Assembly: GCF_003570905.1 (NCBI RefSeq)
Contig: NZ_QXJM01000027.1
Coordinates: forward strand, 310,001 to 374,000
Source of the DNA: Cohnella faecalis
GTDB taxonomy: Bacteria; Bacillota; Bacilli; Paenibacillales; Paenibacillaceae
Length of the DNA: 64,000 nt
Reading direction: 5' to 3'
Shown: positions 1-64,000 of the stretch, in pieces
Numbering within the stretch: position 1 is the first letter of the stretch
Layout of the letters: every line of letters starts with the position of its first letter
The notes under the pieces: generated by a model
Told to the model about the DNA's origin: nothing
Databases searched by the model: none
What the model saw: the letters and a program-made list of their open reading frames with translations, nothing else
Program-made: the position numbers and the translations under genes

Positions 1-765
1 TCGCTCGCCGTTACCCGAATGAGCAACATGGCGCTCGCCGCTCTCGTGAAAGAAAGAATCGGCATCCGCTCGTTGGCCCACATCGCTTGCCGCGACCGCA
101 ACCTGATCGGAACGCAATCCCATATGATGGGCTTTGACGCGCTGGGCATCGACCATGTGCTTGCGGTCACGGGAGATCCGGCCAAATTCGGCGATTTGCC
201 GGGTTCAAGCTCGGTCTACGACACAACCTCGTTCGAAATTATTCGGATGATCAAGCAATTGAACGAAGGGGTCGCTTTTTCAGGCAAGCCGCTCAAGCAG
301 AAAGCCCGATTCGTCGTCGGCGCGGCGTTCAACCCGAACGTCAAGCATCTGGACAAAGCGGTGCAGCGGCTCGAAAAGAAGGTTCAGGCCGGGGCCGACT
401 ACATCATGACCCAGCCTGTCTATGACGCGGGGCTCATCGAGAGAATCGCCGAGGCGACGAAGCATATTCCGATTCCCGTTTTTCTGGGTATTTTCCCGCT
501 TGCGAGCGGACGGAACGCCGAATATTTGCACAACGAAGTGCCCGGAATCCAGCTCTCCGACGAAGTGCGCGAGCGTATGCGCGGCCTCGAAGGTGCGGAA
601 GGGCGCGCAGAAGGCGTCCGAATCGCACAGGAGCTGCTCGACACGGCGATGAAGCATTTCAACGGCATTTACTTGATGACGCCGTTCCTATCCTACGAGA
701 TGACGGTGGCTTTGACCGCCTATGTCAAAGAAAAAAGCGCCGTGATCGCCCAGGCGGGAGTCTAG
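1..765 (+). CDS. Methylenetetrahydrofolate reductase domain, C-terminal part (5' end outside window)
   Basis: About 254 residues are visible and the frame is open from base 1, so the gene starts before the window; the ATG at 19 is internal. The stretch holds the FAD/folate barrel signatures of MetF, including HIACRDRN, VLAVTGDP and GADYIMTQPVYD. The enzyme reduces 5,10-methylene-THF to 5-methyl-THF for methionine synthesis. Bacillales often fuse this domain behind a homocysteine S-methyltransferase (YitJ type, about 610 residues). The N-terminal half is not visible, so a free-standing MetF cannot be excluded. A 679-bp gene-free stretch follows. Domain assignment is strong; fusion status is unknown. 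Confidence 0.9.
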   Translation, partial: SLAVTRMSNMALAALVKERIGIRSLAHIACRDRNLIGTQSHMMGFDALGIDHVLAVTGDPAKFGDLPGSSSVYDTTSFEIIRMIKQLNEGVAFSGKPLKQKARFVVGAAFNPNVKHLDKAVQRLEKKVQAGADYIMTQPVYDAGLIERIAEATKHIPIPVFLGIFPLASGRNAEYLHNEVPGIQLSDEVRERMRGLEGAEGRAEGVRIAQELLDTAMKHFNGIYLMTPFLSYEMTVALTAYVKEKSAVIAQAGV

Positions 766-805
766 GTCCGAACGGGCCGGCTCCAATTGCGGGTGAAGCA
801 GCCGC

Positions 806-900
806 TGCCGTCGAAGCTGCATTCTATCGTCGTACTGGCACACTATCGTCGTAAGGGTGCACTAGCATCGAACTGGCGCGTTATCGTCGAAGTTACGCCA
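806..900. repeat. Degenerate tandem repeat, five 19-nt units
   Basis: Five head-to-tail units begin at 806, 825, 844, 863 and 882, spaced exactly 19 nt. They share the form T(A/G)(T/C)CGTCGWA followed by a more variable GC-rich half; the units at 825 and 844 are closest. Because 19 is not a multiple of 3, a coding repeat is unlikely. Function unknown. Confidence 0.7.
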
Positions 901-980
901 TCGTACATGAGCTGCGAAAGCGTGTTAACGGCGGATGAGGTATTTACGGCTGAAATGGGTTGCCAACCAACTGCCTATTA

Positions 981-1170
981 GGAATAGAACGAAACATTCG
1001 TCTTATTCCATGCAAATTTACTCCAATTGCGGCAGTAAGACGAATAAATCGTCGTATTCCCTAACTGCGCGCCCCAAATGGACGTATGAAGAGGAAATAA
1101 CGACAAATATTCGTCTTATTCCGTCCCTCATGGAGTTGCAGTTGAGAATAGGACGAAAATTTCGTTCTAT
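981..1170. repeat. Four spaced imperfect palindromes of one family
   Basis: Four hairpin-forming units lie at about 981-1009, 1035-1061, 1093-1122 and 1145-1170. Each is a variant of GAATAAGACGAA / TTCGTCTTATTC with a 3-6 nt loop, and starts are 52-58 nt apart. Arms are AT-rich compared with the surrounding GC-rich DNA. None is followed by a T-run, so they do not look like terminators. Confidence 0.7.
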
Positions 1171-1282
1171 ATGGTCAGAACGGACAGGGCGCGACCGATC
1201 GGGCCCGCGATGTACGACGCTCCGCCGATCGTTCGCTGCCCGGCGAGCCGCCTCCGGAGACATCGAAGCAAGCCGCAACCTC

Positions 1283-1311
1283 TTGTCCGTTCTATTGATT
1301 TGAAGTACAAT
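1283..1311 (+). promoter_or_regulatory. Putative sigma-A promoter for the remA-gmk-rpoZ operon
   Basis: A -35-like TTGTCC (1283-1288) is followed after 17 nt by TACAAT (1306-1311). It lies 133 nt before remA, with no intervening gene on the same strand. Confidence 0.6.
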
Positions 1312-1444
1312 ATACAGATGAATATGAGGCATGTGGCAGACACATCCATTCTCGCAGTATGCGGAAGGCCGCTTCTGGCAACAATGGGAGCTAGTTCGGG
1401 TGCCTGCGGAGCTACTGGCGAGGAATACCGGAGGGAATGGTTTC

Positions 1445-1705
1445 ATGGCGATCAAGTTGATCAATATCGGCTTTGGTAACATCGTATCTGCAAATCGGAT
1501 CATTTCCATCGTTAGCCCGGAATCAGCGCCGATCAAACGGATCATACAGGAAGCACGCGATCGTCACATGCTAATCGACGCTACTTATGGCCGCCGTACG
1601 CGAGCCGTCATTATTACGGACAGCGACCATGTCATCTTGTCGGCGGTCCAACCGGAGACGGTTGCGCACCGGTTGTCGACCAAAGACGACGAACATGACG
1701 AATGA
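1445..1705 (+). CDS. remA: RemA family extracellular matrix regulator (DUF370)
   Basis: An 86-residue protein starting [12 protein letters not shown], preceded by GGAGGG at 1430-1435. This start gives the usual RemA length (about 87-89); upstream in-frame codons lack family similarity. The body shows the conserved [10 protein letters not shown] and [10 protein letters not shown] segments. In Bacillus subtilis RemA is a ring-forming DNA-binding protein that activates biofilm matrix and osmoprotection operons. The neighbours gmk and rpoZ match the usual Bacillales order, and gmk starts 14 nt after the stop, so co-transcription is likely. The acidic DDEHDE tail is longer than I expect and may be lineage-specific. 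Confidence 0.92.
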
Positions 1706-1718
1706 ATCGGGGAAGTCC

Positions 1719-2351
1719 ATGAACAGAGGGTTATTAATCGTATTGTCCGGTCCTTCCGGAGTCGGCAAAGGAACGGTGTGCACGGCATTGCGCGGCAAGC
1801 TGCCGGAATTGATTTATTCCGTTTCGGCTACTTCCAGACAGCCTCGTGAAGGCGAGCGGGATGGAGTCAATTACTTTTTCAAGACGCGCGAGCAGTTTCA
1901 GGATATGATAGCCCGCGACGCTCTGCTGGAGCATGCTGAATACGTAGGCAACTATTACGGTACGCCTCGGGAATTCGTCGAGAAGACTCTGGCGGAGGGC
2001 AAGGATATCATCCTTGAAATCGAAGTGCAAGGCGCGATCAAGGTCAAGGAGAAGTTCCCGGAAGGCGTGTTCGTCTTCCTGCTGCCTCCGTCTCTGAACG
2101 AGCTTAGGCAACGAATCGTCGGTCGAGGCACGGAGACGCAAGCGACGATCGATCACAGGCTGTCCGTCGCAATTGAAGAGATGAATCTTCTCTATCATTA
2201 CGATTACGCCGTTGTGAACGATCAGATCGACTCCGCCTGCAGCCGGATTAGCTCCATTATCACGGCGGAGCACTGCAAACGGGAGAGGTTCCTGCACGAG
2301 TTGTTTCAGGAGCTGAAGCCGATTACCGCCGGAGAAAACGCGGAGAGGTGA
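1719..2351 (+). CDS. gmk: Guanylate kinase
   Basis: A 210-residue enzyme that phosphorylates GMP to GDP in cytoplasmic purine metabolism. The start MNRGLLIV follows GGGGAAG (1709-1715); an in-frame ATG at 1695 overlaps remA and has a poorer site. Near the N-terminus is the P-loop GPSGVGKGT (about residues 10-18), followed by [17 protein letters not shown], the GMP-binding segment, and EIEVQGA. The length is normal for the family. It sits between remA and rpoZ, with only 4 nt before rpoZ. Confidence 0.97.
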
Positions 2352-2355
2352 AATT

Positions 2356-2556
2356 ATGTTATATCCATCCATCGATGAATTGGTACGCAAGGTAGACAGC
2401 AAGTACACGTTAGTCGTCGCAGCATCGAAGAGAGCCCGTCATTTGCGGGAAGGCAAGGAATCCGCGCTGCACGCGCCGAAGTCGCACAAGTTCGTCGGCG
2501 TTGCGCTCGAAGAAATCTACGACGATTTTGTAACCGTAGAGCATCTCAAATCATAA
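2356..2556 (+). CDS. rpoZ: RNA polymerase omega subunit
   Basis: A 66-residue protein beginning [10 protein letters not shown], preceded by GAGAGGTGA. The conserved [18 protein letters not shown] core of omega is present, with the Bacillales-type [14 protein letters not shown] end. Omega binds the beta-prime C-terminus and helps assemble and stabilise RNA polymerase. It is the last gene of the remA-gmk-rpoZ unit and is followed by a terminator hairpin. Confidence 0.95.
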
Positions 2557-2587
2557 GGCGCGGACCTCTACAAAGTCCGAAGGAAAG

Positions 2588-2611
2588 ACAACCCGCGAGG
2601 TTGTTTTTTTT
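2588..2611 (+). terminator. Intrinsic terminator after rpoZ
   Basis: Stem ACAACC (2588-2593) / GGTTGT (2599-2604) with a CGCGA loop, running directly into a T-run. Confidence 0.8.
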
Positions 2612-2724
2612 CTACTGTTCGGCTTCATTCGGCTCGTCCGGAAAAATCGGGCGAACGGAGCGTCGATCAAACCTTTTCGATTAGTGAAGCAATGGGAGCC
2701 CTATATTCGCTGGGGGAGGATCTT

Positions 2725-4032
2725 ATGGTAAAGCCGCTTGAGGGGAAAACGATATTGCTGGGCATAACGGGAGGCATCGCCGCTTACAAGGCGGCAACGC
2801 TGTGCAGCCGTCTCGTGTCGCTCGGCGCATCCGTACGGGTGATCATGACCGAAGGGGCGACGAAATTCATAGCGCCTCTGACGCTGCAGAGCTTGTCCCG
2901 TCATGCCGTGGCTACGGACGTCTTCGACGAGAGAGACCCGTCTATCGTCCAGCATATCGATTGGGCGGATTCGGCCGATCTGGCCGTCGTCGCCCCAGCT
3001 ACGGCGAACGCGATCGCCAAGCTGGCGAACGGCATCGCGGACGATATGCTAAGCACGACGCTGCTTGCCATCACCGCACCGATTGTCGTCGCTCCGGCGA
3101 TGAACGTTCATATGTGGGAGCACCCGGCCGTCATTGAGAACGTGAACAAGCTTGCGTCACGGGGAGTCCGGTTCGTGGAGCCGGGGACCGGACAATTGGC
3201 ATGCGGCTACGTCGGCAAAGGACGATTGGCGGAGCCAGAAGAAATTGCGGCTTCGATCGTCGGTTTTTTGGCGCGTCCGAAGCCTCTGGCGGAGAAGCGC
3301 GTTCTTATTACAGCCGGCGGTACGATCGAGCGGATCGACCCGGTCCGTTACGTGACGAACGATTCGTCCGGCAAAATGGGCTATGCGTTCGCGGAAGCGG
3401 CGCGCGAGCTCGGCGCGGAAGTGACGCTCGTGTGCGCGCGTACGGACGGTCCGCCGCCCGGCGGCGTTGCGGTCGTGACCGCCGAGTCCGCCGAAGAGAT
3501 GCTGGAGGCGGTCATGTCGCGATTAACCGAATCCGATTATATCGTGAAGGCGGCGGCCGTTGCGGATTATCGCCCTCTTCATCGTTTTGACGCAAAAATA
3601 AAAAAAAGCGCGGACACGCTCACTCTTGAACTCGTGAAAAACCCGGATATTTTGCAGACGATCGGCGAATGGAAGGCGGCGCGCCCTGCGGGAAGCCGTC
3701 CGTACGTCATCGGCTTTGCGGCCGAGACGAACGATCTGGAGAAGCATGCCTTGGACAAGCTGCATCGCAAAAAGTGCGATTTGATCGTCGCGAACGACGT
3801 ATCGGCGGTTGGCGCCGGCTTTGGATCGGAGACGAACATCGTTAGCGTTTACGGTGCGGAAGGGCTCGTCGAGAACATCCCGCAGACGGCGAAAAGACTT
3901 GTTGCGGAACGAGTGCTCGCGATTGCAATCGATCGGGCAAATCGAGAGACGGCGGCGAGCGGGCTCAAGCAAGCAAGCCGCAACAGCGGCGCAGCTTCGG
4001 GGAGCCCGGCAGCCGAGGAGCCGCCACAATGA
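2725..4032 (+). CDS. coaBC: Bifunctional phosphopantothenoylcysteine decarboxylase / phosphopantothenate-cysteine ligase
   Basis: A 435-residue two-domain enzyme for two steps of coenzyme A synthesis. Start MVKPLEGK follows a strong GGGGGAGGA (2712-2720), so the upstream in-frame ATG at 2692 is not needed. The CoaC flavoprotein half (about 1-190) has GITGGIAAYK, the substrate-binding APAMNVHMW, and the active-site Cys segment ACGYVGKGR. The CoaB half (about 195-400) begins VLITAGGTIERIDPVR and contains VTNDSSGKMG. The stop overlaps the priA start (ATGA), suggesting coupled translation. The last 40 or so residues are low-complexity and probably unstructured. Confidence 0.96.
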   Translation: MVKPLEGKTILLGITGGIAAYKAATLCSRLVSLGASVRVIMTEGATKFIAPLTLQSLSRHAVATDVFDERDPSIVQHIDWADSADLAVVAPATANAIAKLANGIADDMLSTTLLAITAPIVVAPAMNVHMWEHPAVIENVNKLASRGVRFVEPGTGQLACGYVGKGRLAEPEEIAASIVGFLARPKPLAEKRVLITAGGTIERIDPVRYVTNDSSGKMGYAFAEAARELGAEVTLVCARTDGPPPGGVAVVTAESAEEMLEAVMSRLTESDYIVKAAAVADYRPLHRFDAKIKKSADTLTLELVKNPDILQTIGEWKAARPAGSRPYVIGFAAETNDLEKHALDKLHRKKCDLIVANDVSAVGAGFGSETNIVSVYGAEGLVENIPQTAKRLVAERVLAIAIDRANRETAASGLKQASRNSGAASGSPAAEEPPQ

Positions 4033-6503
4033 CGATAGCAAGAGTGATTGTGGACGTGCCGAGCCGGGAAACGGATCGGCCGTTCGACTATAGCGTTCCC
4101 GATTCTCTGCGCGATTGGGTGGAGGTCGGCAGCCGCGTCGCCGTTCCTTTTGCCGGACGGACGCTGCAAGGCATCGTAGTCGCTCTTCCCGGCGACGCGG
4201 AAGTGGAGCTTAGCCGCTTGAAGGCGGTGTCGGACGTGCTCGACGCCGTTCCGCCTCTGTCGGAGGAGCTCGTCAAGCTCGGAGAGTGGATGAGCAGGCG
4301 ATGGCTATGCCCGTTGACCGTCGCTTTTCAGGCGATGCTGCCTGCCGCCCTTAAAGGGCGAACGGAAAAATACGTCAGCGTGGCGGACGACGCTGTTTTC
4401 TCCGATGAGGAGCTGGCCGAAGCCGGCGCGCTTTTGCATGCGCTCCGCAAGGACTCCGCGACGCAGGCGAAGCTGTCCGCGCTGCTGACGAAGTTCCAAG
4501 GCAGCGGGGCGCATCTCAAAAGATGGCTCAAGCAAGGTCGGCTGATCGAGCGCCAGAAGGTTGAGAATCGACTTTCTGTGAAGACGGTGCTAACCGTTTT
4601 TCCGCGAGACGCCGATACGCTCGGCGCAGGCAAAGCCGATATTCCGGCCAGAGCGCGCAAGCAGCGGGAAGTGATCGAATGGCTTGAAGAGCATCCAGAG
4701 CCCATTGCGCTTCAGGAGCTCGCGGAGGCGGCGGGAACGACGGCTTCGACGATCCGTTCCCTTGAGGAACGGGGATTGCTTGAAATCCGCGGCGTTACCG
4801 AGGACCGCGATCCGTACGCGGATCGGGATTTTCCGGTGTCGTCGCCGCTTCCTCTGACACCGGCGCAAGCGACCGCTCTCGAACCGATCGCGTCGGCTAT
4901 CGACGCAAAGGATCGCAAAGTGTTCCTGCTTCACGGCGTGACGGGAAGCGGGAAGACGGAAATTTATTTGCAGGCGATTCAGCAAGCTCTTTCGCTTGGG
5001 CGCGAAGCCATTGTCCTCGTGCCGGAAATCGCTCTTACCCCGCAAATGGTCGAACGGTTCAAAAGCCGATTCGGCGCAAGGGTAGCCGTGCTGCACAGCC
5101 GGCTTTCGCAAGGGGAGCGTTTCGACGAATGGCGCAAAATCAGGGAAGGACGGGCGCAGGTCGCCGTTGGAGCGCGATCCGCCGTCTTTGCTCCCTTTTC
5201 CAATATCGGATTGATCGTTATCGACGAGGAGCACGAAACCTCCTATAAGCAAGAGGAAAGTCCCAAATATCACGCCCGGGACGTCGCTATCGAGAGAGCG
5301 AGACTCAGCGGCGCAGCCGTCGTGCTCGGATCGGCGACCCCGTCGCTCGAAACGTACGAAGCCGCATTAAGCGGACGAGCGGGCCCGGATATTCCGCATT
5401 ACATATCGCTGCCCGAGCGGGTAGCGGATCGACCGCTGCCGGGCGTAACGATCGTCGATATGCGCGAGGAGCTGAAGCTCGGCAACCGGGCGATGTTCAG
5501 CCGGGAGCTGGCGGATGCGCTGCGGGATCGGCTCGCCAAGGGCGAGCAGACGGTGCTGCTGCTAAACAGGCGCGGCTACGCGACGTTCGTCATGTGCCGC
5601 TCGTGCGGGCACACGGTGCAGTGTCCCCATTGCGATATTTCGCTCACCCATCACAAAGGGTCGGGCAATATGCGCTGTCACTATTGCGGCTATGCCGAGA
5701 CGGAGCCGAAGACGTGCCCCGCCTGCCAAAGTCCGCATATCCGTTTTTTTGGGACGGGCACGCAAAAGGTCGAGGAGTCGCTCGCACATACTTTTCCCGG
5801 CATTCGGGTTATTCGGATGGATGTGGACACGACTTCGGAGAAAGGCTCTCACGAAAAATGGCTGACCGAGTTCCGCGAACGGCGGGCGGATGTGCTGCTA
5901 GGCACGCAAATGGTCGCCAAGGGACTCGATTTTCCATATGTAACGCTCGTCGGCGTTCTTGCGGCGGACGCCGCGCTGCGGCTCCCGGATTTTCGCGCCG
6001 CGGAGCGCACGTTCCAGCTGCTGACGCAGGTCGCGGGCCGAGCCGGGCGGCACGAGCTGCCGGGCGAAGTCATCATCCAGACTTACGATCCCGAGCATTC
6101 CTCCGTTGCATCGGTGCAAGGCCACGACTACGCGAAATTCACGGAGCAGGAGCTCTTCATCCGCAGCCAGCTCGGTTATCCGCCGTACGGACGCCTTATC
6201 GCGCTCACTTTTTCGCACGAATCGGTTCCGATGCTTCTGTCGGTAGGGCAGCGCTTCGCATCGGGACTGAAGGCCAAAGCCGCCGAATTGGGACTCGCGT
6301 CCACAGAGCTCGACGTGCTTGGGCCTGTTCCGTCGCCGATTCCTCGGCTGAAGGATCGCTACCGTTTTCAATGTATGGTAAAATATCGGGGAGAGCTCGC
6401 CGCTTCCGCTCTCGTCGCCGGCGTGCTGCAGGGGATGGGGGAAGCGGTGAAAAAAAGCGGAGTTCTTACGTCCGTAGACGTGGATCCGCAAATGATGCTG
6501 TGA
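4029..6503 (+). CDS. priA: Primosomal replication restart helicase PriA
   Basis: An 824-residue superfamily 2 helicase that reloads the replicative helicase at stalled forks. The N-terminal fork-binding region starts with ARVIVDVPSRETDRPFDYSVP. Walker A GVTGSGKTE lies near residue 303 and the Walker B box DEEH near 399. A cysteine-rich zinc module spans about 523-575 with the pattern CRSCGHTVQCPHC and later CHYCGYAE and CPACQS. The helicase C-terminal half carries QVAGRAGR. The start overlaps coaBC by 4 nt (ATGA), and def follows after 18 nt. Confidence 0.97.
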   Translation: MTIARVIVDVPSRETDRPFDYSVPDSLRDWVEVGSRVAVPFAGRTLQGIVVALPGDAEVELSRLKAVSDVLDAVPPLSEELVKLGEWMSRRWLCPLTVAFQAMLPAALKGRTEKYVSVADDAVFSDEELAEAGALLHALRKDSATQAKLSALLTKFQGSGAHLKRWLKQGRLIERQKVENRLSVKTVLTVFPRDADTLGAGKADIPARARKQREVIEWLEEHPEPIALQELAEAAGTTASTIRSLEERGLLEIRGVTEDRDPYADRDFPVSSPLPLTPAQATALEPIASAIDAKDRKVFLLHGVTGSGKTEIYLQAIQQALSLGREAIVLVPEIALTPQMVERFKSRFGARVAVLHSRLSQGERFDEWRKIREGRAQVAVGARSAVFAPFSNIGLIVIDEEHETSYKQEESPKYHARDVAIERARLSGAAVVLGSATPSLETYEAALSGRAGPDIPHYISLPERVADRPLPGVTIVDMREELKLGNRAMFSRELADALRDRLAKGEQTVLLLNRRGYATFVMCRSCGHTVQCPHCDISLTHHKGSGNMRCHYCGYAETEPKTCPACQSPHIRFFGTGTQKVEESLAHTFPGIRVIRMDVDTTSEKGSHEKWLTEFRERRADVLLGTQMVAKGLDFPYVTLVGVLAADAALRLPDFRAAERTFQLLTQVAGRAGRHELPGEVIIQTYDPEHSSVASVQGHDYAKFTEQELFIRSQLGYPPYGRLIALTFSHESVPMLLSVGQRFASGLKAKAAELGLASTELDVLGPVPSPIPRLKDRYRFQCMVKYRGELAASALVAGVLQGMGEAVKKSGVLTSVDVDPQMML

Positions 6504-6521
6504 CAAAGGAATGATACGTTA

Positions 6522-7016
6522 ATGTCCATTCGATTGATCGTAAAGCACCCCGACAACGTGCTTCGGGAACGCGCTCAGGAAGTGACGAAGTTCAACTCTA
6601 ACCTGCACAAGCTGCTGGACGATATGGTAGATACGATGTACGAAGCGGACGGCGTCGGCTTGGCCGCCCCCCAGGTCGGCATTCTGAAACGTGTTATCGT
6701 CGTTGATTGCGGCGATGAGCACGGAGGGCTGATCGAGCTGGTCAACCCCGAATTCGTCAACGGAGAGGGAGAGCAGTTCGGACCCGAAGGGTGTCTCAGC
6801 ATTCCCGGCTTGCAAGGCGACGTGCGCCGCTACAACAAGGTTGTCGTCAAAGGGCAGGATCGCAACGGCCAGCCGGTTCAGTACGAGGGAACCGAGCTGC
6901 TTGCCCGCGCTTTTTTGCATGAAATCGACCATTTGAACGGCGTATTGTTCATCGATCTCGCCGAATCCGTCTACGAAGCCCGGAAGCCCTCGGATGAGGA
7001 AGAGGAAGGAAAGTAA
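6522..7016 (+). CDS. def: Peptide deformylase
   Basis: A 164-residue metalloenzyme that removes the N-formyl group from nascent proteins. All three family motifs are intact: [10 protein letters not shown] (about 44-53), EGCLSIPG (about 89-96, with the metal-binding Cys), and HEIDHLNG (about 133-140, with two metal His and the catalytic Glu). The length fits the short type I form. It lies 2 nt before fmt, the gene for the enzyme that adds the formyl group to initiator tRNA. Confidence 0.97.
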
Positions 7017-7018
7017 AC

Positions 7019-7971
7019 ATGCGCGTATTGTTCATGGGAACGCCGGATTTCGCCGTTCCTTCTTTGGCTGGACTGCTTGACGCAGGCTATGAAGTGGTCG
7101 CCGTCGTTACCCAGCCCGACCGGCCCAAAGGCCGCAAGAGAGAGCTGACCCCTCCCCCAGTTAAGGCGTTCGCGCTTGAACGGGGCTTCCCGTGCTGCAG
7201 CCGGAGAAGCTGCGCGCGCCGGAAGCGGTGGCGGAAGTAGCGGCTTTGCGTCCCGATCTGATTGTGACGGCTGCGTACGGCCAAATACTGCCCAAGTCCG
7301 TGCTCGATTTGCCGCAACACGGCTGTCTTAACGTTCACGGCTCGCTGCTTCCCGCCTATCGCGGCGGAGCGCCGATCCAACGGTCGATTATTAACGGGGA
7401 AAAGGTTACCGGAGTTACGCTTATGTATATGGCGGAAGGTCTCGACACCGGGGATATGATCGCAAAAGTGGAAGTGCCGATTACCGACGAGGATACGGCG
7501 GGCACGATGTTCGGGAAGCTGAGCGTTGCCGGAGCGGCGCTGCTGCTCGAATGGCTGCCGCGCATCATAGAAGGAAGCGCTCCGCGCGTCGCTCAGGACG
7601 AGGCGCTCGCCACTTACGCGCCAAATTTGTCCCGGGACGACGAGCGGCTCGATTGGAGCGTCGACGCGCGCGCGGTGTTCGACCGAGTGCGGGGGCTTAA
7701 TCCGATGGCCGGCGGCTTCACCTATTTGAACGGCGAAGTGTTCAAAGTATGGGGCGCCCGCATTCCGCAAGGCTCGGATACGATGATGCGGCCGGAATGG
7801 CAGTCGCTCGTTCCCGGTTCGGTGCTGGAGACGGGAGCGTTCGGCATTCGCGTGCGGACGGGCGATGGAAGCGTCGTCTTGACCGACGTGCAGCCGGCCG
7901 GCAAAAAAGCGCTGTCCGCGACGGAGTTCGCCCGGGGCGCGAGGCTGGCTTCCGGCACGATTCTCGGATAG
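7019..7971 (+). CDS. fmt: Methionyl-tRNA formyltransferase, interrupted by a one-base frameshift
   Basis: Formylates Met-tRNA(fMet) using 10-formyl-THF. The first 60 or so residues ([29 protein letters not shown]) run in one frame. Near 7186 the protein continues in the next frame with [17 protein letters not shown], then carries the formyl-THF site [19 protein letters not shown] and the C-terminal domain to 7971. One missing base, most simply a G in the CCCG(G)TG context, restores a 317-residue protein of normal length. Every motif on both sides is intact, so a base-calling or assembly indel is more likely than a pseudogene in this near-essential gene. Confidence 0.9.
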
Positions 7972-8005
7972 AACGAAGGAGCACCCTATTGATGTTAAGC
8001 GAATG

Positions 8006-8022
8006 GCGGCAACATTTGCCGC
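8006..8022 (+). terminator. Weak hairpin between fmt and rsmB
   Basis: GCGGCAA / TTGCCGC with a 3-nt loop, followed by TATTTTCATTT rather than a clean T-run. It may attenuate or punctuate transcription; low certainty. Confidence 0.35.
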
Positions 8023-8109
8023 TATTTTCATTTATATAGGCATTGAAGCGGCTCGCGAATATTGAAAATGTTCGTCCAGGACATACTTTGGAAAAAAAGG
8101 GGGATTGGC

Positions 8110-9552
8110 GTGTCCGATTCAAAGACGACGCATAAAACGCATAAACGTAAAACCGGAACGGCTGCCCAACCGGCGGCGACTCGCAAGCCGAAAGGGCCGC
8201 GCGAGGTCGCCATGGACATTCTGAAGCGGATCGACACCGACGGAGCATACAGCGGCCTGGAATTGAACAAAGCGCTGTCGGCATCGGGAATGTCGCGCCA
8301 GGATGCGGCGCTCGCCACGGAAATCGTGTATGGAACGATCCAAAGGCTCGCGACGATTGACCGCGTGCTTGAGCAAAAAGTAAAAGGCTGGCCATCCAAG
8401 GTCGAGCCATGGGCGCGAAGCTTGCTGCGGCTTAGCTATTATCAGCTGCGCTGGCTGGATCGCGTTCCCGCTCACGCCGTCGTGGACGAGGCGGTTCGGC
8501 TTGCGAAAAAGCGCGGACATGCCGGAATTGCAGGCCTAGTCAACGGCGTATTGCGCGGGGTGCTTCGCGATGGCGTCGTTCAGCCGTTGCCTGCGAATCT
8601 TCCTCCAGCCGAGAGGATCGCTTTGGAGCATAGCTATCCCGGATGGATGGTTGAGCGATGGATCGCCGACTACGGAGCGGAGATAGCGGAAGCGATCTGC
8701 GCTGCCGGCAACGTGCCGCCGCATGCGTCGGCGCGCGTCAACCGGCTTCGTACGAATCGGGACGACTTGCTCGCCTCCATGAAGGAGGCCGGCGTCTATG
8801 CCGGTGAATCGCCGGTTTCGCCGGACGGGATTATCGCTACTCGCGCGGGCAGTCTCGTCAGCACGGATTGGTTCAAGGAAGGTCAATTGTCGATTCAGGA
8901 CGAGAGCTCCATGCTCGTGGCGGCCGTCGCCGACCCTCGTCCCGGGATGGCGGTGCTCGACTGCTGCGCGGCGCCGGGCGGCAAATCGATGCATTTGGCC
9001 GAGCGGATGGAAAACCGCGGGGACGTGTTCGCGAACGACGTTCATCCGCACAAGAAGGCATTGATCGACGAGCAAGCGGAGCGCCTTGGTCTTGGAATCG
9101 TTAGAACGATGACAGGAGACGCGAAGGAGCTTTCTCTCGTCCTGCCTACGGAATCGATGGATATCGTTCTGCTCGATGCTCCGTGCTCGGGACTTGGCGT
9201 CATTCGGCGGAAGCCGGAAATCAAGTGGAACAAGCAACCGCAGGATGTGGAAAGCCTATCCGCGCTTCAAGGCGAATTGCTCCAGAGCGTTCGGGCTCTC
9301 GTAAAGCCAGGCGGCACTCTCGTATATAGCACATGCACGGTAGCGAAGGAAGAGAATGAGCGGGCGATTCGTTCCTTTTTGGAGAGGAATCCGGAGTTTT
9401 CGCTCGATCCCGATTGGCCGGAGGAGGTTTTGCGGCCTTTGCGTCAAGCGGAGGGCGTGCTGCCGCAGCCTTTTGAAGGAATGCTTCAAATTTTGCCGCA
9501 TCAGTTCGGAAGCGACGGCTTTTTCATCGCGAGAATGAAGCGGCGGGCTTAA
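8110..9552 (+). CDS. rsmB: 16S rRNA m5C967 methyltransferase RsmB
   Basis: A 480-residue SAM-dependent enzyme that methylates a cytosine in 16S rRNA. The GTG at 8110 follows AAAGGGGG with good spacing; the earlier in-frame ATG at 8062 has no ribosome site. The N-terminal NusB-like helical domain (about 30-170) is preceded by a basic tail. The Rossmann domain has DCCAAPGGKS as the SAM-binding loop. The two catalytic cysteines are in DAPCSGLG (C359) and YSTCTVAKEEN (C409). Position between fmt and rlmN is the conserved Bacillales order. Confidence 0.95.
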   Translation: MSDSKTTHKTHKRKTGTAAQPAATRKPKGPREVAMDILKRIDTDGAYSGLELNKALSASGMSRQDAALATEIVYGTIQRLATIDRVLEQKVKGWPSKVEPWARSLLRLSYYQLRWLDRVPAHAVVDEAVRLAKKRGHAGIAGLVNGVLRGVLRDGVVQPLPANLPPAERIALEHSYPGWMVERWIADYGAEIAEAICAAGNVPPHASARVNRLRTNRDDLLASMKEAGVYAGESPVSPDGIIATRAGSLVSTDWFKEGQLSIQDESSMLVAAVADPRPGMAVLDCCAAPGGKSMHLAERMENRGDVFANDVHPHKKALIDEQAERLGLGIVRTMTGDAKELSLVLPTESMDIVLLDAPCSGLGVIRRKPEIKWNKQPQDVESLSALQGELLQSVRALVKPGGTLVYSTCTVAKEENERAIRSFLERNPEFSLDPDWPEEVLRPLRQAEGVLPQPFEGMLQILPHQFGSDGFFIARMKRRA

Positions 9553-9620
9553 CGGCGAGCCCAACTTCCTGCCGGGAGGTCATTATGGTAAAATAGATCG
9601 AATGGTGGTGAGCAAGCTTA

Positions 9621-10688
9621 ATGAAAAAAGAAATTAAACCCGAGAAACCTTTTATTTACGACTACACGCTGGAACAACTCCAGGACTGGATTAAAGAACA
9701 AGGGGAGCCCGCTTTTCGCGCGGGTCAAATTTTCGACTGGCTCTACGTGAAGAGAGTGAGCTCGTTCGACGAGATGACCAATCTTCCCAAGCCGCTCCGC
9801 GAGAAGCTGGAGGCGGGCTTCGGCTTTGTGACGCTGACGGAAATCACTCACTTCCGTTCCAAAGACGGGACGGTCAAATTCTTGTTCGGCTTGCACGACA
9901 ATCATGCGATCGAGACGGTTATCATGCGTCATAACTACGGCAACAGCGTATGCGTAACGACGCAAGTAGGCTGCCGGATCGGCTGCACGTTCTGCGCGTC
10001 CACGCTGGGCGGGCTGAAGCGCAGTCTGACGGCCGGAGAAATCGTCGCCCAGGTCGTCAAAGCCCAACAGCTGCTCGATCCGGAAAACGAACGGGTATCG
10101 AGCATCGTCATCATGGGAATCGGCGAGCCTTTTGAAAACTACGAAGCGACGATGACATTTCTTCGGAACATGATTCATCCGAAAGGACTCAACATCGGGC
10201 AGCGGCATATTACCGTCTCGACGAGCGGAATCGTGCCCAACATTCGCCGATTCGCGGAAGAGGATACGCAGATCAATCTGGCGATTTCGATCCACGCGCC
10301 TAACGACGCTCTGCGTTCGAAATTGATGCCGGTCAATAGAAGATTTCCGTTCGAGGACGTCATCGACGCTTGCAAGTATTATATCGAGAAGACCGGACGT
10401 CGGATTACGTTCGAATATGCTCTCATCGGCGGCGTCAACGACCGGGCCGAGCACGCGGAAGAGCTGGCCGACGTACTGAAGGACATGCTGTGCCACGTGA
10501 ACCTCATACCGGTTAACTACGTGCCGGAGCGGGATTACGTGCGCACTCCTCGCGACGATATTTTCGAGTTTCAACGCATTATGCAAAAAAAGAACGTCAA
10601 TTGCACGATTCGCAGAGAGCAGGGGCATGACATCGCGGCTGCCTGCGGGCAGTTGAGAGCGAAGCATATGGAAGCTACGACGGGGTGA
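9621..10688 (+). CDS. rlmN: Dual-specificity 23S rRNA/tRNA adenine-C2 methyltransferase RlmN
   Basis: A 355-residue radical-SAM enzyme that methylates A2503 of 23S rRNA and A37 of some tRNAs. The iron-sulfur cluster motif CRIGCTFC gives cysteines at 118, 122 and 125. A near-C-terminal Cys at about 342 (IAAACGQL) fits the mechanistic cysteine. [12 protein letters not shown] and [13 protein letters not shown] are also family signatures. The ATG follows a GGTGGTGAGC-type site. The stop lies within the leader of prpC, implying one transcript with the phosphatase and kinase downstream. Confidence 0.96.
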
Positions 10689-10693
10689 TCGGT

Positions 10694-11461
10694 GTGAATA
10701 CGGCGCTATTGACTCATGTTGGACGGGTCAGGCAGATGAACGAAGACAGAGCTTGGAGCGGCCGGCTGTCCGAAGGATTGACGGCGGTTATCGTGGCGGA
10801 CGGCATGGGAGGACACCGCGCGGGCGACGTAGCGAGCGGTCTCGCGGTAGACAGCCTGTCGGAGTCGTTGAAGCTATGGGACGCGGCATGGTCCGAGGAA
10901 GAAGGAACGGCCAATGTCCGCCTGATGATTCGCAAGGCAAACGAAGCCGTGTACGAGACGGCGTCCCTGAACGAGAAATACCATAACATGGGGACGACCG
11001 TCGTTCTCGCCGTTCTGACGGAACAGGCAGGCTGGATCGGACATATCGGGGACAGCCGCGCTTATCGGCTGCGCGACGGAGAGCTGGAGCAATTGACCGA
11101 GGATCACACTCTCGTGAACGAGCTGACGAAAACCGGGCAGATCAGTCCGGAGGAAGCGGCTCACCATCCCCGTCGCAACGTGCTCACGCGAGCGCTTGGC
11201 ACCGATCGCGATGTGCCGGCGGATGTGAGAACGATAGACTGGCGTCCCGGCGACAGGCTCATGCTGTGCAGCGACGGTCTTAGCGGACTGGTTGCGAAGC
11301 CGTTGTTGGAAGAGACGCTAAAGCAAGCGGACGTGCCGCTCGATCGACTGGCCGAGCAGCTTGTCGAGATGGCGCTAGAGGCCGGCGGAGACGACAACAT
11401 TACCGTTGTGCTCGTTGGGGACGTCAAGGCGCCTAACGCCGCAGAAGGGGGAACGGCATGA
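10694..11461 (+). CDS. prpC: PP2C-type Ser/Thr protein phosphatase PrpC/Stp
   Basis: A 255-residue manganese-dependent phosphatase that opposes the PASTA kinase encoded next. The GTG at 10694 is preferred because CGGGGTGAT ends just before it; an alternative GTG at 10685 would add three residues. Metal-binding motifs are visible: GRVRQMNEDR, VADGMGGHRAGD, GHIGDSRAYRL and SDGLSGLV, plus GGDDNITVVL near the C-terminus. The stop overlaps the kinase start (ATGA), so the two are probably made in fixed ratio. Confidence 0.95.
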   Translation: MNTALLTHVGRVRQMNEDRAWSGRLSEGLTAVIVADGMGGHRAGDVASGLAVDSLSESLKLWDAAWSEEEGTANVRLMIRKANEAVYETASLNEKYHNMGTTVVLAVLTEQAGWIGHIGDSRAYRLRDGELEQLTEDHTLVNELTKTGQISPEEAAHHPRRNVLTRALGTDRDVPADVRTIDWRPGDRLMLCSDGLSGLVAKPLLEETLKQADVPLDRLAEQLVEMALEAGGDDNITVVLVGDVKAPNAAEGGTA

Positions 11462-13521
11462 TCGGACATACGCTCGTCGGACGTTACGAACTGCTGGCCC
11501 GGGTAGGCGGCGGCGGAATGGCGCTCGTCTACAAGGCGAAGGACATCTTGCTTAACCGGTTTGTCGCGGTCAAGGTGCTGCGCCAGCAATTCATGCACGA
11601 CGAAGATTTCGTGAAGAGATTTCGGCGCGAAGCGCAAGCGGCGGCATCCCTCTCTCACCCGAATATCGTCAGCATCTACGACGTAGGCCAAGAAGAGGAT
11701 ACGCATTACATCGTCATGGAATACATAGACGGTGCCAATTTGAATGAAATCATCCGCGATAGGGCGCCGCTCCAGGTAGAAGAAGCGGTGCGCATTGCTT
11801 CGCAAATCTGCGACGCTTTGGATCACGCCCACCATAATCAAATTATTCATCGCGATATTAAGCCTCACAATATTTTGATCGGCAACAACGGTCGCGTGAA
11901 GGTGACGGACTTCGGCATTGCCCGTGCCGTGACGTCGTCGACGATTACCCAGACGGGCTCGGTTGTCGGCTCCGTTCACTATTTTTCTCCGGAGCATGCC
12001 AAGGGCGTCGCGACGGGGGAAAAATCCGATATCTACTCGCTCGGCATTGTGCTGTATCAGATGCTGACCGGAAGATTGCCATTTTTGGGCGAGAGCCCGA
12101 TCAGCGTCGCTCTCAAGCATTTGCAAGAGCCGTTCGAGCAGCCGCGCAAAGTGAATCCGCACATTCCGCAAAGCGTGGAAAACGTCATACTCCGCGCTAT
12201 GCGCAAAAACCCGCAGGAACGCTATTCTTCGGCAAGCCGAATGCTGGCCGATCTGGAGACGTGCCTTCAGCCGCAGAGGATTAACGAGCCGGCGGTTCAG
12301 TTCGACAGCGACGACGAGGAGGAAGAGAAGACCCGGGTCATTCCGGCAATCCGTTCCGACATGCGCAGTTCGCTCGACAGTCAGACGATCGTGAGCGGCA
12401 ATTCCCAAAATCAATGGAATTCCGACGGGCTTGAGGAGGAGCGGAAAAAGCGCTGGGTGCTCCCGACGGTGCTGGGCGTTCTGGCGGCGCTGTTGATCGC
12501 GGTGCTCGTCTGGGCCGTGTTCGCGCTTAAGGAACAGCTGACTCCCGCGGACGTCGTTCCGCCTACCGTCATCGGAAGCACAGAAACGGAGGCGCGGGCC
12601 GCTCTCGAAGCGAAAGGCTTCGTCATCCAGGAGCCTACGATTTATCAGGCGAACAAAGACGTTGCCAAGGATTTGGTCATCGATCAGTCGAAGAAGGATA
12701 TTCCGATTAAGGAAGGCTCCTCCATTCAATTGACTGTCAGCACCGGCCCGGATTTGCCTGTCATACCTAAGCTTACCGGCAAAACCTATGAGGACGCCGT
12801 CGAGGAGCTGAAGCTGCTAGGCATTGCCGAAGACAGCATTCATAAAAAAGAAGCCTACGACAGCAGCGAGCCGGGAACCGTTCTGGAGCAATCCATCGAG
12901 CCGGACGCAACGTTCGATCAAGAGAAGGGCGACGAAATTACGCTGACGGTAAGCAAGGGCAAAGAGGAATTCGCGATGCCGAACCTGATCAACAAGAGCG
13001 AGAGCGAAGCCCGTGCCGAAATTCAGAAGAACGATCTGAAGCTTCCGGACAAGAACGTATTCCGCGAGCCGAGCTACGCTGCGCCGAAAGGGAAAGTGTT
13101 TAAGCAATTCCCGGCCGAGCAGAACGAGACGGTGTCCGCCGGAACGGAAGTGTCGATCTGGATCAGTACCGGCTATCCTCCGGAAGCGAAGGAGAAGTCA
13201 TGGGAAGTGACGGTTCCTCCGGCCGAGGAAGGCAAAGAGAGCACGATACGGATTTTGTACTCCGACGCCCGGGGCGATAACATCGAGTGGGGAACGCCGC
13301 GCAAAATCAAAGCGGTGACGACTTTCCCGATCAAGCTCATCTTGTCTCCCGATAAGTCCGGACAAATTACGGTTTACCGCAATAACGAATACCTCGACAG
13401 AATTCCGGTTCCTTACAACGACGTTCCGGCCGCCAGCACCATCGAGCCGCCGTCTCCCGCTCCGAATGACGGGGGCGGAGAGTCCGAATCGCCGGTCGTT
13501 GAAGACCAGGGGACGGATTGA
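11458..13521 (+). CDS. prkC: PASTA-domain Ser/Thr protein kinase PrkC/Stk
   Basis: A 687-residue membrane kinase that senses muropeptides or cell-wall precursors. The cytoplasmic kinase domain (about 10-270) has the glycine loop VGGGGM (16-21), catalytic Lys39 in VAVKVL, HRDIKPHN (about 131-138), and DFG near 151. An acidic linker leads to one transmembrane helix at about 333-355. Three extracellular PASTA repeats follow (about 365-580), starting PPTVIGSTETEA, PVIPKLTGKTYEDA and FAMPNLINKSESEA. The remaining C-terminal domain is beta-rich and ends in a Pro/Gly/Glu tail. It overlaps prpC by 4 nt and is followed directly by rsgA. Confidence 0.96.
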   Translation: MIGHTLVGRYELLARVGGGGMALVYKAKDILLNRFVAVKVLRQQFMHDEDFVKRFRREAQAAASLSHPNIVSIYDVGQEEDTHYIVMEYIDGANLNEIIRDRAPLQVEEAVRIASQICDALDHAHHNQIIHRDIKPHNILIGNNGRVKVTDFGIARAVTSSTITQTGSVVGSVHYFSPEHAKGVATGEKSDIYSLGIVLYQMLTGRLPFLGESPISVALKHLQEPFEQPRKVNPHIPQSVENVILRAMRKNPQERYSSASRMLADLETCLQPQRINEPAVQFDSDDEEEEKTRVIPAIRSDMRSSLDSQTIVSGNSQNQWNSDGLEEERKKRWVLPTVLGVLAALLIAVLVWAVFALKEQLTPADVVPPTVIGSTETEARAALEAKGFVIQEPTIYQANKDVAKDLVIDQSKKDIPIKEGSSIQLTVSTGPDLPVIPKLTGKTYEDAVEELKLLGIAEDSIHKKEAYDSSEPGTVLEQSIEPDATFDQEKGDEITLTVSKGKEEFAMPNLINKSESEARAEIQKNDLKLPDKNVFREPSYAAPKGKVFKQFPAEQNETVSAGTEVSIWISTGYPPEAKEKSWEVTVPPAEEGKESTIRILYSDARGDNIEWGTPRKIKAVTTFPIKLILSPDKSGQITVYRNNEYLDRIPVPYNDVPAASTIEPPSPAPNDGGGESESPVVEDQGTD

Positions 13522-14426
13522 TGCCGACAGGAACGATTATGAAGGCGCTCAGCGGTTATTATTACGTCAAGGGCGACGATAGCGGCGAGACGCTGCAATG
13601 CAGAGCGAGAGGGATCTTCAAGAAACGAGGGCAGTCGCCGCTCGTAGGGGATCGGGTCATATTTGAAGAGACGGAAAACGGAGAAGGGACCGTGGACGAA
13701 ATTTTGCCGCGGGATAGCGCCCTGATTCGTCCTCCCGTTGCTAACGTGGATTTGGCGGTTCTCGTATTCTCGGTCGTAAGGCCGGAATTGAACATCCAAT
13801 TGCTGGACAAATTTCTCGTTCATATCGAGCATGAGAGGCTTGACGCTCTTCTGGTGTTTACGAAGCTGGATCGCATTCCGGACGACGAAGACGGAGAACG
13901 CATACGCCGTGACGTGGAAGCGGCTCGCGAGTTGTACGAATCCATCGGATATGATGTGCTGCTGACAAGCGCTCATCAGGGGGAAGGGATCGAGGAGCTG
14001 CGGCAGCGGCTTGCCGGCCATATTGCCGTTTTTGCAGGTCAATCGGGAGTCGGCAAATCGTCTCTCGTCAATGCGCTCGTTCCTGGACTTACGCTGGAGA
14101 CGGCCGAGATCAGCGACAAGCTCGGACGCGGCAAGCATACGACCAGGCATGTCGAGCTCGTGTCCGTGAACGGCGGAGGCATCGTCGCCGATACTCCCGG
14201 TTTCAGCCAGCTCGATTTCGCGGAGCTTGGCATCGATGAGATCGGATCCTGCTTTCGAGAGTTCCGGCGATTGGCGGACGGCTGCAAATTTCGCGGCTGC
14301 TCGCATACCCATGAGCCGAATTGCGCGGTTCAAGACGCGTTCGGGCGGGGAGAAGTATCGGCAAGTCGCTACGAGAATTACAAAAGCTTCATGACGGAGT
14401 GGAAAGAGATTAAGCGGAGGTACTGA
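13521..14426 (+). CDS. rsgA: Small-ribosomal-subunit biogenesis GTPase RsgA
   Basis: A 301-residue circularly permuted GTPase acting in late 30S maturation. It starts at ATG 13521 after AGGGGA, sharing one base with the kinase stop. An N-terminal OB fold comes first. The GTPase motifs then appear in permuted order: FTKLD (G4), TSAHQGEG (G5), GQSGVGKSSL (G1), and DTPGFSQLDF (G3). A zinc-binding end has CKFRGCSHTHEPNC. Placement between prkC and rpe is conserved across Bacillales. Confidence 0.96.
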   Translation: MPTGTIMKALSGYYYVKGDDSGETLQCRARGIFKKRGQSPLVGDRVIFEETENGEGTVDEILPRDSALIRPPVANVDLAVLVFSVVRPELNIQLLDKFLVHIEHERLDALLVFTKLDRIPDDEDGERIRRDVEAARELYESIGYDVLLTSAHQGEGIEELRQRLAGHIAVFAGQSGVGKSSLVNALVPGLTLETAEISDKLGRGKHTTRHVELVSVNGGGIVADTPGFSQLDFAELGIDEIGSCFREFRRLADGCKFRGCSHTHEPNCAVQDAFGRGEVSASRYENYKSFMTEWKEIKRRY

Positions 14427-14429
14427 ACA

Positions 14430-15100
14430 TTGAAAAAGCTTACTATCGCCCATCCATATTGGCTTCGGATTTTTCGCGGCTTGGCGAAGAAATCCGGAGT
14501 ATTGAAGAAGCAGGCGCGGATTGGATTCACATCGATATTATGGACAACCACTTTGTCCCGAATCTCACGTTCGGACCTCCGATCGTATCGATGATTCGTC
14601 ATGTGACGAAGCTGCCGTTCGACGTTCATCTTATGGTAGAGCGTCCGGAGACACTGTTCCCGGCGCTTGCCGAAGCAGGAGCGGATCGGATTACGGTGCA
14701 TCCCGAGGCTTGCGTCCATCTCCATCGAACGCTTGCGTCCATTCGGGAGCTCGGCATCAAGGCGGGGGTGGCGCTTAATCCGCATACGCCTTTGAATGTC
14801 CTCGAGTATATGCTGGACGAGATTGATCTCGTTCTTATTATGACGATTAATCCCGGCTTTGGCGGGCAGGCGTTTTTGCCTTCGATGCTCCCTAAGCTTC
14901 GTCAACTGCGCGAGCTGTTGGACAAGCACGGACGTAACGATATTCATATTCAAGTGGACGGCGGCATTAACGCCGAGACGGCGGCGCTCGTGACGGATGC
15001 GGGTGCGAACTCGCTCGTCGCCGGTACGTTCATCTTCGGCAAACAGGATCGCGCCGCGGCGATCTCCGCTTTGCGCGCCGCTTCAAAAGTTGCGCAATAA
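14430..15100 (+). CDS. rpe: Ribulose-phosphate 3-epimerase, with a one-base frameshift near the N-terminus
   Basis: Interconverts ribulose-5-phosphate and xylulose-5-phosphate in the pentose phosphate pathway. The best start is TTG at 14430 behind CGGAGG (14415-14420), reading MKKLTIA. The frame then breaks at about 14447-14453: adding one C to the GCCCA run gives IAPSILASDFSRLGEE, the standard N-terminus, and a 223-residue protein. Without the repair, only a TTG at 14459 starts the main frame, with no ribosome site. Barrel motifs include HIDIMDNHFVPN, DVHLMVE, MTINPGFGGQ and VDGGIN. The break looks like an indel error. Confidence 0.9.
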
Positions 15101-15136
15101 ACGAAATCGGCCCTCTTCGGAGGGGCCGATTTTCGT
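15101..15136 (+). terminator. Intrinsic terminator after rpe
   Basis: Long stem ACGAAATCGGCCCTC / GAGGGGCCGATTTTCGT around a short TTCG loop, ending in T-rich sequence immediately after the rpe stop. Confidence 0.8.
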
Positions 15137-15183
15137 TTGCGGCGTTAGGCGTACTTTGCAGGTAAAGTTAACGGTTAATCGTC

Positions 15184-16357
15184 GATGTAGGCAAATAGCC
15201 AGGTAATGTTGGGCTGCATTGGCGGATGGGCGTCGCGGCGGGCGAATAGCCAGGTATTGTTGGGCTGCATTGGCGGATGGGCGTCGTAGTGGGCGAATAG
15301 CCGGGTATTGTTGGGCTGCAGAGGCGGATGGGCGTCGCGGTGGGCAAATAGTCAGGTATTGTTGGGCTGCAGAGGCGGATGGGCATCGCGGCGGGCGAAT
15401 AGCCAGGTATTGTTGGGCTGCATTGGCGAATAAGCGTCGCTGTAGGCAAATAGCCAGATATTGTTGGGTTGCGTGGTCGGATGAGCGTCGTAGTGGGCAA
15501 ATAGCCAGGTATTGTTGGGCTGCATTGGCGGATGGGCGTCGTAGCGGGCGAATAGCCAGGTAATGTTGGGCTGCAGAGGCGGAAGTGCGTCGCGGCGGGC
15601 GAATAGCCAGGTAATGTTGGGCTGCAGAGGCGGAAGTGCGTCGTAGTGGGCAAATAGCCAGGTATTGTTGGGCTGCAGAGGCGGATGGGCATCGCGGTGG
15701 GCAAATAGCCAGGTATTGTTGGGCTGCAGAGGCGGATGTGCGTCGCGGCGGGCAAATAGCCAGGTATTGTTGGGCTGCAGAGGCGGATGGGCATCGCGGC
15801 GGGTGAATATCCAGGTATTGTTGGGCTGCAGAGGCGGATGGGCGTCGCAGTGGGCGAATAGCCAGGTAATGTTGGGCTACAGAGGCGGATGGGCGTCGCG
15901 GCGGGTGAATAGCCGGGTATTGTTGGGCTGCAGAGGCGGATGGGCATCGCGGCGGGTGAATAGCCGGGTAATGTTGGGCTGCAGAGGCGGATGGGCGCCG
16001 TAGTGGGCAAATAGCCAGGTATTGTTGGGCTGCAGAGGCGGATGGGCGTCGCAGTGGGCGAATAGCCAGGTAATGTTGGGCTACAGAGGCGGATGTGCGT
16101 CGCGGCGGGCAAATAGCCAGGTATTGTTGGGTTGCATTGGCGGATGGGCGTCGTAGTGGGCGAATAGCCAGGTAATGTTGGGCTGCAGAGGCGGATGTGC
16201 GTCGCGGCGGGCAAATAGCCAGGTATTGTTGGGTTGCATTGGCGGATGGGCGTCGTAGTGGGCGAATAGCCAGGTAATGTTGGGCTGCAGAGGCGGATGT
16301 GCGTCGTGGCGGGTGAATTGCCAGGTATTGTTGGGCTTACAGAGGAGGATGGGCATC
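15184..16357. repeat. 51-bp minisatellite: 22 complete head-to-tail units plus partial flanking copies
   Basis: Complete units run from 15204 to 16325, exactly 22 x 51 bp, with partial copies on both sides. Each starts T(A/T)(A/T)TGTTGGGCTGCA and ends GGGCRAATAGCCAGG. Variation is concentrated at a few positions (CAGAGG or CATTGG; GGGCGTCG, GGGCATCG or GTGCGTCG; GCGGCGGG or GTAGTGGG). Some two-unit blocks recur (13-14 and 17-18; 18-19 and 20-21), which indicates expansion by unequal exchange or slippage. As 51 is divisible by 3, long open frames exist on both strands, but none has a ribosome site or a non-repeat domain. It sits between the rpe terminator and spoVM. Confidence 0.95.
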
Positions 16358-16468
16358 GCGCTTCTCCGGTAAGCGCCCTTTTTTCCGCGCGCTGGCATAG
16401 GACAACATGAAAACCGCATACAAATGAATCATCAGCGACGGCGGTGAAGTCGGAGGAGGGATGGGACG

Positions 16469-16549
16469 ATGAAATTTTATACCATCAAGCTGCCGAAGTT
16501 TCTGGGCGGTTTCGTCAAAGCGATCTTGAACACCTTCAACAAAAATTAA
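16469..16549 (+). CDS. spoVM: Stage V sporulation protein M (SpoVM), 26 residues
   Basis: A complete 26-residue peptide: starts MKFYTIKLPKFLGG and ends VKAILNTFNKN. It matches the curvature-sensing amphipathic helix that marks the forespore membrane and anchors SpoIVA for coat and cortex assembly. The ribosome site GGAGGAGGG (16452-16460) is strong. Its location between rpe and rpmB is the Bacillales position. Too small for ordinary gene callers, it is recognised from its near-invariant sequence. Confidence 0.95.
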   Translation: MKFYTIKLPKFLGGFVKAILNTFNKN

Positions 16550-16626
16550 CCCCCCCGCCTATGAGAGCCGGTTGCTTGAAGCCATCCACAGGCGGCGAGC
16601 CGGCAACGGCCGCTGCACACATAACA

Positions 16627-16653
16627 AAAAGCACCTGGAAGCCAGGTGCTTTT
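16627..16653. terminator. Bidirectional terminator between spoVM and rpmB
   Basis: Perfect 12-bp stem AAAAGCACCTGG / CCAGGTGCTTTT with an AAG loop. A-run on one side and T-run on the other let it serve the converging spoVM and rpmB transcripts. Confidence 0.85.
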
Positions 16654-16677
16654 GTCATGGCCGCTATGCGGCTGATC

Positions 16678-16866
16678 TTATACGCGCGTCACTTTGCCGG
16701 ATTTCAGGGCTTTGGTGCTCACATATACGCGTTTTGGCTTGCCGTTCACCAGAATGCGTACTTTTTGAACGTTAACCCCCCAAGAACGGCGGGTATGGTT
16801 GTTGGCGTGAGAAACGTTGCTGCCGGATCCCGGTTTCTTTCCCGTGATATAACATTTGCGAGACAT
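16678..16866 (-). CDS. rpmB: 50S ribosomal protein L28
   Basis: A 62-residue protein reading [15 protein letters not shown] and later [17 protein letters not shown], with the [16 protein letters not shown] end typical of L28. The start at 16866 is chosen because GGAGG (16876-16880 on the reverse strand) lies just upstream; an ATG seven codons earlier overlaps that site. Only one cysteine (CYITG) is present, so this is the zinc-free form of L28. It is transcribed opposite to its neighbours, as usual in Bacillales. Confidence 0.96.
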
Positions 16867-16907
16867 TACATTCCACCTCCCTGCCACGACCTTGCAAACA
16901 CCACATA

Positions 16908-16937
16908 ATCATAGCACAGCGCATAAGTTATTTGCAA
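16908..16937 (-). promoter_or_regulatory. Putative rpmB promoter
   Basis: On the reverse strand TTGCAA (16937-16932), 18 nt, then TATGAT (16913-16908), about 42 nt before the rpmB start. Confidence 0.55.
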
Positions 16938-16998
16938 CGGTTTATCCGGATCGAAAACGCATCGGAGAGAGAAAACGACTTCGATATCCGTTAATGTC

Positions 16999-17027
16999 TT
17001 CATTCCGTCAAATTTTTATAGTACAAT
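16999..17027 (+). promoter_or_regulatory. Putative promoter of the asp23-fakA-degV-recG unit
   Basis: TTCATT (16999-17004), 17 nt, then TACAAT (17022-17027); the asp23 ATG is 41 nt downstream. The -35 element is weak. Confidence 0.5.
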
Positions 17028-17068
17028 GAACTATAGCCCATAATACAGGCATAAAGGAGTGAATTTCC

Positions 17069-17428
17069 ATGCCCATACAGCTGGCGACGGAAAACGGAAA
17101 AATAGACGTGGCGGATCAAGTAGTCTCCGTCATTGCCGGTTCGGCGGCTTTGGATTGCTACGGATTGGTGGGCATGGCTTCGCGCAAAGGCCTGAAGGAC
17201 GGCATTGCGGAGCTGCTCGGCCGGGAAAATTTGTCAAGAGGCATCGAAGTGCGGCGGGAGGGCGAGCAGGTTCATCTGGACTTGTACGTCATCGTCAGCT
17301 ACGGAACGAAAATTTCCGAAGTCGCCCACAATATTCAATCCAAAGTAAAGTATGTATTGGACGAGGTCGTCGGCCTTAAGGTGGACGACGTTAACATTTA
17401 TGTTCAGGGCGTACGCGTAAATCGGTAG
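17069..17428 (+). CDS. Asp23/Gls24 family envelope-stress protein (YloU-like)
   Basis: A 119-residue cytoplasmic protein with the Asp23 fold: VADQVVSVIAGSAALDCYGLVGMAS at the start and VDDVNIYVQGVRV at the end. AAAGGAGTGAA precedes the ATG. Family members act at the membrane in envelope stress and may link to lipid metabolism, but the molecular job is not settled. The next gene, fakA, starts 16 nt later; this pairing is conserved in Bacillales and supports a lipid-related role. Confidence 0.92.
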   Translation: MPIQLATENGKIDVADQVVSVIAGSAALDCYGLVGMASRKGLKDGIAELLGRENLSRGIEVRREGEQVHLDLYVIVSYGTKISEVAHNIQSKVKYVLDEVVGLKVDDVNIYVQGVRVNR

Positions 17429-17444
17429 GGAGGGGAAACCAGCA

Positions 17445-19289
17445 TTGAGCAAACGCTTCTTGAACGGAAACGAATGGGCGGCGATGGTGTTCGCGGGCGC
17501 CGAGAGGCTATCCGCGAACGCGGAGCGCGTCAACGCTCTTAACGTATTCCCGGTTCCGGATGGGGATACAGGCACGAATATGAATTTAACGATGTCGGCC
17601 GGAAGCGCCGAATTAACGAATAGACCTTCGGAGGAAGTCGGCAAGGCTGCCGAAGCGCTGTCCAAAGGTCTTCTTATGGGCGCACGAGGCAATTCCGGCG
17701 TTATTTTGTCGCAATTGTTCCGCGGATTCGCACGTGCCGTGGCAGGTCAACGCGAACTTACCGTGCCCTTGTTCGCGACTGCTTTGCAGCAAGGAGTTGA
17801 TACCGCTTACAAAGCTGTCGTGAAGCCGGTCGAAGGCACTATTCTTACCGTCGCCCGGGAGGCGGCGCGTCACGGGACAGCGGCTTCCCGGCGCACGGAC
17901 GACTTGGTTGAATGGATGACCGAGGTACTCGACAAAGCTTCGGAGACTCTCGCGCGCACGCAGGAGATGCTTCCGGTGTTGAAGCAGGTCGGAGTCGTCG
18001 ATTCCGGCGGCCAGGGACTTGTGTATATTTACGAAGGGTTCGTCGCTTATTTGAGCGGCAGCGCGGAATTCCCGGCTGCGGGTTCGCCTTCAAGCTCTGC
18101 ATCGCTGCCGATCGCACCGGAACCGCCCGCGAGGACGGCGACGGTTCATGCTGTTCGCGATCCTCGCTCTTCCGCCCAAGCGAAGCTGGAGACGGAGAGT
18201 ATCGAGTTTCCTTATGATATGGAGTTTTTCATCCGCAAATTTCCCGGCGCTGCGTTTCCGGAGCAGAAATTTCGTCAGGCGCTCGAACGAGACGGCGATT
18301 CGATCATTCTGATCGACGACGGCGATATCGTAAAGGTTCATGTCCACTCCAGACGTCCTGGTGACGTGCTTAACTATGCGTTGGCGCACGGCGATTTGAC
18401 TGATCTTCATATTCTTAACATGCAGGAACAGCATCGAGAGCTTCTGCGTCCATATGGGGAAACGCCGGCAGCTGCTTCTCAGCAGAAGGCAACGGCTATC
18501 ATGCCCGAGATGTATGAGGCGCTCGGCTTGGAGGCGGCATCCGGTATTTCGGTCGCCGGTTATTCCGCTTCCGGAGTCGTCGCTTCGCCGGAGAGCGAGC
18601 CGAATCCGGACGTCCATGAGCTTGCGGATTACGGAGTTGTCGCCGTAAGCGTCGGAGAAGGCAATGCGGAGCTGTTCCGCAGCTTGGGCGTCGACGTCGT
18701 CCTGTCCGGCGGACAGAGCATGAATCCGAGCACGGAAGATTTGATTGGGGCGGTTCAGTCGCTTGCGGCTCAACGCATCTTTCTGCTGCCGAACAATCCG
18801 AACATCGTGCTGGCGGCCAAGCAGGCGGCCGAATTGGCGGATCGCCCGGTGACCGTGCTGCCGACCCGCACGATTCCGCAAGGAATGGCGGCGATGCTGG
18901 CGTTCGAGGAGAACGACCCGGAGACCATCAACATCGAACGTATGACGAAAGCGAGCGAGCGGGTGCTGACCGGCCAGATTACGATAGCGGTTCGCGATAC
19001 GGTCATGGACGGAGTGGACATCCGGGAAGGGCAGTATATCGGCATTTTGGACAAAACGATCATCAACGCGGCGTCGACGAAAGAAGAGGCTAGCCGGCAG
19101 TTGTTGGCGAAGATGCTAGAGTCCGGATCCGGCGGCGAAATCGTCACGATTTTGAAAGGCGAGGATGCGGACGGGGAAGAGGCGGAGCTTCTGGCGACCT
19201 GGATCGAGGAAAATTACCCCGATGCGGAGGTCGAGGTTCATGACGGCGGCCAGCCGTTGTACCCGTTCCTATTCGCGGTTGAACCCTGA
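17445..19289 (+). CDS. fakA: Fatty acid kinase catalytic subunit FakA (DAK2-domain, YloV-like)
   Basis: A 614-residue protein starting with TTG at 17445 after GGGAGGGG. The N-terminal DAK2 kinase domain has NVFPVPDGDTGTNM (magnesium-binding aspartates) and ARGNSGVILSQLFRG. A Pro/Ser-rich linker near 210-235 leads to the C-terminal region with the DhaK/DegV-like half (VLSGGQSMNPSTEDL and LPNNPNIVLAAKQA). FakA phosphorylates fatty acids bound by FakB partners, so exogenous fatty acids can enter phospholipid synthesis. The next gene encodes a DegV/FakB-type protein, completing the pair. Confidence 0.94.
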   Translation: MSKRFLNGNEWAAMVFAGAERLSANAERVNALNVFPVPDGDTGTNMNLTMSAGSAELTNRPSEEVGKAAEALSKGLLMGARGNSGVILSQLFRGFARAVAGQRELTVPLFATALQQGVDTAYKAVVKPVEGTILTVAREAARHGTAASRRTDDLVEWMTEVLDKASETLARTQEMLPVLKQVGVVDSGGQGLVYIYEGFVAYLSGSAEFPAAGSPSSSASLPIAPEPPARTATVHAVRDPRSSAQAKLETESIEFPYDMEFFIRKFPGAAFPEQKFRQALERDGDSIILIDDGDIVKVHVHSRRPGDVLNYALAHGDLTDLHILNMQEQHRELLRPYGETPAAASQQKATAIMPEMYEALGLEAASGISVAGYSASGVVASPESEPNPDVHELADYGVVAVSVGEGNAELFRSLGVDVVLSGGQSMNPSTEDLIGAVQSLAAQRIFLLPNNPNIVLAAKQAAELADRPVTVLPTRTIPQGMAAMLAFEENDPETINIERMTKASERVLTGQITIAVRDTVMDGVDIREGQYIGILDKTIINAASTKEEASRQLLAKMLESGSGGEIVTILKGEDADGEEAELLATWIEENYPDAEVEVHDGGQPLYPFLFAVEP

Positions 19290-19320
19290 ACTTTGAATTC
19301 ATAGAACGGAGGACGATTAG

Positions 19321-20178
19321 GTGGCGGACATCGCTCTCGTAACCGACAGCACGGCCGATATTCCTCTCGAGATTCGCGAAAAATACGGAATCTCGATGGT
19401 TTCTTTGAAAGTGCTGTTTGGCAACGAGTCTTACTTGGACAACATCGAGCTTTCTCCGGCGCAATTTTACGAAAAGCAGCGATCGTTCGCAGGATTGCCG
19501 ACGACATCGCAGCCTTCGCCCGCCGAATTTTACGAGCATTTCAAACGGTTGACGGACGAAGGGAAGACGGTTATCTCCATTCATCTGTCATCGGCGTTGA
19601 GCGGCACTTACCAGTCCGCGACAATCGCCAAATCCATGCTCGACGACGAGAACGCGGACGTGACGGTCATCGATTCGAGATCGGCTTCTTACGGCTACGG
19701 AATGTTGGTCGTCAAAGCGGCCGAAATGGCGAGTCGAGGAGCGGGCAAGGATGAGATCGTCGCCGAGGTGGAGAGGCTGCGGCGGGAGCTGCGACTGTTT
19801 TTTCTTGTGGACACGCTTGAGTTTCTTCAGAAAGGCGGCCGAATCGGCAAAGCTTCCGCGGTGCTTGGCACTCTTTTGAACATCAAGCCGATTTTGTCGA
19901 TCGACGACGAAGGATATGTCACCCCGATCGAGAAGGTGCGCGGCTTGAAAAAAGCGATGGGACGGATCGCGGAGCTGATCGAGACGGATTTGGGACGAGC
20001 GTCGCTCGACGTGATCGTGGCTTTGACTCCGGGCCGCGACGAAGGCGCGAAAGAGATGGCGGCTCTGTTGAAAGAGCGGCTGAACGTCCGGAGCTTATTG
20101 TTCACCGAGATCGGTCCGGTTATCGGAACCCATGCCGGTCCCGGTACGATCGGATTGTTCGTCACTCCCGCAACATAG
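19321..20178 (+). CDS. DegV family fatty-acid-binding protein (FakB-like)
   Basis: A 285-residue DegV protein starting GTG at 19321 behind GGAGGACG. Family signatures are VTDSTADIP near the start, TTSQPSPAEF, SSALSGTYQSA, and LEFLQKGGRIGKA followed by IKPILSIDDEG. These proteins bind a fatty acid and present it to FakA. The gene lies 31 nt after fakA, which supports functional pairing. Fatty acid preference cannot be read from sequence. Whether this FakB also supplies acyl chains for the lipopeptide cluster downstream is speculation. Confidence 0.92.
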   Translation: MADIALVTDSTADIPLEIREKYGISMVSLKVLFGNESYLDNIELSPAQFYEKQRSFAGLPTTSQPSPAEFYEHFKRLTDEGKTVISIHLSSALSGTYQSATIAKSMLDDENADVTVIDSRSASYGYGMLVVKAAEMASRGAGKDEIVAEVERLRRELRLFFLVDTLEFLQKGGRIGKASAVLGTLLNIKPILSIDDEGYVTPIEKVRGLKKAMGRIAELIETDLGRASLDVIVALTPGRDEGAKEMAALLKERLNVRSLLFTEIGPVIGTHAGPGTIGLFVTPAT

Positions 20179-20214
20179 AGGGGAATATATCCGCAAAGAT
20201 TTGAGGTTGGGATC

Positions 20215-22269
20215 ATGTCTGACGACTTGTTCGCCATCCCCGTTGCGAAACTTCAAGGCGTGGGCTCCCGGAAAGCGGAGGAGCTGCACGCCTTGGGCGT
20301 TTTCACGGTCGGCGATTTGATCGATTATTATCCTTTCCGGTACGAGGATTATCGGATTCGCGCTCTTCACGAGGTGAAGGACGGCGAGAAAATAACGGTG
20401 CTGGGCACAATTGCCGCGATGCCGACGCTGCAACGATACGGACGGACGGCGAGGCTCATGTGCCGGGTGATGGTGGAGGGGCTGCTGCTGACGGCCGTCT
20501 GGTTCAACCGGGCGTTCCTGAAGGAGCAGCTTACGCCGGGCAGGGACATTATGCTTACCGGCAAATGGGATCAGCGGCGCCGGCAATTGACCGTAGCGGA
20601 ATCCGAATTTCCGGATCGCGCCGGACAAGCGAAGTCCGGTACGCTGCAGCCGGTCTATTCCGTCGGAGGGGACATCACGCAAGCTTGGATTCGCAAGACG
20701 ATCGACAAGGCGCTGACGCAGTACGGGGCTCTCATTCCGGAGCTGCTTCCGGCGGACATCGTCGCGAAGCATGATTTGATCCCCCGCCGCGAGGCGGTCA
20801 TCCGCATTCATCGCCCCGAAAATTCGCAGGAGGGGCAGGAAGCGCGGCGTCGGATGGTGTACGAGGAGTTGTTCCTGTTCCAGCTCAAGCTGCAAGCGTA
20901 CCGGGCGGCTAACCGCAAGCAGCCGGACGGCTTGGCGCACAAGGTAAACAACGACGAGATTCGCTCGTTCGTCGGGGCGCTTCCTTTTGAGCTTACGGCT
21001 TCGCAAAAGCAGGTTCTCAACGAAATTTTGCACGATATGAAGCAGCCGTTCGCCATGAATCGATTGCTGCAGGGAGACGTTGGGGCGGGAAAGACAATTG
21101 TCGCTGCGGTTGCGCTGTACGCGACGATTCGCGACGGCAACCAGGGCGCGCTCATGGTTCCGACGGAAATTCTTGCCGAGCAGCATACCCGTTCGCTAAC
21201 GAAGCTCTTCGAGCCGTACGGCATCCAGATCGGCCTTCTTACCGGCAGCTTATCGGATCGCAAACGCCGCGATATTCTCGCCGCCCTCCAGATGGGTCTT
21301 ATCGACATCCTCATCGGCACTCACGCCCTTATTCAGGAGGACGTTTTTTTCCGGCGGCTGGGATTGGTCGTAACGGACGAGCAGCACCGCTTCGGGGTTA
21401 ATCAACGCGGTATTCTTCGGCGCAAGGGGCTCAATCCGGACGTGCTGACGATGACAGCGACGCCGATTCCGCGAACTCTGGCGATCACCGTATTCGGCGA
21501 TATGGATGTATCGACGCTGCGAGAGCGGCCAAAAGGACGCAAGCCGATCAAAACGTATTGGGTCAAGCACGGTATGATGGACAGAGTGCTCGGTTTTATA
21601 CGCCGGGAAGCGGAGGCGGGGCGGCAGACGTATTTTATTTGCCCGCTTATCGAAGAGTCCGAGAAGATCGACGTGCAGAACGCGATCGATTTGCACATTC
21701 AGCTGAAACAAGCGCTTCCCCAGCTCGGAATCGGATTGCTTCACGGTCGGATGACGGCAGCGGAAAAGGAAGCGGAGATGGGCGCATTCTCCGCGGGCGA
21801 AACGGACGTGCTTGTGTCGACGACGGTAATCGAAGTCGGGGTGGACGTGCCGAACGCAACCCTCATGATCGTAATGGACGCCGAACGTTTCGGGTTGTCA
21901 CAGCTTCATCAACTGCGCGGCCGTGTGGGCCGGGGGGAGCATCAGTCCTACTGCGTACTTATTGCCGACCCCAAATCCGAGAACGGGCAAGAGCGGATGA
22001 AGGCGATGACGGATACGGACGACGGATTCGAAATTGCGAGACGGGATTTGGAGCTGCGGGGGCCGGGAGACTTTTTCGGAACGAAGCAGAGCGGGATGCC
22101 GGAATTCCGGCTTGCAAACCTTGTCGAAGATTTCGCCGTATTGGAGCAGGCTCGCGACGACGCGGCAGAGCTGACGAATCGGGAAGATTTTTGGTCGTCC
22201 TCGTCGTATGCGAGGCTGCGAGACTATTTGCAGCGGGAGCTTCGCGAGCAGAACGAGCCGATGGATTAA
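20215..22269 (+). CDS. recG: ATP-dependent DNA helicase RecG
   Basis: A 684-residue helicase that remodels stalled forks and branched DNA. The N-terminal OB-fold wedge domain starts with IPVAKLQGVGSRKAEELH. Walker A GDVGAGKT is near residue 286 and the DEQHRFG box near 388. MTATPIPRTLAITVFGDMD and QLRGRVGRG complete the helicase core, and the C-terminus carries the GPGDFFGTKQSG signature. It is the last gene of the asp23 unit and is followed by a terminator hairpin. Confidence 0.97.
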   Translation: MSDDLFAIPVAKLQGVGSRKAEELHALGVFTVGDLIDYYPFRYEDYRIRALHEVKDGEKITVLGTIAAMPTLQRYGRTARLMCRVMVEGLLLTAVWFNRAFLKEQLTPGRDIMLTGKWDQRRRQLTVAESEFPDRAGQAKSGTLQPVYSVGGDITQAWIRKTIDKALTQYGALIPELLPADIVAKHDLIPRREAVIRIHRPENSQEGQEARRRMVYEELFLFQLKLQAYRAANRKQPDGLAHKVNNDEIRSFVGALPFELTASQKQVLNEILHDMKQPFAMNRLLQGDVGAGKTIVAAVALYATIRDGNQGALMVPTEILAEQHTRSLTKLFEPYGIQIGLLTGSLSDRKRRDILAALQMGLIDILIGTHALIQEDVFFRRLGLVVTDEQHRFGVNQRGILRRKGLNPDVLTMTATPIPRTLAITVFGDMDVSTLRERPKGRKPIKTYWVKHGMMDRVLGFIRREAEAGRQTYFICPLIEESEKIDVQNAIDLHIQLKQALPQLGIGLLHGRMTAAEKEAEMGAFSAGETDVLVSTTVIEVGVDVPNATLMIVMDAERFGLSQLHQLRGRVGRGEHQSYCVLIADPKSENGQERMKAMTDTDDGFEIARRDLELRGPGDFFGTKQSGMPEFRLANLVEDFAVLEQARDDAAELTNREDFWSSSSYARLRDYLQRELREQNEPMD

Positions 22270-22296
22270 GAAGACAGCGCCCCAAATCGGCGCAAT

Positions 22297-22335
22297 TAAA
22301 ACCGTCTGGGAAAGAGTGAATTCCGGGCGGTTTTT
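22297..22335 (+). terminator. Probable terminator after recG
   Basis: AAAACCGTCTGGGAA (22299-22313) pairs with TTCCGGGCGGTTTTT (22321-22335), allowing G-T pairs, and ends in five Ts. Confidence 0.6.
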
Positions 22336-22340
22336 CCATT

Positions 22341-22354
22341 TGTAAACGCTTTAA
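22341..22354. promoter_or_regulatory. cre-like operator 1
   Basis: TGTAAACGCTTTAA differs at one defined position from the Bacillus CcpA operator consensus TGWAANCGNTNWCA. Together with three other related sequences it suggests control by CcpA or another LacI-family regulator. Confidence 0.5.
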
Positions 22355-22382
22355 TTCCGATTATTCTTATCGAAATAATAAG

Positions 22383-22396
22383 TGCAAACGATTTCG
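22383..22396. promoter_or_regulatory. cre-like operator 2 (weaker)
   Basis: TGCAAACGATTTCG keeps the CG centre and AAACG half of a cre site, with two departures from consensus. Confidence 0.3.
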
Positions 22397-22499
22397 CAAT
22401 TTTTTGTATTTCGACAATTTCCGCGAGACAAATATTTGAAATTCGTGTTAAGATGTCGATATTATGATTATTATTTAACAATATTTTAGCTAAAAGGAG

Positions 22500-22529
22500 T
22501 TGACAGCTACTTTTTTTCGCGTGTATTCT
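22500..22529 (+). promoter_or_regulatory. Putative promoter of the NRPS/PKS operon
   Basis: A consensus TTGACA (22500-22505) is followed after 18 nt by TATTCT (22524-22529). It lies just upstream of the small ORF at 22568 and is the only strong hexamer pair on this strand after the recG terminator. Confidence 0.5.
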
Positions 22530-22567
22530 TCTTTGCTGGAGCCATTTTACTTGAGAGGGTGTTAGTA

Positions 22568-22696
22568 ATGGAATTCGGACGGAATTTAGTGCAAACGTTT
22601 GAACTAAAAATGAGAGTGGCGAACCGTTTTTTTTCGAAAGCGGTTACATCGTTGTCATACCGGATAATTGCGACGATTGATCCGGTGCTTCGATGA
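22568..22696 (+). CDS. Possible 42-codon leader ORF coupled to the exporter gene
   Basis: An open frame of 42 codons beginning MEFGRNLVQTFELKMRVANR and ending TIDPVLR. GAGAGGG lies upstream (22552-22558), at about 9 nt. Its TGA overlaps the ATG at 22693 (ATGA), the usual layout for translational coupling with the MFS gene. The peptide is basic, with no Trp and no run of one residue typical of amino-acid attenuators. No family is recognised. It could be a leader peptide, a small protein, or chance. Two cre-like sites lie within it. Confidence 0.4.
   Translation: MEFGRNLVQTFELKMRVANRFFSKAVTSLSYRIIATIDPVLR
22590..22603. promoter_or_regulatory. cre-like palindrome 3 (weak)
   Basis: TGCAAACGTTTGAA contains the perfect 10-bp palindrome CAAACGTTTG but departs from the cre consensus at three positions. 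It is inside the small ORF, downstream of the putative promoter. Confidence 0.3.
22635..22648. promoter_or_regulatory. cre-like operator 4
   Basis: CGAAAGCGGTTACA matches the cre consensus at all defined positions except the first. It lies about 105 nt downstream of the putative -10 element, a roadblock-type location. Confidence 0.45.
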
Positions 22697-23976
22697 CCGA
22701 CGCCTCCGTACACGTCGAAGCAGGAGCCGCCGCTCGAATGACGGAACAGGAGCCGCTCGGCAAAAAAATTCCATTATTTAGAAATAAAACTTTTATTTCA
22801 GTTTTTGCAGGTAATACTCTTTCAACGATGGGCGAAGGCTTCAATACGATTGCAATCGGCTACTGGGTACTGTCGACGACGGGCAGCGCCAAGGCGATGA
22901 CGGCCGTCATGCTGCCGCAAATGATTCTGGGCTTGCTGCTCGGCACGATTGCCGGCACGTTGGCAGACCGAAAAAACCGCAGAACGATCATGCTGTCGAT
23001 GGACTTGATTCGAGCGGTGCTCATGATCGGCGTTGCGGCCGTCGTATCCGGATCGTCAGGCTGGGGGATATGGGCGCTCGTGCCGCTGTTGACGCTCATA
23101 AACGCAGCGTCCCAGTTTCACAGTCCGGCGTTTCAATCGTCCTTGATTTACATCGTCGGCCAAGAGCAAGTCGGCCGCGCTACCGGCCTGATGCAGGTGA
23201 CCGATACGCTGGCCCGTCTGGGAGGACTAGCCCTCGGAGGATGGACGGTTGCGGCGTTTGGGGGGCCGGCGGCCGTTACCGTAGTCGGCGCAATGTTCGC
23301 ATTGTCCGCTCTTTGCGTCATGATAGCCGGGCCTTTTCCCATTCCGGCTGCGAAGTCCGACAACCGAAAAAGCTTTTGGACGGATCTCAGGCTCGGACTG
23401 GCGTTTATTCGCAAGCATCCTTTCGCTCGATCCGTGTCGCTGCTGCTGCCTTCCGTCATGATTTTTTTTACGGCGTCGATGATGCTGTTTCAGGTGATGG
23501 CCGTCACGGTCTGGCATGCCACTCCGAAGGAGTTCGGGCTGATGGAGGCGGCAATCCCGATCGGTTATGCGGGCGGCTCGGGCTTGATGTTGCTGCTAAA
23601 CCGGCGCATGACAAGGCGCGGCTGGTGGATTGGCGTATCCGTATTGCTCGCGGGACCGAATCTGATTGTGATGTCCGCGATGCCCGATGTATTTTCCGCA
23701 CTGCCGTTCGTCTTCTTGATCGGATTTATTTTGTCCGTCGGCACCGTGCTCGTCATGATCGCGCTGCGAACGGAGACGGCGGCGGAATTCCAGGGTCGCG
23801 TGTTCGGAGCCATCGGCTCGCTTACGAATTTGTCTACCCCGGTGGGCTTGGTGATGTCCGGCATTTTGTCGGATCGGTTCGGCGCCGATCGAATGCTTTT
23901 CCTCAACGGACTCGGCTTGACGGCAATCGGCTTATGCTGCATAGCCTTGCTTAAGCCCTTGAGGCAATACCGTTAA
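22693..23976 (+). CDS. MFS efflux transporter of the cluster
   Basis: A 427-residue protein with about 12 hydrophobic segments, of the macrolide-efflux-like MFS group. The first helix region begins RNKTFISVFAGNTLSTMGEG, and a basic loop ADRKNRRTIM follows helices 2-3, as in the family's GXLADRXXRR motif. Two starts are possible: ATG 22693, coupled to the small ORF, or ATG 22738 (MTEQEPLG), which has AGGAG upstream. It is the first large gene of the biosynthetic operon, 29 nt before the thioesterase gene, and probably exports the product or gives self-resistance. Confidence 0.88.
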   Translation: MTDASVHVEAGAAARMTEQEPLGKKIPLFRNKTFISVFAGNTLSTMGEGFNTIAIGYWVLSTTGSAKAMTAVMLPQMILGLLLGTIAGTLADRKNRRTIMLSMDLIRAVLMIGVAAVVSGSSGWGIWALVPLLTLINAASQFHSPAFQSSLIYIVGQEQVGRATGLMQVTDTLARLGGLALGGWTVAAFGGPAAVTVVGAMFALSALCVMIAGPFPIPAAKSDNRKSFWTDLRLGLAFIRKHPFARSVSLLLPSVMIFFTASMMLFQVMAVTVWHATPKEFGLMEAAIPIGYAGGSGLMLLLNRRMTRRGWWIGVSVLLAGPNLIVMSAMPDVFSALPFVFLIGFILSVGTVLVMIALRTETAAEFQGRVFGAIGSLTNLSTPVGLVMSGILSDRFGADRMLFLNGLGLTAIGLCCIALLKPLRQYR

Positions 23977-24005
23977 AACCAAATATGGCGGACAAAGGAG
24001 AACGT

Positions 24006-24722
24006 ATGGATCGAGTAACGCTGTTTATGTTTCCTTACGCGGGAGCATCCGCCTCCGTATACGAGAAGTGGAAGCCTCTGTTTCACGAATCTATCGATAT
24101 CGTCCCTGTCGAAATTCCGGGGCGGGGAAAACGATTCCCGGAGCCGCCGCTTCGGCGCATCGGGCCAATCGTGGAAGACGCTTACACACGCATCGAAGGG
24201 CAACTGTCCGAACGTCCCTACGCCTTGTTCGGGCACAGTCTCGGAAGCGTCGTCGCTTTCGAATTGGCGCGCAAGGCGAAGCGGCTAGGAAAGAAGCCTC
24301 CGGTTCGGCTGTTCGTGTCGGGCAGGGCGGCACCTCAAGTCAAAGAGCTTGACGAGCCGGTCTACTTGCTGCCGGACGAGCGGTTCAAGCAAAAAATACG
24401 GAGCCTGGGCGGAACGCCTCCGGAGTTTTTCCAGAACGAGCAGCTTCTCTCGCTGTTTTTGCCCATTTTGAAGGCCGATTACGAAGCGTCGGACACTTAC
24501 CGCGATGAGGCGGATGCCTCCGACAAGTTGTCTTGCGGAATGACGGTGCTGCACGGAACGGAAGACGAGCCTTGCGATCCGTCGGAATGGAGCGTTCATT
24601 CGACCGGAACGAGCGACTTTCATGAATTCGAAGGCGGCCATTTCTTTATCAACGAGCATGCGAAGCCGGTTGCGGAATTGATCAATCGTTTGCTGTGCAC
24701 GAAGGAGGAACGAACCTTATGA
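24006..24722 (+). CDS. Type II (editing) thioesterase
   Basis: A 238-residue alpha/beta hydrolase of the GrsT/SrfAD type. The start at 24006 follows AAAGGAG (23994-24000); an in-frame ATG at 23985 would overlap that site. MFPYAGASASVYEKW near the N-terminus and the nucleophile elbow FGHSLGS are typical. Catalytic Asp and His are likely in HGTEDEPCDP and FEGGHFFI. Such enzymes clear misprimed or stalled acyl groups from carrier proteins. Its TGA overlaps the ATG of the first synthetase, so both are translated together. It is separate from chain release, for which the cluster has no TE domain. Confidence 0.93.
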   Translation: MDRVTLFMFPYAGASASVYEKWKPLFHESIDIVPVEIPGRGKRFPEPPLRRIGPIVEDAYTRIEGQLSERPYALFGHSLGSVVAFELARKAKRLGKKPPVRLFVSGRAAPQVKELDEPVYLLPDERFKQKIRSLGGTPPEFFQNEQLLSLFLPILKADYEASDTYRDEADASDKLSCGMTVLHGTEDEPCDPSEWSVHSTGTSDFHEFEGGHFFINEHAKPVAELINRLLCTKEERTL

Positions 24723-27700
24723 CGATTCGGAATCTAGCGCAGCTGCTGTTTAGCGATCGAACGGAAGGCAAAGGAATTACATTCATCCGAAGCGCGTCCG
24801 AGCAGTCGACCGTCAGTTACCGGGACTTGCATCGCGAAGCGTCCTTGCTGCTGAGGCACATGCAGGAAGCCGGACTGAAGCCCGGCAACGAGCTCGTCTT
24901 CCAGATCGAGCAGAACCGCGTATTTCTGACCTGGTTTTGGGCGTGTATGCTCGGCGGCATCGTGCCGGTGCCGCTCACCCCGGGCGGTAGCGAGGAGAAC
25001 AAGAAGAAGCTCACAAGCGTATGGAAAAAGCTGAATCGGCCTTACCTCGTCGCCGAAGCGGACTTTTGGAGCCGTCATTCGGCGGAGAGCGGCGGCCCGG
25101 GCGACGAATTCGGCGCCTTGCTGGCGGAAATCGGCAGCGAGAGATCGCTTGTCGCCGAGTGGTCGGAATTGTCGGGCGAGCCGGGACAGCTTCACGAGAG
25201 CTCGCCGGAGGATATCGCTTTTATCCAGTTTTCCTCGGGTTCGACCGGCGAGCCCAAGGGCGTGACGCTGACTCATGCGAATTTGCTCGCTAACATGCGG
25301 GCGATCGTCGAATGCTCCGGGGCGACCGGGCTCGATTCATCGCTAAGCTGGATGCCGATGACGCACGACATGGGCTTGATCGGTTTTCACCTGACGCCGA
25401 TTATGGCGGGCATGAATCAATATTTGATGCTTCCCGCTCTGTTCATTCAGCATCCGACGTTGTGGCTGAACAAAGCGAACGAGCATCGGATTACGACGCT
25501 GGCGTCGCCGAATTTCGGCTATAAGCACTTTTTGGCCCACTACAAGCGCGAGCAAGCGAAAAATTGGGATTTGTCCTCCGTTCGGCTGATCTTTAACGGA
25601 GCCGAACCGATTTCCGCGAGCTTGTGCCGTCAATTTTTGAACGAAATGAACGAATACGGCCTTCGCTCGAACGTTATGTTTCCGGTGTACGGGATGGCGG
25701 AAGCAAGCCTTGCGGTTACGTTCCCGCCTGCGGGCGAGCCGCTGATCGATGTAGAGGTGGAGCGCGGATCGAGAACGGGGCAGCCCGTTCGGGAGCATGT
25801 GCGGGATGAGAACGGCGACGGCAAAGGCGACGGCGAACGGCGCCCTACAGTTACTTATGTCGATCTCGGAAGCTCTGTCACCGATTGCGAAGTCAGAATT
25901 TGCGGTGAGCAGGACGAGCCGTTCTCCGAAGGCGTAATTGGGGAAATCCATATACGAGGACGCAACGTCACTCGCGGATATTACAACGACGAGGAAGCGA
26001 CGAAGCGGGCTTTCGCGGAAGACGGCTGGCTCCGAACTGGCGACCTCGGATTTATGCGGGGCGGAAGGCTCGTCGTAACGGGCCGCAAAAAAGACGTGCT
26101 TTTCGTAAACGGGCAAAATGTCTATCCTCACGATTTGGAAGCGCTGCTGGAAGAAGATGAAGGTGGGCAATTGCGTAGAGTTGCCGTATGCGGCGTGTTC
26201 AACGAACGGCTTCAGTCGGACGAAATGATCGTGTTCGTGCTGTTTCGCGGCAAGCTGCAGACGTTCGTTCCCGTGGCGGAGCAAGCGGAGCGCCTGATTC
26301 GAAAACATGCCGGCTTCGATGTCGGCGCGGTGCTTCCGGTCAGACAGATTCCGAAAACGACGAGCGGAAAGCTCCAGCGCTATTTGCTGGCGCAGCGGTT
26401 CGCGGACGGAGAGTTCGCCCGGGAGCAGCGAGAGCTGGAGGAGCTTCGGAGAACGGCGTCATCGGAGTCGCGTACCGTCGAATGGTCGGAGGACGAATTG
26501 GAGCGCGACCTTCAAAAGATGGGAATGGAGGCGCTCGGCACCGCATCGCTCGGCGTGGACGATTCTTTCTTTGAAAATGGCGGCAACTCTCTGAAAGCGG
26601 CTCTTTTCGTAGCGGCGGTGCAGGAGCGGCTCGGTGTCGAAATCCCGATTCGCGAGCTGTACGGAAAAGATACGGTGCGCGAGCTTGCGGGCTTGATTCG
26701 CGAAGCGGAACCGGTCGAGCGGCCTAACGCAACCGCGATAAAACCGGCGGAGCGTCGGGAGCATTACCCGCTTTCCGAAGCGCAATACCGGATTTACGCC
26801 CAGGAGCAGCAGGAAGGGATTGGAGCTTGCTATAACGTTCCAGCAGCGCTGAGAATCGACGGGCCGTTCCGGCTGCAAGAGGCGGAGAGAGCGTTCTCCG
26901 AGCTGATCGGTCGCCATGAATCGCTGCGCACCTCTTTTCACTTGATCGAGGGGGAAATCGCGCAGCGGATCGATCCGGGGCCGGTACGTTTCGCCGTAGA
27001 GTCGATCGAAGCGGACGAGGGGGAGCTGCCCGGCTTGATCGTCGGCTTCATCCGGCCTTTCGATCTGACGGCCGCGCCGTTGTTTCGGGCGAGAACGATC
27101 CGGCTCGCGGAAGATCGTCACGTTCTTCTGATCGATGCTCATCACGCCATTTGCGACGGTATTTCCTTAACCGTATTGATGGAGGAATTCGCTGAGCTTT
27201 ACGTAGGGAAAACGCTTCCATCGCCCGGCATCGCTTATATCGATTACGCTGCCTGGTACGAAGGCGAAAAGAAAGAGGCGCGTTCGGAGAAGCACCGGTC
27301 TTATTGGAGCGAGCGGCTGAAAGGGCTTCCAGTGCTGCAAATGCCGACCGATTATCCGCGACCGGGAAAACGGACGTTCGAAGGGGATGCCGTCTTTTTC
27401 GAATTGCCGGAAGGAGCGGCGTACCGAATCGTCAAGCTGGCGGAGACTCGTAAAATTTCACTCTACGCCGCATTTTTGTCCGTCTATTTCGTGCTTCTGC
27501 ACAAGTATGGAGCGCAGCGGGACATCGTCGTCGGCTCCTTGCTGGCAGGAAGGGACAAGCCCGAAGTTAGGCGTACGGTCGGCATGTTCAACCGGTTTCT
27601 GCCGATCCGCGCCGAAATTCCGGAGGAAGCCGACTTCGAGACGTTCATGCTGCGGGTGAACGACGAGCTGATGGACGCTTTCGATCATCAACGGTTCCCG

Positions 27701-30700
27701 ATAGACGATATTGCGGCGGATGCGGGCGCTGCAAGGGATCGTTCGCGCAATCCGCTGTACGATACGATGCTTATATTGCATAACCAGATGGACGGAAAAG
27801 TCCGATTCGATGCCGGAGGGGCGCGGTTCAGCCGAATCGATGTGCATTCGGGCACTTCCAAGCTTGATTTCAAGCTCGATCTGTTCCCTGGGGAAAACGG
27901 CCGGCTGGACGCGGTGCTGGAGTATAATTCGAGCTTGTTCAAGCGGGAGACGATGGAGCTGTTCGCGGAGCGCTACGCGAGGCTGCTCGAAGCGGCGGCG
28001 GCAGATCCGCGCAAGCCGATCGAGGAGCTGGAGCTGCTGACGGAAGAAGAGCGTGAGCTGCTGCTGACGGGCTTCAACGACACGCATGCGGCATATCGCA
28101 ACGACGTTCTGCTGCACGAGCTGATCGAAGAGCAGGCGGCGCGAACGCCGGATAAGATCGCCTTCGCGTTCGGGGATCGCAAGCTGACGTACCGGGAGCT
28201 TAACGGGCAGGCGAACCGGCTGGCGCGAACGCTTCGCGCCAAGGGCGTCGGGCCGGAGAGCGTGGTCGCGGTCGCGATGGAGCGCTCGGAGGAGATGATG
28301 ACCGCGCTGCTGGCGGTGCTGAAGGCGGGCGGAGCGTACATGCCGCTGTCACCGGACGTTCCGGCGGAGCGCGCTGCGTACATGCTCGGCGACAGCGGAG
28401 CGCGGCTCGCGTTGACGCAAAGCGGCTTTGCGGCGGAATTTGCCGCCAAGCTGGCGGGAACGGGCTCGGAGCTGCTGGACGTAACGGAAGCGTTGTTGGC
28501 CGGATCGACGACAAGCCTGGATTCCGAGACGAGCCTTGAGCGGCTCGGTACTTCGCGAAGCCCGGCGTACATCATTTATACGTCGGGCTCGACGGGCCTT
28601 CCGAAGGGCGTCATGGTCGAGCATTATTCGGTCGTCAACCGGCTGAACTGGATGCAGAAGGCGTATCCGCTGACGGAGCGGGACGTCATTCTGCAAAAAA
28701 CGCCGTACACGTTCGACGTATCGGTGTGGGAGCTGTTCTGGTGGGGGACGGTCGGAGCGTCGGTGCTGTTCCTTGAGCCGGGAGGCGAGAAGGAACCGGA
28801 AGCGATCGTTCGCGCGATCGAAGCCGGGGGCGCAACGACGATCCATTTCGTGCCTTCGATGCTCAGCGCGTTTTTGGACGCGGTGGAAGGCAGGCCGGAG
28901 CAAATCCGGAGGCTGTCGGGGCTGAGGCAGGTGTTCGCAAGCGGAGAGGCGCTGACCGCGAAGCAGGCGAACCGGTTCCGGGCTCTGCTGCACGAAGCGA
29001 ACGGAACGCGTCTGATCAACCTGTACGGGCCGACCGAGGCGACGGTGGACGTAACGCATTTCGACTGCACGGCGCACGAGCGGCTGGAAACGGTGCCGAT
29101 CGGACGGCCGATCGACAATACGAGGCTGTACATCGTGAACGAGGCGAACCGTCCGCAGCCGATCGGCGTAGCCGGGGAGCTGTGCCTCGCGGGAGACGGA
29201 TTGGCGCGGGGATATGTGAACCGGGCGGAGCTGACGGCGGAGAAATTCGCGGACAACCCGTTCGAGCCGGGCGGACGAATGTACCGGACGGGCGACTTGG
29301 CAAGATGGACGGCGGACGGAAACGTCGAATATTTGGGCCGGATCGATCACCAGGTGAAAATCCGTGGTTATCGGATCGAGCTGGGCGAAATCGAAAACAC
29401 CCTGCTGAAGCACGGATCGGTGAACGAAGCGGTCGTGACGGCGAGGACGGACGCGAGCGGGATGTCGTACTTGAGCGCGTATTACGTGGCGGTCGAGGAA
29501 CTGGGCGCATCGCAGCTGAGGGAGCATCTTAGTCGCAGCTTGCCTGCGTACATGATTCCGGCGTACTTCGTACAGCTGGAAGCGATGCCGCTGTCAGCGA
29601 ACGGCAAGGCAGACCGCAAAGCGCTGCCGGAGCCTCGGGGATTGGCGGCGTCCGCGGCGGAATACGCGGCGCCGACGGGTGAGACGGAGCGGGAGCTGGC
29701 CGTTCTATGGCAAGAGCTTCTCGGAGTGGAAAAGGTCGGAGTGAACGACGATTTCTTCGATCTCGGCGGCAACTCGTTGACGGCTGCGCGGCTGATTTCG
29801 AGGGTGCATAAGTCGTTCGGGGCGGATTTGCCGCTTAGAGACGTTTTCCAATCGCCGACGGTTGCGCAGCTCGCAGCGAAAATTACGAATGCGGGCCAAG
29901 GCGGGTATACCGCAATCGAGCCGGCGGAACCAAGGGAGCATTATCCGTTGTCTCCGGCGCAGAGCCGTTTGTTCATTCTCCATCGAATGGAAGAAGGCGG
30001 AGTCGGCTACCATTTGCCTGCAGCGTTGGATATAAGCGGCCCTGTCGATCGCGAGCGGCTGGAGGAAGCGTTCCAAAAGCTGATCGGCCGCCACGAATCG
30101 TTGCGAACCTCGTTCGCAATGACGGGGGCAGAGCCGATTCAGACGATTCACGAGCACGTTCCTTTCAAGCTCGATTATACGCGGCTGGAGGAATCGGGAG
30201 ATGAGCCGGGCGCAATCGAAGCGCGATTCCGGGCTTTTGTTCGACCGTTCGAGCTATCGGAGGCTCCGCTGCTGCGAGCCGAACTGATTCGCAGGGCGGA
30301 CAATCGGCATTACTTATTGTTCGACATGCACCATATCGTCGGCGACGGCATCTCCATGGCTGTGCTCCAGGACGAGCTGATCGCGTTATATGAAGGCGCT
30401 TCGCTGCCGGACTTGAAGCTGCAATATCGGGATTACGCGATGTGGCGGCTGGAGCATGCGAACGGAGAGGCGCTGCGCAAGCAGGAGGCGTACTGGCTCG
30501 ATCGCTTGTCGGGAGAGCTTCCCGTGCTTGGCATTGCGGGAGATTACCCGCGGCCGCCGGTCAAAAGCGCGGAAGGAGACCGGGTGTCGTTCCGATTGTC
30601 TCCCGAGCAGGCGGAGCAGGCGAGACGGATCGCTTCCCAAGCCGGCGCTACGCCGTATATGACGCTGCTTGCCGCGTTCAAGGCGCTGCTGGCGCGATAC

Positions 30701-33700
30701 GCGGGACAAGACGACGTCATCGTCGGAACTCCGGTGGCGGGACGGCCTCATTCTGAGCTGGAGCCGATCATCGGAATGTTCGTGAATACGCTCGCGATTC
30801 GCAGTTACCCGGCGGAGGGCAAGTCGTTCCATACGTTCTTGACGGAAGTGAAGGATGCTTCCATCGAAGCTTTCGAGAACGCCGACTATCCGTTCGAAGC
30901 GCTCGCGAACGCGCTCGGCGGAAGCCGCGATGTGAGCCGGAATCCGGTGTTCGACGCGATGTTCGTTATGCAGAACATGCGGCGGGCGGAACGGACGATC
31001 GAAGGAGTAACGTTCGGGCCTCTGGATTTGCCTACCGGGGCGGCGAAGTTCGACCTGCTACTGGAAATCGTCGAGGATGACGGCGGCGGGTACGAGTGCC
31101 GGCTGGAGTACGGAGCGAAGCTGTTCAAGCGAGAGACGATGGCGTTGTTCGCGGAGCGCTACGCCCGGCTGCTCGAAGCAGCGGCGGAAGATCCGTCCAA
31201 GCCGATCGGGGAGCTGGAGCTGCTGACGGAGGCGGAGCGGGAGCTGCTGCTGTCGGGCTTCAACGACACGCATGCGGCATATCGCAACGACGTTCTGCTG
31301 CACGAGCTGATCGAAGAGCAGGCGGCGCGAACGCCAGATAAGTTCGCCTTCGCGTTCGGGGATCGCAAGCTGACGTACCGGGAGCTTAACGGGCAGGCGA
31401 ACCGGCTGGCGCGAACGCTTCGCGCCAAGGGCGTCGGGCCGGAGAGCGTCGTCGCGGTCGCGATGGAGCGCTCGGAGGAGATGATGACCGCGCTGCTGGC
31501 GGTGCTGAAGGCGGGCGGAGCGTATATGCCGCTGTCGCCGGACGTTCCGGCGGAGCGCGCGGCGTACATGCTCGGCGACAGCGGAGCGCGGCTCGCGTTG
31601 ACGCAAAGCGGCTTTGCGGCGGAATTTGCCGCCAAGCTGGCGGGAACGGGCGCGGAGCTGCTGGACGTAACGGAAGCGTTGTTGGCCGGATCGACGGCAA
31701 GCCTGGATTCCGAGACGAGCTTTGAGCGGCTCGGTACTTCGCGAAGCCCGGCGTACATCATTTATACGTCGGGCTCGACGGGCCTTCCGAAGGGCGTCAT
31801 GGTCGAGCATTATTCGGTCGTCAACCGGCTGAACTGGATGCAGAAGGCGTATCCGCTGACGGAGCGGGACGTCATTCTGCAAAAAACGCCGTACACGTTC
31901 GACGTATCGGTGTGGGAGCTGTTCTGGTGGGGGACGGTCGGAGCGTCGGTGCTGTTCCTTGAGCCGGGAGGCGAGAAGGAACCGGAAGCGATCGTTCGTG
32001 CGATCGAAGCCGGGGGCGCAACGACGATCCATTTCGTGCCTTCGATGCTCAGCGCGTTTTTGGACGCGGTGGAAGGCAGGCCGGAGCAAATTCGGAGGCT
32101 GTCGGGGCTGAGGCAGGTGTTCGCAAGCGGAGAGGCGCTGACCGCGAAGCAGGCGAACCGGTTCCGGGCTCTGCTGCACGAAGCGAACGGAACGCGTCTG
32201 ATCAACCTGTACGGGCCGACCGAGGCGACGGTGGACGTAACGCATTTCGACTGCACGGCGCACGAGCGGCTGGAAACGGTGCCGATCGGACGGCCGATCG
32301 ACAATACGAGGCTGTACATCGTGAACGAGGCGAACCGTCCGCAGCCGATCGGCGTAGCCGGGGAGCTGTGCCTCGCGGGAGACGGATTGGCGCGGGGATA
32401 TGTGAACCGGGCGGAGCTGACGGCGGAGAAATTCGCGGACAACCCGTTCGAGCCGGGCGGACGAATGTACCGGACGGGCGACTTGGCAAGATGGACGGCG
32501 GACGGAAACGTCGAATATTTGGGCCGGATCGATCACCAGGTGAAAATCCGTGGTTACCGGATCGAGCTGGGCGAAATCGAAAACACGCTGCTGAAGCACG
32601 GATCGGTGAACGAAGCGGTCGTGACGGCGAGGACGGACGCGAGCGGGATGTCGTACTTGAGCGCGTATTACGTGGCGGTCGAGGAACTGGGCGCATCGCA
32701 GCTGAGGGAGCATCTTAGTCGCAGCTTGCCTGCGTACATGATTCCGGCGTACTTCGTACAGCTGGAAGCGATGCCGCTGTCGGCGAACGGCAAGGCAGAT
32801 CGCAAAGCGCTGCCGGAGCCTCGGGGATTGGCGGCGTCCGCGGCGGAATACGCGGCGCCGACGGGTGAGACGGAGCGGGAGCTGACCGTTCTATGGCAAG
32901 AGCTTCTCGGAATGGAGAAGATCGGAGTGAACGACAATTTCTTTGAAATCGGCGGCAACTCGCTGCTGCTCGTTCGCGCCCATAACGAATTGGAAAAACG
33001 CTACCCCGGTCTTGTGAAATTAACCGATCTGTTCGTATACTCAACCGTTTCGAAGCTGGCCGAGCATGTGAATGCCCGACTATCGAACGTCGGTCAAGAA
33101 AATCTTGCGGAGCCGATCGCTCTGCCGGCGTCCTTCTTCGCCCGGCCGAACGAGCCGAATCAAGGACGTTCGTTCGATTTCCGGCTGGAAGCCGACGCCG
33201 TGCGGGCGCTGGAGGAGGTTTGCCGTTCGGAACGAATCGGCATGTATCCGCTGTTCGTAGCCTCCTTCTTGTTCGTCTTGGCTCGGCATGCCGGGAAGAC
33301 GGATATTGCGGTTCCGGCCGGACTTCCGGGCGGTCACCTCGTTAACGTGAAGGTCGGTTCTTCCGAGTTGGCCGATTTTCCGCAGCTTCTCTCGTCGGTT
33401 CGCCGGCAAGTGGAAGCGGCCGATACGGCGGCGGGACCGCGCAAGTACCGGGCGGAGCAATTGCGGAGCAGCGTTATTCCGAAAGACGAGCGGCACGTTC
33501 TTCCTTTGATTCGCGGCAAGGACGATCCGGGCTTCCGGTCGGGCGATCTTCATCCGTTCGATTTCGCCTTATCCGTGCATATCGTGCCGGGACAGATCGG
33601 CTTCCGCTTCGAATACAACGGAAGAAGGCTGCGAACGGAAAAGCTGAAATCGTTGATGGGGGATTTTCTTAAGTTCGTGACGTATTTATCCGCGCAATCC

Positions 33701-33748
33701 CGAAGCCGAGTGGAGCAAACCGCGGCAACTCTGGAAAAAGAGGTGTGA
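24719..33748 (+). CDS. NRPS subunit 1: FAAL-ACP-C-A(Ser)-PCP-C-A(Ser)-PCP-partial C
   Basis: A 3009-residue synthetase; the ATG at 24719 follows GAAGGAGGA and overlaps the thioesterase stop. The N-terminus (about 1-580) is a fatty acyl-AMP ligase: FSSGSTGEPKG, MPMTHDMGLIG and FNGAEPIS. A carrier domain follows (GGNSL near 620), then C1 with HHAICDG near 807, A1 with YTSGSTGLPKG near 1283, PCP1 (GGNSL near 1682), C2 with HHIVGDG near 1871, A2 near 2345, and PCP2 near 2744. Both A domains give the core code DVWHFSLVDK, which is the serine code of EntF. The last 220 or so residues resemble only the second half of a C domain and lack HHxxxDG. No epimerase or reductase is present. Confidence 0.93.
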   Translation: MTIRNLAQLLFSDRTEGKGITFIRSASEQSTVSYRDLHREASLLLRHMQEAGLKPGNELVFQIEQNRVFLTWFWACMLGGIVPVPLTPGGSEENKKKLTSVWKKLNRPYLVAEADFWSRHSAESGGPGDEFGALLAEIGSERSLVAEWSELSGEPGQLHESSPEDIAFIQFSSGSTGEPKGVTLTHANLLANMRAIVECSGATGLDSSLSWMPMTHDMGLIGFHLTPIMAGMNQYLMLPALFIQHPTLWLNKANEHRITTLASPNFGYKHFLAHYKREQAKNWDLSSVRLIFNGAEPISASLCRQFLNEMNEYGLRSNVMFPVYGMAEASLAVTFPPAGEPLIDVEVERGSRTGQPVREHVRDENGDGKGDGERRPTVTYVDLGSSVTDCEVRICGEQDEPFSEGVIGEIHIRGRNVTRGYYNDEEATKRAFAEDGWLRTGDLGFMRGGRLVVTGRKKDVLFVNGQNVYPHDLEALLEEDEGGQLRRVAVCGVFNERLQSDEMIVFVLFRGKLQTFVPVAEQAERLIRKHAGFDVGAVLPVRQIPKTTSGKLQRYLLAQRFADGEFAREQRELEELRRTASSESRTVEWSEDELERDLQKMGMEALGTASLGVDDSFFENGGNSLKAALFVAAVQERLGVEIPIRELYGKDTVRELAGLIREAEPVERPNATAIKPAERREHYPLSEAQYRIYAQEQQEGIGACYNVPAALRIDGPFRLQEAERAFSELIGRHESLRTSFHLIEGEIAQRIDPGPVRFAVESIEADEGELPGLIVGFIRPFDLTAAPLFRARTIRLAEDRHVLLIDAHHAICDGISLTVLMEEFAELYVGKTLPSPGIAYIDYAAWYEGEKKEARSEKHRSYWSERLKGLPVLQMPTDYPRPGKRTFEGDAVFFELPEGAAYRIVKLAETRKISLYAAFLSVYFVLLHKYGAQRDIVVGSLLAGRDKPEVRRTVGMFNRFLPIRAEIPEEADFETFMLRVNDELMDAFDHQRFPIDDIAADAGAARDRSRNPLYDTMLILHNQMDGKVRFDAGGARFSRIDVHSGTSKLDFKLDLFPGENGRLDAVLEYNSSLFKRETMELFAERYARLLEAAAADPRKPIEELELLTEEERELLLTGFNDTHAAYRNDVLLHELIEEQAARTPDKIAFAFGDRKLTYRELNGQANRLARTLRAKGVGPESVVAVAMERSEEMMTALLAVLKAGGAYMPLSPDVPAERAAYMLGDSGARLALTQSGFAAEFAAKLAGTGSELLDVTEALLAGSTTSLDSETSLERLGTSRSPAYIIYTSGSTGLPKGVMVEHYSVVNRLNWMQKAYPLTERDVILQKTPYTFDVSVWELFWWGTVGASVLFLEPGGEKEPEAIVRAIEAGGATTIHFVPSMLSAFLDAVEGRPEQIRRLSGLRQVFASGEALTAKQANRFRALLHEANGTRLINLYGPTEATVDVTHFDCTAHERLETVPIGRPIDNTRLYIVNEANRPQPIGVAGELCLAGDGLARGYVNRAELTAEKFADNPFEPGGRMYRTGDLARWTADGNVEYLGRIDHQVKIRGYRIELGEIENTLLKHGSVNEAVVTARTDASGMSYLSAYYVAVEELGASQLREHLSRSLPAYMIPAYFVQLEAMPLSANGKADRKALPEPRGLAASAAEYAAPTGETERELAVLWQELLGVEKVGVNDDFFDLGGNSLTAARLISRVHKSFGADLPLRDVFQSPTVAQLAAKITNAGQGGYTAIEPAEPREHYPLSPAQSRLFILHRMEEGGVGYHLPAALDISGPVDRERLEEAFQKLIGRHESLRTSFAMTGAEPIQTIHEHVPFKLDYTRLEESGDEPGAIEARFRAFVRPFELSEAPLLRAELIRRADNRHYLLFDMHHIVGDGISMAVLQDELIALYEGASLPDLKLQYRDYAMWRLEHANGEALRKQEAYWLDRLSGELPVLGIAGDYPRPPVKSAEGDRVSFRLSPEQAEQARRIASQAGATPYMTLLAAFKALLARYAGQDDVIVGTPVAGRPHSELEPIIGMFVNTLAIRSYPAEGKSFHTFLTEVKDASIEAFENADYPFEALANALGGSRDVSRNPVFDAMFVMQNMRRAERTIEGVTFGPLDLPTGAAKFDLLLEIVEDDGGGYECRLEYGAKLFKRETMALFAERYARLLEAAAEDPSKPIGELELLTEAERELLLSGFNDTHAAYRNDVLLHELIEEQAARTPDKFAFAFGDRKLTYRELNGQANRLARTLRAKGVGPESVVAVAMERSEEMMTALLAVLKAGGAYMPLSPDVPAERAAYMLGDSGARLALTQSGFAAEFAAKLAGTGAELLDVTEALLAGSTASLDSETSFERLGTSRSPAYIIYTSGSTGLPKGVMVEHYSVVNRLNWMQKAYPLTERDVILQKTPYTFDVSVWELFWWGTVGASVLFLEPGGEKEPEAIVRAIEAGGATTIHFVPSMLSAFLDAVEGRPEQIRRLSGLRQVFASGEALTAKQANRFRALLHEANGTRLINLYGPTEATVDVTHFDCTAHERLETVPIGRPIDNTRLYIVNEANRPQPIGVAGELCLAGDGLARGYVNRAELTAEKFADNPFEPGGRMYRTGDLARWTADGNVEYLGRIDHQVKIRGYRIELGEIENTLLKHGSVNEAVVTARTDASGMSYLSAYYVAVEELGASQLREHLSRSLPAYMIPAYFVQLEAMPLSANGKADRKALPEPRGLAASAAEYAAPTGETERELTVLWQELLGMEKIGVNDNFFEIGGNSLLLVRAHNELEKRYPGLVKLTDLFVYSTVSKLAEHVNARLSNVGQENLAEPIALPASFFARPNEPNQGRSFDFRLEADAVRALEEVCRSERIGMYPLFVASFLFVLARHAGKTDIAVPAGLPGGHLVNVKVGSSELADFPQLLSSVRRQVEAADTAAGPRKYRAEQLRSSVIPKDERHVLPLIRGKDDPGFRSGDLHPFDFALSVHIVPGQIGFRFEYNGRRLRTEKLKSLMGDFLKFVTYLSAQSRSRVEQTAATLEKEV
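28069..29750 (+). repeat. Adenylation domain repeat, copy 1 (direct repeat of 31255-32936)
   Basis: The A1 coding region recurs 3186 bp downstream almost unchanged. Between 28141 and about 29710 I count roughly 16 mismatches by eye, near 99% identity. Flanking C and PCP regions are much more divergent, which points to recent duplication or gene conversion of the A domain alone. Confidence 0.9.
31255..32936 (+). repeat. Adenylation domain repeat, copy 2 (direct repeat of 28069-29750)
   Basis: Second copy of the Ser-coding adenylation domain in NRPS subunit 1. Identity falls off sharply as the PCP begins: GVNDDFFDLGG in copy 1 versus GVNDNFFEIGG here. Confidence 0.9.
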
Positions 33749-33750
33749 CG

Positions 33751-35001
33751 ATGGAGAAGATCGCGTTCCTGTTCCCGGGACAAGGCGCGCAATACCGGGG
33801 CATGTTCAAAACGCACTGGGTGCGCTATCCGGAAGTCAGGCAAACGTTCGAGGAAGCGTCGGATACGCTCGGGTTGGATCTCTTCAGCCTATGTTCGGAA
33901 GGCACCGAAGAGGAGCTCACCCGACCTCAGAACACCCAACCGGCGCTTCTCACCGCCGGCGTAGCCGCTTATCGCGCATGGACCCGGGAAACCGGCGTCG
34001 TTCCGTTCGCGCTGGCCGGCCACAGCTTGGGCGAATATACGGCTCTCGTCTGCTCCGGGGCGATTCCGTTCAACGAGACGCTTGCGATCGTCAGGCAGAG
34101 AGGCTGGCTCATGAAGGAAGCGGCGTCCGCTGGCAAGGGCGGAATGCTGGCAGTAAACGGGATGACGGGGCCGGAAGCGGAGGCTCTCCTCTCGGAGCTG
34201 CCGGAATTCGACGGACAGCTTGCCGTTGCGTGCTATAACTCTTCGCGGCAGCAGGTGCTGTCCGGGCCGGAAGCCGCGATGATGGAGGTGGAACGGAAGC
34301 TTACCGCCAGGGGAATGAAGACGATCCCGTTGAAGGTCGGGGCGGCTTTCCACGGACCGTCGATGGCCGACGCCGCGCGCCAGTTGGAGACGTTCTTGCG
34401 CGAACGCGCCGCCAGCATCGGCACACCGCGCCAGCCGGTCGTCTCGAACGCAACGGCTTTGCCTTACGAGGAAGGCGCGGAATCGATCATCCGGGGCTTG
34501 GTGCTCGAGATGACCGAACCCGTCCTCTGGAAGCAGACGATGGAGTACTTGCGGAATCAAGCGATGGAAGCGGCGATAGACTTCGGTCCGCAAAGAACGA
34601 TGAAACATTTGCTCCTGCAAGACGATCCTGCCGCCGTCGTTTATGCGTTCGATTTTCCGGAGGATCACGAAAAGCTGTTTTCGCCCGAATGGAAAGCGCG
34701 GCGGCGGAGTCGCTCGAACCGCCGGCTGCTGGAAGCGTGCTTGGTGGCTGCCGTCGCGACGCCGAATCGCAACGAGGATCGAATGGAATACACCGAAGGA
34801 GCGGTAAAGCCCTATCGGGAAATCGAAGAGCTGCTGCGGGAATCGGAACGGCGGGGAGCCGAACCGACAGACGACGACGTTCGGGCCGCTCTGGAGCTGC
34901 TGACGGTTATTTTGCGAACCAAAAGAGCAAGCGAGCAGGAACAGCTGGAAAGAACGAATGCGATCGCATTCGAAATCCATAGGAAAGCAGGGTCGTTATA
35001 A
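33751..35001 (+). CDS. Trans-acting malonyl-CoA acyltransferase (FenF-like)
   Basis: A 416-residue acyltransferase; ATG 33751 follows AAAGAGGTG. FLFPGQGAQYRGM opens the fold, the catalytic Ser is in GHSLGEYTAL (near residue 90), and the catalytic His is in AAFHGPSM (near 200). It has a C-terminal extension of about 95 charged residues, as in the FenF-type transacylases of iturin and mycosubtilin clusters. It should load malonyl onto the ACP of the KS subunit two genes downstream, which has no AT domain of its own. It shares one base with the next gene. Confidence 0.93.
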   Translation: MEKIAFLFPGQGAQYRGMFKTHWVRYPEVRQTFEEASDTLGLDLFSLCSEGTEEELTRPQNTQPALLTAGVAAYRAWTRETGVVPFALAGHSLGEYTALVCSGAIPFNETLAIVRQRGWLMKEAASAGKGGMLAVNGMTGPEAEALLSELPEFDGQLAVACYNSSRQQVLSGPEAAMMEVERKLTARGMKTIPLKVGAAFHGPSMADAARQLETFLRERAASIGTPRQPVVSNATALPYEEGAESIIRGLVLEMTEPVLWKQTMEYLRNQAMEAAIDFGPQRTMKHLLLQDDPAAVVYAFDFPEDHEKLFSPEWKARRRSRSNRRLLEACLVAAVATPNRNEDRMEYTEGAVKPYREIEELLRESERRGAEPTDDDVRAALELLTVILRTKRASEQEQLERTNAIAFEIHRKAGSL

Positions 35002-36671
35002 TGAAGAATTATATTCGTATGATTGTTAACCTCGTCCTTTATTTAGGCGTAACCTTCCTCGTTTTTTGGGGTGTAGGGATTTTGAAGGAGCAGAACGAGA
35101 CGTTCAAACGTCTGCTTGACGACAATCCTCCGGTTCTTCTCATCATCTGCGCTTGTATTATCTATTTGATTCTGACCCTTCTATTCCAGGTCCGCCACAA
35201 GCTGACGAAGTCGGAGCCGAAAAGATTGCTTGACGCCGTAGGCTTCCGCAAGCTGAACGACAATGAGTACGTCGGCTCTTTCCTCGTCGGAGCGGGCTGC
35301 GCTCTCTTCTTTTTCGGATTGATGACGCTGTCGGTTTTGCCGGAAAAGACGCTGTACGAGCTGAACAATTACGTGGATGTGTTCTCCAAATCGGATGCGT
35401 TCGTGTTCGCGATTCTCGGCGCCGGAGTTATCGGCGTGCTGTTCGAGGAAGTGTATTTCCGGGGGTTAGTGTTCGGCGAGCTGCGCAGAGTTCTTCCGCT
35501 GCCGGTCGCTTTCTTGGCCCACGCGGCTGTCTACGCCTATTTCCAGCCGAATCTGACCATTTCCATAACCGGGTTTTTCCTAGCTCTGTTTTACAGCTTC
35601 ATGTATGTCAAAACGAAATCGGTCTGGTCGACGGTTACGGCTGCCGCTACGCTTAACATTACTATCGTAGCTGCCAAGGAATACGGGCTTATCGAGGCGT
35701 TGGGCAAAGGGAACGACTTCATGCCGGTCGCCGTGCTGGTCGTAGGCGCCATCTTCGTTCTTCTCGGCTTATTCCGCATCAGCCGGTTCGCAGGCATCGA
35801 GTCAGGAACTGGCGGCAAGGTGGAAGCGTATCTTAAGGCGATCGCCGCAGCGGGCGCGTACATCGCGATCTATTACGCGGTGCTGACCTCCGTCATCTAC
35901 ATCTGGACGCAGGTTCTTACTTCCTACGAGCCGATTCGTCCGTGGCTGAACGAAAGCAGCAACAATCTGTGGGCGCTCGTCATCAACGATATTATCGCCG
36001 TTGCGCTTTACTTCTTCATTCTCCGCAGATACCGGTCGGTCAACCTGTTCGAGCTGTGCGGCTTCTCCCGCATTTCGCGCTCTACGGTCGTTCAAATCGC
36101 TATTTTGTCCATCTCGATGGGACTTTGGGTAACCAGCATCGCAAAAATTCCGTACGTTGAGGAAACGTTTCCTCAATTCGATACGCTGTTCAATTCTTTG
36201 GTAGGCGGGCCTCTGCTTCCATTTATCGTGTTCTTGCTGTTTCACTCCGTCTATAAGGAAATTTTGTTCCGCGGCCTTATTTTCAACGCCTTCAAGACGG
36301 CAATGCCGCTGGCGGTCGTGTTTCTGCTGGACGCGCTCGTCTATGGACAGTTGTTCTTCCAGTGGGATCCCGCGCTTACGATTTACGGCGGGATGGGAAC
36401 GGTTATTTTCGGTCTTCTCTATCTGTGGTACCGGTCGCTATGGGCGCCGATCGTCGCACAATTGGGCTTGTTCGCCACTTACTATGCGGCAAGGCACAGC
36501 ATAGCGGCGTTCGAAATCGAATTCAACGGCGCATTCTATGCGGTCATGGTTGTCAGCTCCGCATCCGTTCTGTTCTTTATGATCCGTTTGTGGAAAAAGC
36601 GTACCTCAGCCGTTCCGGCGCCTCAGCCTTCGGCGATTCCCGCCAAGCGCGGAGCACGGGCCGGCGCGTGA
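35001..36671 (+). CDS. Membrane protein with two CPBP (CAAX-protease/bacteriocin-processing-like) halves
   Basis: A 556-residue, strongly hydrophobic protein with about 12-14 membrane segments. Two related halves each end in a CPBP-type motif: EEVYFRGLVFGEL near residue 150 and KEILFRGLIFNAF near 417. The first keeps the EExxxR glutamates; in the second the first Glu is Lys. The family includes Rce1-like intramembrane proteases and bacteriocin self-immunity proteins. The gene is embedded between the acyltransferase and KS genes with a 1-nt overlap upstream and a 40-nt gap downstream, so a role in self-protection or product handling is likely. Proteolytic activity is not shown. Confidence 0.8.
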   Translation: MKNYIRMIVNLVLYLGVTFLVFWGVGILKEQNETFKRLLDDNPPVLLIICACIIYLILTLLFQVRHKLTKSEPKRLLDAVGFRKLNDNEYVGSFLVGAGCALFFFGLMTLSVLPEKTLYELNNYVDVFSKSDAFVFAILGAGVIGVLFEEVYFRGLVFGELRRVLPLPVAFLAHAAVYAYFQPNLTISITGFFLALFYSFMYVKTKSVWSTVTAAATLNITIVAAKEYGLIEALGKGNDFMPVAVLVVGAIFVLLGLFRISRFAGIESGTGGKVEAYLKAIAAAGAYIAIYYAVLTSVIYIWTQVLTSYEPIRPWLNESSNNLWALVINDIIAVALYFFILRRYRSVNLFELCGFSRISRSTVVQIAILSISMGLWVTSIAKIPYVEETFPQFDTLFNSLVGGPLLPFIVFLLFHSVYKEILFRGLIFNAFKTAMPLAVVFLLDALVYGQLFFQWDPALTIYGGMGTVIFGLLYLWYRSLWAPIVAQLGLFATYYAARHSIAAFEIEFNGAFYAVMVVSSASVLFFMIRLWKKRTSAVPAPQPSAIPAKRGARAGA

Positions 36672-36711
36672 TTAGTCGACCGTCGGATTCCAGAAGCAGG
36701 AGGGGAAAACC

Positions 36712-39700
36712 ATGTTGGACGTAACCGGCTTTCGGTTCGACTTTGCGGATGAGGACACGGAAGAAGGAGCGCTTGCCGACGATATCGCGATAAATGACTT
36801 TGCTGCGCGCGAAGTATCCATGCACGATATCGCAATCGTCGGTATTTCCGCCGAGCTTCCGCTGGCGGAGGACGCGGACCATTATTGGCGCATCTTGCGC
36901 GATGGAAAAGATGCCGTCGCTTCGTTTCCGAAGCGGAGGCGGCAAGACGTTGAAGCGTACATTCGCCGCCTTGGGCTCGACCCGGAGACGGTCGCTTATT
37001 TCGACGGCGCTTATTTGGAGGAAATCGACAAGTTCGATCCCGGCTTTTTCCGGATGTCCCCTCGGGACGCTAGTCTGACCAGCCCTAGCCAGCGTCTCTT
37101 TCTGCAGACGGCATGGAAGACGATCGAGGATGCCGGGTACGGCGGAGGCAAGCTGGCGGGAACGAAAACCGGCGTCTATATCGGATATTGCGCGGACGCG
37201 ATTCACGATTATAAGAGGCTGATCGCGGAGGAAGACCCTTCCGGCGTTCCGATTGCGATTCCCGGCAATTTAACTTCCGTTATCGCGAGCCGGATTTCTT
37301 ATTTGCTCGATTTGAAAGGCCCGGCGCTGTCGGTGGATACCGCTTGCTCGTCGTCTCTGGTAGCCGTTCATCTTGCTTGCCAAGCTATACGCTCCGGAGA
37401 TTGCGACATGGCGCTTGCCGGTAGCGTGAAGACGTTGACGCTTCCGATCGATACCGGCATGAGAGTCGGCATCGAATCGTCGGACGGGCGGGCGAGAACG
37501 TTCGGCGACGGAGCGGACGGCACCGGTATGGGAGAAGGCTCGGCGGCCGTTCTGCTGAAGCCGCTGGCCAAGGCGCTCGCCGACGGAGATTCGGTATACG
37601 CCGTTATTAAAGGCTCGGCAATCAACCAGGACGGCAGCTCGGCGGGCATTACCGCCCCGAACGCCGCCGCCCAGGAAGAAGCGATCGTGCAGGCTTGGCT
37701 GGACGCGGATATCGATCCTTCGACCGTCTCCTACATCGAAGCGCACGGAACCGGGACAAAATTGGGAGATCCGATCGAAATAGAAGGCATTAGCCGGGCG
37801 TTCCGCCGATTTACGGATGAGCGGCAATTTTGCGCCATCGGCTCGGTCAAGACGAATCTCGGGCATCTGGATAACGCGGCGGGCATCGTCGGGCTTTTGA
37901 AGGCGGTTCTGGCGCTCAAGCATAAGGAGCTTCCGCCAAGCTTGCATTTCGAACGGCCCAACCGCCATATCGATTTTATCGAGTCGCCCGTCTATGTGAA
38001 CGACAAGCTGAAGGCTTGGGAGACGGGGACTTCCCCTCGCAGGTGCGGGGTGAGCGCTTTCGGGCTTAGCGGAACGAACTGCCATATCGTTCTGGAGGAA
38101 GCTCCCACGTATGAGGAGCAAGAGGGGACCGATTTTTACGAGGAAGGCGGAGTATTCGCTTTATCCGCGAGAAGCGGGGAATCGCTCGCTCGAAGCGTTC
38201 GCAAATATGCGGATTGGTTCGAGGAACGAGGCGGTTCCGGGCTGAATATCGCCGATCTCTGCTACACGGCAAGCACGGGAAGAAGCCATTACGATTACCG
38301 GATCGCCGCCGTCGTACGCGATGGGGACGAGCTGGCCGCTCTCTTACGCGCAGCCCGGAATTTGCCGCCCGAAAAATTCGGCGAGACCGGATTTTTGTAC
38401 AGCCATAGCCCAGCTGCCGAAGGAAGCGCTGCGGTTAAGCCGATAGGGGAAAGCGGATACGGACAGCTTTCGGCAGCGGATAAGCTTTCGGCGGAGAATG
38501 CGGCGCGCGAGCTTATCGACCGAATTTGCGGTGAAGACGACATCGGGCGAAGCGGCCATAGTCACGACAAGGCCGATCTGGAAAGATTGAGCGCCCTGTA
38601 TGTTCAAGGAGCGGACATTCCTTGGGAAAGGCTGTATGCCGGGCAGCGTCGCTGCAAGCTGAATTTGCCGACTTATATGTTCGACAAGGTGCGATGCTGG
38701 GTTGATGGAGATCCCTCGCGGAAGCGCTCCGCCGCACAAGCAGCGGGAGCGGCGACGGCAAGCGGCGGTATGACCGCCGCCAAAGCTGCTGCTGCCGACG
38801 CCGGAGAGGAGCTTGAAGTCGATATCGAAGAAGCGGTGGCGGAAGCATGGGCTCGCGTGCTCGGGGTGCGTCCGGGGCCGAACGACGATTTCTTCGCTCT
38901 CGGAGGCCATTCGTTGTCGGCTGTCCAATTGATCGCGAATTTGCAGCAGGAGTTCGGGATCGAGCTTTCCCTCAGCGAGGTGTTCCGATCGCCGACCGTC
39001 GCTTCTCTGGCAGAAGCGATTCGCGATGCGGCGCGGAACGATTCGGACAAGATCACGCCATGCGCGCCAAGCGACCGGTATCCGGTATCTTCCGCTCAGA
39101 AGCGGCTGTTCATCCTCAGCGAGCTTCATGGCGACAACACAGGCTACAACATGCCGGCGTTGATGGAAATCGAAGGCGCGGTGGACAAGGAACGGCTCGT
39201 CCAAGCGCTGCAAACGATTATCGACCGCCACGAATCGCTGCGAACGACTTTCGGCTGGGAAGACGGAGAAATCGTGCAGCGCGTTCATCCGGCCGCCGAG
39301 CCATCCGTCGAGTTTCTGGAAGCCGGGCCGGAAGGAATCGACGGAGCCGTCCGGGCGTTCATTCGACCGTTTCAGCTCGATCGGCTTCCGTTGCTGCGGA
39401 TCGGACTTCTCCGCACGGATGCCCGGAAGCATCTGCTTCTGTTCGATATGCATCATATCGTTTCGGACGGCTTCTCGGTCGGCAAGCTGGCCGGCGATTT
39501 CGCAAGGATTTACGGAGGCGTGGAATTGCCGCCGCTGCCGATCCAGTACAAAGACTATGCGGCGTGGCAGGAAAAACGGTTCGGGTCCGAGTCTTTCCTG
39601 GAACATGAACGGTATTGGAAACGGCAATTCGCTGTGCCCGCGCCGAAGCTGCGGCTTCCGACGGATCGCGATCGGACGGGAGAAGCAGGCGCTTCGGCTT

Positions 39701-40434
39701 ACGAAGGGAAGACGGTGTTCTTCCGAGCCGACCAATCGTTAAGCCGCAGACTGGAAGAGCTGGCAGCCTCCACCGGGACGACGCTGTTCATGGTGCTGCT
39801 TGCTGCCTATAACGTCCTTTTGTCGAAATACTCGGGGCAGGAGGACATTGTGGTAGGAAGCGCGGTCGCGGGACGTACCCGCGCCGAACTGGAGCCGCTT
39901 ATCGGCATGTTCGTCAATACGCTGGCGCTTCGCAATTATCCGTCCAAGGAAAAGTCGTTCCGACGATTTTTGGCCGAGGTGAAGGAGAACGCGAGAGAAG
40001 CGTTTGAACATCAGGAATATCCTTTTGAGAGATTGGCTGCGGAACTGGGCGACGCCGTTCGGCCAGGGCAGGACAATCCATTGTTCGATACGATGTTCGT
40101 TCATCAGAATACGGCGCTTCCCGAGCTTGATTTCGGAGAGGCAAAGCTGCGTCCGTACTCGTACGATTTTGGCATTTCGAAGCTCGACTTGACGCTGCAG
40201 TCTTGGGCGAACGGACCCGAGCTGACGTTCTCGCTCGAATATCGGACGGCTTTGTTCCGGCACGACACGATGGTTGATTTTTCGGAGCGCTTCCTTCGGA
40301 TGCTGGAGCTTGCGGCCGGGGAAGAAGATTTCGCGCTGCGGGATGCGGATTTGCTCGAACAATCCGAGCGCAGCCGAATCGAGGAGAACATTCGCGCGGG
40401 CAAGGAAACGGTTTTTGCGGATTTTGAATTTTAG
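36712..40434 (+). CDS. PKS-NRPS hybrid subunit 2: KS-ACP-C (AT-less)
   Basis: A 1240-residue protein. The ketosynthase begins HDIAIVGISAELP near residue 42 and has the full catalytic set: Cys212 in DTACSSSL, His345 in EAHGTGT, His385 in NLGHLDNAAG. No AT, KR, DH or MT follows. After a linker comes a carrier domain with Ser734 in GGHSLSAV, then a C domain with HHIVSDG at 914-920. It should extend the peptidyl chain by one malonyl-derived C2 unit and leave a beta-keto group, then condense it with the next amino acid. The acidic N-terminus (RFDFADEDTEEG) and the FADFEF tail look like docking elements. Confidence 0.93.
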   Translation: MLDVTGFRFDFADEDTEEGALADDIAINDFAAREVSMHDIAIVGISAELPLAEDADHYWRILRDGKDAVASFPKRRRQDVEAYIRRLGLDPETVAYFDGAYLEEIDKFDPGFFRMSPRDASLTSPSQRLFLQTAWKTIEDAGYGGGKLAGTKTGVYIGYCADAIHDYKRLIAEEDPSGVPIAIPGNLTSVIASRISYLLDLKGPALSVDTACSSSLVAVHLACQAIRSGDCDMALAGSVKTLTLPIDTGMRVGIESSDGRARTFGDGADGTGMGEGSAAVLLKPLAKALADGDSVYAVIKGSAINQDGSSAGITAPNAAAQEEAIVQAWLDADIDPSTVSYIEAHGTGTKLGDPIEIEGISRAFRRFTDERQFCAIGSVKTNLGHLDNAAGIVGLLKAVLALKHKELPPSLHFERPNRHIDFIESPVYVNDKLKAWETGTSPRRCGVSAFGLSGTNCHIVLEEAPTYEEQEGTDFYEEGGVFALSARSGESLARSVRKYADWFEERGGSGLNIADLCYTASTGRSHYDYRIAAVVRDGDELAALLRAARNLPPEKFGETGFLYSHSPAAEGSAAVKPIGESGYGQLSAADKLSAENAARELIDRICGEDDIGRSGHSHDKADLERLSALYVQGADIPWERLYAGQRRCKLNLPTYMFDKVRCWVDGDPSRKRSAAQAAGAATASGGMTAAKAAAADAGEELEVDIEEAVAEAWARVLGVRPGPNDDFFALGGHSLSAVQLIANLQQEFGIELSLSEVFRSPTVASLAEAIRDAARNDSDKITPCAPSDRYPVSSAQKRLFILSELHGDNTGYNMPALMEIEGAVDKERLVQALQTIIDRHESLRTTFGWEDGEIVQRVHPAAEPSVEFLEAGPEGIDGAVRAFIRPFQLDRLPLLRIGLLRTDARKHLLLFDMHHIVSDGFSVGKLAGDFARIYGGVELPPLPIQYKDYAAWQEKRFGSESFLEHERYWKRQFAVPAPKLRLPTDRDRTGEAGASAYEGKTVFFRADQSLSRRLEELAASTGTTLFMVLLAAYNVLLSKYSGQEDIVVGSAVAGRTRAELEPLIGMFVNTLALRNYPSKEKSFRRFLAEVKENAREAFEHQEYPFERLAAELGDAVRPGQDNPLFDTMFVHQNTALPELDFGEAKLRPYSYDFGISKLDLTLQSWANGPELTFSLEYRTALFRHDTMVDFSERFLRMLELAAGEEDFALRDADLLEQSERSRIEENIRAGKETVFADFEF

Positions 40435-40445
40435 GAGGAGGCGGA

Positions 40446-43400
40446 ATGATGGAGGTCGGTAACCCGATCTTGTACGAGCTGGACGATGACCGCGAAGAGA
40501 TTGCGGAAGCGAGGGACTATTGGCTCGCTCATTTGTCGGACGATCCCAAGCCGGCTTCGATCCAACCGGATCGCGCGGAAGGAGGAGTCGATAGAAGCTT
40601 CGGGAGCCTGTCGTTTGCTTGGCCGGAGCCGTTGTCTGCGAAGCTGCTGGAACTCGCGAGGGGACAGGATACGCTCCTGTATGTCGTTCTGCTTGCCGGA
40701 CTCGCAACCGTGGTTCGCAAATACGGCGGCGAGTCGGACATGACGGTCGCATCCCCGGAGTATGCCGGCTTTGGCTCAGGCGACGGAGACGCTCGATTGG
40801 CGACGAATCGCTATCTTCCGATCCGGTGCCGCCTTGATGGCGATATGACCGTGAAGGAGCTGCTGACGGCGGTAAACCGCACGGTCACCTCGGCCTATCG
40901 GTATCAATATTATCCGGTTCGGAAAGCGCTGGAGAAACAGGGACTCGAAGACCGTTCTTACGGCAAAATGGCCTGCGAGCTGACCAACATTCACGATTCG
41001 CGGGCATTGGAGTCTCTAAGAAATTCCGGGGACAACGAAATTTCGGTTTCGTTTACTCGCGCAGAGGGGCGGCTGGAAGGCCGTATCGCTTACGACGTCT
41101 CTTTGTTCACCGAGCGGAGCGTTCATACGCTGCTGGACGTCTGCGAATATGTGCTGGAGCAAGCGGCGGCCGATCCGGGCGCGAGCCTTCGGTCGTTGGA
41201 GCTTGTCCGCGCCCCGGAGCGGGAGCGAATGCTGGCCGAATTCAGCGGAAACAAATGGGATTTGCCCGCGAACGTCTCGATGTCCCGGTTGTTCGAGGAG
41301 CAGGCTGCGGCTTCTCCTTCCCGGACTGCGGTCGTGAGCGGAACGGAAAGACTGACTTACGGCGAGCTGAACGAAAAAGCGAATACGCTTGCCGATCGGC
41401 TGCGGCGAAGAGGAGTCGGCAACGGGCGGGTCGTCGGCATTATGCTGGAGAAGTCCGTTTTGATGGTGACGTCCATCCTCGCCGTGCTGAAAGCCGGGGG
41501 CGCTTATTTGCCTCTGGATCCCGGTTATCCCGAACCGCGCCTCCGCCATATGCTGGAGGACAGCGGGACGGAGGTTTTGTTGACCAGCGCTCTTTTTGCC
41601 GGACGGTTGCCTTTTGCCGGAAATACGGTCATCGTCGACGCGATCCCGCCGGAGGAAGAGGCTGAGGGCGACGAAGCATTCAGTCAAACAACGGGGCAGG
41701 CTGCGCTTGCGGACGACCTTGCTTATATGATCTATACGTCGGGCTCGACAGGGAAGCCGAAAGGCGTCATGGTCGGCCACCGGGGAATGGTCAACCTGCA
41801 ATCGTTTTTCAAGCGCGAGCTGAACGTTCGGGAAAACGACCGAATCCTGCAATTTGCCAGCGCTTCGTTCGATGCTTCCGTGTGGGAGCTGTTCATGGCG
41901 CTCTTTACCGGAGCGGAGCTGCACCTGCCTGCGCGGGAAGTGCTGGAGAGCTACGATAGATTTACGGACTATTTGAACGGGAACGGCATTACGATCGCGA
42001 CGCTCCCGCCTACGTTCGCGGCGCATCTCGATCCGTCGGGCGTTCAAACGCTCAGGCTGCTAATAACGGCCGGATCGGCAACGAGCCCCGAGCTGGTGCG
42101 GAGATGGAAGGGACGCGTAGAGTACGTCAACGCCTACGGTCCGACCGAGTCGACCATCTGCGCCACGATTTGGAAGGCGGACGAGGCTTTCGGCGAAGAT
42201 GAGCCGGATGGTTCGGCCGCGTCGTCTCCGCGATCGGTTCCGATCGGCAAGCCGATTTTGAATGCGGACGCATATATCGTCGGCTGTGACGGACAGCTTC
42301 AGCCGATCGGCGTCATGGGCGAGCTGTTCATCGGAGGGGTCGGCGTAGCGCTAGGCTATTGGGGGCGCGACAGCCTTACCGCCGAGAAATTCGTCCCGAA
42401 CCCGTACAAGCCGGGCGAGACGATGTATCGATCGGGCGATTACGCCAGATGGCTGCCGGACGGCAACATCGACTATAGGGGTCGCATCGACCATCAGGTC
42501 AAAATTCGCGGCTTCCGCATCGAGATCGGCGAAATCGAAACCGAGCTTCTCTCTCATCCGGACATAAGCGAGGCGGCGGCAGCGGCGAAAAGCTTGGCGG
42601 AGGGCGATGTCGGATTATGCGCTTATTACGTCGCTTCCAGTCCGATTCGTCCGCAGGAAATCAAAGACTGGCTCGCCTTGAGGCTGCCCGGCTACATGAT
42701 TCCGCAATACATGATCCCGCTGGACAAGCTGCCGCTCACGGTCAACGGCAAGGTCGATCTTGCGGCTCTTCCGGCTCCCGGTTCTTCCGGCTCCGGCGGC
42801 GGTACGCTGGACGAGAACGCTTCGGAAACGGAGAAGAAGCTTGCGAGACTGTGGAGCGAAGTGTTGGGCATAAGCTCCATAGGCGCGGACGCGCATTTCT
42901 TCGAAGCGGGAGGCCATTCCTTGCGCGCGGCGCTGCTCATCTCGGAAATCCATCGAACGTTCCATGCGCAGCTATCGCTGCGCGACGTTATGGAAGCGCC
43001 GACTTTGCGCGAAATGGCGAAGCGGATCGAAGAAAACGGGGGCAAGGGCTCGTTCGAGGCGATCGTTCCCGCGGCTCAGAAGCCTTATTACCCGTTGTCG
43101 CCGGCGCAAAAACGGCTGTACGTGCTCAGCCGGTTCGATCCCGAATCCGTCGCGTACAACTTGCCGGCCGCGCTGCTGCTGGAAGGGGAGCTTGATACCG
43201 ACCGTCTGAAGCGCGCTTTCCAGGCGCTGACGAGCCGTCACGAAACGCTGCGGACCTCGTTCGGGCTGGAGGACGGAGCGCCCGTACAATTCGTTCATTC
43301 CTCTGCGGACGTATCGTTCGAGATCGCGAGCGAGCCGCTTGGCGAGATCGGCGTCGACGCAACCGAAAAGGCCGTCAAGCAGTTCGTGCGGCCGTTCGAT

Positions 43401-44450
43401 CCGGGCGTCGCTCCGCTGCTGCGGGTTCGCGTCATTCGGTATTCGGATACGCGTCACACGTTGCTTTTGGACATGCATCATCTCATATCGGACGGGATTT
43501 CGACTTCCGTCTTTATCCGCGATTTGCTTCAATTGTACGCGGGCGAGCGGCTTGATCCGCTGCCGCTGCAATACAAGGATTTCGCTTGCTGGCAATCCGG
43601 GCGGCTCGAAGCGGGAGGAATGGAGGAGCAGGAGCGGCACTGGCTGTCCCAATTTTCCGTTCCGGTGCCGTCCCTCGGAATTCGAACGGACTACCCGCGT
43701 CCGTCGGAGCCGCTGTTCGATGACGGGGACGCCGTCGTGCGGACGATCCCGGCGGAGAAGACGAACGGGCTGCGAGAGCTCGCCGCTTCTGCCGACTCGA
43801 CGTTGTACATGGTGCTTCTAGCGGCTTACTCGACTCTTTTGTCCCGCTATTCCGGCGATGAGGACATCGTGGTCGGCACACCGGTGGCCGGACGGCGGCA
43901 CGCCGACCTGCAAGGGCTGATCGGGATGTTCATCAACATGCTGCCGATGCGCACCAGGCCGAAAGCCGGCCTATCGTTCGCCGATTATTTGAACGACGTC
44001 AAAGATACGGCGCTGCAAGCGCTGGAAAATCAGGATTATCCGTTCGACGAGCTCGTCCGGAAGCTGAACGCGCAGCGGGATTTCAACCGGAATCCGCTGT
44101 TCGACGCCTCCTTCGCCTTGCAGAACATGGACATGCCTCGCATCGAAGCGGAAGGGCTTGCCATCGAGCCGATCAATATCCGTTTCCACCCGGCCAAGTT
44201 CGACTTGACGCTATGGGCGGAGGAAGGGGAGGACGGGCTCCGGCTTACTTTGGAATATCGGCCCGCTTTGTTCAAGCAGGAGACGATCGCAAAAATGGTG
44301 GACGACTTGACGACGATTCTGGACCGCATCGTGGAGGAGCCGCAGATTGAATTGGGAGAAATCGAGCTTCTCGGCGACGAAGAACAACGGGCCATGGCCT
44401 CGCGTCTCGCCCGGCTGGAGCAGGATCTGGAGATGGAATTCGAACTATAA
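40446..44450 (+). CDS. NRPS subunit 3: partial C-A(Phe)-PCP-C
   Basis: A 1334-residue synthetase starting behind GGAGGAGGCGG; ATG 40449 is an equal alternative. The first 260 or so residues (AEARDYWLAHLSDD onward) match the C-terminal half of a C domain and have no HHxxxDG. The A domain has YTSGSTGKPKG near 428. Its core aligns residue for residue with GrsA and gives the code DAWTIAAIC(K), predicting phenylalanine. PCP Ser825 sits in GGHSLRAA, and a full C domain follows with HHLISDG at 1011-1017. It ends LEQDLEMEFEL, similar to the end of subunit 2. No epimerase domain is present. Confidence 0.93.
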   Translation: MMEVGNPILYELDDDREEIAEARDYWLAHLSDDPKPASIQPDRAEGGVDRSFGSLSFAWPEPLSAKLLELARGQDTLLYVVLLAGLATVVRKYGGESDMTVASPEYAGFGSGDGDARLATNRYLPIRCRLDGDMTVKELLTAVNRTVTSAYRYQYYPVRKALEKQGLEDRSYGKMACELTNIHDSRALESLRNSGDNEISVSFTRAEGRLEGRIAYDVSLFTERSVHTLLDVCEYVLEQAAADPGASLRSLELVRAPERERMLAEFSGNKWDLPANVSMSRLFEEQAAASPSRTAVVSGTERLTYGELNEKANTLADRLRRRGVGNGRVVGIMLEKSVLMVTSILAVLKAGGAYLPLDPGYPEPRLRHMLEDSGTEVLLTSALFAGRLPFAGNTVIVDAIPPEEEAEGDEAFSQTTGQAALADDLAYMIYTSGSTGKPKGVMVGHRGMVNLQSFFKRELNVRENDRILQFASASFDASVWELFMALFTGAELHLPAREVLESYDRFTDYLNGNGITIATLPPTFAAHLDPSGVQTLRLLITAGSATSPELVRRWKGRVEYVNAYGPTESTICATIWKADEAFGEDEPDGSAASSPRSVPIGKPILNADAYIVGCDGQLQPIGVMGELFIGGVGVALGYWGRDSLTAEKFVPNPYKPGETMYRSGDYARWLPDGNIDYRGRIDHQVKIRGFRIEIGEIETELLSHPDISEAAAAAKSLAEGDVGLCAYYVASSPIRPQEIKDWLALRLPGYMIPQYMIPLDKLPLTVNGKVDLAALPAPGSSGSGGGTLDENASETEKKLARLWSEVLGISSIGADAHFFEAGGHSLRAALLISEIHRTFHAQLSLRDVMEAPTLREMAKRIEENGGKGSFEAIVPAAQKPYYPLSPAQKRLYVLSRFDPESVAYNLPAALLLEGELDTDRLKRAFQALTSRHETLRTSFGLEDGAPVQFVHSSADVSFEIASEPLGEIGVDATEKAVKQFVRPFDPGVAPLLRVRVIRYSDTRHTLLLDMHHLISDGISTSVFIRDLLQLYAGERLDPLPLQYKDFACWQSGRLEAGGMEEQERHWLSQFSVPVPSLGIRTDYPRPSEPLFDDGDAVVRTIPAEKTNGLRELAASADSTLYMVLLAAYSTLLSRYSGDEDIVVGTPVAGRRHADLQGLIGMFINMLPMRTRPKAGLSFADYLNDVKDTALQALENQDYPFDELVRKLNAQRDFNRNPLFDASFALQNMDMPRIEAEGLAIEPINIRFHPAKFDLTLWAEEGEDGLRLTLEYRPALFKQETIAKMVDDLTTILDRIVEEPQIELGEIELLGDEEQRAMASRLARLEQDLEMEFEL

Positions 44451-44486
44451 TTCGATCCGCACGAGCGGAATGAAGGAGGATTCGTT

Positions 44487-47400
44487 GTGATAGAAAACCG
44501 ATTGATGACGGCGGACGGCCGGGAAACGGCGAAGCTCTACTGGTCGAATCATCTGTCCGGCGAGCTGCCGCGTGTCGCTCTGCCGGGGCAAAAACCGCAG
44601 TCTTCCGCGTATACCCGCGCGGAATTCCGGTTGAACGTTCCGGAGCTTCTCGCCAGCCGCCTTACGCGCATTGCGAAGCAGAACGACTTGAGCATGTTCG
44701 CGGTGCTGTTGGCCGCAGGCAAGGCATGGATTTCCCGCCTGACCGGTCAAGAGGATATTCCCGTTACCGTGCCGGTGTACTCGCTGACCGTGCCGGAGAG
44801 CGAGGCTTCGAACCGAAGGCTGGTCGTTCGCGATCGGCTGAGTCCGGAGCAATCGTTCAGGGACACGCTGTCCCAGGTGAAGATGACTTTATCCGAGTGC
44901 TATAGGCACCAGCTTTTTCCGTTGCGGCAAATCGAGGAGGAGCTAGGCTATCCCGGCGGCAAAGGAATGTGGAGCGCGATTGCGTTCGCCATGGAGGATC
45001 TCCATCTGGCGGAGCATATCGGGGCGCTGGCCGACGGTTCGCACGAGGCGGCGTTCGTTATTGGCAAGCGGGAAGGCGAGCTGACCGTGGCGGTTCGTTA
45101 CAACGGCGACATCTTCCATGAAGAAGCGATTCGGTCGTATGCCGAAGGCTATTTGTACGCGACGGAGCAGTTGCTGGATCATCCGGATCGCGCGATTTCC
45201 GAGGTTCGGTTGACGACGGAGGAAGAATGGAGCCGCATCGTACACTCGTTCAACGACACGAAGGCGCCTTACAGCGGCGACTGTACGATTCATGAATTGT
45301 TCGAGCGGCAGGCCGCCGAGAATCCGGACCATGCCGCCGTTATTTCCGGCGGCTCCACGGCGACTTATCGGGAGATGAACGATAAGGCGAACAAGCTCGC
45401 TGCCTTGCTGCGGCAAACCGGGATCGGACCGGGCAGCTACGTCGCCGTTCTGACGGATCGTTCCGTCGAAATGATAACGGCCGTGCTGGCGATTCTGAAA
45501 GCCGGGGGAGCTTATGTGCCGCTCGACCCGGGCTACCCGAGAACGAGGATCGAGACGATTCTGACTTCGCTGCCGATCCGGTGCATCGTGACCAAAGCGT
45601 CGGTCATGCGGCCGTTCCAGGAGCTGACTCGCAAGCTGCCAAACCTCGCGGACGTCGTGTACCTGGACGTTCCGACGGAGCGGCCCGGTCCGGAGCAGGT
45701 GCAGGAGCAGCGGGTTCGCGCGCTTTGGGACCGGATTACGGAGGAGTCGTTCGATTGGGTAACGGCCGGCGGCTTCATTAGCAGCTACGACGGACAGCCG
45801 TTCGGCGAAGCGGAAGTGGCCGAATACCGCGACCGCGTCGTCTCGCTCGCTAGAGCCGCGATCGGTCCGGATTCGAGCGTGCTTGAGATCGGCTGCGGCT
45901 CCGGACTCATTTCCTTCGAGCTTGCGCCTCTCGTGTCCAAGTACGTCGGACTCGATCCGTCGGAGAAGATGCTTGAGCGCAACCGGGCGACAGCCGAAGA
46001 GCTGGGGCTTCAAGGCACGGAATGGATCAGCGGCTTCGCCCATGACCTGGAGGGGCAGGCGGAGGCGAGCTACGATCTGATCGTGCTAGCGAGTACGGCG
46101 CAGTTTTTTCCTGGTTACGCCTATTTGGAAAATATTGTGGAGCTCGCGCTCCGCTGCTTGAAACCGGGCGGCACTTTGCTGCTGGCCGATATAATGGATT
46201 TGCGTAAAAAGGACGAGTTCCGGGAAAGTCTGGAAGCTTATAAAAAGCTTCATGGAACGGAGAGCCGCACGCGGTCGGTGCCGGATTACGAGCTTTATTG
46301 CGACGAGGACTTCTTCTATGACTTGCAGGCCGACTACGGGCAAATCGGCGAAGTCGGCGTGCTGCACCGGACGGAAGGGTTCCGCAACGAGCTCGGCTAC
46401 CGTTATGACGTTGTCGTCAAGAAGGCCGAGCGGGTCGGTGAGAGCGCGGTCGCGCCGGAGAGAGCGCACGCCAAACGAAAAACCATTTGGACGGCTTACC
46501 ACGTCGATCGGCAGTCCGCGAAGGAGCTCGTCTCGGGAGCTGTGCCGGATAACGAAGCTTACGTTATTTTCACGTCCGGCTCGACCGGTACGCCGAAGGG
46601 CGTCGTCGTGCGCCACAAGCCGGTTATTAACGTCATCGAATGGGTGAACCGCCATCATGGCGTCGGTCCCGGCGACGTGCTGCTGTTCTTGACCCCTCTA
46701 TGCTTTGACTTGTCCGTCTACGATATTTTCGGAACGCTTGCGGCAGGAGGGACGATTCGAATCGCTTCGGACGACGAGGCGAAGGATCCGGAACGACTGC
46801 TGGCTATATTGCGGAGCGAGCCGGTCACTATCTGGGATTCCGCGCCTGCGGCTCTGCAGCAGCTGGTGCCTTACTTGCGGATGAACTCGGCTCCGTCGGC
46901 TGCCCCGGCCGTTCGAACGGACTTCGTCTCGTCATGTTAAGCGGAGATTGGATTCCGCTTACGCTTCCGGCCGACATGAAGGAGCACTTCGAAGGAGTGC
47001 GGGTCACGAGTCTAGGCGGCGCGACCGAAGCGACGGTATGGTCCAATTTCTATCCGGTCGAGGAGCTTGATCCCGAATGGGTCAGCATTCCGTACGGCAA
47101 GCCGATTCAGAACGCGCGCTACTACATTCTGGATTCCAGGAACGAGCCTTGTCCGACGTATGTTCCGGGAGAGCTTTACATCGGCGGCGAATGTTTGGCG
47201 GCCGGCTATACGGATGCTGCGCTGACTGCGGAACGATTCGTTGCGGACCCGTTCGTCAGCGACGAGAACGCCCGAATGTACCGGACCGGCGATTTGGCCA
47301 AATGGCTTCCGGACGGAACGATGATCTTCCTGGGCAGAGCCGACAATCAAGTCAAAATTCGCGGCTTCCGGATCGAGCTCGGAGAAGTGGAGGCGCAGCT

Positions 47401-49129
47401 GCTGAAGCACGCGTCGGTGAAGGAGGCTCTCGTCGTCGACCGGACGGACCGGAACGGGCATAAATCGCTGTGCGCTTATTTTACGGCCGATCGCGACCTG
47501 CCTTCTGACGAATTGAAGAAGCATGCCGTCGCATCTCTTCCGGCGTATATGGTTCCTTCCCATTTCGTCCGCCTGGAGGCGATGCCCGTCACTTCGAACG
47601 GAAAGATCGACCGCAAGAAGCTTCCGTCTCCGCAAGAAGCGGCCGCCGTTGCCTCGGACGGCCCTGTCGCGGCTCTGTCGACTGCTCAGGAGCAACGGTT
47701 AGCCGCAATCTGGCGGGAAGTGCTGGATATCGGAGAGGTCGGCGCGGAGGACGATTTCTTCGATTTGGGCGGAGATTCTCTGCAAGCCGTGCAGGTTGTC
47801 GCCAAAGCGAACGAAGCGCGAATTAAGCTGTCGCTGCGCGACATGCTGCACTACCGCACGCTTCGGGCGATAGCGGAGCACGGCGGGGGCGAGGAGGTGG
47901 CGGAAACTGGGACGAACGTCGAGCTTGCCGCCGACCAGGTCGCCGCCGCTGCGAGTCCGGCGATCAGCCGCAGATACAATACGGGATTCATGGAGCCTGA
48001 CGTAAAGATTCCGTACTATTACCCTTGCTACCTGGGGGCGGTCTACGCCAAGTTGACCTACGAGCACGCGTATAGCCTGCCGAGAAGCTTTCTTCCTTTC
48101 GGCGACGGGTTCGGCATAATCTCTTACGGGTTCCATGACGATGGCCAACTCGATAGCCGTCTTCAGTACTGTGATGTCAGCTATACGGGCGGGTTCCGGC
48201 TTGGAGACCGGTTCGCGGTTACTTCATCGTTCATTTCCTTCGATACGATGGAGGAAGGCATAGAGTGGTGCGAAGAGCGGCTGCGGGAGAACAAGCTGAT
48301 CGTCATGATGGGGACGACCTACTACTTGAATTACTGTCAGGATTACTTGATTGGCGAAGAGAAGTTCGCGGAAATGCTGAAAAATCGGGAAGCGCTGGAC
48401 GACGGACGGGGCGGAGATTCGCAGCATGCCCACATGTTCGTGATGGTCGATCACTCGGACAGGGGCTACGTCGTGTACGATACGTCGTTCAACTTCTTCG
48501 GAACGATACCGGAGCTGGATTTGAAGCGTTCGTTCGCAGGCGTAAAAGGACTTTCGTTCCTGCAGAACGACGACGAGATCAAGTTCAAGAACGCGGGCAA
48601 CGCCGTGATCGATATTAGACTGGATGGATTCGTGCCAATGCCAGTCGAACAAATGGGCCTGGAGATGTTGGAGCGCTACATCGAAATTTGCACGGGTATT
48701 CGGCCGGGCGAAGAACCGATCGGCGGTTTGAAAGGATTTTTGGGTCTTGAGGGCGTCAAGGAAGCCGTCCGTACTTTCTCGGAGTGCGGGGACGGCGAGG
48801 CAGCGGTTCTTTTCTCGCTTGTGCTTTTCAACAATTGGAAGTATAAGAACATTTTCCTTAGAGACTTTTTGCAGGATCTTTCGAAGCTGGTCGCGATGGA
48901 CTCCTTGTCCGCGCTGCTGCAAGAGGTGGAGAATGCGGTCGCTGTGTTGGGCGGCTGGCATGAACGGACGGAAGCGAACAAGGAACTCTACGCGCAGCCC
49001 GGCAATCCGGAATTCAGCGCGTTCCGCAGCTCTGTCGCTCAGCAATTGACCGAGATGTATGCGAAACAAGCGGAAGTATTGCGGCGCGTGCACGAGGAAA
49101 TGAACAAGAGACGGGAGGAAGCCGTATGA
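44487..49129 (+). CDS. NRPS subunit 4: partial C-A(Cys-like, interrupted by methyltransferase)-PCP-BtrH_N-like; one frameshift
   Basis: About 1547 residues once one base is restored near 46919-46921 (ACGG(G)ACTTCG), giving TGLRLVMLSGDWIPL. GTG 44487 follows AAGGAGGA. Order: C-domain half (1-240) without HHxxxDG; A domain to motif A2; a SAM methyltransferase (about 400-660; EIGCGSGLISFE near 467); A3 FTSGSTGTPKG near 692 and the rest of the A domain; PCP with GGDSLQAV near 1097. The core residues read DLYDMSLVW(K), close to the cysteine code DLYNLSLIWK. The last 370 residues resemble the BtrH N-terminal fold: YPCYLGAVYAKL (likely nucleophile), FGDGFGIISYGF, GTTYYLNY, then SQHAHMFVMVDHSDRG (likely His). 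No TE is present. Confidence 0.88.
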
Positions 49130-49704
49130 AAAAGACGGTAATGGCGAACGCGCTGACGGCGAGGTTGAAGAGGGGAGACATGAGCGGAATGAAGGAGAGA
49201 AACGGCATGAGCAAGATAAAATCGGGTTTTCGAATCGGCGTTATGTTATGGGTTCTGTGCTGCTTCATAGGGGTGCTGCCGGTATCCGCGAAGACGACGG
49301 AGACTGGGACGACGAAGGTGACCGTTCACTACAAGCAAAAAGAAGGAGACCCGATAGATTGGAGTCTATGGGTGTGGGGCGATAGCGAGAACGGCGTAAG
49401 GCTTCCGTTTACCGGAACGGACGAGTTCGGCAAAGTGGCCGAAATCGAGCTGCCGGGGAAATTCCACAAGGTGGGCATTATCGTCAGCACGGACGATTGG
49501 AAGAAGGACGGCGGCGACCGATTCGTCGAGATCGTGAACGGCTCCGGGGAAATCAGCATTACGGGCGAAGGCTACATTGAAGATACTTCCGGGCGCGACG
49601 TGCCTTATTTGTGGCTCATTGTAGGAGTGGTCGTTATTCCGGTGCTGCTGCACATTTTCGAATACATCCGTTCGAGAAAAGGGCGGGAAGCGAAGACCGC
49701 TTAA
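49126..49704 (+). CDS. Membrane-anchored PUD-domain protein at the end of the cluster
   Basis: A protein of up to 192 residues. ATG 49126 overlaps the synthetase stop and has GGGAGG upstream. An internal ATG at 49207, with AAGGAGAG, gives a cleaner signal peptide ending PVSA-K and may be the true start. The mature part has the bacterial pullulanase-associated (PUD/CBM41-like) pattern: VHYKQKEGDPIDWSLWVWGD, FTGTDEFGKVAEI, VSTDDWKKDGGDRFVEI. A C-terminal transmembrane helix (LWLIVGVVVIPVLLHIF) and basic tail would leave the domain outside the cell. PUD domains usually bind alpha-glucans; a role in this cluster is unknown. Confidence 0.8.
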   Translation: MKKTVMANALTARLKRGDMSGMKERNGMSKIKSGFRIGVMLWVLCCFIGVLPVSAKTTETGTTKVTVHYKQKEGDPIDWSLWVWGDSENGVRLPFTGTDEFGKVAEIELPGKFHKVGIIVSTDDWKKDGGDRFVEIVNGSGEISITGEGYIEDTSGRDVPYLWLIVGVVVIPVLLHIFEYIRSRKGREAKTA

Positions 49705-49779
49705 CGCTCGCCCCAATCATCTTTCGCCCCCTTTCGGCATAGGATGTACCGATGGGTACGGTGAAAGGGTGTGGCGATT

Positions 49780-50067
49780 GTGAGTTGGCAAAAGTTCGGA
49801 ATCCGGCCGGAGCTCGTCCAGCGGGTCAAAGCGAAAATGAAAAACGACTCGATCAAGGAACGCGTCAAAGCGCTGCTCGACGGCGTGTCGAAATACGATT
49901 TGCAGGACCGCGCGAAGGTGCACAGGCTGGTGAAATCGGCGGCCCGCATTCTGAACGAGCCTTTGTCGGACGTGCAGGAAGGGCAAATCGTCAGCTTCAT
50001 CATCGCGCAAAAAATCGATCCGAAAAACATGCTGTCGCTGCTTAAGCTTTGGTCGATGTTTCGCTGA
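49780..50067 (+). CDS. Stage VI sporulation protein F family (SpoVIF-like)
   Basis: A 95-residue protein from GTG 49780, chosen because AAAGGG (49764-49769) lies 10 nt upstream; GTG 49771 would add three residues but sits too close to it. The all-helical sequence ends VQEGQIVSFIIAQKIDPKNMLSLLKLWSMF, as in the SpoVIF family needed for spore coat assembly and resistance. It is single-gene, with its own terminator. Confidence 0.75.
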   Translation: MSWQKFGIRPELVQRVKAKMKNDSIKERVKALLDGVSKYDLQDRAKVHRLVKSAARILNEPLSDVQEGQIVSFIIAQKIDPKNMLSLLKLWSMFR

Positions 50068-50085
50068 CTTTGCCGGAGAATACAG

Positions 50086-50127
50086 GAAAGCCCGTCATTG
50101 CGGATTTCGCAATGGCGGGCTTTTTTT
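50086..50127. terminator. Terminator after spoVIF-like gene
   Basis: AAAGCCCGTCATTGCG pairs with GCAATGGCGGGCTTT across a GATTTC loop and ends in seven Ts; A residues on the other side could also serve reverse transcription. Confidence 0.85.
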
Positions 50128-50229
50128 GCGATAAGTTCGGCGGGAGACGTAGTTCAAGCTGGACGTGACATGCAGAAAGCTGGCTTGGAGGGATGCGCAG
50201 TCCGATTCGATTTTCCCCGCTTGCCGGTA

Positions 50230-50898
50230 TTATGCCCGAGCCACCAGATCAGGATCGTCATTGCCGACGTTGCCGACGCGTTTGCTTACCGGGTAGGCTT
50301 CCATTTCTTCTGCCGGATACGGCGCGAGCAGCGGCTGCAGCCGCGACGGGTCTTGAATGCTGCGGTCCAGCCACAGCGCTTCGTCCTCGCGGCGGAGGAT
50401 GACCGGCATCCGGTGGTGGATGTCTTCCATGAGCCGGTTAGGCGTTGTCGTGATGACGGTACACGTATGAACCTTGCGCCCGTCCGGGCTCGTCCACGTC
50501 TCGTACAGGCCGGCCATGCCGAACAGCTCGCCGTTGCGCAGCTTGATGCGGTAAGGCTGCTTGCCTCCGCTGATCGTCTTCCACTCATAGAACCCGTCGG
50601 CGGGAATGAGGCAGCGCTTGCGTCGGTAAGCTGTCCGGAAAGCGGGGCGTTCGTCAAGCGATTCGGCACGCGCGTTGATCATTCGAATGCCGACCTTCTC
50701 GTCTTCGGCCCACGACGGAACGAGACCCCATTTTAATTGCCCGATCCGGTTGCGGGTTCCGTCGTTCACGATGGCGGGGACGAGTTGCGTCGGCGCGAAG
50801 TTAAATCGCGGAAGGTTGAAAGGAAGCGCCGTTCCTTCGGCCAAATAGAGAGCCATCAGCTCCTCCAGCGTCACCGTTACCGTATATCTTCCGCACAT
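50230..50898 (-). CDS. SRAP-family abasic-site protein (YedK/HMCES-like)
   Basis: A 222-residue protein beginning MCGRYTVT. The start is fixed by the required Cys2 and by GGAGG just upstream; a longer in-frame extension is not needed. Visible family residues: Cys2 nucleophile, NARAES, DGFYEWK (catalytic Glu) and HHRMPVIL (catalytic His). The family crosslinks to abasic sites in single-stranded DNA and protects them. It is divergent from the LexA-controlled polymerase operon, which fits a DNA-damage role, although I see no LexA box in its own leader. Confidence 0.93.
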   Translation of the reverse strand: MCGRYTVTVTLEELMALYLAEGTALPFNLPRFNFAPTQLVPAIVNDGTRNRIGQLKWGLVPSWAEDEKVGIRMINARAESLDERPAFRTAYRRKRCLIPADGFYEWKTISGGKQPYRIKLRNGELFGMAGLYETWTSPDGRKVHTCTVITTTPNRLMEDIHHRMPVILRREDEALWLDRSIQDPSRLQPLLAPYPAEEMEAYPVSKRVGNVGNDDPDLVARA

Positions 50899-51035
50899 AA
50901 GCTCGTTCCTCCGGTTCTTTTTTCCTGTTGATCTCATTATGCCACGAGCTGCCCGCGCAAAACTACTCCGATCGCCGTACTTTCGTCTATTTGAGGGTGA
51001 TTGATGATTTATGGACAAGTGGAATATTTTTTCTC

Positions 51036-51065
51036 TTGAAAGGGAACAATTGTTCGTATTAAAAT
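51036..51065 (+). promoter_or_regulatory. Putative promoter of the Y-family polymerase operon
   Basis: TTGAAA (51036-51041), 18 nt, then TAAAAT (51060-51065). The first LexA box lies in the spacer and the second just after the -10, ideal for repression. Confidence 0.6.
51044..51055. promoter_or_regulatory. LexA (DinR) box 1
   Basis: GAACAATTGTTC, a perfect GAAC-N4-GTTC SOS operator followed by G. Confidence 0.85.
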
Positions 51066-51067
51066 AA

Positions 51068-51079
51068 GAACAAACGTTC
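51068..51079. promoter_or_regulatory. LexA (DinR) box 2
   Basis: GAACAAACGTTC, a second GAAC-N4-GTTC operator, 24 nt from the first (about two helical turns), so both would face the same side of the helix. Confidence 0.85.
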
Positions 51080-51098
51080 CATTCCGGAGGCGACGCAT

Positions 51099-51305
51099 AT
51101 GTCGGTTAACATGGAAAAGCTCGTCGGGAGAACCGCAGAGATCATTTACCAAGATAGCAAGGGCGCATTCACGAAGCGGCTGGTATCCGTCTTTTCGATA
51201 CGGGACGGCAAGGCGCGGGTGCTGGATTGGAACAAAAGGGCGTTCCGAACGCTCGTCGTCGATCGAATTCTAGATGCGCGGCCGGTGACGCGCGATGTCT
51301 CCTGA
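51099..51305 (+). CDS. Small SOS-operon protein with WYL-like C-terminus
   Basis: A 68-residue protein with ATTCCGGAGG upstream of ATG 51099. The segment VLDWNKRAFRTLVVDRILDARPV resembles the RTFRxDRI end of WYL sensor domains; the first half (EIIYQDSKGAFTKRLVSVFSI) fits the strand before it. It would be a WYL core without its DNA-binding partner. It is first in the LexA-controlled operon and overlaps the polymerase gene by 11 nt. Function is unknown; a regulator or accessory role is inferred from position. Confidence 0.65.
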   Translation: MSVNMEKLVGRTAEIIYQDSKGAFTKRLVSVFSIRDGKARVLDWNKRAFRTLVVDRILDARPVTRDVS

Positions 51306-52554
51306 GCGAACGATCTTCCTGATCGACGGTCAGTCGTTCTATGCTTCGATCGAGAAGGCGAGCCGTCCGGAGCTGGGCGACAAGCCGGTAGCGGTCGGGG
51401 ACCCGGAGAGAAAATCGGGCCTCATTCTTGCGGCGTGCCCGATCGCGAAATCGAAGGGGGTTACGACTGCCGAGAGGGTGGGCCAGGCGCTTGCCAAATG
51501 CCCCGATCTCGTCGTCATTCGCCCGAGAATGCAGACGTATATCGCCGTCTCTCTGTTCATGACGGAAATTTACGAATCGGTTACGGATCAAGTCGAGCCT
51601 TACAGTATCGATGAGCAGTTTCTGGACGTGACCGGCTCCATGGCGTGCTGCGGTTCGGCCAAAGAAATGGCGTACCGCCTCCAACATCAGGTGCTGCTAT
51701 CGACGGGCGTACGTTCGCGCATAGGCATCGGCCCGACGAAAATTCTCGCCAAGATGGCGACGGACAACTTCGCGAAGAAGCTACCGGATGGCATATTTGA
51801 GCTGTCCAGCGACAAGCTGGAATCCGACCTGTGGGAATTGCCCGTTCATCAGATGTTCATGGTGGGCTCCCGAATGACGCGTCATTTTGTACGGATGGGT
51901 CTTCATTCGATCGGAGACATCGCGCGTCTAGAGCTCGGCGATTTTAAGCGGCGAATGCGCCGGGAGATGCGCAAGCAGAGCGACATTCAGGCGGAATATT
52001 ACTGGCAGACTGCGCGGGGGATCGATCCGAGTCCGGTCGTGGCGAGTATCCGGGGCAATCTGAAGTCGATAAGCCACGGAAAGACGCTGCGAAGCAGCTT
52101 GTATCGAAAGCTTGAGGATATCGAGGTTGTGCTGCTGGAATTGGTTGTGGAGGTGTGCCGCCGCAGCAGGAGACACGGCTATATGGGGGGAGTCGTGTCG
52201 GTGGGGGCGGGCGAAACGGACGGCGAGCGGTCGCGATGGTTCAGCCGCCAAATGACGCTGCCGCAGCCGAGCTCGCTTACTCATGAGATCGCTGCCGCGG
52301 CGCACAAGATTTTCGTCGGGCATTGGCAGGGGCTGCCGCTGAGCAGCTTGCACGTGTCGCTGACCCAGCTATCCGACGACGGAGTCCTTCAGCTCACTCT
52401 GTTCGACGACCGTCCATCGGCTTACCGATTGGAACGGGCGTCGGACGGGATCAAGGACCGTTACGGGAGCGATGCTATCATGAGGGCCTCTTCCTTGCTA
52501 CAGGCGGGAGTCGCAAGGGAGAGGGCGGAACAGATCGGAGGCCACTACAAATAA
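51295..52554 (+). CDS. Y-family translesion DNA polymerase (UvrX/YqjW-like)
   Basis: A 419-residue lesion-bypass polymerase. FLIDGQSFYASIE carries the first catalytic Asp, and EPYSIDEQFLDVT carries the Asp-Glu pair. A helix-hairpin-helix region (ELPVHQMFMVGSRMTRHFVRMGLHSIGDIA) and little-finger domain (SISHGKTL) follow. The length and ISHGKTL context match the Bacillus UvrX group rather than DinB. Its start lies inside the upstream small gene, and the next gene begins on its stop codon, so three genes are coupled behind two LexA boxes. Confidence 0.93.
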   Translation: MSPERTIFLIDGQSFYASIEKASRPELGDKPVAVGDPERKSGLILAACPIAKSKGVTTAERVGQALAKCPDLVVIRPRMQTYIAVSLFMTEIYESVTDQVEPYSIDEQFLDVTGSMACCGSAKEMAYRLQHQVLLSTGVRSRIGIGPTKILAKMATDNFAKKLPDGIFELSSDKLESDLWELPVHQMFMVGSRMTRHFVRMGLHSIGDIARLELGDFKRRMRREMRKQSDIQAEYYWQTARGIDPSPVVASIRGNLKSISHGKTLRSSLYRKLEDIEVVLLELVVEVCRRSRRHGYMGGVVSVGAGETDGERSRWFSRQMTLPQPSSLTHEIAAAAHKIFVGHWQGLPLSSLHVSLTQLSDDGVLQLTLFDDRPSAYRLERASDGIKDRYGSDAIMRASSLLQAGVARERAEQIGGHYK

Positions 52555-53051
52555 TGAGCAAACTCGAAGGCAACGAACGCTGGAAATCGAAGATGCTCCT
52601 GACCGAGCACCAAGAGCAATACGACGACAGGAAGACGATCAAAAAAACCGGTCAGCCGACCCCCGACGAGCTTACGATGATCAGGGACTATGTCCTGCTT
52701 CCCCACATGATGACGATAGTGCAGAAGAGCATCGACGATATCGGGCGCTCTCCCAATACTCTAAAAAGGCTTTATTCGGCGACCGCACAGGTCATTCTAA
52801 ACCGGCTCAGCAAGGATTCGCTCGATTTGCGGCGCGAGCTGAGCCGGCGGAACATTCGGATCATGAGCGACGAGCAGGTCGACCTGATCGTGTACCACCG
52901 CTTTATTTGCCGGGGCTACGAGGATCGTCTCGGAATCGTCCGCGAGGTGATGCGGGCCGAGATTAACGTTCGTCTTGCGAGGTACATTGTGGAAATCGGC
53001 GAACTTATCCAAGGAAATCCTCAAAAAGACGATCGCAAATCCACCGTTTAG
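52554..53051 (+). CDS. Hypothetical protein, third gene of the SOS operon
   Basis: A 165-residue protein from ATG 52554, which overlaps the polymerase stop (TAATG). It is charged and mostly helical, without signal peptide or membrane segment. The sequence RDYVLLPHMMTIVQKSIDDI and VIYHRF-like C-terminal part (LIVYHRFICRGYEDRLGIVRE) are distinctive, but I do not recognise a family. Position behind a UvrX-like polymerase recalls YolD-type partners in Bacillus, but the sequence does not look like YolD. It should be DNA-damage inducible through the shared LexA boxes. Confidence 0.7.
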   Translation: MSKLEGNERWKSKMLLTEHQEQYDDRKTIKKTGQPTPDELTMIRDYVLLPHMMTIVQKSIDDIGRSPNTLKRLYSATAQVILNRLSKDSLDLRRELSRRNIRIMSDEQVDLIVYHRFICRGYEDRLGIVREVMRAEINVRLARYIVEIGELIQGNPQKDDRKSTV

Positions 53052-53110
53052 AGCGCTTGCAGCGTTTTCTTTAACTCCAGCTGCGGATAGGCTTCTGCGA
53101 GCTGTAGAGA

Positions 53111-54046
53111 TTACGATTCCGGATAAAGCGCCGTCGATAAGTAACGTTCCCCGGTGTCCGGGAGCAGCACGACGATTTTTTTGCCTTTGTTCTCGGGGCG
53201 CTTGGCGATTTGAAGGGCGGCATACGCCGCGGCGCCGGACGAAATGCCGACGAGCAAGCCTTCTGTCCGCGCGAGCTGCCGGGATGTTTCGAAGGCATCG
53301 TCGTTCTTCACTTGAACGATTTCGTCGACGACGGCTCTATTGAAGTTGCCCGGCACGAAGCCGGCGCCGATTCCTTGAATTTTATGAACTCCCTTGTTTC
53401 CGCCGGATAGAACCGGAGAATCGAAGGGCTCGACGGCTACGATTCGAACGGACGGCTTTTTTTCCTTCAGCCGTTCGCCGACTCCGGAAATCGTGCCCCC
53501 CGATCCGACGCCACCGACGAATATATCGACTTCCCCGTCCGTGTCTCTCCAAATTTCTTCGGCGGTCGTCTCCTTGTGAACGTCCGGGTTGGCGGGGTTG
53601 TTGAATTGCTGCGGAACGAAGGAGTTGGGAAGGGCTACGGCGATTTCCTCGGCTTTTCGGATCGCGCCCGCCATGCCTTCGGGAGCGGGGGTTAGAACCA
53701 GCTCCGCTCCGAGCGCCAGAAGCAGCTTTCGACGCTCGACGCTGAAGCTTTCCGGAAGGGTAATGATTAATTTGTAGCCTAAAGCCGCTGCGGCAAGGGC
53801 CAGACCTACGCCCGTGTTGCCGCTAGTCGGCTCGATGATGACGGAATCCCGGTTAATGATCCCCCGTTGTTCCGCATCCCTCAGCATGGCGAATCCAATC
53901 CGGTCTTTGACGCTTCCGGCCGGATTGAAAAACTCCAATTTGGCGATAAGCGCAGCGTGGGACGAATGGTTCTTCGTGAAGTTCGCCAGTTCCAATAACG
54001 GCGTGTTTCCGATAAGGTCTGTTATGTTTTTCGCGATTCTGGACAA
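53111..54046 (-). CDS. cysK: Cysteine synthase A (O-acetylserine sulfhydrylase)
   Basis: A 311-residue PLP enzyme making cysteine from O-acetylserine and sulfide. The start is TTG at 54046 ([20 protein letters not shown]), behind GGAGGG at good distance; an ATG 28 codons upstream gives a non-homologous extension. [11 protein letters not shown] carries the PLP lysine, [11 protein letters not shown] the substrate loop, and [12 protein letters not shown] the phosphate-binding loop. It is transcribed opposite to the thiamine operon. Cysteine supply might also matter for the Cys-like A domain of the cluster, but that link is only by proximity. Confidence 0.95.
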
Positions 54047-54204
54047 TGCGATCCCTCCGTCGAATGGAATTCCAACTGTTTGAGTCGGTTTTTTTAAGAC
54101 AACCTTACCATTCGAATCCCAAAAATACAATATCGAGCGCAGGGAGGTCCAATCCGGATGCCGGACTCAAGCCGTCGAATATGAGCCAATCTCCCGTGAA
54201 ACGG

Positions 54205-54232
54205 TAGACATCCTTGGTCGCTTCGTTATAAT
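54205..54232 (+). promoter_or_regulatory. Putative promoter of the thiamine-precursor operon
   Basis: TAGACA (54205-54210), 16 nt, then consensus TATAAT (54227-54232), about 40 nt before the TPP riboswitch. Confidence 0.65.
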
Positions 54233-54265
54233 AAAGGAGACGAAGAAGGCTTCGACAATTTCATA

Positions 54266-54366
54266 TTGCCCCAGGGGAGCTGGAGACAGGCCGGCTGAGA
54301 GTGCATCCCGTTACGACGATGCAGACCCTTGTACCTGATCTGGTTAATGCCAGCGTAGGAAGGTGG
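54266..54366 (+). promoter_or_regulatory. TPP riboswitch (THI element)
   Basis: The conserved core is clear: CAGGGGAGCTGG, GGCTGAGAGTG, ACCCTTGTACCTGATCTGG and TAATGCCAGCGTAGGAAGGT. These form the pyrimidine- and pyrophosphate-sensing arms. The element lies 140 nt before the ABC transporter genes and is followed by a terminator, so TPP should switch transcription off. Confidence 0.95.
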
Positions 54367-54411
54367 GAGCGCGGCGCGCAAGCGCATCGCGCGTTACGTC
54401 TGCATGTATGG

Positions 54412-54442
54412 GACGCCCTCCGGATAGGGGGGCGTCTTTTTT
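54412..54442 (+). terminator. Riboswitch expression-platform terminator
   Basis: GACGCCC (54412-54418) pairs with GGGCGTC (54430-54436), followed by six Ts. It sits between the TPP aptamer and the first gene, and would be the regulated terminator. Confidence 0.85.
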
Positions 54443-54505
54443 GATCGCGAAGCGCTGTTCGAATACAGACGAGGCCCGGTATGGGGACTCGAGAGGGAGA
54501 GAAAG

Positions 54506-55553
54506 ATGAAGGCAAGGGAATGGAATTGGAAAAGCGCGGGTATCGCAGTACTGGCGGGTACGCTGCTGCTGGCCGGCTGCGGCAAGAACGATGGGACGAA
54601 GGGGCCGGAGGCATCATCGCCGTCCTCGTCGGGAAGCGTGTCGGAGCCGTCCGCAGCATTGCAGGACGTGACGGTCGTGCTCGACTGGACGCCGAATACG
54701 AATCATACGGGATTGTATGCGGCCAAGGAAAAGGCTTTTGGGAGAAACGTGGCTTGAAGGTGGAGATCGTGCAGCCGCCCGAGTCGGGAGCGAACGCGCT
54801 GGTCGGCAGCGGCAAAGCCGATTTCGGCATTACCGCGCAGGAGGATTTGACTCTGGCGCGCGAGCAGGGAGTTCCGATCGTATCGGTGGCGGCGATCATC
54901 CAGCATAATACGTCCGCTTTGCTTCCCCGGCGGACAAGAACATCAAGGAGCCGAAGGATTTCGAAGGCAAGACGTACGGCGCATGGGGCTCTCCGGCAGA
55001 GAAGGCCGTTATCGAATCGCTTATGCAGGAGCAGAAGGCCGACATCGGCAAAGTCAACTTCGTGGATATCGGAACGGCCGACTTCCTTACGGCGGTAAAA
55101 CGCGACATCGACTTCGCCTGGATTTACTACGGCTGGGACGGCGTCGGAGCCGAGCTGAAGGGCGAGAAGCTGAACATGGTCTATTTGTCCGATTACAGCA
55201 AGCAGTTGGACTACTATACGCCGGTGCTCACGTCGAACGAGGATTTTCTTAAGAATAAGCCGGATCTGGCCAAAGCGTTCCTGGCTGGAGCGACGGAAGG
55301 CTACCAATTCGCTATCGACCATCCGGACGAAGCCGCGGACATTTTGCTGAAAGCTGCTCCCGAGCTGGACAAGGATCTCGTCCATGCCAGCCAGAAGTGG
55401 CTAGCCTCGAAGTACAAGGACGACGCGCCGCGCTGGGGCGAGCAAAAGAAAGAGGTATGGACCGGCTACGGCGAATGGATGAAGGCGCACGGCTTGCTGC
55501 AAAAGGAATTGAACTTCGAGCAAATGTACACCAACGACTTTTTGCCCCAATAA
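54506..55553 (+). CDS. thiY: Thiamine-precursor ABC transporter, substrate-binding lipoprotein ThiY; two frameshifts
   Basis: A 349-residue NMT1/THI5-like binding protein once two bases are restored. The N-terminal lipoprotein signal ends LLLAGCGK. VVLDWTPNTNHTGLYAAKEK runs to about 54733, where the frame must shift to give GFWEKRGLKVEIVQPP. A second break near 54919-54923 restores NTSALASPADKNIKEP. The family motif GSGKADFGITAQEDL is intact. Both breaks fit a missing G beside a G. The protein binds a pyrimidine precursor such as formylaminopyrimidine and delivers it to ThiX/ThiZ. The upstream TPP riboswitch supports the assignment. Confidence 0.88.
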
Positions 55554-55568
55554 GGGAGGAAACCTATC

Positions 55569-55868
55569 ATGACGCAAGCGTTGCTAAGCATTCAAATTTT
55601 ACCGAAAACGAAGGACGGGGAGGATTCGATTCCTTACGTCGACCGCGCGATCGAAATTATTAAGGAGTCGGGCGTCAGCTACAAAGTCGGGCCGCTGGAA
55701 ACGACGATGGAGGGCGAGTTCGACGAGCTTCTGGCCATCGTCAAAAAAATGAACGAAGCGATGTTCGAAATCGGAAGTCCGTCCGTCATGTCGCAAATCA
55801 AGCTGCTCGTGGGCGGACCGCACGCTTCGATGGCGAAGCTGCTGGAGAAATACCCGGATGGACAATAA
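55569..55868 (+). CDS. Thiamine-binding protein (MTH1187/YkoF-like)
   Basis: A 99-residue protein with AGGGAGGAAA upstream. It matches the Thiamine_BP fold: LLSIQILPKTKDGE, then IEIIKESGVSYKVGPLETTMEGE and EAMFEIGSPSVMSQIKL. YkoF binds the hydroxymethylpyrimidine part of thiamine. It lies between the binding protein and the permease, and its end overlaps the permease start by 11 nt, so it is an integral operon member. Confidence 0.9.
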   Translation: MTQALLSIQILPKTKDGEDSIPYVDRAIEIIKESGVSYKVGPLETTMEGEFDELLAIVKKMNEAMFEIGSPSVMSQIKLLVGGPHASMAKLLEKYPDGQ

Positions 55869-56641
55869 CGGCCGCTGGCGCAAGATCGCTCCGCCGATCG
55901 TTTCGGTGATTGCGATTGTTGCGATTTGGCAGGCGGGATGCACGATCTATAAGCCCGAGAAATGGATGCTTCCGGCGCCGCTTACCATTGCCGAGAAGCT
56001 GTGGACGGACCAACATTTGCTGCTGTCCGCGGTCGGCAGCTCGCTGAGATTGGTGTTCATGGGCTTGGGGCTGGGTGGCGATCGGCGTCGCCGCCGCCCT
56101 TCTTTTTCATCTCGTGCCTTGGCTCAAAGCGGCCTTCGCGCCGCTGATCGTCATTTCCCAGAACATCCCGGTCGTCGCTATCGGACCGCTGTTGATCGTA
56201 TGGTTCGGCTTTGGCTTGACGCCGAAGCTTATTTTGCTCGTACTCGTCTGTTTTTTTCCTATTGTTATGTCCATGATGACCGGCCTGAGCCGAAGCGAGC
56301 CCCATTTACGCGAATATTTGGCGATGATCGGAGCTTCGCGCATGGAGCTCTTGCGTCGTCTGGAGCTTCCGGCGTCTCTGCCCCATTTTTTCACCGGACT
56401 TAAAATAACGGCCACCTACAGCGTTTCGACGGCGGTCGTCGTGGAATGGCTCGGCGGGAGCAAAGGGATCGGCAAGTACATGCTGCTCAAAAAAGCGAGC
56501 TACGATGCCGCGGGCGTATTCGCCTCGGTCATTTGGGTCGTCGCGCTTAGTCTTGCCGTATACGGACTCGTCCTCCTGGCGGAGCGGCTTGTCGTGCGCT
56601 GGACGCCGCGAACGGGCAATCAAGGAGGGACGGGTCGATGA
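55858..56641 (+). CDS. thiX: Thiamine-precursor ABC transporter permease ThiX; one frameshift
   Basis: A 260-residue BPD-type permease when one extra base is removed near 56066-56080 (the GGGG and GGG runs around GCTTGGGGCTGGGT). Before the break is VGSSLRLVFMGLG; after it VAIGVAAALLFHLVPW. The cytoplasmic loop REYLAMIGASRMELLRRLELPASLP contains the EAA-type contact helix for the ATPase. About six membrane helices are visible. It is coupled to the preceding gene (overlap) and to thiZ (ATGA). Confidence 0.87.
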
Positions 56642-57417
56642 AAGCCGCTTTGGAATTGCATAGCTTGTCCAAAGCCTATCGGCGCAGTGACGGACGATCG
56701 CATCCGGTGCTGGACGGCGTATCCCTTACCGTCGGCGAGGGCGAATTCGTCTCGCTTGTCGGTCCTTCCGGCAGCGGCAAGACGACGCTGTTCCGGTTGA
56801 TCGGCGGAGTGGAGAAGCCCGATGCAGGGCGGATTGCTATCGGAGACAGGGAAGTGACCGGAGAGCGCGGCCACATTAGCTATATGCCGCAGCAGCCTGC
56901 GCTGTTTCCATGGCTGACGGTGACCGGCAATATCGCCGCCGCGCTCGAGACGGGCGGCATGGATCGGAAGATGGCGCGAAAAGCCGGGCTTGAGTGGCTT
57001 CGCCGGATCGGGCTCGAAGGAGTGGCCGAGGAGTACCCGCATGTGCTGTCCGGAGGAATGCAGCAGCGCGTGTCGTTCTTGCGAGCGCTGCTCATGCCGC
57101 GGAACGTCATGTGTCTCGACGAGCCGTTCGCCGCTCTGGACGCGCTCACCCGCGCGGACATGCAGCGGTGGCTGCTGCAGCTATGGGAAGCGGAGCGCCG
57201 AAGCGTTCTGTTCGTGACGCACAGCATTGAGGAGGCGCTGACGCTGTCCGACCGGATCTACGTGCTGTCCGCCGCTCCGGCGAAGGTCGTGAAGGAGATC
57301 GTCGTGCCGTTCGACCGCCCCCGTCGACCGGACGTGTGGCTCGCGCCGGCGTTCGTGGAGCTAAAGAAGGAAGTTCTCGATTTGCTCGGACAAGGAGATG
57401 GCTCGAATGCCGTTTGA
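56638..57417 (+). CDS. thiZ: Thiamine-precursor ABC transporter ATP-binding protein ThiZ
   Basis: A 259-residue ATPase with Walker A GPSGSGKTT, Q-loop MPQQPALFPWLTV, signature LSGGMQQRV, Walker B VMCLDEPFAALD, and H-loop FVTHSIEEAL. It starts on the thiX stop (ATGA). The signature has GGMQ as in the nitrate/sulfonate/thiamine importer group. It energises uptake of the precursor bound by ThiY. Confidence 0.93.
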   Translation: MKAALELHSLSKAYRRSDGRSHPVLDGVSLTVGEGEFVSLVGPSGSGKTTLFRLIGGVEKPDAGRIAIGDREVTGERGHISYMPQQPALFPWLTVTGNIAAALETGGMDRKMARKAGLEWLRRIGLEGVAEEYPHVLSGGMQQRVSFLRALLMPRNVMCLDEPFAALDALTRADMQRWLLQLWEAERRSVLFVTHSIEEALTLSDRIYVLSAAPAKVVKEIVVPFDRPRRPDVWLAPAFVELKKEVLDLLGQGDGSNAV

Positions 57418-58215
57418 CGCGCATATTCATCTCGATCTTTATGAAAGAGAAGCGCTGGAAGCGATGCTTACGTCGACGTTTGGATCGGGCGGCAGCGACA
57501 GCATCGACGGCGTCGTCGCCGTCTCGATGGGAATGGAGTCCTGCTTGGCAAACCGGGAGCTTGCGCGCCGATTCCCGGGACGGATCCTGCCGCGTACGGT
57601 CATCATCCCGAGCAAGCGCCGCTCTCCGAGGAGGAGCTGGAGGCATTGTGCGGGTGGATACGGGAGCGGGGAGACGAGCCGTTCGCGATTGGCGAGGTCG
57701 GCTTGCCCTACTATACGCGCAAAGAGGCGGAGGAGCGGGGCGAGCCGTTCGATCTTGGGCCGTACAGACGCCAATTGGAGAGGTTCGTAACGCTGGCTGC
57801 CGAGCTGGATCGTCCGATCGCGCTTCATTCCGTGTATGAGGACGCGGACGAGACGATAGAACTGCTAGAGCGCTATCGGGTGCGAAGAGCGCATTTTCAC
57901 TGGTTCAAGGGCAGCCCGGAATCCGTCGCTCGTATGGTCGACAACGGCTATTTCATTTCCGTTACGCCCGACGTAGAGTACGAGAAGGAAATACGAGAGC
58001 TGGCAACGGTCTATCCGCTTGATCGGCTTATGGTGGAGACGGACGGTCCGTGGCCGTTCGAAGGTTCGTTCGCAGGGAAGGAAACCGAGCCGGGGATGGT
58101 CCGCGCGGTCATTCGGGAAATCGCAGCTCTTCGCGGACTGAGGGAGGATCAGGTAGACGCGGTTGTGCGCCGCAATACCGAGCTGCTCTATCGATGGGAT
58201 TTGCTGCAACCGTGA
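57407..58215 (+). CDS. TatD-family metal-dependent hydrolase; one frameshift
   Basis: A 269-residue protein after one base is restored near 57590 (CTGCC(G)GCGTAC), giving RILPAYGHHPEQAPLSEEE. ATG 57407 has AAGGAG at 57392-57397 and overlaps thiZ by 11 nt. All metal-binding features survive: FDAHIHLD, GEVGLPYY, ALHSVYEDA, HFHWFKG and VETDGPW. TatD enzymes are nucleases or amidohydrolase-like. Its place in a TPP-controlled operon suggests a pathway-specific hydrolase, perhaps on the imported pyrimidine, but that is inference. Confidence 0.85.
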
Positions 58216-58243
58216 TCGCCTCCTGGGCGTTGCGGTTTTTTTT
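58207..58243 (+). terminator. Terminator overlapping the end of the thiamine operon
   Basis: AACCG-TGAT-CGCC pairs with GGCG-TTG-CGGTT and is followed by eight Ts. The stop codon of the TatD-like gene lies inside the stem. Confidence 0.75.
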
Positions 58244-58877
58244 CTGTTTTTCGGGCTGCGGCGGATATAGACACTCGGTAACTTGTACTCGGGGTGCTCG
58301 GTAAAATGTATTTGTTGTTAAGTAACTCGTATTTCGTCGTTCAGTAACTTGTCTCTCGTACCTCGAAGCTAGCAAACTTATGCTCGGTGCCTTGAGCTCG
58401 CATGTAAAAGCTACCGTTAATTTAAAGAGAATCTTGTAGTTTAGCAAGATTAGATGCATTTCCTACAGATAATAAGGTCCGTGCAACCTCAACTTAACAC
58501 AAACGGTCTAATTAAATGTATCTTATGCAGGCAGTCGCTTCACACTCGAGCCATCCGGAAAAAGAACGGTACGAAATACATCTAAATGATCTGATGAACG
58601 CCCCTAGTTTCACTTGAACGAGGCGGGGACAGAACGGGATAGGCAGCTTCGAACTGAGCGAACGCTATGGCGCTTAAAGCTGGAAGACCGGAGTTTCCTC
58701 AAGACAAGCCTGGCTCTTGTTATCGTATGCGCGAGACGATAAAAAGATTGTTGAAATATGGTCGATAGTGGGAGGCACAAAAGTACTGATTCGCTCGAAG
58801 CTTGATGATACAATAGAAAAATTGGAGAAAACAATTCGCCCTCGGGAAGAAACTCGACGAAAAGAAGGGGTTTTTCT
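58244..58877. other. Gene-free interval before the MBOAT gene
   Basis: It contains a degenerate 22-nt tandem repeat (58276-58365) and then AT-richer sequence without a credible gene. AAAGAAGGGG at 58861-58870 is the ribosome site of the next gene. No clear terminator or known RNA element is seen. Confidence 0.6.
58276..58365. repeat. Degenerate tandem repeat, about four units of 21-23 nt
   Basis: The motif GTAACTTGT or a close variant (GTAAAATGT, GTAACTCGT) begins at 58278, 58301, 58322 and 58344. Each is followed by a TCG-containing tail. The irregular period and divergence suggest an old, decaying array. Confidence 0.55.
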
Positions 58878-60307
58878 GTGATTTTTTCGACTTATACGTT
58901 TATTTTTACGTTTCTGCCGATTACGTTTTTCGGTTATCGGCTGCTGAACACATTCAAGCTGCATACCGTCGCGAAGGCTTGGCTGGTGCTCGCCTCGCTC
59001 TATTTTTACTCGCAAGGAAGCGGCTCGTTCGTTCTCATCTTCATCGCCGACATTCTGTTCAACCTTACGATAGGCAATCTGATCATGAGGGCGAATAGAG
59101 CGGGCTCTACCGGCGTGAAGCGGCTGCTGCTAGGGATCGGACTTGCGCAGAACATCCTGTTTCTCGGCTACTATAAATACGCCAACTTCATGATAGAGAA
59201 CGTCAATATGGTGACCGGCCATGCGTATTCTCTCGTTCACATTGCGCTGCCGCTGGGCATTTCCTTTTACACGTTCCAGCTGATCGCCTACCTGGTCGAC
59301 TGCTACAGAGGCCGCGCGCTTCCGACGCCGATCATCGATTTTCTTATGTTCGTTACGTTTTTTCCGCAGCTGGTCGTCGGCCCATCGTGCATCACGGCGA
59401 CATTATGCCGCAAATCCAGGATAAGAAGCAGCCGCTGTTCAATAGAGCCAATATGATGCTCGGCATCTTCCTGTTCTCGCTAGGCTGCGCCAAAAAGATC
59501 ATGCTGGCCGACCCGCTGACCGGCTATTCCGCTGCTTATTTCTCGGGCGCGGGAGCGGCCGACACGTTAACCGCGTGGCTGTCGTCCGTCGGCTATACGA
59601 TGTCCTACTATTTCGATCTGTCGGGCTATGCGGACATGGCTCTCGGTCTTGCTCTCTTTTTCAATATTAAGCTTCCTCACAACTTCAATTCGCCGTACAA
59701 GGCCAGAAATTTCCGCGAATACTGGCAAAGATGGCATATGACTCTATCGAAATTTTTATCCGATTACGTCTTTCGCACCGTGTACCGCAAAGGCAGCGGG
59801 AGCTTCAACTTCTATTCCGCCGTCATGGTGACTTTTCTCGTATCGGGCATTTGGCACGGCGCGGGCTGGCAGTTCGTGCTGTGGGGAGCTATTAACGGCG
59901 TTCTGGTGTGCGCATCTCACTTCATGTACAGGCGCAAGTGGAAGCTGCCGTTCTGGCTTGCCTGGACTTTGACGTTCGCGGGCGTCATCGCAACCCGCAT
60001 CCTGTTCGTGTCGAAGGACGCGGAGCAGGCGATGGATGTCATGCGGTCAATGGTGAGCTTGCGCGATTTTGCCGGCATGGACTTTGCGGCGTTCTCGCAT
60101 CATTTGCTGACTTTTGGCGCGTACCACCTCTATACGATCGTCCTGCTCGTCATCGCGATGCTCATTTCGTTCTTCGCTCCCAACTCCAGCGAAATAACGA
60201 AAGACTTCGTGCCTCGCTATCGGCATGCTGTCGCAGCGGCATTATTGCTGGGCATTTCGTTGTCGCAGATGACGTCCGTATCCAAATTCCTATACTTCCA
60301 GTTCTGA
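58878..60307 (+). CDS. MBOAT-family O-acyltransferase (AlgI/DltB-like); one frameshift
   Basis: A 476-residue membrane protein after one C or G is restored near 59380-59385 (GTCGGCCCATCG), giving QLVVGPIVHHGDIMPQIQ. GTG 58878 follows AAAGAAGGGG. About ten or more membrane helices are visible. Family features include YKYANFM, FYTFQLIAYLVDCYRG, FREYWQRWHMTLSKFLSDYVF, and the catalytic His in SGIWHGAGWQF. Such enzymes move acyl groups across the membrane for O-acetylation of exopolysaccharide or D-alanylation-like reactions. The SGNH-like gene starting 9 nt later is the expected partner. Confidence 0.88.
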
Positions 60308-60316
60308 GGTGAACGC

Positions 60317-62151
60317 ATGAAATTCCGCAAATGGCTGTTAACGTTCATAGGCTCGCTCGTGCTGGCGGGGCTGGCGGTGGGCGGCTTCAACTACGTAGTG
60401 GACCCGTTCGGGTATTCGGGGACAAGGTGCTGAAATGGCATTCCTACGACATGGTCAACAACCCGAGGGTAGCGAAAATCGGCTATCTCGACCAATATCA
60501 CGATCGCTATAATTCGTATATTATCGGCGGCTCCAAATCGAGCTCCATCTCTCCGACGCTGCTCAACAAGTACTACGGAGACGACGCAAAATTTTACAGC
60601 ATGCTTATGTACGGCGGCGATTTTCACGATTACGAAAAAACGCTCGTCTACATAGTCGACCATTACAAGCCGAAAAATATCGTTATCCATATGAGCTTGC
60701 AGGAAATCAGCCACTATAACGAGACGGCGACCGACTTCAAGCAATCGCTGCACGCCAAGGTGACGGGGGAATCGCTGTTCTCCTTTTACCTGAAATATTT
60801 GAAGCTGAATCCGTCTTACGGGTATACGAAGCTTGAAGGGCTGGCGAAGCGGGGGATCGATCCGTTCGAATATTCCCAGTTCATTCCGGAGACCGGCGTC
60901 TACAATAAGGTGAAACGCGACGCGGAGAAGGTGGACGATCTGGAAGCGTTCATGGCTGCGAACAAGGAAGCTTTCGCGCCGTTCGGCAAGCTCGAAGCGA
61001 CCGCCTTGGACAAAAACGTCGAGGCCATCAAGCGAATGAAGGAGTATACCGAGTCGCACGGCATTACGTTCCGCATGATTGCGGGAGCGACCTCCGAGCA
61101 GGAGCTGAAGAGCTACGATATGTCGGCGCTCAAGCGATATTGGGCCAAAATAGCCAACGTGACGGACTTCTGGGACTTCTCGGGGTATACGAACGTCAGC
61201 GGCGATTTGCGGTATTTTTACGATACGATGCACTATCGGAATACGCTCGGGGCGATGATGCTCGGGTATATTTTCAAGGATCCCGATGTGTACGTGCCCA
61301 AGAATTTCGGCCATCTGACGACCAAGGACAATGTGGCGGAGTATGCCGAGAAAATCTTTACGCCGCCTGCCGCCGCATCCAAGACGAAGCTGAAGATGCC
61401 GATTCTCGTCTACCATCATATCGACGAAGATCCGGACGAGCCCGGTCCGCTTATTACGCCGCCGGATAAGTTCAGGAGCGATATGGCTGCGGTGAAGGCG
61501 GCGGGGTACACCCCTGTGTTCATGCAGGATCTGATCGATTACGTGGACGGCAAAAAAGAGCTTCCCGCCAAGCCGGTAGCGATTACGCTCGATGACGGCT
61601 ACTTGAGCAATTACGAGTATGCGTATCCGATTCTGAAGGAGCTTGGGATGAAGGCGACGATTTCGATGATCGGCTGGTCGGTCGGATTGACGGAGCACCG
61701 CGTTCCGGGCAAGCCTTTTTACCCGCACTTTACGTGGCAGGAAGCGAAGGAAATGGTCGATTCCGGCGTTATCGACATTCAGAATCATAGCGTCGATATG
61801 CATGAATCGGGCAAGGACGATCCGGACGTCCGAATCGGCGTTCTGAGCAAGGACGGCGAATCGACGGGCGCATACGGCCAAGCGTTCATCGAGGACGTAC
61901 GCGAGATGGAGTCGAGGATCGAGAGCCGGCTCGGCAACGAGGTGAACGTGTTCACGTATCCGTTCGGCTATTACAATCACTTGTCCGAGCAAATTTTGAA
62001 GGATATGGGCTACCGAGTGACGTTGACGACAAAATCGGGCATTAGCGACATAGTCCGAGGAGACCCGCGGACGCTGTTCGGCTTGAAGCGGATCAACGCC
62101 GGCCCCGAAGTGTCGAGCGATGCGCTGGTCGGCAAGCTTGCGGGGAAGTGA
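60317..62151 (+). CDS. SGNH-like / polysaccharide deacetylase (NodB) fusion protein; one frameshift
   Basis: A 611-residue exported protein after one G is restored near 60409 (TTCGGG(G)TATTC), giving VVDPFGVFGDKVLKWH. ATG 60317 follows GAGGTGAACGC. The N-terminal anchor is MKFRKWLLTFIGSLVLAGL. The first half (about 40-345) looks like an AlgX/DUF1574-type SGNH domain, with IIGGSKSSSISP as the likely nucleophile block and FYDTMHYRN as the Asp/His block. The second half (about 360-600) is a NodB deacetylase: ILVYHHIDEDP, AITLDDGYLSNYEYAYPIL and FTYPFGYYN. It lies directly behind the MBOAT gene. Confidence 0.85.
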
Positions 62152-62790
62152 GCCGCAGAATTCGGTAAGTTAGTGTGTGCGAGCCTTCGCGCGTAAGAAG
62201 GCATTGCCGTACCGAGCATGTGTTCGTCGGCAGACATCTGCGGCAGCTGTCCTTGAGCAGGAGAATGGGTTGAGTGCGCGCGCGAATCATCGGCTTGCGA
62301 GTATTAAGGTAGGCGGGCGGCGTGAGGGCGGTAGATGAGTCGCAAACTGCATGCTACTTACGTGTGCGACAAAAACGTCGTCCGCGCGAACCCAACCCCT
62401 TCCGAAGAGGAAGTTAGATGAACGAAATGTAAAACCTGCAGTTAATTCAAGCAAAATGATTGTTTGGATACCAAACAGATGCAGAAAGAGCAGCTATTTC
62501 ATGGTGCGCGGTTTGTTCATCCTGTTCAAGCAACGATTAGCTGTACCTTCTACAGGTAAAAGTAGTTACTGTTTGGGAACGCGCCATATAGCGGTACGTT
62601 GTGCAGTTAATTGTTTAACAATGGACGAACAAGCACCCAGCAAGCACCAACAGCGTCTAATATTGGACGAACAAGCACCTCGCAATGCCAACCGGCAGGC
62701 GAACTAGCAGCAGCAGCCGGAGATGCGAGAGAGTGAACAAGCCCAATCCCAAATCGGAGATCAGCCTGGTCGAACCCAATCGTTACACCA
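62152..62790. other. Gene-free interval after the SGNH/NodB gene
   Basis: No supported gene is present; an open frame at 62351-62707 has no ribosome site and a random-looking composition. Two 16-nt copies of TGGACGAACAAGCACC lie at 62622-62637 and 62664-62679, and TGCAGTTAATT recurs at about 62438 and 62602, suggesting degenerate repeats. Confidence 0.55.
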
Positions 62791-62819
62791 AAGAACGCCG
62801 GTCATCGACCGGCGTTCTT
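62791..62819. terminator. Hairpin at the end of the small membrane protein gene
   Basis: Perfect 13-bp stem AAGAACGCCGGTC / GACCGGCGTTCTT with an ATC loop. It overlaps the stop of the reverse-strand gene and could end transcription from either side. Confidence 0.7.
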
Positions 62820-62984
62820 CTTCGCTTGGCTGCGCAATCGCAGTCCGTTGATGCCAAGCCAAATGCCGGCGATGACGAGAGCCGTGCCGATCAGTCTATT
62901 CACATACAACAAATCGATAACGCCGAACGCTGCCAGAAGAACTCCGAAAATGACATAAAGCAGCGGATTGGTTTTTCTTTTCAT
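62802..62984 (-). CDS. Small two-helix membrane protein
   Basis: A 60-residue protein starting MKRKTNPLLYVIFGVLLAAF, with a basic N-terminus, two hydrophobic stretches (about 8-24 and 31-48), and a basic tail RLRSQAKKNAGR. GAGGTG precedes the start. No family is recognised; such proteins are common in Paenibacillaceae and are usually uncharacterised. Confidence 0.7.
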   Translation of the reverse strand: MKRKTNPLLYVIFGVLLAAFGVIDLLYVNRLIGTALVIAGIWLGINGLRLRSQAKKNAGR

Positions 62985-63086
62985 GAGGCACCTCGCTAAT
63001 AGTTAGAAAACGGGATACGGGCTGCGTAAACAAGCCCAAAGCATTGGCGCGCAGGGAGCAGGAGCACTGGCTCGACGCCCGCCGAC

Positions 63087-63269
63087 TCAAACGTGATAGG
63101 AGCCGGTCGGCTCATTCAGTACCCATTCCAGCAAAAAGATTTGATCCTCCAGCCGAGCGATGCGGTCGCTTGACGGATGGCCGCCTTCTTCGGCAGCCAG
63201 CGCCTCCAGACGCTTCTTCTGTCCGGCGAGCTCGTTGAGCTTGCGTTTCACTTGATCGGCCGTTCTCAT
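63087..63269 (-). CDS. Small coiled-coil protein
   Basis: A 60-residue protein from ATG 63269, behind GAGAGGAG; a longer start seven codons upstream would include that ribosome site. MRTADQVKRKLNELAGQ and RIARLEDQIFLLEWVLNEP have heptad-like spacing of Leu and Ile, so a short helical hairpin or coiled coil is likely. No family is recognised. It lies 103 nt upstream (reverse strand) of the small membrane protein gene. Confidence 0.65.
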   Translation of the reverse strand: MRTADQVKRKLNELAGQKKRLEALAAEEGGHPSSDRIARLEDQIFLLEWVLNEPTGSYHV

Positions 63270-63337
63270 GGTCGTTCTCCTCTCCGTCATCTCATGGTAT
63301 TCTGTTATTATGGCAAAAAAAGAGGGGATCGGACAAG

Positions 63338-63703
63338 ATGAACGAATGGTATTTCGATCGATTTGGACAAGCGATGTTCGTCATCGCCGAAGGAGATCGT
63401 TTCGTGAGCCGGAACGGGCGCAATTTGGGATGGCTGAAAGACAAGTCCGTATACACGTTGACGGGGAGGCCTGTCGCGTGGCTGGATAACGGAGTGATGA
63501 GGGATGGATCGGGGAATATCGTCGCGTTCGCAAGGTCTGCGGCGGGAGTGCTGCCGTCTGTGCCGGGGATGAGCGGAGCGCCAGGGACGCCGTCCTTGCC
63601 GGGACGCCCGCCCCTGCCCGGATTCGCGGGAACGATGAGCAACCCGGGCGGCGGCGGCTGGGGATCGAAGACGATCCGCGAGCTTTTTGGGACGGATGTA
63701 TAA
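63338..63703 (+). CDS. Beta-flower-like small protein with Gly/Pro-rich tail
   Basis: A 121-residue protein starting MNEWYFDRFGQAMFVI. The first 65 residues are built of short beta repeats with aromatic and RNG/TGR/DGSG turns (FDRFGQA, SRNGRNLGWL, LTGRPVAWLD, RDGSGNIVAFA), resembling the four-fold beta-flower family. The rest is Pro/Gly-rich and ends TIRELFGTDV. GAGGGG lies upstream at rather long spacing. Function is unknown. Confidence 0.65.
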   Translation: MNEWYFDRFGQAMFVIAEGDRFVSRNGRNLGWLKDKSVYTLTGRPVAWLDNGVMRDGSGNIVAFARSAAGVLPSVPGMSGAPGTPSLPGRPPLPGFAGTMSNPGGGGWGSKTIRELFGTDV

Positions 63704-63728
63704 AAGAGGTGCTGGCGGATTGAAAGAA

Positions 63729-64000
63729 TCAGCCTAGAATATGGCGGGCAAGCACGGCCTGCAGCTCGTAAATGTTCAAGCTCTTGTTGAACGTCTTCGA
63801 GACCGGCGTCGGATTGCCGGAAATCCAAAATTTCAGCTCGGCATCCAAGTCGAAATGCCCGGACGTTTCAATGCTGAAATGGGAGATGCTTTTGTACGGA
63901 TAGGAATGATAATCGACTTTTCTGCCCGTTAGGCCTTGCTTGTCGATGAGAATAAGTCTCTTGTCGGTGAATACGAATAGGTCGCGAATCAGCTTGTATG
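63729..64000 (-). CDS. PH-domain protein, C-terminal part (5' end outside window)
   Basis: About 90 residues are visible up to the TGA at 63731-63729; the start lies beyond 64000. The translation includes FVFTDKRLILIDKQGLTG and VDYHSYPYKSISHFSIET, then DLDAELKFWISG and a helical end. This is the bacterial PH domain pattern (YvbH-like). Bacterial PH proteins form small oligomeric rings of unknown role. It converges on the upstream beta-flower gene with a 25-nt gap. Confidence 0.8.
   Translation of the reverse strand, partial: YKLIRDLFVFTDKRLILIDKQGLTGRKVDYHSYPYKSISHFSIETSGHFDLDAELKFWISGNPTPVSKTFNKSLNIYELQAVLARHILG

Follow-up and report, generated by a model that had tools for sequence, protein, structure and literature searches.

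A predicted FAAL-NRPS/trans-AT PKS lipopeptide line of Cohnella faecalis with a putative amide-forming release domain

Several described systems share features with the gene cluster found in the window, the 64,000-nucleotide stretch of Cohnella faecalis DNA analysed here. TioN (thiocoraline) and MarQ (maremycin), likened to it by their published descriptions, have, as it does, an A domain with a Cys-like code that a methyltransferase interrupts between a2 and a3. The vioprolide and corramycin lines start with a FAAL, as the window line does, and contain a C-FkbH-T module, as its relatives do; there FAAL-ACP-C-HAD-T makes up the first two modules, whereas the relatives carry FkbH after a trans-AT KS and the window has none. 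FkbH in NRPS modules occupies the A position and loads a glyceryl group, according to a review (PMC8949500). The thermoactinoamide synthetase ThdA is described with a truncated C at its N-terminus before the A domain, like the window lobes reported below, but that lobe lies in a starter module, whereas those of the window follow a full C domain ending the previous protein (PMC7253712). CcbD, AziU3 and CtaG have the fold of carrier-dependent acyl transferases; CcbD forms amides, and a peptidyl transferase role has been proposed for CtaG. The window's domain of this kind differs from all three in being fused to an NRPS C-terminus.

The cluster and its uncharacterised family

The contig that contains the window is 429,988 bases long and belongs to a 6.43 Mb genome of the genus Cohnella, and not of Paenibacillus, the neighbouring genus that the earlier note had named. 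Ten ORFs form a single co-directional run on the plus strand at 22693-49704 (ORF list and Pfam scans), with Pfam matches far beyond chance (AMP-binding E 3.8e-241; ketoacyl-synt E 6.3e-71) and conserved motifs (HHxxxDG in 4/4 complete C domains and GGxSL in 6/6 carriers by motif scan). ORFs and Pfam agree on the domain order that the note had read: FAAL-ACP-C-A-PCP-C-A-PCP-halfC, AT, CPBP, KS-carrier-C, halfC-A-PCP-C and halfC-A-MT-A-PCP-terminal domain. Three genes that it had not named encode an MFS transporter and probable exporter (22693..23976; Pfam MFS_1 E 7.4e-21; 58% to its syntenic counterpart in Fontibacillus), a type II thioesterase with motif GHSLG (23985..24722; Pfam Thioesterase E 1.3e-45; syntenic in Fontibacillus, 56%) and a small membrane protein with a PUD domain (49126..49704; Pfam PUD E 1.2e-16; syntenic in P. 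anaericanus, 48%, and Fontibacillus, 54%), and we count them into the unit because the Fontibacillus cluster has them at the same places. Ahead of the operon lies a candidate sigma-70-like promoter (22500..22529, plus strand; TTGACA, 18 nt, TATTCT), which is a consensus match only; promoter-like sites in 22200-24800 numbered 6 on both strands against a mean of 1.7 (sd 1.2) in shuffles. A CysK cysteine synthase (TIGR01139, above cut-off) is encoded on the minus strand at 53111-54130, 3.4 kb past the cluster, and is probably a housekeeping enzyme, though it makes the presumed Cys substrate.

The CPBP protein recurs at E<=1e-60 in 17/394 genomes of the family and 11/392 of the order, window included. 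We read 26 loci in 21 genomes (sets of 6, 10 and 10) in which a KS protein is encoded downstream of a CPBP gene; the G160 stretch, which shows no CPBP, was left out. A carrier and a C domain come after the KS in all 26; the next domain is FkbH in 21 and A in five, and it is exactly these five loci, with KS-ACP-C-A instead of FkbH, in which CPBP takes the form of two or three separate small genes. The nearest relatives are the clusters of Fontibacillus panacisegetis DSM 28129 and Paenibacillus anaericanus DSM 15890, both uncharacterised, with domain identities to the window of 31-68%. The Fontibacillus cluster matches that of the window gene for gene and in gene order (MFS, TE, FAAL-NRPS, AT, CPBP, KS, Phe, A-MT-A-PCP-terminal domain, PUD), and the P. 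anaericanus contig, which begins inside A domain 2, keeps that order from there to PUD. Unlike the window, both continue from the KS with ACP-C-FkbH-PCP-C and encode the last synthetase in one uninterrupted ORF. The window line is a shortened member of this unnamed, uncharacterised cluster family and not one of a kind. In searches of open-access papers we recognised no product with its domain order, as the earlier note had stated of known Paenibacillus products, but that note had missed the family, together with the frame break, the nature of the lobes and the terminal fold described below.

Modules from the FAAL to the methylating A domain

The FAAL-NRPS ORF (24695-33748) opens with a FAAL domain (24695..26434) predicted to load a fatty acid, which matches NCBIfam fatty acyl-AMP ligase at E 2.2e-95, below that model's cut-off, and is 59% identical to the Fontibacillus FAAL. 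By Pfam and motifs it is followed by an ACP (26480..26710; GGNSL), C domain 1 (26759..28078; HHAICDG), A domain 1 (28079..29644), PCP 1 (29675..29899), C domain 2 (29930..31264; HHIVGDG), A domain 2 (31265..32839) and PCP 2 (32861..33079), the FAAL-ACP, C domain and NRPS modules of a FAAL-initiated lipopeptide synthetase. Automatic alignment gave the pocket code DVWFFSLVDK in both Ser modules, which becomes DVWHFSLVDK, the Ser code of EntF, once position 278 is read by the motif IHFVPS; in all pocket codes the tenth residue, K, was appended by script and not read. A domain 2 is a near copy of A domain 1, with 99% protein identity and 1844 nt shared at 97.9%. The A1 and A2 domains of relatives are 88-97% identical in 6/9 loci measured and 43-57% in 3/9, and the high identity in six of them indicates that homogenisation recurs.

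The half-C pieces recognised by the earlier note are present, but they are C-terminal lobes, and Pfam and a motif scan found HHxxxDG in none of the three. One, a docking candidate, closes the FAAL-NRPS protein (33095..33739), where the Pfam Condensation match is weak and below cut-off (E 6.7e-7, from position 207); this lobe is also matched in most relatives that show the end of that protein. The other two form the N-termini of the Phe protein (40476..41240; model positions 189-455, E 5.2e-17) and of the methylating module (44517..45236; 188-453, E 6.6e-25), in a Condensation model of 456 positions. A reading as halves of one split C was rejected, since complete C domains stand alongside. Taken with the beginning of A domain 4, the lobe in front of it aligns to linear gramicidin synthase A over residues 949-1327, and among seven clusters compared 9/10 A-initiated proteins coming after a C-ending protein start with such a lobe. 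These patterns suggest that the lobes may dock the proteins or repair the C:A platform.

Downstream lies a discrete acyltransferase (33745..35001; GHSLG and AFH; Pfam Acyl_transf_1 E 7.5e-30; FabD E 4.5e-67, below its cut-off), which by motif appears to be of the malonyl type. The KS-carrier-C ORF (36712-40434) encodes a ketosynthase with DTACSS, HGTGT and NLGH (36820..38361), a PCP-like carrier directly past the KS linker (38812..39036) and C domain 3 (39061..40386; HHIVSDG). This KS module without a built-in AT, together with the discrete AT gene, is of the trans-AT PKS type, so that Pfam and NCBIfam bear out both the FAAL start and the trans-AT PKS step first proposed. The post-KS carrier is 37% and 35% identical to the PCP of the Fontibacillus and P. 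anaericanus KS proteins, and 31% and 31% to their KS-linked ACP; PCP1 of the window itself is the closest to it (47%). Likewise, C domain 3 shows 51% and 52% identity to their second C domain and 36% and 34% to their first. An alignment of the window KS-carrier-C with KS-ACP-C of the relatives likewise runs from end to end, at 45% over 1-1219. The beta-keto C2 step of the earlier note thus keeps the support of the KS and AT motifs but is weakened by the carrier on which the discrete AT would have to load malonate, since this resembles PCPs more than it does the KS-linked ACP of the relatives.

Between the AT and the KS gene lies that of a two-copy CPBP (Rce1-like) membrane protein (35001..36671; Pfam Rce1-like E 1.4e-17 over two stretches), with Glu motifs EEVYFR at 149 and KEILFR at 419. 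We take the hallmark of CPBP intramembrane proteases to be EExxxR followed by FxxxH and HxxxN. Motif scan and alignment found no catalytic His motifs of this kind past the Glu motif (FxxxH occurs only at 62 and 411, HxxxN nowhere), so that the hallmark is incomplete. The CPBP gene adjoins the KS gene across the cluster family.

The Phe protein (ORF 40446-44450) continues past its lobe with A domain 3 (41250..42785), whose code DAWTIAAICK we take to be that of GrsA for Phe, PCP 3 (42816..43040) and C domain 4 (43074..44405; HHLISDG). The last synthetase is spread over a halfC-A-MT-A ORF (44487-46940) and an A-PCP-terminal domain ORF (46934-49129). Its A domain 4 falls into a first part with KAGGAY (45261..45686), an inserted methyltransferase (45687..46436; Pfam Methyltransf_12 E 4.9e-17), a middle part with TSGSTG (46452..46886) and a last part (46934..47653), before PCP 4 (47669..47899; GGDSL). 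With KAGGAY at residue 338, the methyltransferase at about 400-650 and TSGSTG at 696, the interruption lies between a2 and a3; the structure matched over the methyltransferase, PDB 5wmm over 394-646, is presumably the N-methylating TioS. Read by motif from the two pieces, the code of A domain 4 is DLYDMSLVWK, which resembles the Cys reference code DLYNLSLIWK at 7/10 positions and is not an exact match; the corresponding codes are DLYDFSLVWK in Fontibacillus and, by script, DLYTFSLIWK in P. anaericanus (D for T by motif). The four codes agree with the Ser, Ser, Phe and Cys-like residues assigned before. A table in PMC11355689 lists TioN and MarQ, with a2-a3 insertions, as S-methylating, and TtcC and TtmB of thalassospiramide, with the same insertion site, as N-methylating. 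The methylated Cys-like residue of the earlier note is weakened in that the enzymes tabulated act on S or on N; S-methylation would fit the Cys-like code better.

The frame break and the missing FkbH

A domain 4 is broken at about 46884..46934 on the plus strand, where its coding sequence passes between two ORFs in different frames, while in 4/4 relatives (P. anaericanus, Fontibacillus, P. plantiphilus and P. oenotherae) a single ORF of 1550-1555 aa encodes the last synthetase. The second ORF's frame, read upstream of its ATG, encodes the conserved LRLV that precedes SGDWIP, and no ribosome-site-like sequence was found ahead of this ATG. The other synthetase ORFs are open, but the break makes it doubtful that the operon can be called complete, as it had been. 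Two unrelated window genes, for a TatD-like hydrolase (57398-58215) and an MBOAT/DltB-like protein (58878-60307), also appear split across two frames: their downstream pieces match the profiles only from positions 87 and 107, respectively, and matching N-terminal sequence can be read by eye in another frame, the upstream pieces giving no Pfam match. Genome completeness is 92.21, where most of 37 genus genomes reach 98-100 and three others 78, 91 and 94. Because these two genes look broken likewise and completeness is 92.21, the frame break is likely a sequence error, which we favour over true decay.

FkbH is absent from the window KS protein by Pfam, and a search of the host genome found none; the 14 control genomes of that search were also empty, and as a positive control it found FkbH in 3/3 relatives. 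Since C domain 3 and the carrier resemble the relatives' second C and PCP, loss of ACP-C-FkbH from a longer ancestor is most likely, being the simplest account of the direction of change. An ancestor that lost this segment would have left a product that therefore lacks the glycerate unit. The end-to-end alignment at 45% and the carrier nearest to PCP1 leave the exact cut site unproven and would also be compatible with replacement of the carrier and C domain in the window KS protein.

The terminal domain and the proposed assembly line

The terminal domain (47906..49126) has a CcbD/AziU3/CtaG-like fold over most of its length, these being its best and fullest matches at 9-17% identity, and so looks like an enzyme of protease fold. 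Cys41, His176 and Asp192 (codons at 48026-48028, 48431-48433 and 48479-48481) are invariant in 10/10 aligned family members and, by order and spacing rather than superposition, probably correspond to C11, H128 and D144 of CtaG; CcbD has a Cys-His-Glu triad in contrast to Asp in the window domain. The BtrH_N-like end (Pfam PF14399) proposed earlier is matched at E<=0.1 in 7/10 aligned family members (best 1.4e-6), though the window protein's own match (E 0.08) falls short of the curated cut-off, with 13.6 bits against 29.7. Because of the fold and the invariant Cys-His-Asp, release of the chain onto an amine is the best reading, in keeping with the acceptor suggested before. Pfam recognised no amine-making gene in the operon.

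We lean slightly towards an assembly line whose product would be a short linear lipopeptide released as an amide, and which would have been derived by ACP-C-FkbH loss. The FAAL would load a fatty acid and two Ser modules extend it; the discrete AT would supply malonate and the KS add one two-carbon unit; Phe would follow and then the Cys-like residue, to which the methyltransferase within A domain 4 would add a methyl group. The Cys of the terminal domain would take the chain from the last PCP and pass it to a soluble amine, giving the amide, while the C-terminal C lobes at the starts of A-bearing proteins may dock them or restore the C:A platform. Against this proposal stand the broken A domain 4, the PCP-like post-KS carrier and the 45% end-to-end KS-ACP-C alignment, as well as the two a2-a3 synthetases listed as N-methylating, the methyltransferase match to 5wmm (presumably TioS), the lack of a recognised amine-making gene in the operon, the Glu of CcbD and the BtrH_N match below cut-off.

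Some of these observations would also fit other explanations. The frame break, and the lack of FkbH where 21/26 related loci have it, could mean that the cluster is decaying and non-functional, and last-gene remnants without the rest nearby occur in P. plantiphilus, C. mopanensis and (within 15 kb) P. oenotherae; but the motifs of the open synthetase ORFs are intact and the two similarly broken window genes and the genome completeness point to sequence error, so that we consider decay unlikely. The PCP-like carrier, in place of the relatives' ACP type, would suit a KS that only passes the Ser-Ser chain on, giving acyl-Ser-Ser-Phe-(methyl)Cys. Against this, DTACSS, HGTGT and NLGH are kept, as are the motifs of the discrete AT, and a non-elongating KS seems somewhat improbable.

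It is also somewhat unlikely that the terminal domain dispenses with a soluble amine and acts instead as a hydrolase on the thioester or closes the chain into a ring, for instance on a Ser hydroxyl, given that CcbD, among its best matches, forms amides and CtaG is a proposed peptidyl transferase. If the amide-releasing line we prefer is correct, it would represent a lipopeptide family of Cohnella, Paenibacillus and Fontibacillus that has yet to be characterised, in which lines with and without FkbH form a natural experiment on the loss of modules, and the fused release domain could attach peptides to chosen amines.

More generally, though we put the chance a little short of even, a cysteine acyltransferase of the CcbD/CtaG type may be built into the end of NRPS lines and release their peptides onto a soluble amine, as a release domain distinct from a TE, a reductase or a terminal C domain. 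The same tentative view holds that the A-MT-A-PCP-release unit may also act alone, making methylated cysteinyl amides, because isolated genes for it occur in P. plantiphilus and P. oenotherae. Genes for halfC-A-MT-A-PCP-release that stand among different neighbours, with no other part of the cluster in the stretch read, lie at L059:6584-11236 and in L041-L043. In sister clusters without the fused terminal domain, the A-MT-A-PCP gene has next to it one or two genes for stand-alone proteins of ~355 aa (L080:12123-13187, L082:3796-5929), which give weak BtrH_N matches and lack the PYYYPC cysteine motif.
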